A stretch of DNA of 20,036 nt from a virus, in IMG/VR virus record IMGVR_UViG_3300008448_000886, positions 1 to 20,036 of that record; one strand, given 5' to 3'. Below, one piece after another: positions 1 through 20,036 of this stretch (positions are counted from its first letter, which is position 1; each line of letters opens with the position of its first letter). The notes below the pieces were generated by a model that worked only from the letters and a program-made list of their open reading frames with translations, had not been told where the DNA came from and made no database searches. The position numbers were made by a program, and so were the translations under genes.

Positions 1-56
1 GCTATTTTTAGGGTTATACTAAGTAAATCCACCCGTTATTAACTGTTAGGTGAACC
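1..56 (+). promoter_or_regulatory. Upstream leader of the packaging operon with a -10-like hexamer
   Basis: Short non-coding lead into the terminase genes. A TATACT hexamer at 15-20 resembles a sigma70 -10 box, but its -35 partner would lie outside the window, so the promoter is only a possibility. A weak ribosome-binding site (TAGGTG, 47-52) sits a few bases before the ATG at 57. Confidence 0.25.
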
Positions 57-473
57 ATGAAACACAAGATGAACGAAAACGTAGTGCAAATGAGACTGCG
101 CGAGGCCAATCTTGCGAAGTGGCTGACTGAACCGGAGTCATGGGATAAAGAAATCTTTGCGGGAGAGGTCGCGCAAGCCATGATTAACGCCTACGGACAA
201 GACGTTAAGTTTGACGAGCATTTAATTACAATGCTCTCAGACCAGATGGATACTTACGTTAAGGCTGCAAAGGCTTTGCTTGCGGAAGATTTAATTGAGT
301 TCGCAAACAATGGCGCTAGAATGGCAAACCCCAATCAAAAGGTTCGGGATAGTTCATTAGCTAGGGTTATGCAGCTATTAACTATGCTTGGTCTTGTTCC
401 AAGTGGCAGACCAAAAAAGTCTGCTGCGCCTAATGAAATTGACGAATTACTTGAAGGGCCGAAAGTCGCATGA
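57..473 (+). CDS. terS: Terminase small subunit, P27-like
   Basis: Likely small terminase subunit (138 aa), which recognises phage DNA and hands it to the large subunit for cutting and packaging. The C-terminal half carries a pattern typical of the P27/Terminase_4 family: an Asn-Pro (residues 92-93) followed by a helix and then LGLVPSGRPK near residues 111-120. The N-terminal part is predicted helical and charged, but I see no clear helix-turn-helix. It lies directly before the large subunit and overlaps it by 4 bases (ATGA), the usual terS-terL arrangement, which suggests translational coupling. The ATG at 57 is preceded by TAGGTG; a second in-frame ATG at 69 is a possible alternative. Family assignment rests on pattern and position. 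Confidence 0.75.
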   Translation: MKHKMNENVVQMRLREANLAKWLTEPESWDKEIFAGEVAQAMINAYGQDVKFDEHLITMLSDQMDTYVKAAKALLAEDLIEFANNGARMANPNQKVRDSSLARVMQLLTMLGLVPSGRPKKSAAPNEIDELLEGPKVA

Positions 474-2131
474 AATGGGAAGATGGAGTTCAGTACGCTA
501 GGGAAGTTTCACTAGGAAACATTGACGTATGCAAGGATGTTCAGCTTGCGTGTCAGCGGTTTCTTAATCATTTAGAAAATAAAGAATGGCGATGGGAATT
601 CAGGCCGGAATATGTTGAGCATGTTCTTCGATTTGTATCCCATGTAAAGCACGTTAAAGGCCCGATTGCGGGAAAGAATATGGAGTTAATACCATTCCAA
701 ATTCTTTTGTTATGTGCGATTTACGGATTCAGGGATAAAAAGAATCCAACTATAAGGATGGTTCAAGATGTTATTTTGTTTATCCCTCGCAAGGCTAGTA
801 AGTCAACTCTTATATCAATCATTTCACTTTATGAACTCCTTTTTGGTGAAGTTGGTTCAGAGGTATATTGCACCGCAGTTGATAGGACTCAAGCAAGCAT
901 TGTATTTGATACTGCTAAAGGCATTATTGAATCACTACCGGCGCAGATTGCATCAAAGTTTACGGTCTATCGTAATGAAGTAAAAAAGGCTGACGATAGC
1001 CAATCTAAATTTACTGCGTTAAGTCGAGACAGTAAAAAAACTGGCGACGGTAAAAATCCCTCGGTTTCGATTATTGACGAAGCGGCGCAGATTACCGAAC
1101 GGAACTCTATTGAGGTTATCCATTCGGGTATGGTGGCAAGGCAAAACCCTTTGCGGATTTACATTACTACCGCGTCGTTTACTAAAGAGACTTTGTTCTT
1201 TGAGAATCTTCAATATCTAAAAGCTATGCTTACAGGTCAGTGCGAAGATAACCCGCGCTGGTTTGGTTTACTTTATGGATTGGATGAAGGCGATGATTGG
1301 AAAGACCCAAAGAATTGGGCAAAAGTTAATCCTATGCATGGAATATCAATTAACGCGGAAGCCATTGAGCAAAGAGTTAAAGAGGCTCAGTCAAAGCCAT
1401 CGTCTGTTAATGAGCTTTTGTGCAAGACGTTTAATGTTTATGTCTCGGCCAACTCTGCGTGGATTGACACTGGACATTGGGAAACTGCGACAAAAGGTAA
1501 ACCAGAACAAGACCCGGAAGCGACGTTTATTGCGTTTGACTTGGCGGCAACTAGAGATTTGAACGCGGTATGCACTTTACATAGGTATAACGAGGAAAAG
1601 TATCACGCGGAGTTTATGTTTTTTTTGCCGGAAGAAAGTTTAGATTTTATTCCTAGTCATTACAAACCTATTTTCCTGCAAGCGGTTTCACGTGGAACGC
1701 TAAAATTAACAGAAGGTAATGTTGCAGACTACGCTGAGATTGAAGTGTTTATTCGCCAGCAAGCAGAAAAGCATACTGCTAAAGAAATTGGTTTTGACGC
1801 ATGGAACGCCGCAGCTTTAGTTAGTAAATTGTATGAAAACGGTTTACCAGTAAAGAAAATCGGGCAGGGAATGTCTGTTCTTAACAATCCGTCAAAGCAC
1901 GTTGAAAAGTTAATCCTGAGTAAATCTATTTCCCACGACCATGACCCGTTTGTTTTGTGGCAGCTTGGAAACTGTGAAGTTTACGAGGATGTAAACGGAA
2001 ATAAGAAAATCAGGAAGAATTCTGCTGATACTTCCGCAAAAGTTGACGGAATTATTGCAATGATTATGGCGTTTCATTGCGCTCTTGACAATCCATTTGC
2101 TAATACTTCATATGGTTTCAGAAGTTTTTGA
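470..2131 (+). CDS. terL: Terminase large subunit (ATPase and nuclease)
   Basis: DNA-packaging motor and headful/cos-cutting nuclease (553 aa, normal for HK97-type TerL). The ATPase domain comes first: a Walker A-like loop PRKASKST at residues 106-113, a Walker B SVSIIDEA around 198-205 with D203 and E204, and a coupling motif TTAS at 233-236. The RNase H-like nuclease domain follows: candidate metal-binding aspartates are D357 (in FIAFDLAA), D443 (in GFDAWN) and D526 (in KVDGIIA). This fits the Terminase_1 family. The Walker A loop has AlaSer where the related PRKNGKS loops have AsnGly, but the terminal Lys-Ser is intact, so it is probably active. The start overlaps the terS stop by ATGA. 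It is followed after 29 bases by the portal gene. Confidence 0.95.
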   Translation: MKWEDGVQYAREVSLGNIDVCKDVQLACQRFLNHLENKEWRWEFRPEYVEHVLRFVSHVKHVKGPIAGKNMELIPFQILLLCAIYGFRDKKNPTIRMVQDVILFIPRKASKSTLISIISLYELLFGEVGSEVYCTAVDRTQASIVFDTAKGIIESLPAQIASKFTVYRNEVKKADDSQSKFTALSRDSKKTGDGKNPSVSIIDEAAQITERNSIEVIHSGMVARQNPLRIYITTASFTKETLFFENLQYLKAMLTGQCEDNPRWFGLLYGLDEGDDWKDPKNWAKVNPMHGISINAEAIEQRVKEAQSKPSSVNELLCKTFNVYVSANSAWIDTGHWETATKGKPEQDPEATFIAFDLAATRDLNAVCTLHRYNEEKYHAEFMFFLPEESLDFIPSHYKPIFLQAVSRGTLKLTEGNVADYAEIEVFIRQQAEKHTAKEIGFDAWNAAALVSKLYENGLPVKKIGQGMSVLNNPSKHVEKLILSKSISHDHDPFVLWQLGNCEVYEDVNGNKKIRKNSADTSAKVDGIIAMIMAFHCALDNPFANTSYGFRSF

Positions 2132-2150
2132 TATATAATCCGTGAAAATC

Positions 2151-2156
2151 GGAGGG
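2151..2156 (+). promoter_or_regulatory. Strong Shine-Dalgarno site of the portal gene
   Basis: GGAGGG lies 4 bases before the ATG at 2161 and is the strongest ribosome-binding site I see in the window. It fixes the portal start and suggests that the portal gene is translated independently of terL. Confidence 0.75.
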
Positions 2157-2160
2157 TTTC

Positions 2161-3558
2161 ATGGGAATTTTAGATATTTTCAGTAAGAAAAAACAAACCC
2201 AAAACGAAGCCAATACTGTTCTTGGTCAGTTGCAACTTGGTAATCAAGTTATTTATTCGACCGCGAATAGACAGCCTACCGCATCTCAACTTTTATATGT
2301 AACCACCTCAAGCAATACTGTTGCCGGAAGGCAGGTTGATGTATCCCTGCTAACTCGCAATAGCACGATTATGTCGTGCGTCGGACTTAAAGCAAGAGCG
2401 TTATCTCAACTCCCCGTTTCAATTATGTATAAAGTTGACGATGGCACTTTTGTTGATGCACTAAAAAGCGACAAAGTAGGCGCAAGAGATAAGAACAAAG
2501 CAAAACAAGTATTAAATCTTCTGCAAGAACCAAACAATTTTCAGAGCAAATATGAGTTCTGGTATCAATGGTCTATGTGGCAAGACATTGCAGGTGAATC
2601 GTTTACTCTCTGGTGGCGTAAAGACCAAAAAGATTCAACTCAAACCCCGATTGAAATGTATAACCTTGATTCGACTTTAATCTCGGTTATTCTGACTGCT
2701 ACTCGCTATCCTTCGTATCGCTTGTCTACTCCCTCATACGGGTTTAGCAAAGATGAACCGCTTGCCGCACATCAAGTCATGCACATTAAAGAAGCTGCGT
2801 GGCAAGGTTCCAGCGGTTTCAATAAAGGCATCTTAGCAACAGAACTTGTTGCATTAGACCAAGACATTGACCTTTACGCCAATTTTGTAATGCAGAATGG
2901 TGCGAAGCCTTCGGGTATTTTTGTTACTGAGCAAGTAATTCCAGATGCCAAATACAAAGAAATCGCGGCCAGATTAAAAGAAGCATGGTCTGCAATGACT
3001 GGTTCTAGGGCAGTTGACCAAAGTAAAGCTGGTCAGGGTATGTTGCTTGATCAGGGCATGAAATATATGCCGGTAGATATGTTGACTATTCAGGATGCCG
3101 ATGTAGCAAACCTGAAGATGCAAACCATGAAACGTATCTGCGGCCTTTTTGGTGTTTCTCCTGCGATGATTGGTATTGCTGATGGTAAATACAACAATAC
3201 CCAAACAATGCTTGATGAATTCTACAAAACTACCATGTACCCTATGGTTATTAGTATTGAGCAAAAGTTAAAGCAGCATTTGTTAAAGGGATTTCCTAAC
3301 TTATGCGTAAGATTTGATACCAAAGAATTCTTGAAGGGCGCTCCGCTTGACCAGATGAATTTGGTTACTGCTGGCGTTAAATCCGGGATTATGACTCCCA
3401 ATGAAGCGCGTGAATATTTGAATATTGCCAAAATTGAAGGCGCTGACGAATTGGTTTCTATAGATAAATCTGCTGAACCAATACCCGGTAGTGGGTCGCA
3501 AGATACTGGTGGTGGTGGCGGTAATCAGACTCGCCGCATGAATATTGGAACGACATGA
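2161..3558 (+). CDS. Portal protein, HK97 family
   Basis: Dodecameric head vertex protein through which DNA enters and leaves. The 465-aa length and composition fit the HK97-type Phage_portal family. Supporting segments are an N-terminal SLLTRNSTIMSCVGLKARAL region (about residues 61-80) followed by LPVSIMYK, a central SGIFVTEQ segment, and the MKRICGLFGVSPAMIG motif, which is characteristic of these portals. The last ~25 residues are low in complexity and glycine-rich (GGGGGN), so are probably a disordered tail. Position between terL and the prohead protease is the canonical HK97 order. The stop overlaps the next small ORF by ATGA. Confidence 0.93.
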   Translation: MGILDIFSKKKQTQNEANTVLGQLQLGNQVIYSTANRQPTASQLLYVTTSSNTVAGRQVDVSLLTRNSTIMSCVGLKARALSQLPVSIMYKVDDGTFVDALKSDKVGARDKNKAKQVLNLLQEPNNFQSKYEFWYQWSMWQDIAGESFTLWWRKDQKDSTQTPIEMYNLDSTLISVILTATRYPSYRLSTPSYGFSKDEPLAAHQVMHIKEAAWQGSSGFNKGILATELVALDQDIDLYANFVMQNGAKPSGIFVTEQVIPDAKYKEIAARLKEAWSAMTGSRAVDQSKAGQGMLLDQGMKYMPVDMLTIQDADVANLKMQTMKRICGLFGVSPAMIGIADGKYNNTQTMLDEFYKTTMYPMVISIEQKLKQHLLKGFPNLCVRFDTKEFLKGAPLDQMNLVTAGVKSGIMTPNEAREYLNIAKIEGADELVSIDKSAEPIPGSGSQDTGGGGGNQTRRMNIGTT

Positions 3559-3764
3559 ATCTGTTAAGAAAAGCGTTGTCTATACTTACTTCACAGATTC
3601 GTCAATCTGATGTTAAACTCGGCGCAAGTAGAAAACCCCACAAGATAACAGACGATAATCAATCGCTTAAAAATGGGGTAATCAATGAAAAATCTACTTC
3701 TGGTTTGCGAAGCAAAAGTAAATCTGGAGCAAAGCGCGGAAGAAAGCCAAAGTCCGTCGGGTAA
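3555..3764 (+). CDS. Small basic protein of unknown function between portal and protease
   Basis: A 69-aa ORF whose ATG overlaps the portal stop (ATGA), which favours translation by coupling. Its last 80 bases overlap the protease gene in another frame, which is unusual in an otherwise minimal-overlap operon. The product is rich in Lys, Arg and Ser. Its C-terminus (KRGRKPKS, about residues 60-67) loosely recalls DNA-binding AT-hook sequences but lacks a strict GRP core. I do not recognise a family. It also bridges what would otherwise be a 126-base gap between portal and protease. It could be a real small gene or merely a leader ORF that delivers ribosomes to the protease start. Confidence 0.45.
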   Translation: MNLLRKALSILTSQIRQSDVKLGASRKPHKITDDNQSLKNGVINEKSTSGLRSKSKSGAKRGRKPKSVG

Positions 3765-4452
3765 GATTGAAGCTAGAGTTACGACTTGGGGTGCGCGTGA
3801 AGGCGCAGACGGTCGTAAATTCTATTACAAGCCAGAGGGTTTTCAATCTTGGGTAAATGAGTTTTCGGAAGCTGGAAAACCTTTACCAATGTTTCTGAAT
3901 CATAACGACATGGGTATGCCTGTCGGTGAATGGACAGAATTCAATTTTGACAATGAAGGAATGACTGCAAACGGTCGTATTTATACGAATACCGTAGGCG
4001 GTTCAGACCTTTATACGGTTCTCAAAGAATCTCCTAATTTGTTTGGTGGCGTTTCTGTCGGTGCATATGCCGAAGAAGCCATGATGGTTAATGCTGATGG
4101 CGAACCAGACCAATCTGACGAAGCCTACTTCCAGATTACCAAAGGTGGTATTCGTGAAGTATCGGTTGTCATGTATCCAAACAATCCTAATGCTGAAATC
4201 CACAAATTAGAATTTGCTGGATTAACAGAGCGAAAAATCGAGAAAATCCTGCGGGATGCCGGGTTTTCACGTAAAGATGCGGCCACCGCGTCTAGTTCTC
4301 TCAGGGAATACATCAAGCGGGATGCTGATGTAGAACTTGAGAATTCCCCAACTCAGCGGGATGCTGATGCGGTGGTACACGAAGCCGAAGAAATTTTACG
4401 TGCTTTACAAGTGCGTGAACTTTCTAAGGAAATTTCCAAACGCATTAAATAA
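3685..4452 (+). CDS. Prohead maturation protease, HK97 U35 family
   Basis: Serine protease (255 aa) that cleaves the capsid scaffolding domain during head maturation. The catalytic His is most likely H73 in FLNHND and the nucleophile S124 in GGVSVGAY. Their spacing of about 50 residues matches HK97 prohead protease. A further conserved block REVSVVMYPNNPNAEI spans about 157-172. After the protease domain comes a helical extension beginning LTERKIEKILRDAGFSR (about 180-196), a tail common in this family, then charged sequence with a repeated RDAD (212-215 and 225-228). The start at 3685 follows GGGG about 10 bases upstream. It directly precedes the first capsid gene, whose N-terminal domain is its expected substrate. 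Confidence 0.9.
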   Translation: MKNLLLVCEAKVNLEQSAEESQSPSGKIEARVTTWGAREGADGRKFYYKPEGFQSWVNEFSEAGKPLPMFLNHNDMGMPVGEWTEFNFDNEGMTANGRIYTNTVGGSDLYTVLKESPNLFGGVSVGAYAEEAMMVNADGEPDQSDEAYFQITKGGIREVSVVMYPNNPNAEIHKLEFAGLTERKIEKILRDAGFSRKDAATASSSLREYIKRDADVELENSPTQRDADAVVHEAEEILRALQVRELSKEISKRIK

Positions 4453-4461
4453 AGGAATATC

Positions 4462-5787
4462 ATGAAAGAAGTCATTGAAAAGCTGGATGCCATTGAAGCG
4501 GCTAATGTCGCCAAAGTGGAAGAAATCAAGGGCGAAGTTGCTAAGTCGCTGGAAGAAGTAAAAACCCAAGTAACTGAGCAAGTTGCTGCGCTGGAAGCCA
4601 AAGTCGCCGCGATTCAAGCGCCTTCGGTTATCAAAGTCGCAAAAAGTATCAAAGAAGATGTAAACCGGTCGGTAAAAGAACAACTGCGCGATTTCTACAA
4701 ATCCAGCCGCACGATGGAAAAAGAAATCAAGATGTTTGCAGATGAAGGTCAGTATGATGCCTACATCAAAGAGGCGGCAGACCTGAATGGCTCTGGCGCT
4801 GGCATTGGCGGTCGTACCGCTTATGACCCGATGTTTGTTGCTCTGCGTCTTGCTAACCCGATGCGTGGTGTTTCGCGTAATGTATCGACCGAAGGCGCAA
4901 CGTATCAGTTCCGCGCAAAAACCGGCAATACCGGCCCTGCGTGGGGTTACACCATTCAAAACAACGGCGCTGCAACGACTGTAGCCACGAACATCTGGCA
5001 ACTGACGCTGCAAGACCTGAACGTGCAATTCCCAATTCGTACCGCTGCGCTGGATGACATTGACGGTTTGGAAAGCAATGTTGTTTCGGACATGCTGGTT
5101 GAATTTTCGGAAGTTGAAGCATTGTCGATGATTAAGAACGACGACCAAGATGCAGGTGCGGCTTATGGCGGCACTAACGGTCTGCGCGGCCTGAATCAAT
5201 ACGGCGGCAACAATGCTTCTTATGCTGGCGGCACGATTTCTGTCGCGGATTACGGCACTAGCGGTACGGGTTCTTCGTCTGGTCTGCATGACATTGCAAC
5301 GTATGACCAAATCACTACCAATGGTGATACTGCCGTAAACAATGTCAGCTACAAAGACTTGATTAACTTTATCCACGACCTGCCGCAGCAGTATTGGACT
5401 CCGGGTTGTAAGTTTGTAATTAACCCGCTGATGCTGGCTGGTATCCGTGGTCTGGTTGACGATAACGGCACTCCGGTTTTTGAACGTATGTCGCCGCTGG
5501 AATACCCCGGCATTGTTGGTCGCTTGCTTGGCTTCGATGTTGTCGTGAATAAATATCTCGACAATCCGACTTCGCCGGGTACTGACGATGGCGTTTCTCT
5601 GTATCCGATGTATTTCGGTGATTGGAGCCGTGGTCATACCATCGTTGACCGTCTGAACATGGTTCTGCGTCGCTACGACCAGACCTTGCCGGGTTTCATC
5701 ACGTTCTACGGTGAAAAGCGTCTTTGCACCAGCGTAGTTGACCCGTTCAGCATCATTCGGTATCGCTCTACCGCAACCGGAGCGTAA
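4462..5787 (+). CDS. Major capsid protein 1, HK97 fold with N-terminal delta-like domain
   Basis: Principal head subunit (441 aa). Residues 1 to about 100 are a Lys/Glu/Ala-rich helical, coiled-coil-like segment equivalent to the HK97 delta scaffolding domain, which the upstream protease would remove. The HK97-fold core starts near residue 104 with a Gly-rich GSGAGIGGR, then LRLANPMRGVSR, PIRTAALDDIDG, a GLRGLN loop (about residue 240), and a C-terminal PGFITFYGEKR (about 412-422). A good ribosome-binding site (AAAGGA, 4451-4456) precedes the ATG. Codon use differs from most neighbours: Leu is mostly CTG and third positions are richer in G/C, as expected for a very highly expressed gene. A terminator-like hairpin follows the stop, and a paralogue follows that. 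Confidence 0.93.
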   Translation: MKEVIEKLDAIEAANVAKVEEIKGEVAKSLEEVKTQVTEQVAALEAKVAAIQAPSVIKVAKSIKEDVNRSVKEQLRDFYKSSRTMEKEIKMFADEGQYDAYIKEAADLNGSGAGIGGRTAYDPMFVALRLANPMRGVSRNVSTEGATYQFRAKTGNTGPAWGYTIQNNGAATTVATNIWQLTLQDLNVQFPIRTAALDDIDGLESNVVSDMLVEFSEVEALSMIKNDDQDAGAAYGGTNGLRGLNQYGGNNASYAGGTISVADYGTSGTGSSSGLHDIATYDQITTNGDTAVNNVSYKDLINFIHDLPQQYWTPGCKFVINPLMLAGIRGLVDDNGTPVFERMSPLEYPGIVGRLLGFDVVVNKYLDNPTSPGTDDGVSLYPMYFGDWSRGHTIVDRLNMVLRRYDQTLPGFITFYGEKRLCTSVVDPFSIIRYRSTATGA

Positions 5788-5790
5788 TAA

Positions 5791-5827
5791 AGGTGGGGGA
5801 GCAAGAAAACTTGTTTCCCCTCTTTTG
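5791..5827 (+). terminator. Terminator-like hairpin between the two capsid genes
   Basis: Bases 5795-5805 and 5810-5820 form an 11-bp stem (two G-T wobbles) closed by an AAAA loop. The strong lower stem is GGGG/CCCC. It is followed by TCTTTTG, a short imperfect T-tract. The structure fits a weak or partial Rho-independent terminator, or an mRNA-stabilising 3' hairpin for the first capsid message. It would be expected to lower expression of capsid gene 2 relative to gene 1. The stem is visible in the sequence; the function is inferred. Confidence 0.6.
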
Positions 5828-5850
5828 AATAAAACGAGATTGGATAATCT

Positions 5851-6882
5851 ATGAGCCTGATTCTTGATGCAGTTAAAAAGACACTCAAAGAAGGAGAGGC
5901 TACCGTTAATCTTGCGGAAGCATCGACTTTAACCGCTTCGGGTTCAGGTGTCGGCGGTCGAGTTATTTATGATGATGCGTTCGCTGCTTTGCGCTACGCT
6001 AACCCTATTCGCATGATGAGCCGTGTTATTACTACTATCGGCTCTGATGAAGCATTTGTTGTAAAAACTGGTAACGCTACCGTAATCCAATCGGGTTCTA
6101 CTAATCCGTGGGGATATGGCATAAAGAATAACGTTGGAAACTACGACGCTTCGTTTTGGCAAATTTCGCTGAAATGTATTAACGCAGTAGTTCCTATTCG
6201 GACTGCTGTTATGTCCGATATTGACGGTTTTGAAGAAACGATTGTTGAAGATATTGCTCTGGAATTTGCTCAACAAGAAGGTTTGAGCATGGTTCTAAAC
6301 AATGATTTATCAAGTGGAACCGCTACTCCGCAAACAGGTAGTACCGATGGTCTGCGCGGATTGAATTTCTACGCAGGTTCTACCAGTGCCGCATCGTTTG
6401 GCACTAGCGGTTCGGCTGATACCAATGGTCGGCATACTATGTTGCAAGTAGCGCAAGCTAGTGCGGCTTCGGTTGCGTATAACGACATTATGAATCTTGC
6501 ATCTGCACTACCTTCTCAGTATTGGAACAATCCTTCTACTGCTTGGATGATGCACCCGACTACAATTAAGAATTTGCGCGAACTGCGCGACGACCAACAA
6601 CTGCCGTTGTTCCTTGATATTGGCGAAGTTGACGGTTATGCAGTTGGGCATATTGCTGGTTTCCCCGTAATTCCTAATCCGTACATGGACATTGCTGGAA
6701 GCGGTAAATTCCCCGTTTATCTTGCTGCTTGGAATAGGTTTGTAACGATTGCGGATAACGAAGAAATGAAGCTGCAAATGTTGGAACAAACTGCGCCCGG
6801 TTTTGTAACCTTGTATGCCGAAAAGCGCACTTGCTCTACCATTCGGGATGTATTCGCGGGAGTTCGGCTCTACGGTGCTTAA
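5851..6882 (+). CDS. Major capsid protein 2, HK97-fold paralogue lacking the delta domain
   Basis: Second capsid-like protein (343 aa), colinear with the core of the preceding gene. Matching blocks are GSGVGGR (31-37) to GSGAGIGGR, LRYANPIRMMSR to LRLANPMRGVSR, PIRTAVMSDIDG to PIRTAALDDIDG, the identical GLRGLN, LPSQYW to LPQQYW, and PGFVTLYAEKR to PGFITFYGEKR. Only about 22 residues precede the shared core, so the scaffolding domain is absent. The ribosome-binding site is weak (GGAT near 5842) and lies behind a terminator-like hairpin. Codon use is less biased than in gene 1. It is probably a minor head protein, for example a pentamer/vertex subunit as T4 gp24 is to gp23, but a size-determining or decoy role cannot be excluded. 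The capsid fold is near certain; the role is inference. Confidence 0.88.
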   Translation: MSLILDAVKKTLKEGEATVNLAEASTLTASGSGVGGRVIYDDAFAALRYANPIRMMSRVITTIGSDEAFVVKTGNATVIQSGSTNPWGYGIKNNVGNYDASFWQISLKCINAVVPIRTAVMSDIDGFEETIVEDIALEFAQQEGLSMVLNNDLSSGTATPQTGSTDGLRGLNFYAGSTSAASFGTSGSADTNGRHTMLQVAQASAASVAYNDIMNLASALPSQYWNNPSTAWMMHPTTIKNLRELRDDQQLPLFLDIGEVDGYAVGHIAGFPVIPNPYMDIAGSGKFPVYLAAWNRFVTIADNEEMKLQMLEQTAPGFVTLYAEKRTCSTIRDVFAGVRLYGA

Positions 6883-6894
6883 TAGGGGCGGCAA

Positions 6895-7551
6895 ATGTCC
6901 ATTGAAAATCTTACGCTTGCTCCATTTTTTGCTGTAAATAGAAACCCGTTTAATTACGCAAAAATTGAACAGGTTAGCCGTGATTTAGTAACTGAATGGT
7001 TAAGTCTTGAGCAAATTACTCAACAGTTAAATCTGTTCGATGATGAAAGTCAAGATTCGTATTTAAGCGGTTTAGAGTTAGCGACCCGTTTTGCGATTGA
7101 GGATTTTCTTGGTATTTCGATGTTCTCAACGCAATATCGGGTTTATTACGGCAATCCGGGATTCTTCAGTAACGCAATTTATTTAGACTTGCCGGAAGTA
7201 TCTATCGGCAATTCTGGCGTTATTCTAAATGAAGTCAAATGTTATATTGGCGACCCTAATCCCGCGCCAACAACTATTAGCAATACTCAATACTATTACG
7301 ACCCCACTGGTAATCGTGTAGTTGTTAAAAGTGTTCCTAATAGCATTAGCCAAGTAATTGCTAATCCTTTGCAAGTTTTATATACGGTTCCGGCTAACTT
7401 CATTGCTCAGTATCCGGTGATTCAGCAAGCAGGATTGTTGCTTTTAACGCACCTTTATAACAATCGCTCAGAAACGACTGCCGGAAAGTTACACGACATT
7501 CCGTTTGGCGTTAAAGCATTGCTGCGGCCATACAAAACTTTGGTTATGTAA
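6895..7551 (+). CDS. Head-tail connector protein, HK97 gp6-like
   Basis: Likely adaptor ring attached below the portal (218 aa). The N-terminal third contains the pattern LSLEQITQQLNLFDDESQD (about 37-55) followed by a helix LATRFAIEDFLG, typical of gp6-like connectors, which begin with a helix binding the portal. The C-terminal helix VIQQAGLLLLTHLYNNR (about 173-189) and a following IPFGVKALLRPYK (about 201-213) are also family hallmarks. The middle, rich in beta strands, makes it longer than the ~110-aa HK97 gp6 and closer to SPP1 gp15-like or fused forms. It follows the capsid genes after 12 bases and overlaps the next gene by one base (TAATG). Confidence 0.78.
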   Translation: MSIENLTLAPFFAVNRNPFNYAKIEQVSRDLVTEWLSLEQITQQLNLFDDESQDSYLSGLELATRFAIEDFLGISMFSTQYRVYYGNPGFFSNAIYLDLPEVSIGNSGVILNEVKCYIGDPNPAPTTISNTQYYYDPTGNRVVVKSVPNSISQVIANPLQVLYTVPANFIAQYPVIQQAGLLLLTHLYNNRSETTAGKLHDIPFGVKALLRPYKTLVM

Positions 7552-7895
7552 TGTCTATTACTAGATACGAAAACATAAGCGTAAATAATGTTACCAATGG
7601 CACCAATACTATTGGTGAATACACTACGACTATTACGAAGTGGTTTGATACTCGCGCTTTGGTTTCCGATGTGGTTAATAGTCTTAGGATTTCAGACCGT
7701 TATCGTTCTTATTCGGACATTGTTAATCTTACGGTCAACTACACGCCAAACACGAAAGAAATTGTAAACAATCAAAACCTTTACAGTATCACTTACAGGG
7801 GGTTTGATTGGCGTATTGGTGACGTTCGGGAAAGTAACGACAGAATGAAGGTTACTTTCATGTGCTATCGCAATGACCCTGTGGTTGCCGTATGA
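7551..7895 (+). CDS. Head-closure (head-tail joining) protein, SPP1 gp16-like
   Basis: A 114-aa beta-rich protein in the position of the stopper/head-closure protein. The C-terminal pattern SITYRGFDWRIGDVRESNDRM (split over about 79-99) matches the Phage_H_T_join style, in which a Tyr/Phe-rich strand, 'xxRIxxVxE', and a final hydrophobic strand are conserved. It starts on the last base of the connector stop codon and overlaps the next gene by 4 bases, so the three connector genes are probably translated together. Assignment rests mainly on size, order and this weak motif. Confidence 0.65.
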   Translation: MSITRYENISVNNVTNGTNTIGEYTTTITKWFDTRALVSDVVNSLRISDRYRSYSDIVNLTVNYTPNTKEIVNNQNLYSITYRGFDWRIGDVRESNDRMKVTFMCYRNDPVVAV

Positions 7896-8305
7896 GCCAG
7901 CAGAACCCTCTGGACTATGCTGCGGCCATACAGACCCAACTTACAGGTATTGTCACGCCTACGCCCGTTTACGCAGTTTTTAACCGTAATTTTGCCACTG
8001 AGCCTAGTTTCATTACTTGGCAACTGCGGAATATTCACCAGCCGGTTTATACAGGTCAAACGCAAGACAATAAAGGTATTGACACTCCGACATTCCAAAT
8101 AAGCATTTTTTCACAATCAATGAATGATGCTTTTGGTTTAAGTGATTCAATATTACAATCGCTTCATGGGTATTCTGGTCAATTTGGCGGAATATCTGGG
8201 TTTTTTGTAGCAAAATCCGATGTATATTGGTTATATAACACCTATGACAATGAACTAGGTCTTAACCAAATTATCTTGGATTGCACAATATATGTTCCAA
8301 CATAA
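7892..8305 (+). CDS. Tail completion / tail terminator protein, DUF3168-like
   Basis: A 137-aa protein between head closure and major tail protein, the usual place of the tail-completion protein (SPP1 gp17 type) that caps the tube before joining to the head. The segment TPTFQISIFSQSMNDAFGLSDSILQSL (about 65-91) has the family layout: a strand, then a helix starting with a small-residue-rich turn. It is followed by a short loop with Gly and further strands. It overlaps the head-closure gene by ATGA. A 37-base AT-rich gap separates it from the tail tube gene. Confidence 0.6.
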   Translation: MSQQNPLDYAAAIQTQLTGIVTPTPVYAVFNRNFATEPSFITWQLRNIHQPVYTGQTQDNKGIDTPTFQISIFSQSMNDAFGLSDSILQSLHGYSGQFGGISGFFVAKSDVYWLYNTYDNELGLNQIILDCTIYVPT

Positions 8306-8342
8306 AACAAGACTTTTATTAACTTTATTAAGGAATTAAAAA

Positions 8343-8864
8343 ATGGCACTTATTAATAAGGTCTTGCCCGGTTATGTTGCGACTCTCTGGATGCAAGATG
8401 ATGCGGTTCCGACTCCCTTGACCGACGCGCAACTGTCAACTTGGGCTGCTCAAGTTGAAACTATTGTCGGCACTTCCGCTGGCGGCACTGGTACTGCTGG
8501 TATTAATGTTCCGGTAGAGGCTATTCCCTCTTTTGGTGCGGACGATGCTTCTGCGGCTTTCTCGGTTGCTGGCGCTCGTACCGGCGCAAAAATCACTACG
8601 CAAAACCAAGTAACTTCGCTGACGATTACTTCGGCATGGAATCCGGCTGATACCGCGCAACTGTTAATCCGCGACGACGGTTACAGCGGCACGATTATTC
8701 GCACCTTTGTTATCGCGGTTTACGATGGCACTGACACTGTTGCGTATGCCTTCAATGCTCGTGTAGGCGGTCTGCAATGGGATATGTCGCCTTCTGCCGA
8801 AGGTAAGTTTATTTTCACGATTCACCCGGTTGGCGGCAATAGCTACGGCTGGTCTAACGACTAA
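8343..8864 (+). CDS. Major tail (tube) protein
   Basis: Probable tail tube subunit (173 aa). It lies just after the tail-completion gene and just before the chaperone pair, the invariable siphovirus position. The sequence is beta-rich with Gly/Ala/Thr-rich loops and ends GKFIFTIHPVGGNSYGWSND. There is a good ribosome-binding site (AAGGA, about 8330-8334), and codon use is G/C-shifted (CTG, GGC, ACC), like the first capsid gene and unlike adjacent genes, indicating high expression. I do not see a diagnostic motif, so the call rests on context and composition. Confidence 0.8.
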   Translation: MALINKVLPGYVATLWMQDDAVPTPLTDAQLSTWAAQVETIVGTSAGGTGTAGINVPVEAIPSFGADDASAAFSVAGARTGAKITTQNQVTSLTITSAWNPADTAQLLIRDDGYSGTIIRTFVIAVYDGTDTVAYAFNARVGGLQWDMSPSAEGKFIFTIHPVGGNSYGWSND

Positions 8865-8874
8865 AAGAGAAAAA

Positions 8875-9108
8875 ATGACAACTACAATACAAAACAGTAA
8901 TGACCTGTTTAGTTATTTAGTGACCCAAGCCAGTTCTGGAACAAAGAACTGGTTTGGGTTTCACCAACAAAGAATTGCGGGAATCAATATTGCCTATGAG
9001 ATTGCAAAATATCATGCCGATAAAATGAGTCCTGAAGAAGTGGCCGAATATGCTAAACGGCTAAATGACGCTATATACGACAAAATGATAAAGGTAGACA
9101 ATAAATGA
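8875..9108 (+). CDS. Small protein of unknown function between tube and chaperone genes
   Basis: A 77-aa acidic/basic mixed protein (MTTTIQNSNDLFSYL at its start), predicted mostly helical, with a C-terminal MSPEEVAEYAKRLNDA helix. I chose the ATG at 8875, preceded by AAAAGAGA. An in-frame TTG at 8830 would overlap the tube gene by 35 bases and is less likely. The stop overlaps the chaperone start by ATGA, so it is co-translated with the tail assembly genes. I do not recognise the family. Confidence 0.65.
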   Translation: MTTTIQNSNDLFSYLVTQASSGTKNWFGFHQQRIAGINIAYEIAKYHADKMSPEEVAEYAKRLNDAIYDKMIKVDNK

Positions 9109-9563
9109 GCAAAATTGCCTCTGCGTTAAAGATTAACGATTCTATCCGCGTTAAAACCTTTGAATTGGCATCTAATAAATTCAAGGTAAAGGTTCCGCTA
9201 TCGTCTGAAATGGAAGCCATTTCTGAACGTATTAAATCGGTTCCTAAAGAAAAAGTTGACGCAAGGTTTGACAAGATGGTTAATAACGTCAAACAGGAAT
9301 CCGTAAGTGGTGTTGAGTTTGTCAATGATGATATTGTAATTGATGGCAAACCAATGAACTTGCGTGATACTTGCGTATCCGTCATTCAGATGGAACAAAG
9401 GATTCTTGAATATTTCAAATTGCTAATCCCTGAATCTGGTGATTTTAGCGATATTACTTACGAGGACATTGAAGCAGAGTTTCCAATGTCTATTCAATTT
9501 GAAATGTTGGAACGTATTACTGAGTCTATTCAGCCGGGATATAAAGAAGCGCGAAAAAACTAA
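9105..9563 (+). CDS. Tail assembly chaperone, upstream frame (lambda gpG analogue)
   Basis: A 152-aa protein located between tube and tape measure genes, where siphoviruses encode the chaperone that coats the tape measure protein during tail assembly. It is Lys/Glu/Ile-rich and mainly helical in its second half (SIQFEMLERITESI, about 129-142). The gene ends in a programmed frameshift signal: the last two sense codons and the preceding A form A AAA AAC (9554-9560). Most ribosomes should stop at 9561-9563; a fraction should shift -1 and continue to 9898. Identification rests on position plus the frameshift. Confidence 0.8.
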   Translation: MSKIASALKINDSIRVKTFELASNKFKVKVPLSSEMEAISERIKSVPKEKVDARFDKMVNNVKQESVSGVEFVNDDIVIDGKPMNLRDTCVSVIQMEQRILEYFKLLIPESGDFSDITYEDIEAEFPMSIQFEMLERITESIQPGYKEARKN

Positions 9564-9898
9564 TTAGGGATATTCACCAACAAGCTAGAGCATATATTTA
9601 TGCTCATGGTGGGTATCCCGATAACATACCATCGGACGATATGAGAAATATTGAGATTATGTTGAATGATGGTATGTTGGGAAGCAAGGCAAACTTGATT
9701 GCTTTGAGTTCCCTTACTACCGGCAATCTCAATTCCAAACTCAGAAAAGACGCGAAGCCATACCGTATGGAAGATGTGCTTCCGTCAACTTTTGAATACA
9801 TTGTTCCGCCATTAACTGAAGAAGAAAAGGCAATAGAGGCAAATAATAAATTGCTCTCATTTGCTAGAATGTCGCCTAACGCTCCAAAGGTGTTTTGA
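9105..9898 (+). CDS. Tail assembly chaperone frameshift fusion (lambda gpGT analogue)
   Basis: Predicted fusion of about 264 aa made when ribosomes slip one base back at 9554-9560. Reading then continues as CTA ATT AGG GAT and so on, with no stop until TGA at 9896-9898. The second part adds 112 residues. It begins LIRDIHQQARAYIYAHGGYP and includes a helical middle and a conserved-looking VLPSTFEYIVPP. An internal ATG at 9641 opens an 85-aa ORF, but it has no convincing ribosome-binding site and leaves the open region 9564-9640 unexplained. In lambda the GT fusion bridges the tape measure protein to tube subunits; the same job is inferred here. Confidence 0.8.
9554..9619 (+). promoter_or_regulatory. 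Programmed -1 ribosomal frameshift signal
   Basis: A slippery heptamer A AAA AAC (9554-9560) lies in the correct phase with the zero-frame codons CGA AAA AAC TAA. After a 6-base spacer (9561-9566, containing the stop), bases 9567-9579 pair with 9607-9619 in a 13-bp stem with two G-T wobbles. A second perfect 7-bp hairpin (9588-9594 with 9599-9605, loop TATT) lies inside the loop and may stack on it. This is the classic layout of heptamer, spacer and stem that drives -1 frameshifting in G/GT chaperone genes. Confidence 0.88.
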
Positions 9899-10368
9899 TG
9901 GCAAATAAAACTTTTGAAGTTACTGGTTTTGACCAACTAAAAGAACAAATGGATGTTTTGTTCTCCTTTTACAGACCTGAAGAAGTCTTAAAAAAGGGAA
10001 CGGTCAATTCTGTTCGCAAAGCATTACGGCCAGTTTTGGATAATGTTATTGCAAATGCACCTTATGATGAACAAACAAACAAGTCTGGAATTCATTTAAG
10101 GGATACCGCAAAGATAACCGTAAGACTTCCAAACGAAAAAGATAAGCAATCATCCTTTTACCGTGAAGGCGATGTTGTTTGGGGAATGGTGTCTGTAAAG
10201 AAATCTGCTGTTTCTTTGTCGCAAGAATTTGGTAACGCCAATACTCCCGCGCATCCTTATCTCAGAATTTCTATGGAGACTGGCGCGGAAGAAGCACTCA
10301 ATATACTAAAAGAGCAATTAGCGCATCAATTAAAATCGTTTATGAAAAATGTAACACCAATGGTATAA
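9898..10368 (+). CDS. HK97 gp10-like tail/neck protein
   Basis: A 156-aa protein resembling the HK97-gp10_like family. It opens with FEVTGFDQLKEQMDVLF (about 5-21), followed by a helix, then a tract ending NAPYD, a 'G-x-H-L-R-D' segment where family members carry tG-LrdS, and a SQEFGNANTPAHPYLR block (about 118-133) corresponding to the family's EfGT...PflrPA signature. The ATG at 9898 overlaps the chaperone stop (TGATG); an in-frame TTG at 9895 is unlikely. This family usually sits among the connector genes upstream of the tube gene, so its place directly before the tape measure is a rearranged order. Confidence 0.75.
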   Translation: MANKTFEVTGFDQLKEQMDVLFSFYRPEEVLKKGTVNSVRKALRPVLDNVIANAPYDEQTNKSGIHLRDTAKITVRLPNEKDKQSSFYREGDVVWGMVSVKKSAVSLSQEFGNANTPAHPYLRISMETGAEEALNILKEQLAHQLKSFMKNVTPMV

Positions 10369-10377
10369 GGTTTTATT

Positions 10378-13044
10378 ATGGCTAATCAAATTCTTGCGCG
10401 TCTCGGCGTGGTAATGACGCTTAATGTTGCCCAATGGGAAGATGAAGTCAATAAAGCCATTGAAGCCGAAAAGAAATTAAAACGTGAAATCACAAGACAA
10501 AATAATGATATTGAAAAAGAAATATTAAAACTTACTTATGCCGTTAAAGATTACGGAAAAGAAGTAACTTTAGTAGAAAAATTAGAGCGTGAATTTGCCT
10601 CTGGCGGTAAATTTGCTCAAGCAACAGAATCAAGAAAAGATGCTTTATTATCTCAAGCAAGAGCAATGGATTCTCTTGTTGCATCTAGCAAAAAAGCACA
10701 ACAAGAGACAGTAAAAGCTGCGGGTTTAACGACCTATCAGTTACAGGCTCTTAGCTATCAAACAACGGATATTGTGACCAGTCTTGCCGGTGGTCAAAAT
10801 CCGATGCTTGTATTGCTGCAACAGGGCGGTCAGTTACGCGACCAGTTCGGCGGTGTAACCAATGTATTTAAAGCCTTTGCTCAGGTATTAACTTTAACAA
10901 GGGTTGTTGTCGGCGGATTAGCTGCGGCATTTGGAACTCTCGCTTACGCTGCGTACAAAGGCAATGAGGAATTCAAAGAATTTAATAACTCTTTAATTCT
11001 ATCTGGCAATACTGCTGGATTGACTTTTGATAAATTCAGAGGATTAGCCCAATCACTTGCTGGCGGCGGTATGGTTGGTTTAAAGGATGCAAAAGACATA
11101 TTTGCATCATTAGCTTCGTCCGGTCAGTTCACATCTAAATCTATTGAATCTGTCGCGCAGTCTATTGCGCTTGTATCAAGACTTAGCGGCCAATCTGTTG
11201 ATGTTGTCGGCAAAGAACTTACTTCCGCGTTTAACGGAACGGCATCTTCAGCAAAAAACCTGAATGAAAAATATAACTTTTTGACGCTTGCCCAATACCG
11301 TCAAATTGAAGCGTTAGAAAGGGCCGGTGATAAACAGGGCGCTATTGTTACGCTTTCTCAGGCATTAAATGAAAAATTAGAAAAGCAAACTCCGCAATTA
11401 GGAACGCTTGCTAAACTTTGGAATTCTATTGCCGATGCTTTTGAGAAAATCAAAAACATTGGTGCTCCAGATACAGATTTAGAGAAATTAGAAAAACTTG
11501 CACAGCAAGTTGGAATTTATGAAACTTTAGCAAATGCTCCTACTGGATTTGGTAGTGATGTTGCAAAGAAAAGATTAAAAGAATACACAGACCAATATTT
11601 TGCTTTGTCTAAAAAAATTAGCGAAGATAATAAAAAAAGAGAAAGCGATGAAAAGAAGGCGGAAGATGAACGCCGTAAAATTGAAACAGCAACTCCGTTA
11701 GAAGCTCTTATAGATAAAGAATATCAATTAAGGAAAACTTTAAACGAAGGTTTATATCAACAGCGTTTAGCTAATTCTTTTGGTTTGGCAAAAATTGATG
11801 AAGAAGCAAACAAGAAAACGCAAGATGCAATATTAGAATATCAAAAGAAAAATGATAAAGAAAAGCAACAAAACATACTGCAAAATGAAAATCAATTAGT
11901 TGCGGAACTCAATAACATTGAATCAGAGCGTATTCAAAAACGCAAAGCGATGGAATTTGAGGCTCAAAAAGCCATTAACGAAAAGATTAGTTCTGTATTG
12001 ATAGAGGTTGATGCCAATAGAGAATTATTAAATTTGTTTAAAAGTAAAAAGGTAGTTACGCAAGATGATATAGAGCAAATAAAAGTTCGCGCAAAATTAG
12101 CTGATGAAATTGCTAAGGTTATGGCTAATCCTTCGCTTTCTGAAGAACAAAAACGAATTAGCGCGGAGTTATTAACCCAAGCCTATGCCCAAAAAGAAAT
12201 TCTTGATGGCAGGGTAAAACTTGCACAAAAGGCGGTAGAAACAGAAAAAGCTGTGCGTGATGCACAAAAGACTGAATCTGATTCTTTGGCAATGGAAAAG
12301 CGAAAGCTGGAAATTTACAGTGAAAATCTGTTAATGACCGAAGCGGAAAAAGATATTGCTTTAAGTCGATTGGAGACTGAACAAAAGATTGCTGCTATCC
12401 GCCAAAAGATTCTTGATAATCCTGAGTTTGGTCAGCGTGGCAATGATTTGATTGCCAATCAGCAATTAATACAACAGCGTAGGGAAGAAGTTATTGGTCT
12501 TACTGAGCGATTGAAAGTATTGCGCGACGTAAACCAAGCTGTTTTTGGCAACATGGAAAACGCGATAACTAACTTTGTTAAGACAGGTAAGCTATCGTTT
12601 AAAGACCTTACTCGGTCAATCATTCAGGACATTTTGGCTATTTACCTGAAATCCCAAATGCTCCAAATGTTTAAGGGGTTTGGAGGATTATTTAGCGGCG
12701 GTGGTGGCGCTGCGACAACTGCTGGCGGAACTCCGATGATTGGTGATTTTGGATTTTCTACTGGTGGAACAGGTTATGCCGCAGATGGTGGTTATATTAG
12801 CGGCCCTACGATTGTTGGAGAAAACGGCCCTGAATTGTTTATCCCTAGAACCGCAGGAACCATTGTTCCTAATCAGCAAATGGCAGGAATGACTAGCGCA
12901 CCGCAAGTAGTGTATAACGGCCCTTATATTGCGAACATGCAAGCCATTGATACGCAGTCTGCGGCGCAATTTTTGGCAAGGAATAAAGAATCAGTATGGG
13001 CAGCTAACCAATCGGCCTCGCGGTCAGTTCCGCAAAGTAGGTAA
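10378..13044 (+). CDS. Tail tape measure protein
   Basis: Sets tail length and is later ejected with DNA (888 aa). The N-terminal ~100 residues are coiled-coil. A conserved block YQTTDIVTSLAGGQNPM then continuing to LLQQGGQLRDQFGG (about 127-160) is the TMP_2 signature. A hydrophobic stretch follows (about 165-195, VVVGGLAAAFGTLAYAAY), possibly membrane-inserting during DNA delivery. Long Lys/Glu/Gln-rich helices fill about 380-720. Residues around 730-765 (FVKTGKLSFKDLTRSIIQDIL) match the lambda-type tape measure C-terminal domain. A Gly-rich linker and GENGPELFIPR motif end the protein. At 0.15 nm per residue the tail would be up to about 130 nm (estimate). Confidence 0.95.
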   Translation: MANQILARLGVVMTLNVAQWEDEVNKAIEAEKKLKREITRQNNDIEKEILKLTYAVKDYGKEVTLVEKLEREFASGGKFAQATESRKDALLSQARAMDSLVASSKKAQQETVKAAGLTTYQLQALSYQTTDIVTSLAGGQNPMLVLLQQGGQLRDQFGGVTNVFKAFAQVLTLTRVVVGGLAAAFGTLAYAAYKGNEEFKEFNNSLILSGNTAGLTFDKFRGLAQSLAGGGMVGLKDAKDIFASLASSGQFTSKSIESVAQSIALVSRLSGQSVDVVGKELTSAFNGTASSAKNLNEKYNFLTLAQYRQIEALERAGDKQGAIVTLSQALNEKLEKQTPQLGTLAKLWNSIADAFEKIKNIGAPDTDLEKLEKLAQQVGIYETLANAPTGFGSDVAKKRLKEYTDQYFALSKKISEDNKKRESDEKKAEDERRKIETATPLEALIDKEYQLRKTLNEGLYQQRLANSFGLAKIDEEANKKTQDAILEYQKKNDKEKQQNILQNENQLVAELNNIESERIQKRKAMEFEAQKAINEKISSVLIEVDANRELLNLFKSKKVVTQDDIEQIKVRAKLADEIAKVMANPSLSEEQKRISAELLTQAYAQKEILDGRVKLAQKAVETEKAVRDAQKTESDSLAMEKRKLEIYSENLLMTEAEKDIALSRLETEQKIAAIRQKILDNPEFGQRGNDLIANQQLIQQRREEVIGLTERLKVLRDVNQAVFGNMENAITNFVKTGKLSFKDLTRSIIQDILAIYLKSQMLQMFKGFGGLFSGGGGAATTAGGTPMIGDFGFSTGGTGYAADGGYISGPTIVGENGPELFIPRTAGTIVPNQQMAGMTSAPQVVYNGPYIANMQAIDTQSAAQFLARNKESVWAANQSASRSVPQSR

Positions 13045-13046
13045 TC

Positions 13047-13727
13047 ATGAGTTTAAATACTATTCTTGCAATCTCTGAATCGGTTGGAATTAACGACCAG
13101 AGGTTTGTTGGTCAAATGTTAAGTCGGAACCAAAGGATTTCAACAAGTGAAATTCTGACGGTAGTTCCGTTTGCTTTTACGATGAAGCCAATGAACTATT
13201 TACTTTATTCTGAGAACAGGAATTTACTTGCGGATTTAAGGTATTACGACAAGTCATTAACTCAATATCTTAACTTTGGCACTACCGGCTGGATTAACTA
13301 TATTGAGTATCAAAGCGATATGACTTCCGGCCAGATTAGTGCTTGCCAATGGCAAACTGCTTCGGCCAATAAAACGCTTGTCTTGGGTTCTTTACCTTCT
13401 ATTAGTTCGTCGGCATACATTGTAAGAAAAGGCGATTTTTGTCAGGTTGGTCTTTACTCTTACATTGCGACTTCGGACGTTCAGCGTGGTTCTGGTTCTA
13501 CTGTAAACATTCCTGTCCATAGGAATTTATTAACTACTGTAACCAGTCCTATAGCTGCGGTAATTGGTCAATACGGTACAACGGTTAGTATGGGCGGTAG
13601 TTCATATACCGGAACTACATTCCCTGTAATTCTGCGGGAATATCCTACTTACTCTTTAATGCCAATTACCGATGATTCATTCATTCAATGGTCTGGTAAC
13701 TTTGTGGCTTTCGAGGCTGTGTTATGA
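13047..13727 (+). CDS. Probable tail-tip protein, distal-tail-like
   Basis: A 226-aa beta-rich protein immediately after the tape measure, the usual slot of the distal tail protein (or lambda gpM/gpL). Visible segments are a central VRKGDFCQVG (about 125-134), DVQRGSG (about 143-149), VPVHRNLL-like NIPVHRNLL, and a closing FIQWSGNFVAFEAVL. The succession of short strands ending in an aromatic-rich strand is what one expects of a tube-like adaptor. I cannot name a family with certainty. It overlaps the next gene by ATGA and is likely part of the same tip complex. Confidence 0.6.
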   Translation: MSLNTILAISESVGINDQRFVGQMLSRNQRISTSEILTVVPFAFTMKPMNYLLYSENRNLLADLRYYDKSLTQYLNFGTTGWINYIEYQSDMTSGQISACQWQTASANKTLVLGSLPSISSSAYIVRKGDFCQVGLYSYIATSDVQRGSGSTVNIPVHRNLLTTVTSPIAAVIGQYGTTVSMGGSSYTGTTFPVILREYPTYSLMPITDDSFIQWSGNFVAFEAVL

Positions 13728-14317
13728 ATGTAATTGCGCCAGTTGAAAATACTAACAACATTCGTTACGCACAATTTGTGCGTGTAACGACTGCTGACGA
13801 AGTATTTAGGTTTGCTACTACTCCCGCACCTATAACGGTTCCTTCAGTTGACGCGCAACCGTTTGACGCGGTTGGTGTATTAATGAAGGTTGGCGATGCT
13901 CAAAAAGACATTAAATCTACAGCAAACGAAACTGCGTTTACTTTAATCGGAATTGATACCGCAATGCTTGGTTGGGTTTTGAGTCTAAATGTTAAAGGCT
14001 CAAAGATTGAAGCATGGAATGGATTTTTTAACACGGATGGAGAATTAATTACTGGCGGCGGTAGTGGTGGTCTTTATAAGTTCTTTACTGGTTATGTTTC
14101 CTCGTTTTCGATTTCCGAGGAATGGCTAGAAGAAATGAGACAGTTTGTTGGAACCATTACTGTAACCGCATCTTCTATTCAGTTAATTCTGCAAAACAGA
14201 ACCGCAGGACGATATACAAATAATAATTCTTGGCAATTCTTTAATTCCGGCGATACCAGCATGAACCGTGTTGCGTTTGTTTCGACCATAAATTATTACT
14301 TTGGCAAAACGCAATGA
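13724..14317 (+). CDS. Probable tail-tip/hub protein, minor tail protein
   Basis: A 197-aa protein between the putative distal tail protein and the GNAT gene. It contains a Gly-rich turn (GGGSGGLYKFFTGYVSS, about 110-126) followed by an alternating strand region and a terminal GDTSMNRVAFVSTINYYFGK (about 176-195). That ending recalls DUF2163/baseplate-hub-like minor tail proteins, which have a final 'D-x-F-x-x-V' strand and a Trp/Tyr-Gly-Lys end. The similarity is weak. Both ends overlap neighbours by ATGA, so it is tightly coupled to the tip operon. The hub role is inferred from order. Confidence 0.5.
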   Translation: MNVIAPVENTNNIRYAQFVRVTTADEVFRFATTPAPITVPSVDAQPFDAVGVLMKVGDAQKDIKSTANETAFTLIGIDTAMLGWVLSLNVKGSKIEAWNGFFNTDGELITGGGSGGLYKFFTGYVSSFSISEEWLEEMRQFVGTITVTASSIQLILQNRTAGRYTNNNSWQFFNSGDTSMNRVAFVSTINYYFGKTQ

Positions 14318-14748
14318 TTTATCGTGCAACAAAATATCACAAACCAATCATTATTGATTTAATGACGCAGTTTGCAAATGAAAGTCCGATAGATTATTGC
14401 CATGCGTATTCTGATATGGAATACGGAAATAAGTTACTTGATGAAATATTTGCTGGCCGTGGTGCAATATTTCTAGCAGATGATTACGGAATACTTATGT
14501 CTATTATCCTTCCCTGTATTTGGTCGGATAAAATCTTTGGATTGCATGAATTAGCTTGGTATGTAAAACCAGAAAATCGTGGTGGAATGGCTGGATATAA
14601 ATTATTAAAAGAATATAACGAATACGGAGAGTTATTAAAAACTACCGGCAGGATTAAGTATTACACCATAAGCCGATTGGTTACTAGCCCCGATGTGGAC
14701 TACTCCAGATTCGGTTATCGCAAACAAGACGAAATCTGGATTCAATAA
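14314..14748 (+). CDS. GNAT-family N-acetyltransferase
   Basis: A 144-aa protein with the GNAT fold pattern. It has an N-terminal strand and helix (IYRATKYHKPIIIDLM), a central pair of strands AIFLADDYGILMSII (about 51-65), then strand 4 and the acetyl-CoA pyrophosphate loop HELAWYVKPENRGGMAGYKLL (79-98 region), and a final YSRFGYRKQDEIWI (130-143) typical of the GNAT C-terminus. The loop departs from the strict Q/R-x-x-G-x-G/A form, so activity is probable rather than sure. The substrate is unknown. It overlaps both neighbours (ATGA at the start, TAATG at the end) within the tail-tip operon, suggesting action on a virion protein or a host protein late in infection. Confidence 0.72.
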   Translation: MIYRATKYHKPIIIDLMTQFANESPIDYCHAYSDMEYGNKLLDEIFAGRGAIFLADDYGILMSIILPCIWSDKIFGLHELAWYVKPENRGGMAGYKLLKEYNEYGELLKTTGRIKYYTISRLVTSPDVDYSRFGYRKQDEIWIQ

Positions 14749-17700
14749 TGAAATACATTGTTGCATTTTTATTGTTGTTTGGTTTTGCGGCCCCTGCTTT
14801 TGCTGTTGGTATGACTATTGCAATTGCGGCGGGTTTAACTGGTTTTGCTGCTGCTGCTACTGCTTTTGCAATAAATATGGTTGCATCTGCAATTATATCT
14901 AAAGCATTTTTTAGCCCTAATCAGGGTGCACAAGACTTTGCAGGTCAAGCAAAAAACCCCGGTAATCGTCAGCAAATTCCGCCAGCAACAGATAACAAAT
15001 TACCAGTGGTCTATGGTTCTGCTTGGGTAGGCGGCACAATCATTGATTTAAGTATCACTGAAGATAACCAAAATCTTTACTATGTATTGGCTTTGTCTGA
15101 AGTTACTGGAAACGGCGCAGACACAATTACTTTCGGTGATATTTATTACGGCGGTAAAAAAGTAGTATTTAACGGCACAAACTTATATAGTGTGGATTCT
15201 TTGCTTGATGAATCTACCGGAGAAAGTCAGCCTATAAACGGTAACATTAAGTTCTACCTTTATAGCAATGGCATAAATTCCCCGCAGAATTCTAGTTTGT
15301 CCGCAACTCAAGTAATGCAATCTAGCGGTCTTGTTTGGCAATGGGATACATCGCAACAAATGACTCATTGCGCTTTTGCAATTCTGCATTTAACTTACAA
15401 CCAAGACCTTAATATTCAAGGTATCGAACAAACCAAGTTTCAGATTACAAACTCCCGTTCTAAGCCGGGAGATTGTTTTAATGATTATTTAACCAATACG
15501 GTTTATGGCGCGGCCATTCCCACGAATCAAATAGATACGGCTAGTCTTACCGCGCTTAATACTTATTGCGATGGTTCATTTACATACGAGCCTTATGCCG
15601 GTGGTTCTGCTACGCAAACCCGTTTTCGTTTTGATGGTGTAATCGACACTAACAGAACGATAATGCAAAACCTTCAAGATATGGCATCGTGTTGTGATTG
15701 CCTCTTGAAATACAATGAAATATTGGGAACTTGGGGTGTTGTTGTTCAATCGCCTACTTACACGGTAGCAATGAACATTAACGATAGCAATATGGTTTCT
15801 GCTATCAGTATCACGCCGATTGATATTGCTGGCTCTTACAATGTCATTGAATGTAAATTCCCTGACGAAAACAATCAGGACTCATTTAATTCCTCGACGT
15901 TTGACCTTGCGGAAATTGCGCCGGAACTGTTGTTCCAAAATGAACCAGTAAACAAACAATCGGTTTCCTTGCCGTTAGTTAATAACGACGTTCGCGCACA
16001 ATACCTTGCTAACCGGATGCTTAAATCTGCAAGGGAAGATTTACAAGTTCAATGCACAATTAACTATGTCGGTCTGCAATTAGAATCTGGTGATATTGTT
16101 TCTGTAACCAGTGTGAATTACGGATGGGTTGCCAAGTTATTTAGAATCAATAAAGTTGTGCAGACGTTTGAGGATAGCGGACAAGTCTTAGCCAAGCTGA
16201 CACTTTCTGAATATAACGCCGCAATTTATGACGATGTTTCCGTAACTCAGTTTGCACCTGTTCCCAATAGCGGAATTGGAAGCCCTACACTTTTCGGAAA
16301 TATTCCGGTTCCGGTAGTTGCGGCCCAATACCCGACGATTACTAATCCTACGTTTGTAGTTCAAATTACAAGTAGTTCGGTAGGTATTATTCAATACGCG
16401 GAACTTTGGTATTCGGCATTTTCTAGTCCGACGCAAGAGCAACTTATCTTTGCGGGAACTACCGAGATTCAACCAAACGGAAACCCGTATCCTGTTTCTA
16501 CCGCAATGCCGAGTATTAGTATTTCGGACATTCCTAGTGGTAATTGGTATTTCTTTTCTCGCATGGTTAATAGTATTGCGACTAGTCCTTACAGTTCCGC
16601 AAGTTCTGTATTCCAATGGCGACCAAGCACTTTCCAGTATTCCGAGCGTTATTTAGTTGTTGCTTACGCTGACAGCATAACCGGAACTAATTTTGATTTA
16701 GACCCTAGAAATCACTCTTACTACGGACTTCTAAATCAAGACAGCGTAACCCCAAGTATTACGGCATCTGACTATACTTGGTATTTAGCAGACCCTAATT
16801 TTGGGACTGTTTATTACCTGTGCTATTCCAATCGAACCGGAAGGAAGTTTAGTTTTGATACTGGATTAGCTGGATATGCTGCTGGTACCGGTGCTTTTGT
16901 TCCAAGTCAAACCAATTTGTTTGACCCAACTGTATGGGCTGCTTTAGCTGACGGAATAAATTTTATTGATTTAGACAGAGCAACAGGACAATTACTTTCT
17001 ACCGGAACAACATCTGTTGGAACAGGTGAAATCTCTGTAAACAACACACCTGATGGTAGAGTTATTGCTTCACTTCAGCAATTCTTGGATTTCGGTGGCG
17101 CTTATACACAAACAAGTTCAGTTGCAAACCTTACTATTGATATTTATGGTCGAGTGGTAGGTTTAGAAGAACCGGACGAGTTTTATTTAACCAAACAATC
17201 TTTTACAGCAACTTCAGGACAAACGGTATTTTCTGTTACTAGGGCATCTGGTTATATCTCAGGTCAATGCTTTGTTCTTCAAAACGGATGCTTATTAGAT
17301 ACATCTGAATACACTGATACCGGAGGCGCTACCGGAACTGTTACGTTATCTGTTGGCGCTACAACGGGTGATATTGTTACGATTGTTTCATTTAAATCTG
17401 TTTCTAATTTATCCATCATTACAACTGGCGCTTCTGGAACCGGCTCAGTAGCAACACTAACATTCACTTCAAAACTAATAATTCCTTTTACCGTTGGTCA
17501 AAGCATTACTATTACAGGTCTTGTTCCTTCTGGATATAACGGAACTTACACAGTAACAGCTTGCACTAATAGCTCTGTTTCTTATGCTAATACCACAACT
17601 GGAAGTCAAACAACTTTTGGAACCATAACTTTAACAAGCCCAATTTACGCTTCGTTTTCTAGGAATACTGCGACCCTTACTGATGCAAGCGAATATACCG

Positions 17701-18089
17701 CATCAGGATTTACATTAGTAAGCGGCTTTGAATTGTTATTCCTGAATGGAACGGTAGTAAATGAGCAAGACTACAATATTTCAGACCAGACTATTACTGA
17801 CTTCCCAAATGTTACATCTGGAAAATTAACTGTTATCCAATGGAGTCCTAATAACTTAACAGTTCCAAATGGAAACCCTGTAAATATTATTACAAATACA
17901 GTTATAGGTCAGACATTGTATTCTTTCAATTTTGACGTTGATGCTTTCAATTTATACAACAACGGATTGATGTTATTGCAGGGAACGGATTACACTACCG
18001 CAACTGGTACTTATACGTTATCTAATACACCGACTACTATTACCAATTTACTTTTACAACAAACCTTCGCAAGAACGGGGGCAGTATGA
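14748..18089 (+). CDS. Central tail-tip / host-specificity protein, lambda gpJ-like
   Basis: Large tail-tip protein (1113 aa). Residues 1-19 look like a Sec signal peptide (basic K2, hydrophobic core, AxA-type end APAFA), followed by another hydrophobic segment (about 22-53). The gpJ-like region starts near PPATDNKLPVVYGSAWVGG (79-95) and includes a Phage-tail_3-like stretch (about 301-335). It also includes ARE...LESGDIVSVTSVNYGW (428-460) and LSEYNAAIYD (486-495), all characteristic of tip hubs. A fibronectin-III-like module spans about 525-635. The C-terminus is fibre-like, with three related beta units (about 812-884, 964-1035, 1043-1110) and an inserted Ig-like domain (about 890-962). 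An alternative start at M22 (14811) lacks a ribosome-binding site. Confidence 0.9.
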   Translation: MKYIVAFLLLFGFAAPAFAVGMTIAIAAGLTGFAAAATAFAINMVASAIISKAFFSPNQGAQDFAGQAKNPGNRQQIPPATDNKLPVVYGSAWVGGTIIDLSITEDNQNLYYVLALSEVTGNGADTITFGDIYYGGKKVVFNGTNLYSVDSLLDESTGESQPINGNIKFYLYSNGINSPQNSSLSATQVMQSSGLVWQWDTSQQMTHCAFAILHLTYNQDLNIQGIEQTKFQITNSRSKPGDCFNDYLTNTVYGAAIPTNQIDTASLTALNTYCDGSFTYEPYAGGSATQTRFRFDGVIDTNRTIMQNLQDMASCCDCLLKYNEILGTWGVVVQSPTYTVAMNINDSNMVSAISITPIDIAGSYNVIECKFPDENNQDSFNSSTFDLAEIAPELLFQNEPVNKQSVSLPLVNNDVRAQYLANRMLKSAREDLQVQCTINYVGLQLESGDIVSVTSVNYGWVAKLFRINKVVQTFEDSGQVLAKLTLSEYNAAIYDDVSVTQFAPVPNSGIGSPTLFGNIPVPVVAAQYPTITNPTFVVQITSSSVGIIQYAELWYSAFSSPTQEQLIFAGTTEIQPNGNPYPVSTAMPSISISDIPSGNWYFFSRMVNSIATSPYSSASSVFQWRPSTFQYSERYLVVAYADSITGTNFDLDPRNHSYYGLLNQDSVTPSITASDYTWYLADPNFGTVYYLCYSNRTGRKFSFDTGLAGYAAGTGAFVPSQTNLFDPTVWAALADGINFIDLDRATGQLLSTGTTSVGTGEISVNNTPDGRVIASLQQFLDFGGAYTQTSSVANLTIDIYGRVVGLEEPDEFYLTKQSFTATSGQTVFSVTRASGYISGQCFVLQNGCLLDTSEYTDTGGATGTVTLSVGATTGDIVTIVSFKSVSNLSIITTGASGTGSVATLTFTSKLIIPFTVGQSITITGLVPSGYNGTYTVTACTNSSVSYANTTTGSQTTFGTITLTSPIYASFSRNTATLTDASEYTASGFTLVSGFELLFLNGTVVNEQDYNISDQTITDFPNVTSGKLTVIQWSPNNLTVPNGNPVNIITNTVIGQTLYSFNFDVDAFNLYNNGLMLLQGTDYTTATGTYTLSNTPTTITNLLLQQTFARTGAV
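17181..18086 (+). repeat. Three diverged fibre-repeat units in the C-terminus of the tail-tip protein
   Basis: Protein-level repeats at roughly 17181-17396, 17640-17855 and 17877-18077. Each has the order: a hydrophobic strand, an aromatic-x-x-NG or LNG turn (LQNGCLL, FLNGTVV, LYNNGLML), a 'Y-T/N' strand (SEYTDT, QDYNIS, TDYTTA) and a final strand. An unrelated Ig-like module (about 17418-17634) separates units 1 and 2. DNA similarity between units is low, so they are old duplications or exchange-prone receptor-binding modules. Confidence 0.5.
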
Positions 18090-18910
18090 CGCAAGCCTTT
18101 AATCTTTCACAATTAGCCAATAAAGTTAATTCTTCTGGTCAGTTAAATGTAGCCACAGGAGTTACCGGAACTGCTGCTGTAGCAAACGGCGGAACAGGCC
18201 AATCAACATATACAAACGGCGAATTGTTAATTGGAAACACGACAGGAAATACTCTTACCAAAGCCACATTAACTGCTGGCACTGGTATTACTATTACTAA
18301 TGGAACTGGTGCAATTACCATTGCGGCCATTGCTGGACAATTGCAATATGCCCTTTATACTTCTGGCACAGCAACTTGGACGGCTCCTACCGGAGTTACC
18401 CGCATAAAAGTTATCTGCATCGGTGGCGGTGGTGGAGGTGGAAACTGGGATGGTGGTTGCGTTAATAACGGAGGCAACGGTGGCTTTGGCGGTATTTCTG
18501 TAGGCATTTACACAGTAACTCCCGGCACAGGCTACGTAGCAACCGTTGGCGCTGGCGGAGCAGGCACAAATACAAGCTCAACAAACGGAGCCGCTGGTGG
18601 AACTAGCTCTTTAGGTTCGTTGCTGTCCGCGACTGGCGGTGGTGGTGGAGTCTCTGGGAACAGCACCGGCGCTGATGGTGCGAGTGGTGTTGGCACAAGC
18701 GGAGTTACCGGCAACGGTTCTGTTATTGGTGGCGCGGGAGGTAGTTTTACTGGGGCGCTTTTTCGCGGAAACGGGATAGGTTCAACGACGGCTGTAACAT
18801 GGACTGCGGCTCTAAACCTCGTTCCCGGCGCAGTGGGCGCTGGTGGAACTACCTCATCCAATGCTTCTGGCGGCATTGGTGGCGCTGTTTACATTGAATA
18901 TATTGGATAA
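18086..18910 (+). CDS. Glycine-rich tail fibre / adhesin
   Basis: Putative receptor-binding fibre (274 aa). Residues 1-30 are probably the attachment part. Then comes a phage-fibre repeat ANGGTGQSTYTNGELLIG (33-50), followed by TLTAGTGITITNGTGAITI (61-79). From about 97 a glycine-rich domain begins (TWTAPTGVTRIKVICIGGGG) with runs of five to seven glycines and many GG pairs to the end. Such domains can fold as packed polyglycine-II helices, as in T-even gp38-type adhesins (known for that family; inferred here). The ATGA overlap with the tail-tip gene suggests co-translation and assembly together. Low complexity makes it prone to recombination. Confidence 0.85.
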   Translation: MTQAFNLSQLANKVNSSGQLNVATGVTGTAAVANGGTGQSTYTNGELLIGNTTGNTLTKATLTAGTGITITNGTGAITIAAIAGQLQYALYTSGTATWTAPTGVTRIKVICIGGGGGGGNWDGGCVNNGGNGGFGGISVGIYTVTPGTGYVATVGAGGAGTNTSSTNGAAGGTSSLGSLLSATGGGGGVSGNSTGADGASGVGTSGVTGNGSVIGGAGGSFTGALFRGNGIGSTTAVTWTAALNLVPGAVGAGGTTSSNASGGIGGAVYIEYIG

Positions 18911-18913
18911 CCC

Positions 18914-19144
18914 ATGAAAGCACTAATTTCAACTGTTGAACCCCGTGAAACTGGCTACCGTGTCGCTGAGGTAGAAGAAGATGGAAACATTTTTCCCGTT
19001 TCTCCTGAGTTGTTTTGGACTGATTGCCCGGATGATTTTAAGGCAGACGAGAAATGGTATGACCCTGTTGACCAGCAGTTCAAAGATTTCCCGGTGCCTG
19101 AGCCGCTGCCGCAACCGCAGACCGAAGGCACACAGCCGCTGTGA
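18914..19144 (+). CDS. Small acidic protein of unknown function, tail-module type
   Basis: A 76-aa protein. It has a short beta-rich first half (RVAEVEEDGNIFPVSP, about 16-31), then an aromatic/Asp-rich stretch LFWTDCPDDFKADEKWYDP (33-51) and a proline-rich C-terminus (VPEPLPQPQ). I recall similar small proteins at the end of tail modules in environmental phages but cannot name a family. The ribosome-binding site is weak (GGATAA upstream). The stop overlaps the next start (GTGA). It could be a fibre chaperone or a small virion decoration; neither is shown by the sequence. Confidence 0.65.
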   Translation: MKALISTVEPRETGYRVAEVEEDGNIFPVSPELFWTDCPDDFKADEKWYDPVDQQFKDFPVPEPLPQPQTEGTQPL

Positions 19145-19422
19145 CTATCCGCGTCCCTCCAGCACACAGCTTTACCTACGATGGCGCGATAGTGAACGTG
19201 TTTCATGCCAACAAGGGTGAGGGCTTGCCTAAACACGAGCATGTTTACTCCCATGCAACTTTTTGTGCTGCTGGTTCTTGCATTGTGCGAAAAGAAAACA
19301 AAGAAGTAATCGTAACAAAGCAAACTCAGCCAATAAATCTTAAAGAAAACGAATGGCATGAAATTGAGGCTTTAGAAAATGAAACGGTATTTATTAACGT
19401 ATTTTCTGAAATCAAAAAATAA
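19141..19422 (+). CDS. Small cupin-domain protein
   Basis: A 93-aa protein starting with GTG that overlaps the upstream stop (GTGA). The sequence fits a single cupin barrel. Motif 1 is GLPKHEHVYSHATFCAAGSC (28-47), with metal-ligand candidates H32, H34 and H38. Motif 2 is around LKENEWHEIEALENET (67-82), with H73. The length is minimal for one barrel, so it is probably a stand-alone metal-binding or sugar/ligand-binding cupin; the substrate is unknown. Its place after the fibre genes is unusual for an enzyme and may indicate a role in host surface or capsule chemistry, or in modifying a tail part. That is speculation. Confidence 0.72.
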   Translation: MTIRVPPAHSFTYDGAIVNVFHANKGEGLPKHEHVYSHATFCAAGSCIVRKENKEVIVTKQTQPINLKENEWHEIEALENETVFINVFSEIKK

Positions 19423-19512
19423 CACTCAAAAAAACACATGATATACTTATAAAAAACAAGACATGATTTAGGCTGCTGCGAGTGCGCGGCGCTTTAACCG
19501 GAAAGGGTAATC
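19423..19512 (+). promoter_or_regulatory. Intergenic gap with possible promoter before the endonuclease gene
   Basis: A 90-base gap, the largest in the window. It starts AT-rich and holds -10-like boxes (TATACT at 19442-19447, overlapping TATAAA at 19448-19453) without a convincing -35. It then switches to a G/C-rich patch (about 19471-19502) unlike its surroundings. An AAAGGG ribosome-binding site precedes the ATG at 19513. It probably allows separate expression of the homing endonuclease gene. Confidence 0.3.
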
Positions 19513-19986
19513 ATGGCGATTTTATATTGGGTTCATTCCCATGAACACAATGATATTTTCACGCAAGGTTATGTTGGCGTTACGCCAAACTTTGCCAAGC
19601 GTATGCGTGAACATAAACATAAATTTAAAAGTATTTGGAACAAAATTGTTATGGAAACAATTATTGTTGCCGAATCTTCGTATTGTTACGCAATAGAAAA
19701 TAAACTTCGTCCATTTCGTAATATTGGTTGGAATAAAGCCCCCGGTGGCTTTAGAAACAATACAATGATTGGCAAAGAAAATCCAAATTTTAATAAAAAA
19801 GGTGAACAAGCCTCTAATTTTAAAGGATTGTTTGTAACACCTAAAGGAACTTTTGTTCGTGCGGAAGATGCGGCAAAAGAGCATAATTGTGCAATTAGCA
19901 CGATTCACCGACGTTGTTGCGGAAGAATAATTGGCAAAAGAAAATTGCCGCCGCAAAATGGTTACTCATTTACGCAGAAAGTGTAG
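19513..19986 (+). CDS. GIY-YIG homing endonuclease with NUMOD-type DNA-binding tail
   Basis: Free-standing DNA endonuclease (157 aa). The N-terminal nuclease has LYWVH (4-8) and GYVG (19-22) in place of the GIY and YIG elements, a conserved R30 in KRMREH, the catalytic glutamate E62 in AIENKLRP, and N74 in WNKAPGG. The C-terminal part contains a NUMOD3-like GKENPNFNKKGEQASNFKG (87-105) and a NUMOD1/IENR1-like helix-turn-helix GTFVRAEDAAKEHNCAISTIHRRCCG (112-137), which would position it on DNA. All expected catalytic residues are present, so it is probably active. It is separated from the tail operon by its own leader, typical of SegA-type mobile endonuclease genes that invade phages. Confidence 0.88.
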   Translation: MAILYWVHSHEHNDIFTQGYVGVTPNFAKRMREHKHKFKSIWNKIVMETIIVAESSYCYAIENKLRPFRNIGWNKAPGGFRNNTMIGKENPNFNKKGEQASNFKGLFVTPKGTFVRAEDAAKEHNCAISTIHRRCCGRIIGKRKLPPQNGYSFTQKV

Positions 19987-20017
19987 GGTAAAGCCATCGC
20001 TATATTTAATAAAAACA

Positions 20018-20035
20018 CGCTTACACAAGTAAGCG
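20018..20035 (+). terminator. Hairpin at the window edge, possible terminator
   Basis: Perfect 7-bp inverted repeat CGCTTAC/GTAAGCG around an ACAA loop, preceded by an A-rich tract (20011-20015). A T-tract to the right would make it a bidirectional terminator closing the endonuclease gene and tail operon, but the window ends one base after the stem, so this cannot be seen. Confidence 0.5.
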
Positions 20036-20036
20036 G

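Follow-up and report, generated by a model that had tools for sequence, protein, structure and literature searches.

Elimination of GATC from a freshwater phage genome, probably within a wider avoidance of Type II restriction sites

In this study, a shortage of GATC was followed from a virus record of 20,036 bases (the window, the whole stretch of DNA that was analysed) into the genome from which it comes and into the genomes of its relatives. The window is contained in a 36.0-kb IMG/VR record, G001, with one base different (99.995% identical), and covers the half of a phage genome of roughly 36 kb in which packaging, head and tail are encoded. The best reading of the results is that the genome-wide elimination of GATC belongs to a much wider removal of Type II restriction sites; such avoidance is known from other phages but is unusually strong and variable here.

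Counting showed that the window contains a single GATC, at 3049-3052, exactly as given in a first-pass annotation made from the sequence, where 53.9 were expected from overlapping trimers and 73.6 from base composition alone. Its observed/expected ratio (0.019) was the lowest among the 256 tetramers in the window, the next being that of GTAC (0.225). In 1000 synonymous-codon shuffles of the 19.5 kb of coding sequence, 45.7 ± 5.2 GATC sites were obtained (minimum 30, maximum 61; z = -8.6), and CCGG, GCGC and CGCG showed no depletion in the same test. The claimed preference for GAC at Asp codons preceding a C-starting codon was also borne out, with 40 GAC and 1 GAT in that context compared with 88 GAC and 195 GAT elsewhere; similarly, Ile was encoded by ATC in 0 of 64 cases after a G-ending codon and in 66 of 356 cases in other contexts. 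The shortfall against the shuffles, together with these codon contexts, indicates that the GATC shortage is genuine and is brought about at silent sites. Other 4-base palindromes had been described as plentiful, which is correct for GGCC, CATG, AATT and TTAA but not for GTAC, which is strongly depleted in the window (15 sites, 67 expected).

The only GATC of the window lies within TTGCTTGATCAGGG in the portal gene. At the corresponding site, the close relatives L003-L007 have GACCAA, and the GATC-bearing relative L011 has TTGCTTGATCAGGG. From these sequences, the site may be a back mutation or, since L011 shares it, may have arrived in a short recombination tract.

The GATC density in the rest of the genome, which the first-pass annotation had proposed to check, was far from normal. 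G001 had 2 GATC sites against 102 expected; in the 16.0 kb beyond the window there was one, at position 35969 in a repetitive contig end, and it may have been created by the assembly. In G002, a sister genome of 37.7 kb with 92.4% identity across the first 17.4 kb, there was none against 116 expected. Based on the observed substitution rates, 78.9 GATC sites not shared between G001 and G002 were expected and 1 was seen, compared with an average observed/expected ratio of about 0.74 for other tetramers in this test. Other 4-base palindromes turned over freely between the two genomes, roughly 62-80% of their sites being common to both. Purifying selection against GATC is thus still active since the divergence of G001 and G002; selection had been correctly proposed, but with one new site where about 79 were expected, it does not belong to the past only.

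Sites other than GATC were also missing. A word was regarded as eliminated when its genome-wide observed/expected ratio was below 0.1 with an expectation of at least 15. By this measure GATC was eliminated from both genomes, as were CCWGG and GGWCC, the EcoRII and AvaII sites, respectively; the last two were absent from each genome (0/92 and 0/79, observed/expected, in G001 and G002 pooled). The non-palindromic words GAATGC (0/46) and GAAGAC (0/30) were absent from the pooled genomes, and the window itself contains no CCWGG, GGWCC, GAATGC or GAAGAC. GTAC was down to about a quarter of expectation in the two genomes (0.23-0.34).

Among the six-base palindromes, 28 of 64 were absent from G001 and G002 together, and 18 of the 26 that were testable in this comparison (expectation 15-50) were below 0.1; when the genomes were taken singly, 16 of 22 testable hexamers were eliminated in each. 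AAGCTT, CTGCAG and TTCGAA did not occur at all, and GAATTC (30/39), TTGCAA (40/56), TTTAAA (52/65) and several AT-rich hexamers were near normal. Only 29 of 1820 non-palindromic hexamers fell below 0.1, and 23 of these 29 contain GATC, GTAC, CCWGG or GGWCC. The eliminated words are thus not an arbitrary set but correspond to orthodox Type II specificities. Overall, the observed/expected ratio of six-base palindromes was 0.22-0.24 in G001 and G002, with a median of 0.43 in their clade and 0.76 in 61 random viral contigs, and values of 0.57 in T7 and 0.61 in lambda. The picture drawn by the first-pass annotation was incomplete, as there is also a large-scale lack of 5- and 6-base sites, and the avoidance that it ascribed to a GATC-cutting system concerns dozens of sites, of which GATC is just one. 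As a separate observation, the sigma-70 -10 consensus TATAAT/ATTATA occurred 9 times in G001 and G002, compared with 68 expected.

About 150 related contigs were collected in two scans with patterns derived from proteins of the window, including the terminase large subunit, or from an alignment of these; 144, many of them fragments, were left after removal of duplicates. For this set, the elimination threshold was applied to contigs down to 4 kb for words with 10 or more expected occurrences. One or more 4-base palindromes were eliminated in 106 of 144 relatives (74%) and in 14 of 61 random viral contigs (23%; Fisher p = 1.8e-11), and GATC was eliminated in 34 of 143 and 1 of 61, respectively (p = 2.8e-5), the p values being indicative only, with random contigs unmatched by lineage and relatives that are non-independent. 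Eight 4-base palindromes, ACGT, AGCT, CCGG, CGCG, GATC, GCGC, GGCC and GTAC, were eliminated in at least one clade member, in varying combinations, and the eight others in none. Co-elimination of sites, such as GATC with AGCT, was suggestive but non-significant in independent pairs. A partial depletion of CATG, to about 0.25-0.35, was confined to a single sub-group (e.g. L057, L063 and L064).

On a tree of the portal protein (2161-3558, + strand), GATC status required at least 17 changes, compared with a mean of 30.7 and a minimum of 24 for shuffled labels, indicating that elimination of GATC is inherited but labile. In L008 and L011, with about 80% portal identity, the GATC sites that would be expected are mostly or fully present. 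The clade phages also exchange modules, as seen in L007, whose portal is 92% identical and whose terminase is only 64% identical. A mosaic genome, G142 (L164 and L165), has 17 of 27 expected GATC sites in a 9.2-kb module and 1 of 90 in the other 29.8 kb; all 4 of its GCWGC sites lie within the module, and both parts have few or no GGCC and CCGG sites. We propose from G142 that modules preserve traces of the different restriction regimes to which they were exposed, and it is possible that G142 is a chimeric assembly.

The phage of the window is best placed in the clade of P19250A type. P19250A (KX815270), a phage of Methylophilaceae, is the closest isolate, with the same gene order in the head module, a terminase large subunit (470-2131, + strand) 62.5% identical and a portal 65% identical. 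In contrast to G001 and G002, it keeps GATC (111/123), and it has lost ACGT (0/20) and GGCC (0/47), with GTAC at 10/67. The other head and tail genes, assigned by PHROGs, included, all on the + strand, the terminase small subunit (57-473; phrog_83, E 8e-7), the major capsid protein (4462-5787; phrog_10, E 9e-29) and the tape measure protein (10378-13044; phrog_24, E 9e-106). A large tail protein (14748-18089, + strand) has a homologue in all compared clade genomes, and the P19250A annotation at its position is 'host specificity protein J'. Two major-capsid-like proteins are encoded in tandem (4462-5787 and 5851-6882; 37% identical over 358 aligned columns), with homologues of both in all compared clade genomes.

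The ORFs selected from G001 included those for ERF, YqaJ, NinG, MazG, HNH, collagen-like fibres and glycosyltransferases. Two long collagen-like proteins with GFSGISGYSG-type repeats, encoded at 476-4629 of L085 (G001 20476-24629), are probably tail fibres. They are followed by glycosyltransferase genes, one of which is fused to the sole methyltransferase domain found in G001. A tRNA-Leu (anticodon taa) at 8782-8864 of L085, on the minus strand, was found in G002 too. At 19513-19986 of the window, a GIY-YIG-like ORF gave a weak match under the Pfam cut-off, and none of the other genomes compared for gene content has a homologue; it is possibly a mobile homing endonuclease.

No restriction enzyme or DNA methylase was recognised among the selected G001 ORFs, and no integrase among the Pfam matches of selected second-half and tail ORFs. 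In 29 phage records searched, there was no D12 (Dam-type) methylase and one N6/N4 methylase, the latter in a phage different from that of the window; a phage-encoded methylase, suggested by the first-pass annotation, was thus not found in the window's phage. No gene was significantly linked to the absence of GATC when 7 GATC-free genomes were compared with 14 GATC-bearing ones, so the agent of GATC loss looks external to the phage.

The host is presumably a Methylophilaceae-like freshwater bacterium. Three routes to the host were tried and set aside. Searching for prophages in bacterial genomes yielded just two MAG contigs, one of which is probably mis-binned because it was placed in an archaeal bin. 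The phage tRNA-Leu had a best bacterial match of 87% and was uninformative. A family of 57 gammaproteobacterial genomes with RuMP-pathway genes (the family of G530) was considered as a putative Methylophilaceae and possible host family; it could be Methylophagaceae, and it gave one distant terminase match only. This family has tandem hexulose-phosphate synthase genes, with MutH nearby in the genomes checked; MutH was present in 53 of the 57 genomes and a D12 methylase in 51. A DpnII-type endonuclease was found in 0 of 137 and 0 of 57 genomes of two searchable bacterial families, the second being that of G530, and neither is known as the host family.

Taken together, these results make it likely that the phage lineage evades Type II restriction-modification because its genome offers nothing to cut. 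New GATC, CCWGG, GGWCC and other sites arising by mutation would make unmodified incoming DNA cuttable in hosts with a matching endonuclease, and selection would then remove such sites, mostly via synonymous changes. Since the eliminated words are sites of Type II enzymes and no agent was found in the phage, external restriction fits, and we infer that host endonucleases are the agent and that one of them recognises GATC. Of the DpnII/MboI-type restriction originally suggested, restriction-type selection at synonymous sites is the best reading; a GATC-cutting enzyme is deduced from the missing sites, the searches for the DpnII type having been negative. Against this reading, far more six-base sites are avoided than the enzymes of one host would readily explain, which calls for many hosts, many systems or some pressure of a more general kind on six-base palindromes. 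Published data show site elimination chiefly at orthodox Type II sites and among non-temperate phages (PMC6286503), and the Type II resistance of T7-like phages has been credited to the near-absence of EcoRI and EcoRV sites (PMC8594841).

Several other causes were considered. Host MutH might cut un- or under-methylated GATC in fast-replicating phage DNA and so drive GATC loss, an explanation that we consider unlikely, though less so than those below. phiX174 has no GATC, and counter-selection by MutH has been proposed for enterobacteriophages (Deschavanne and Radman 1991, as cited in PMC5014478); T7 nearly lacks GATC and CCWGG, and MutH and Dam-type methylase are frequent in the G530 family. 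However, avoidance of GATC alone, as expected from a Dam/MutH effect, was not what was found. The effect does not explain why G001 and G002 lack CCWGG, GGWCC, GAATGC and a large number of hexamers, nor does it explain the similar-looking losses of AGCT, GGCC, ACGT, CGCG and others in relatives; moreover, GATC is missing from only 34 of 143 relatives, and P19250A retains 111 GATC sites on a Methylophilaceae host. As the other sites lie beyond its reach, Dam/MutH could do no more than contribute.

A broad pressure on short palindromes, independent of host enzymes and with GATC as its strongest case, would agree with the absence of 28 of 64 six-base palindromes from the two genomes together. This is improbable in view of the sharp split between palindromes at zero and those near normal, the elimination of GAATGC and GAAGAC, which are non-palindromic sites of known enzymes, and the undepleted CCGG, GCGC and CGCG in the codon shuffles. 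Mutational or compositional bias, or codon usage, keeping GATC rare without selection is more improbable still: the clade is generally poor in six-base palindromes (median 0.43 against 0.76), but shuffles with the same codons never gave fewer than 30 GATC sites, the sister-genome comparison predicted about 79 new sites where one was seen, and L008 and L011 hold most or all of theirs; chance and codon usage were ruled out as causes by the shuffles and the substitution-rate test. Equally hard to credit is avoidance of the site of a GATC-cutting nuclease of the phage's own, serving for example to degrade host DNA, as HNH, NinG, YqaJ and GIY-YIG-like nuclease domains are encoded but no gene was significantly associated with the absence of GATC, HNH and YqaJ genes occur in GATC-free and GATC-bearing sets alike, the GIY-YIG gene is in one genome only, and the other eliminated sites would be left unexplained.

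Avoidance of Type II restriction, the preferred reading, has parallels in known phages. Like the non-temperate dsDNA phages of Rusinov et al. 2018 (PMC6286503), in which GATC is among the sites discussed, the phage of the window is small and has orthodox Type II sites below 0.1, and no integrase or methylase was recognised among its selected ORFs. In that work elimination was reported for about one-tenth of viral genomes, whereas here it was seen in 106 of 144 relatives, although the methods differ; a further difference is that the eliminated set varies here within one clade. T7 (NC_001604), an unrelated phage, is similarly short of GATC (6 against 141 expected) and CCWGG (2 against 83), with 14 of 33 testable six-base palindromes eliminated. 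Unlike G001 and G002, in which GATC, CCWGG and GGWCC are jointly absent or nearly so, T7 keeps GGWCC (54) and GTAC (168), and it carries Ocr. phiX174 has zero GATC where about 20 are expected (PMC5014478); it is a small ssDNA coliphage with a Dam/MutH host, and the explanation given for it covers GATC alone, whereas many unrelated sites are gone here.

In this clade, avoidance can be traced among close genomes, almost without recognised methylases, with an eliminated set that changes often and with visible recombination borders, so that the tempo of gain and decay of site avoidance becomes measurable. Tentatively, the clade may be an environmental one whose response to restriction consists almost entirely in changes to the genome sequence, its lineages repeatedly gaining and losing site eliminations and its exchanged modules carrying the signature of the regime from which they came. 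If this is true, one could read from the sites that a genome lacks which restriction enzymes its uncultured hosts have, and such profiles could serve to predict restriction systems in freshwater hosts that are uncultured.

Follow-up and report, generated by a model that had tools for sequence, protein, structure and literature searches.

Tandem HK97-family capsid genes in a group of small freshwater phages, with a proposed minor, likely vertex, role for the second protein

The stretch of DNA analysed here (the window) spans 20,036 bases and comes from the IMG/VR virus record IMGVR_UViG_3300008448_000886. Two related capsid genes follow one another within its head module. The features of this region are as follows.

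470-2131, + strand: terminase large subunit (TerL), from Pfam- and PHROG-type profile evidence
2161-3558, + strand: portal protein (PF04860)
3685-4452, + strand: prohead protease (Peptidase_S78, PF04586), presumed to cleave the capsid proteins
4462-5787, + strand: gene 1, major capsid protein of the HK97 family (PF05065), 441 aa
4462-4770, + strand: residues 1-103 of gene 1, mostly helical and charged, ahead of the common core in alignments
5788-5830, + strand: terminator-like hairpin directly past the gene 1 stop codon
5840-5844, + strand: weak Shine-Dalgarno sequence of gene 2, TTGGA (-3.1 kcal/mol, compared with AAAGGA at -5.6 kcal/mol for gene 1)
5851-6882, + strand: gene 2, second HK97-family capsid protein, proposed minor (pentamer/vertex) subunit, 343 aa
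5851-5916, + strand: residues 1-22 of gene 2, the short N-terminal stretch (..ILDAVKKTLKEGEATVNL..), conserved throughout the gene 2 family
6895-7551, + strand: head-tail connector/adaptor, immediately 3' of gene 2

The terminase, portal, protease, capsid and connector genes succeed one another in the order of a head module, and both capsid reading frames lie where the preliminary description of this DNA had placed them. Gene 2 of the window has a 100% match, at identical coordinates, in a viral contig of 35,997 bases (L002). Further downstream, a 173-aa protein (8343-8864) has the highest G+C content among the tabulated genes and a strong preference for C-ending codons; it has no Pfam or PHROG match and is probably the major tail protein. 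A 144-aa protein of the tail module (14314-14748), whose gene directly precedes that of the long tail protein (14748-18089), looks by eye like a GNAT-type acetyltransferase and gave no match in a Pfam search at E 0.01, while the reading frame at 19513-19986 resembles a GIY-YIG endonuclease (PF01541, E 0.001, just under the cut-off) and is a probable homing endonuclease.

The resemblance between the two capsid proteins is far beyond chance. Residues 89-433 of gene 1 align with residues 8-339 of gene 2 at 37% identity (BLASTP, E=1e-73), and a profile-profile comparison joins the two over 314 columns with a probability of 100 (E=4.7e-74). Both match PF05065 (Phage_capsid) over most of the domain and well above the curated cut-off of 24.2 bits (gene 1: 92.3 bits, E 4.7e-26; gene 2: 74.5 bits, E 1.2e-20), both match PHROG 10 'major head protein', and at 57 positions the same residue occurs in at least 90% of both the gene 1 and the gene 2 families. 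The five motifs quoted in the preliminary description as common to the pair (LRxANPxRxxSR, PIRTAxxxDIDG, GLRGLN, LPxQYW and PGFxTxYxEKR) are all present in both proteins, in agreement with its view of them as tandem HK97-family paralogs. Family membership predicts an HK97 fold for both, and for gene 2, where a failure to predict this fold would have told against the earlier proposal, the sequence profiles through which it was checked favour the fold.

The two proteins differ chiefly ahead of the core. The common core starts at E104 in gene 1 and at E23 in gene 2, so that gene 1 has 81 more N-terminal residues; the extension noted earlier is real, while the figure of about 100 extra residues corresponds to the whole length before the core and not to the excess. 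Gene 1 residues 1-103, which show weak matches to helical families, are missing from gene 2 except for the last ~20, and the region linking the N-terminus to the core (..KEAS-LTGSG-G-GGR..) is alike in the two families. From its position and the prohead protease gene next door, the gene 1 extension is likely to be a delta (scaffold)-like region. Within the core, gene 2 has a longer E-loop region and a shorter A-domain-like region than gene 1. That gene 2 lacks a scaffolding domain, as first described, holds for the delta-like region, but two lineages bear an unrelated N-terminal domain of 103 aa (MPKPTDAMKAEARRGLDWRKEFGRGGTEVGVARARD...) at the site of residues 1-22, which matches PHROG 2859 (unknown function). 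The first lineage includes L055, L066, L075, L080, L117, L129 and L142 and the second L100, L127 and L144; two of these genes lie as follows.

L055, 5686-7008: gene 2 with the 103-aa domain
L066, 4273-5601: gene 2 with the 103-aa domain

In Roseobacter phage CRP-811 and Synechococcus phage S-CBS3 the PHROG 2859 domain is likewise N-terminal, on long capsid proteins, and it also occurs in a Pontimonas prohead protease and in Vibrio phage proteins of unknown function, a distribution suggestive of a mobile head-associated domain. Homology of this domain to the gene 1 delta region was considered and rejected: its position corresponds, but it is a different domain. On the tree its distribution needs three changes, two of them forced by well-supported branches, and it was probably gained twice and lost once.

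The preliminary description had supposed that gene 2 would escape the protease, but this does not follow from a short N-terminus, because both minor paralogs compared here are processed: the prohead protease removes 10 residues from T4 gp24 (PMC9958956), and SaPIbov5 Ccm is found in cleaved form (PMC8569155).

The pair recurs throughout the relatives, which form a large and almost unstudied group of freshwater phages with two related shell-protein genes side by side. Queried with gene 2 alone, the viral contigs yielded 147 relatives, of which 80 were taken; with an alignment of gene 1 as the query there were at least 564, of which 80 were kept. Gene 1 followed by gene 2, adjoining, intact and in the same order, is present at 157 viral loci and, with contigs from metagenome-assembled genomes (MAGs), at 161, a count that includes some contigs fetched twice and corresponds to 107 sequence-distinct pairs. 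All five viral loci with one gene only end or begin at that point: in three from the gene 1 query the contig ends 1-27 bases past gene 1, and the others begin right at the gene 2 start. The bacterial genome collection, also searched for close single-copy relatives, added five contigs (bacterial or archaeal MAGs), four with both genes and one cut off. Because the gene 1 search was unconditioned on gene 2, the pairing is not a selection effect. One contig (L158, IMGVR_UViG_3300022748_000017) is 75,987 bases long, about twice the usual 38 kb, and is possibly a duplicated assembly or an unusual relative.

Purifying selection acts on both genes: the median dN/dS is ~0.07 between close pairs and 0.14 between pairs at a moderate distance. 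Gene 2 diverges somewhat faster, at a mean pairwise distance of 0.40 versus 0.32 for gene 1, and the distances of the two genes correlate moderately (r=0.51). The stretches DLNVQFPIRTAALDDIDGLE and VDRLNMVLRRYDQT are under far stronger constraint in gene 1 than in gene 2, which would fit a gene 1 protein placed in several quasi-equivalent environments and a gene 2 protein placed in fewer. Gene 2 also appears to move independently of gene 1: between L118 and L125, gene 1 differs by 5% and gene 2 by 38%, a contrast that suggests replacement of the gene 2 allele by recombination, and L018 groups with different partners in the two genes. The faster divergence and signs of recombination might be taken to mean that gene 2 is a non-essential decoy or passenger duplicate without a structural role, a decoy having been among the roles first proposed for it. 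However, a search of the combined set for loci that had lost gene 2 found none, no pseudogene occurs among the 161 pairs, and the dN/dS values hold for close and moderately distant pairs alike. We regard a decoy or passenger as highly improbable, and it and a decaying gene, which the preliminary description had named as a point that would count against its proposal, are effectively excluded.

The junction between the genes carries a conserved structure. In the window, a G+C-rich stem-loop (5795-5820) with outer A/T pairs is followed by TCTTTT and is the top-scoring terminator-like site of the whole stretch. Among 97 non-redundant loci, 95 have a hairpin with at least five G-C pairs in the stem, although the 5' stems comprise 90 distinct sequences, and the 50 bases 3' of gene 1 fold with a mean energy of -19.4 kcal/mol (z -3.1), compared with z -0.4 for control folds after gene 2 and inside gene 1. 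These per-locus folds are stronger evidence for the hairpin than the compensatory changes in four of five consensus pairs, which come from an imperfect MAFFT alignment of 44 loci. At one locus (L132) the usual hairpin spacer is replaced by a 365-base insertion with an HNH-endonuclease-like reading frame (CKHCGKPG...CELCGFKP...DHKDGDRKNNLESNLQTLCANCH).

Two further features distinguish the expression signals of the genes. The mean Shine-Dalgarno energy is -5.6 kcal/mol for gene 1 and -3.6 kcal/mol for gene 2, values that include some automatically assigned and perhaps wrong starts. The fraction of C-ending codons is 0.52 in gene 1 and 0.39 in gene 2 (0.40 in both portal and terminase) and is higher in gene 1 than in gene 2 at 100 of 107 loci. 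An intermediate codon bias of gene 2, seen in the window alone, was discarded, since across loci gene 2 lies at the level of the portal and terminase. The conserved hairpin, the weaker gene 2 ribosome-binding site and the lack of a high-expression codon bias in gene 2 are new here. Because hairpin, codon bias and Shine-Dalgarno strength point the same way, gene 1 is probably made in excess over gene 2, with a correspondingly lower level of the gene 2 protein.

The hairpin may act as an attenuator, passing only part of the transcripts into gene 2. A possible though less favoured function, in place of attenuation, is to stabilise the 3' end of the gene 1 message or to direct its processing: unlike the conserved stem, the T-tract is often broken up (mostly 3-6 T per 8 bases), so termination may be weak, but many copies resemble ordinary intrinsic terminators. 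The roles of stabiliser and terminator are moreover compatible, and either would raise gene 1 over gene 2.

We consider it moderately probable that gene 2 encodes a minor capsid subunit, likely at the pentamers or vertices, and gene 1 the major capsid protein of the hexamers. The argument for a minor shell subunit is that gene 2 is always present, is under purifying selection, is probably made in smaller amounts and has no delta region, while its most likely placement at pentamers follows from precedent and dosage. On this proposal, gene 1 would supply the major capsid protein, which would bear a scaffold region of the delta type at its N-terminus, and an ancient tandem duplicate that lost this region would have become gene 2, a dedicated minor subunit of the same shell. 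Gene 2 dosage, limited by the hairpin past gene 1, would be lowered further by a weak ribosome-binding site and unbiased codons. Without a delta region the gene 2 protein would need gene 1 to assemble, and it would be recruited by touching gene 1 subunits, the delta regions of which would organise the procapsid; its presence in the virion and co-assembly with gene 1 are accordingly expected features of the model. Gene 2 would most likely occupy the 11 non-portal pentamers and gene 1 the hexamers. A genome of ~38 kb makes a T=7-like shell likely, which would hold ~360 copies of gene 1 and 55 of gene 2; the relation of genome length to T-number is described in PMC8814770.

A minor role such as vertices, one of several roles offered in the preliminary description, is thus the leading reading, with universal conservation, purifying selection and three indicators of lower dosage in its favour. 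Two observations weigh against it. The codon bias of gene 2 equals that of portal and terminase, slightly low for a protein of 55 copies, and the distance correlation together with the apparent gene 2 recombination argues against very tight co-adaptation. Nor does sequence by itself directly tell a pentamer from other minor positions, and a mosaic capsid, with gene 2 in hexamers or particular quasi-equivalent positions and not (only) at vertices, would suit two proteins of one family with an intact, strongly conserved core; the longer E-loop and shorter A-domain-like region of gene 2 would fit any altered capsomer contact. We think this arrangement unlikely, as T4 gp24 and Ccm, both characterised shell paralogs, sit at pentamers only and a lower dosage suits a small, fixed number of sites.

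The low codon bias, which resembles that of 12-copy and non-structural genes, could also mean that gene 2 is mainly an assembly regulator, a selector of capsid size or shape or a portal-proximal subunit, present briefly or in very few copies, and Ccm shows that a paralog of a major capsid protein can redirect head size (PMC8569155). Ccm, however, does so as a pentamer protein, which makes this explanation overlap with a vertex role, and gene 2 belongs to every member of the group and not to a parasite; we judge a regulator to be quite unlikely. Returning to the vertex proposal, the exchange of gene 2 alleles admits a more speculative and on balance rather unlikely extension, in which gene 2 would be the exchangeable vertex module of a fixed two-protein capsid, behind its own attenuator and swapped among phages with an almost unchanged hexamer protein, and the head-associated domain, fused to it at least twice, would lie under the vertices.

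The origin of the pair was traced, along the line suggested in the preliminary description, with a rooted tree of 23 gene 1, 23 gene 2 and 5 outgroup proteins. The outgroups come from five more distant phages, in each of which one capsid gene fills the same slot of the TerL-portal-protease-MCP-connector order; a search of the phage collection for close single-copy relatives with which to date the duplication gave only such outgroups, at ~22-25% identity. Gene 2 forms one clade (100/100) on a long stem of 1.34 changes per column, and gene 1 as its sister clade is not rejected (p-AU 0.20). The simplest reading is that one old duplication preceded the radiation of the group, because gene 2 is one clade and a gene 1 clade is compatible with the data, with the root uncertain owing to long outgroup branches (2.4). 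The gene 2 of L145 has a very long branch (0.92 changes per column) beside much shorter-branched relatives.

T4 offers a well-known dedicated pentamer protein, and SaPIbov5 another that serves a parasite. If the proposed role is true, the present group would provide a third, independent case, in small (~38 kb) phages, and a protein that currently has only a hypothetical annotation would gain a function. With a cultured representative and natural sequence pairs in the hundreds, one could study how the work of one capsid protein is shared out between hexamers and pentamers and whether a pentamer copy can manage without a scaffold domain; the conserved hairpin would then serve gene 2 as a simple means of setting its dosage.

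A search of the literature for tandem capsid genes in such phages, outside which most subscription papers lay, found nothing relevant; one match for 'two capsid genes' (PMC6199706) proved to be a passing annotation only. Homologous tandem pairs, sought in related phages as the preliminary description had advised, include one in a named phage, Methylophilaceae phage P19250A (KX815270), whose terminase, alone among those of the phage collection, exceeds 60% identity to that of the window. Its gene 1 (65% identical) is annotated as 'gene transfer agent capsid protein' and its gene 2 (50% identical, with an 8-residue insert near the N-terminus) as 'hypothetical protein'; no mention of this second capsid protein was found in the literature searched, outside which the original phage description possibly lies. 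The best-matching solved structures for both families are those of the Rhodobacter capsulatus gene transfer agent (GTA) capsid (PDB 6tb9/6tba; profile E 3.9e-9 for gene 1 and 2.5e-4 for gene 2), which belongs to another capsid family and is matched with confidence only over the C-terminal ~130 residues.

A close analogy is with T4, where gp23 and gp24 are HK97-fold paralogs derived by gene duplication in one phage genome; gp24, with ~20% identity to gp23, makes up the vertices, and its N-terminal propeptide is the shorter, at 10 residues compared with 65 (PMC9958956). In the present pair the minor protein has the shorter N-terminus (core from E23 versus E104). T4 differs in its ~171 kb genome, prolate head and separate scaffold core, whereas the phages described here have genomes of ~36-39 kb and a pair that is 37% identical, with a conserved hairpin between the genes and a vertex position proposed by analogy. 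The phage matches to gene 2 include no T4-type record and the PDB matches no T4 structure, and since the duplication is independent, gene 2 is not placed in the gp24 family. Ccm of SaPIbov5, like gene 2, is an HK97-type capsid homolog with a different N-arm from its partner, the phage phi12 CP, to which it is 24% identical; it occupies pentamers only and is unable to form shells alone even with its delta domain (PMC8569155). While the gene for Ccm lies on a satellite that is a parasite of the phage, and Ccm carries a delta domain of 87 residues, gene 2 has no such domain and is a fixed phage gene, part of the head operon in all phage contigs inspected.
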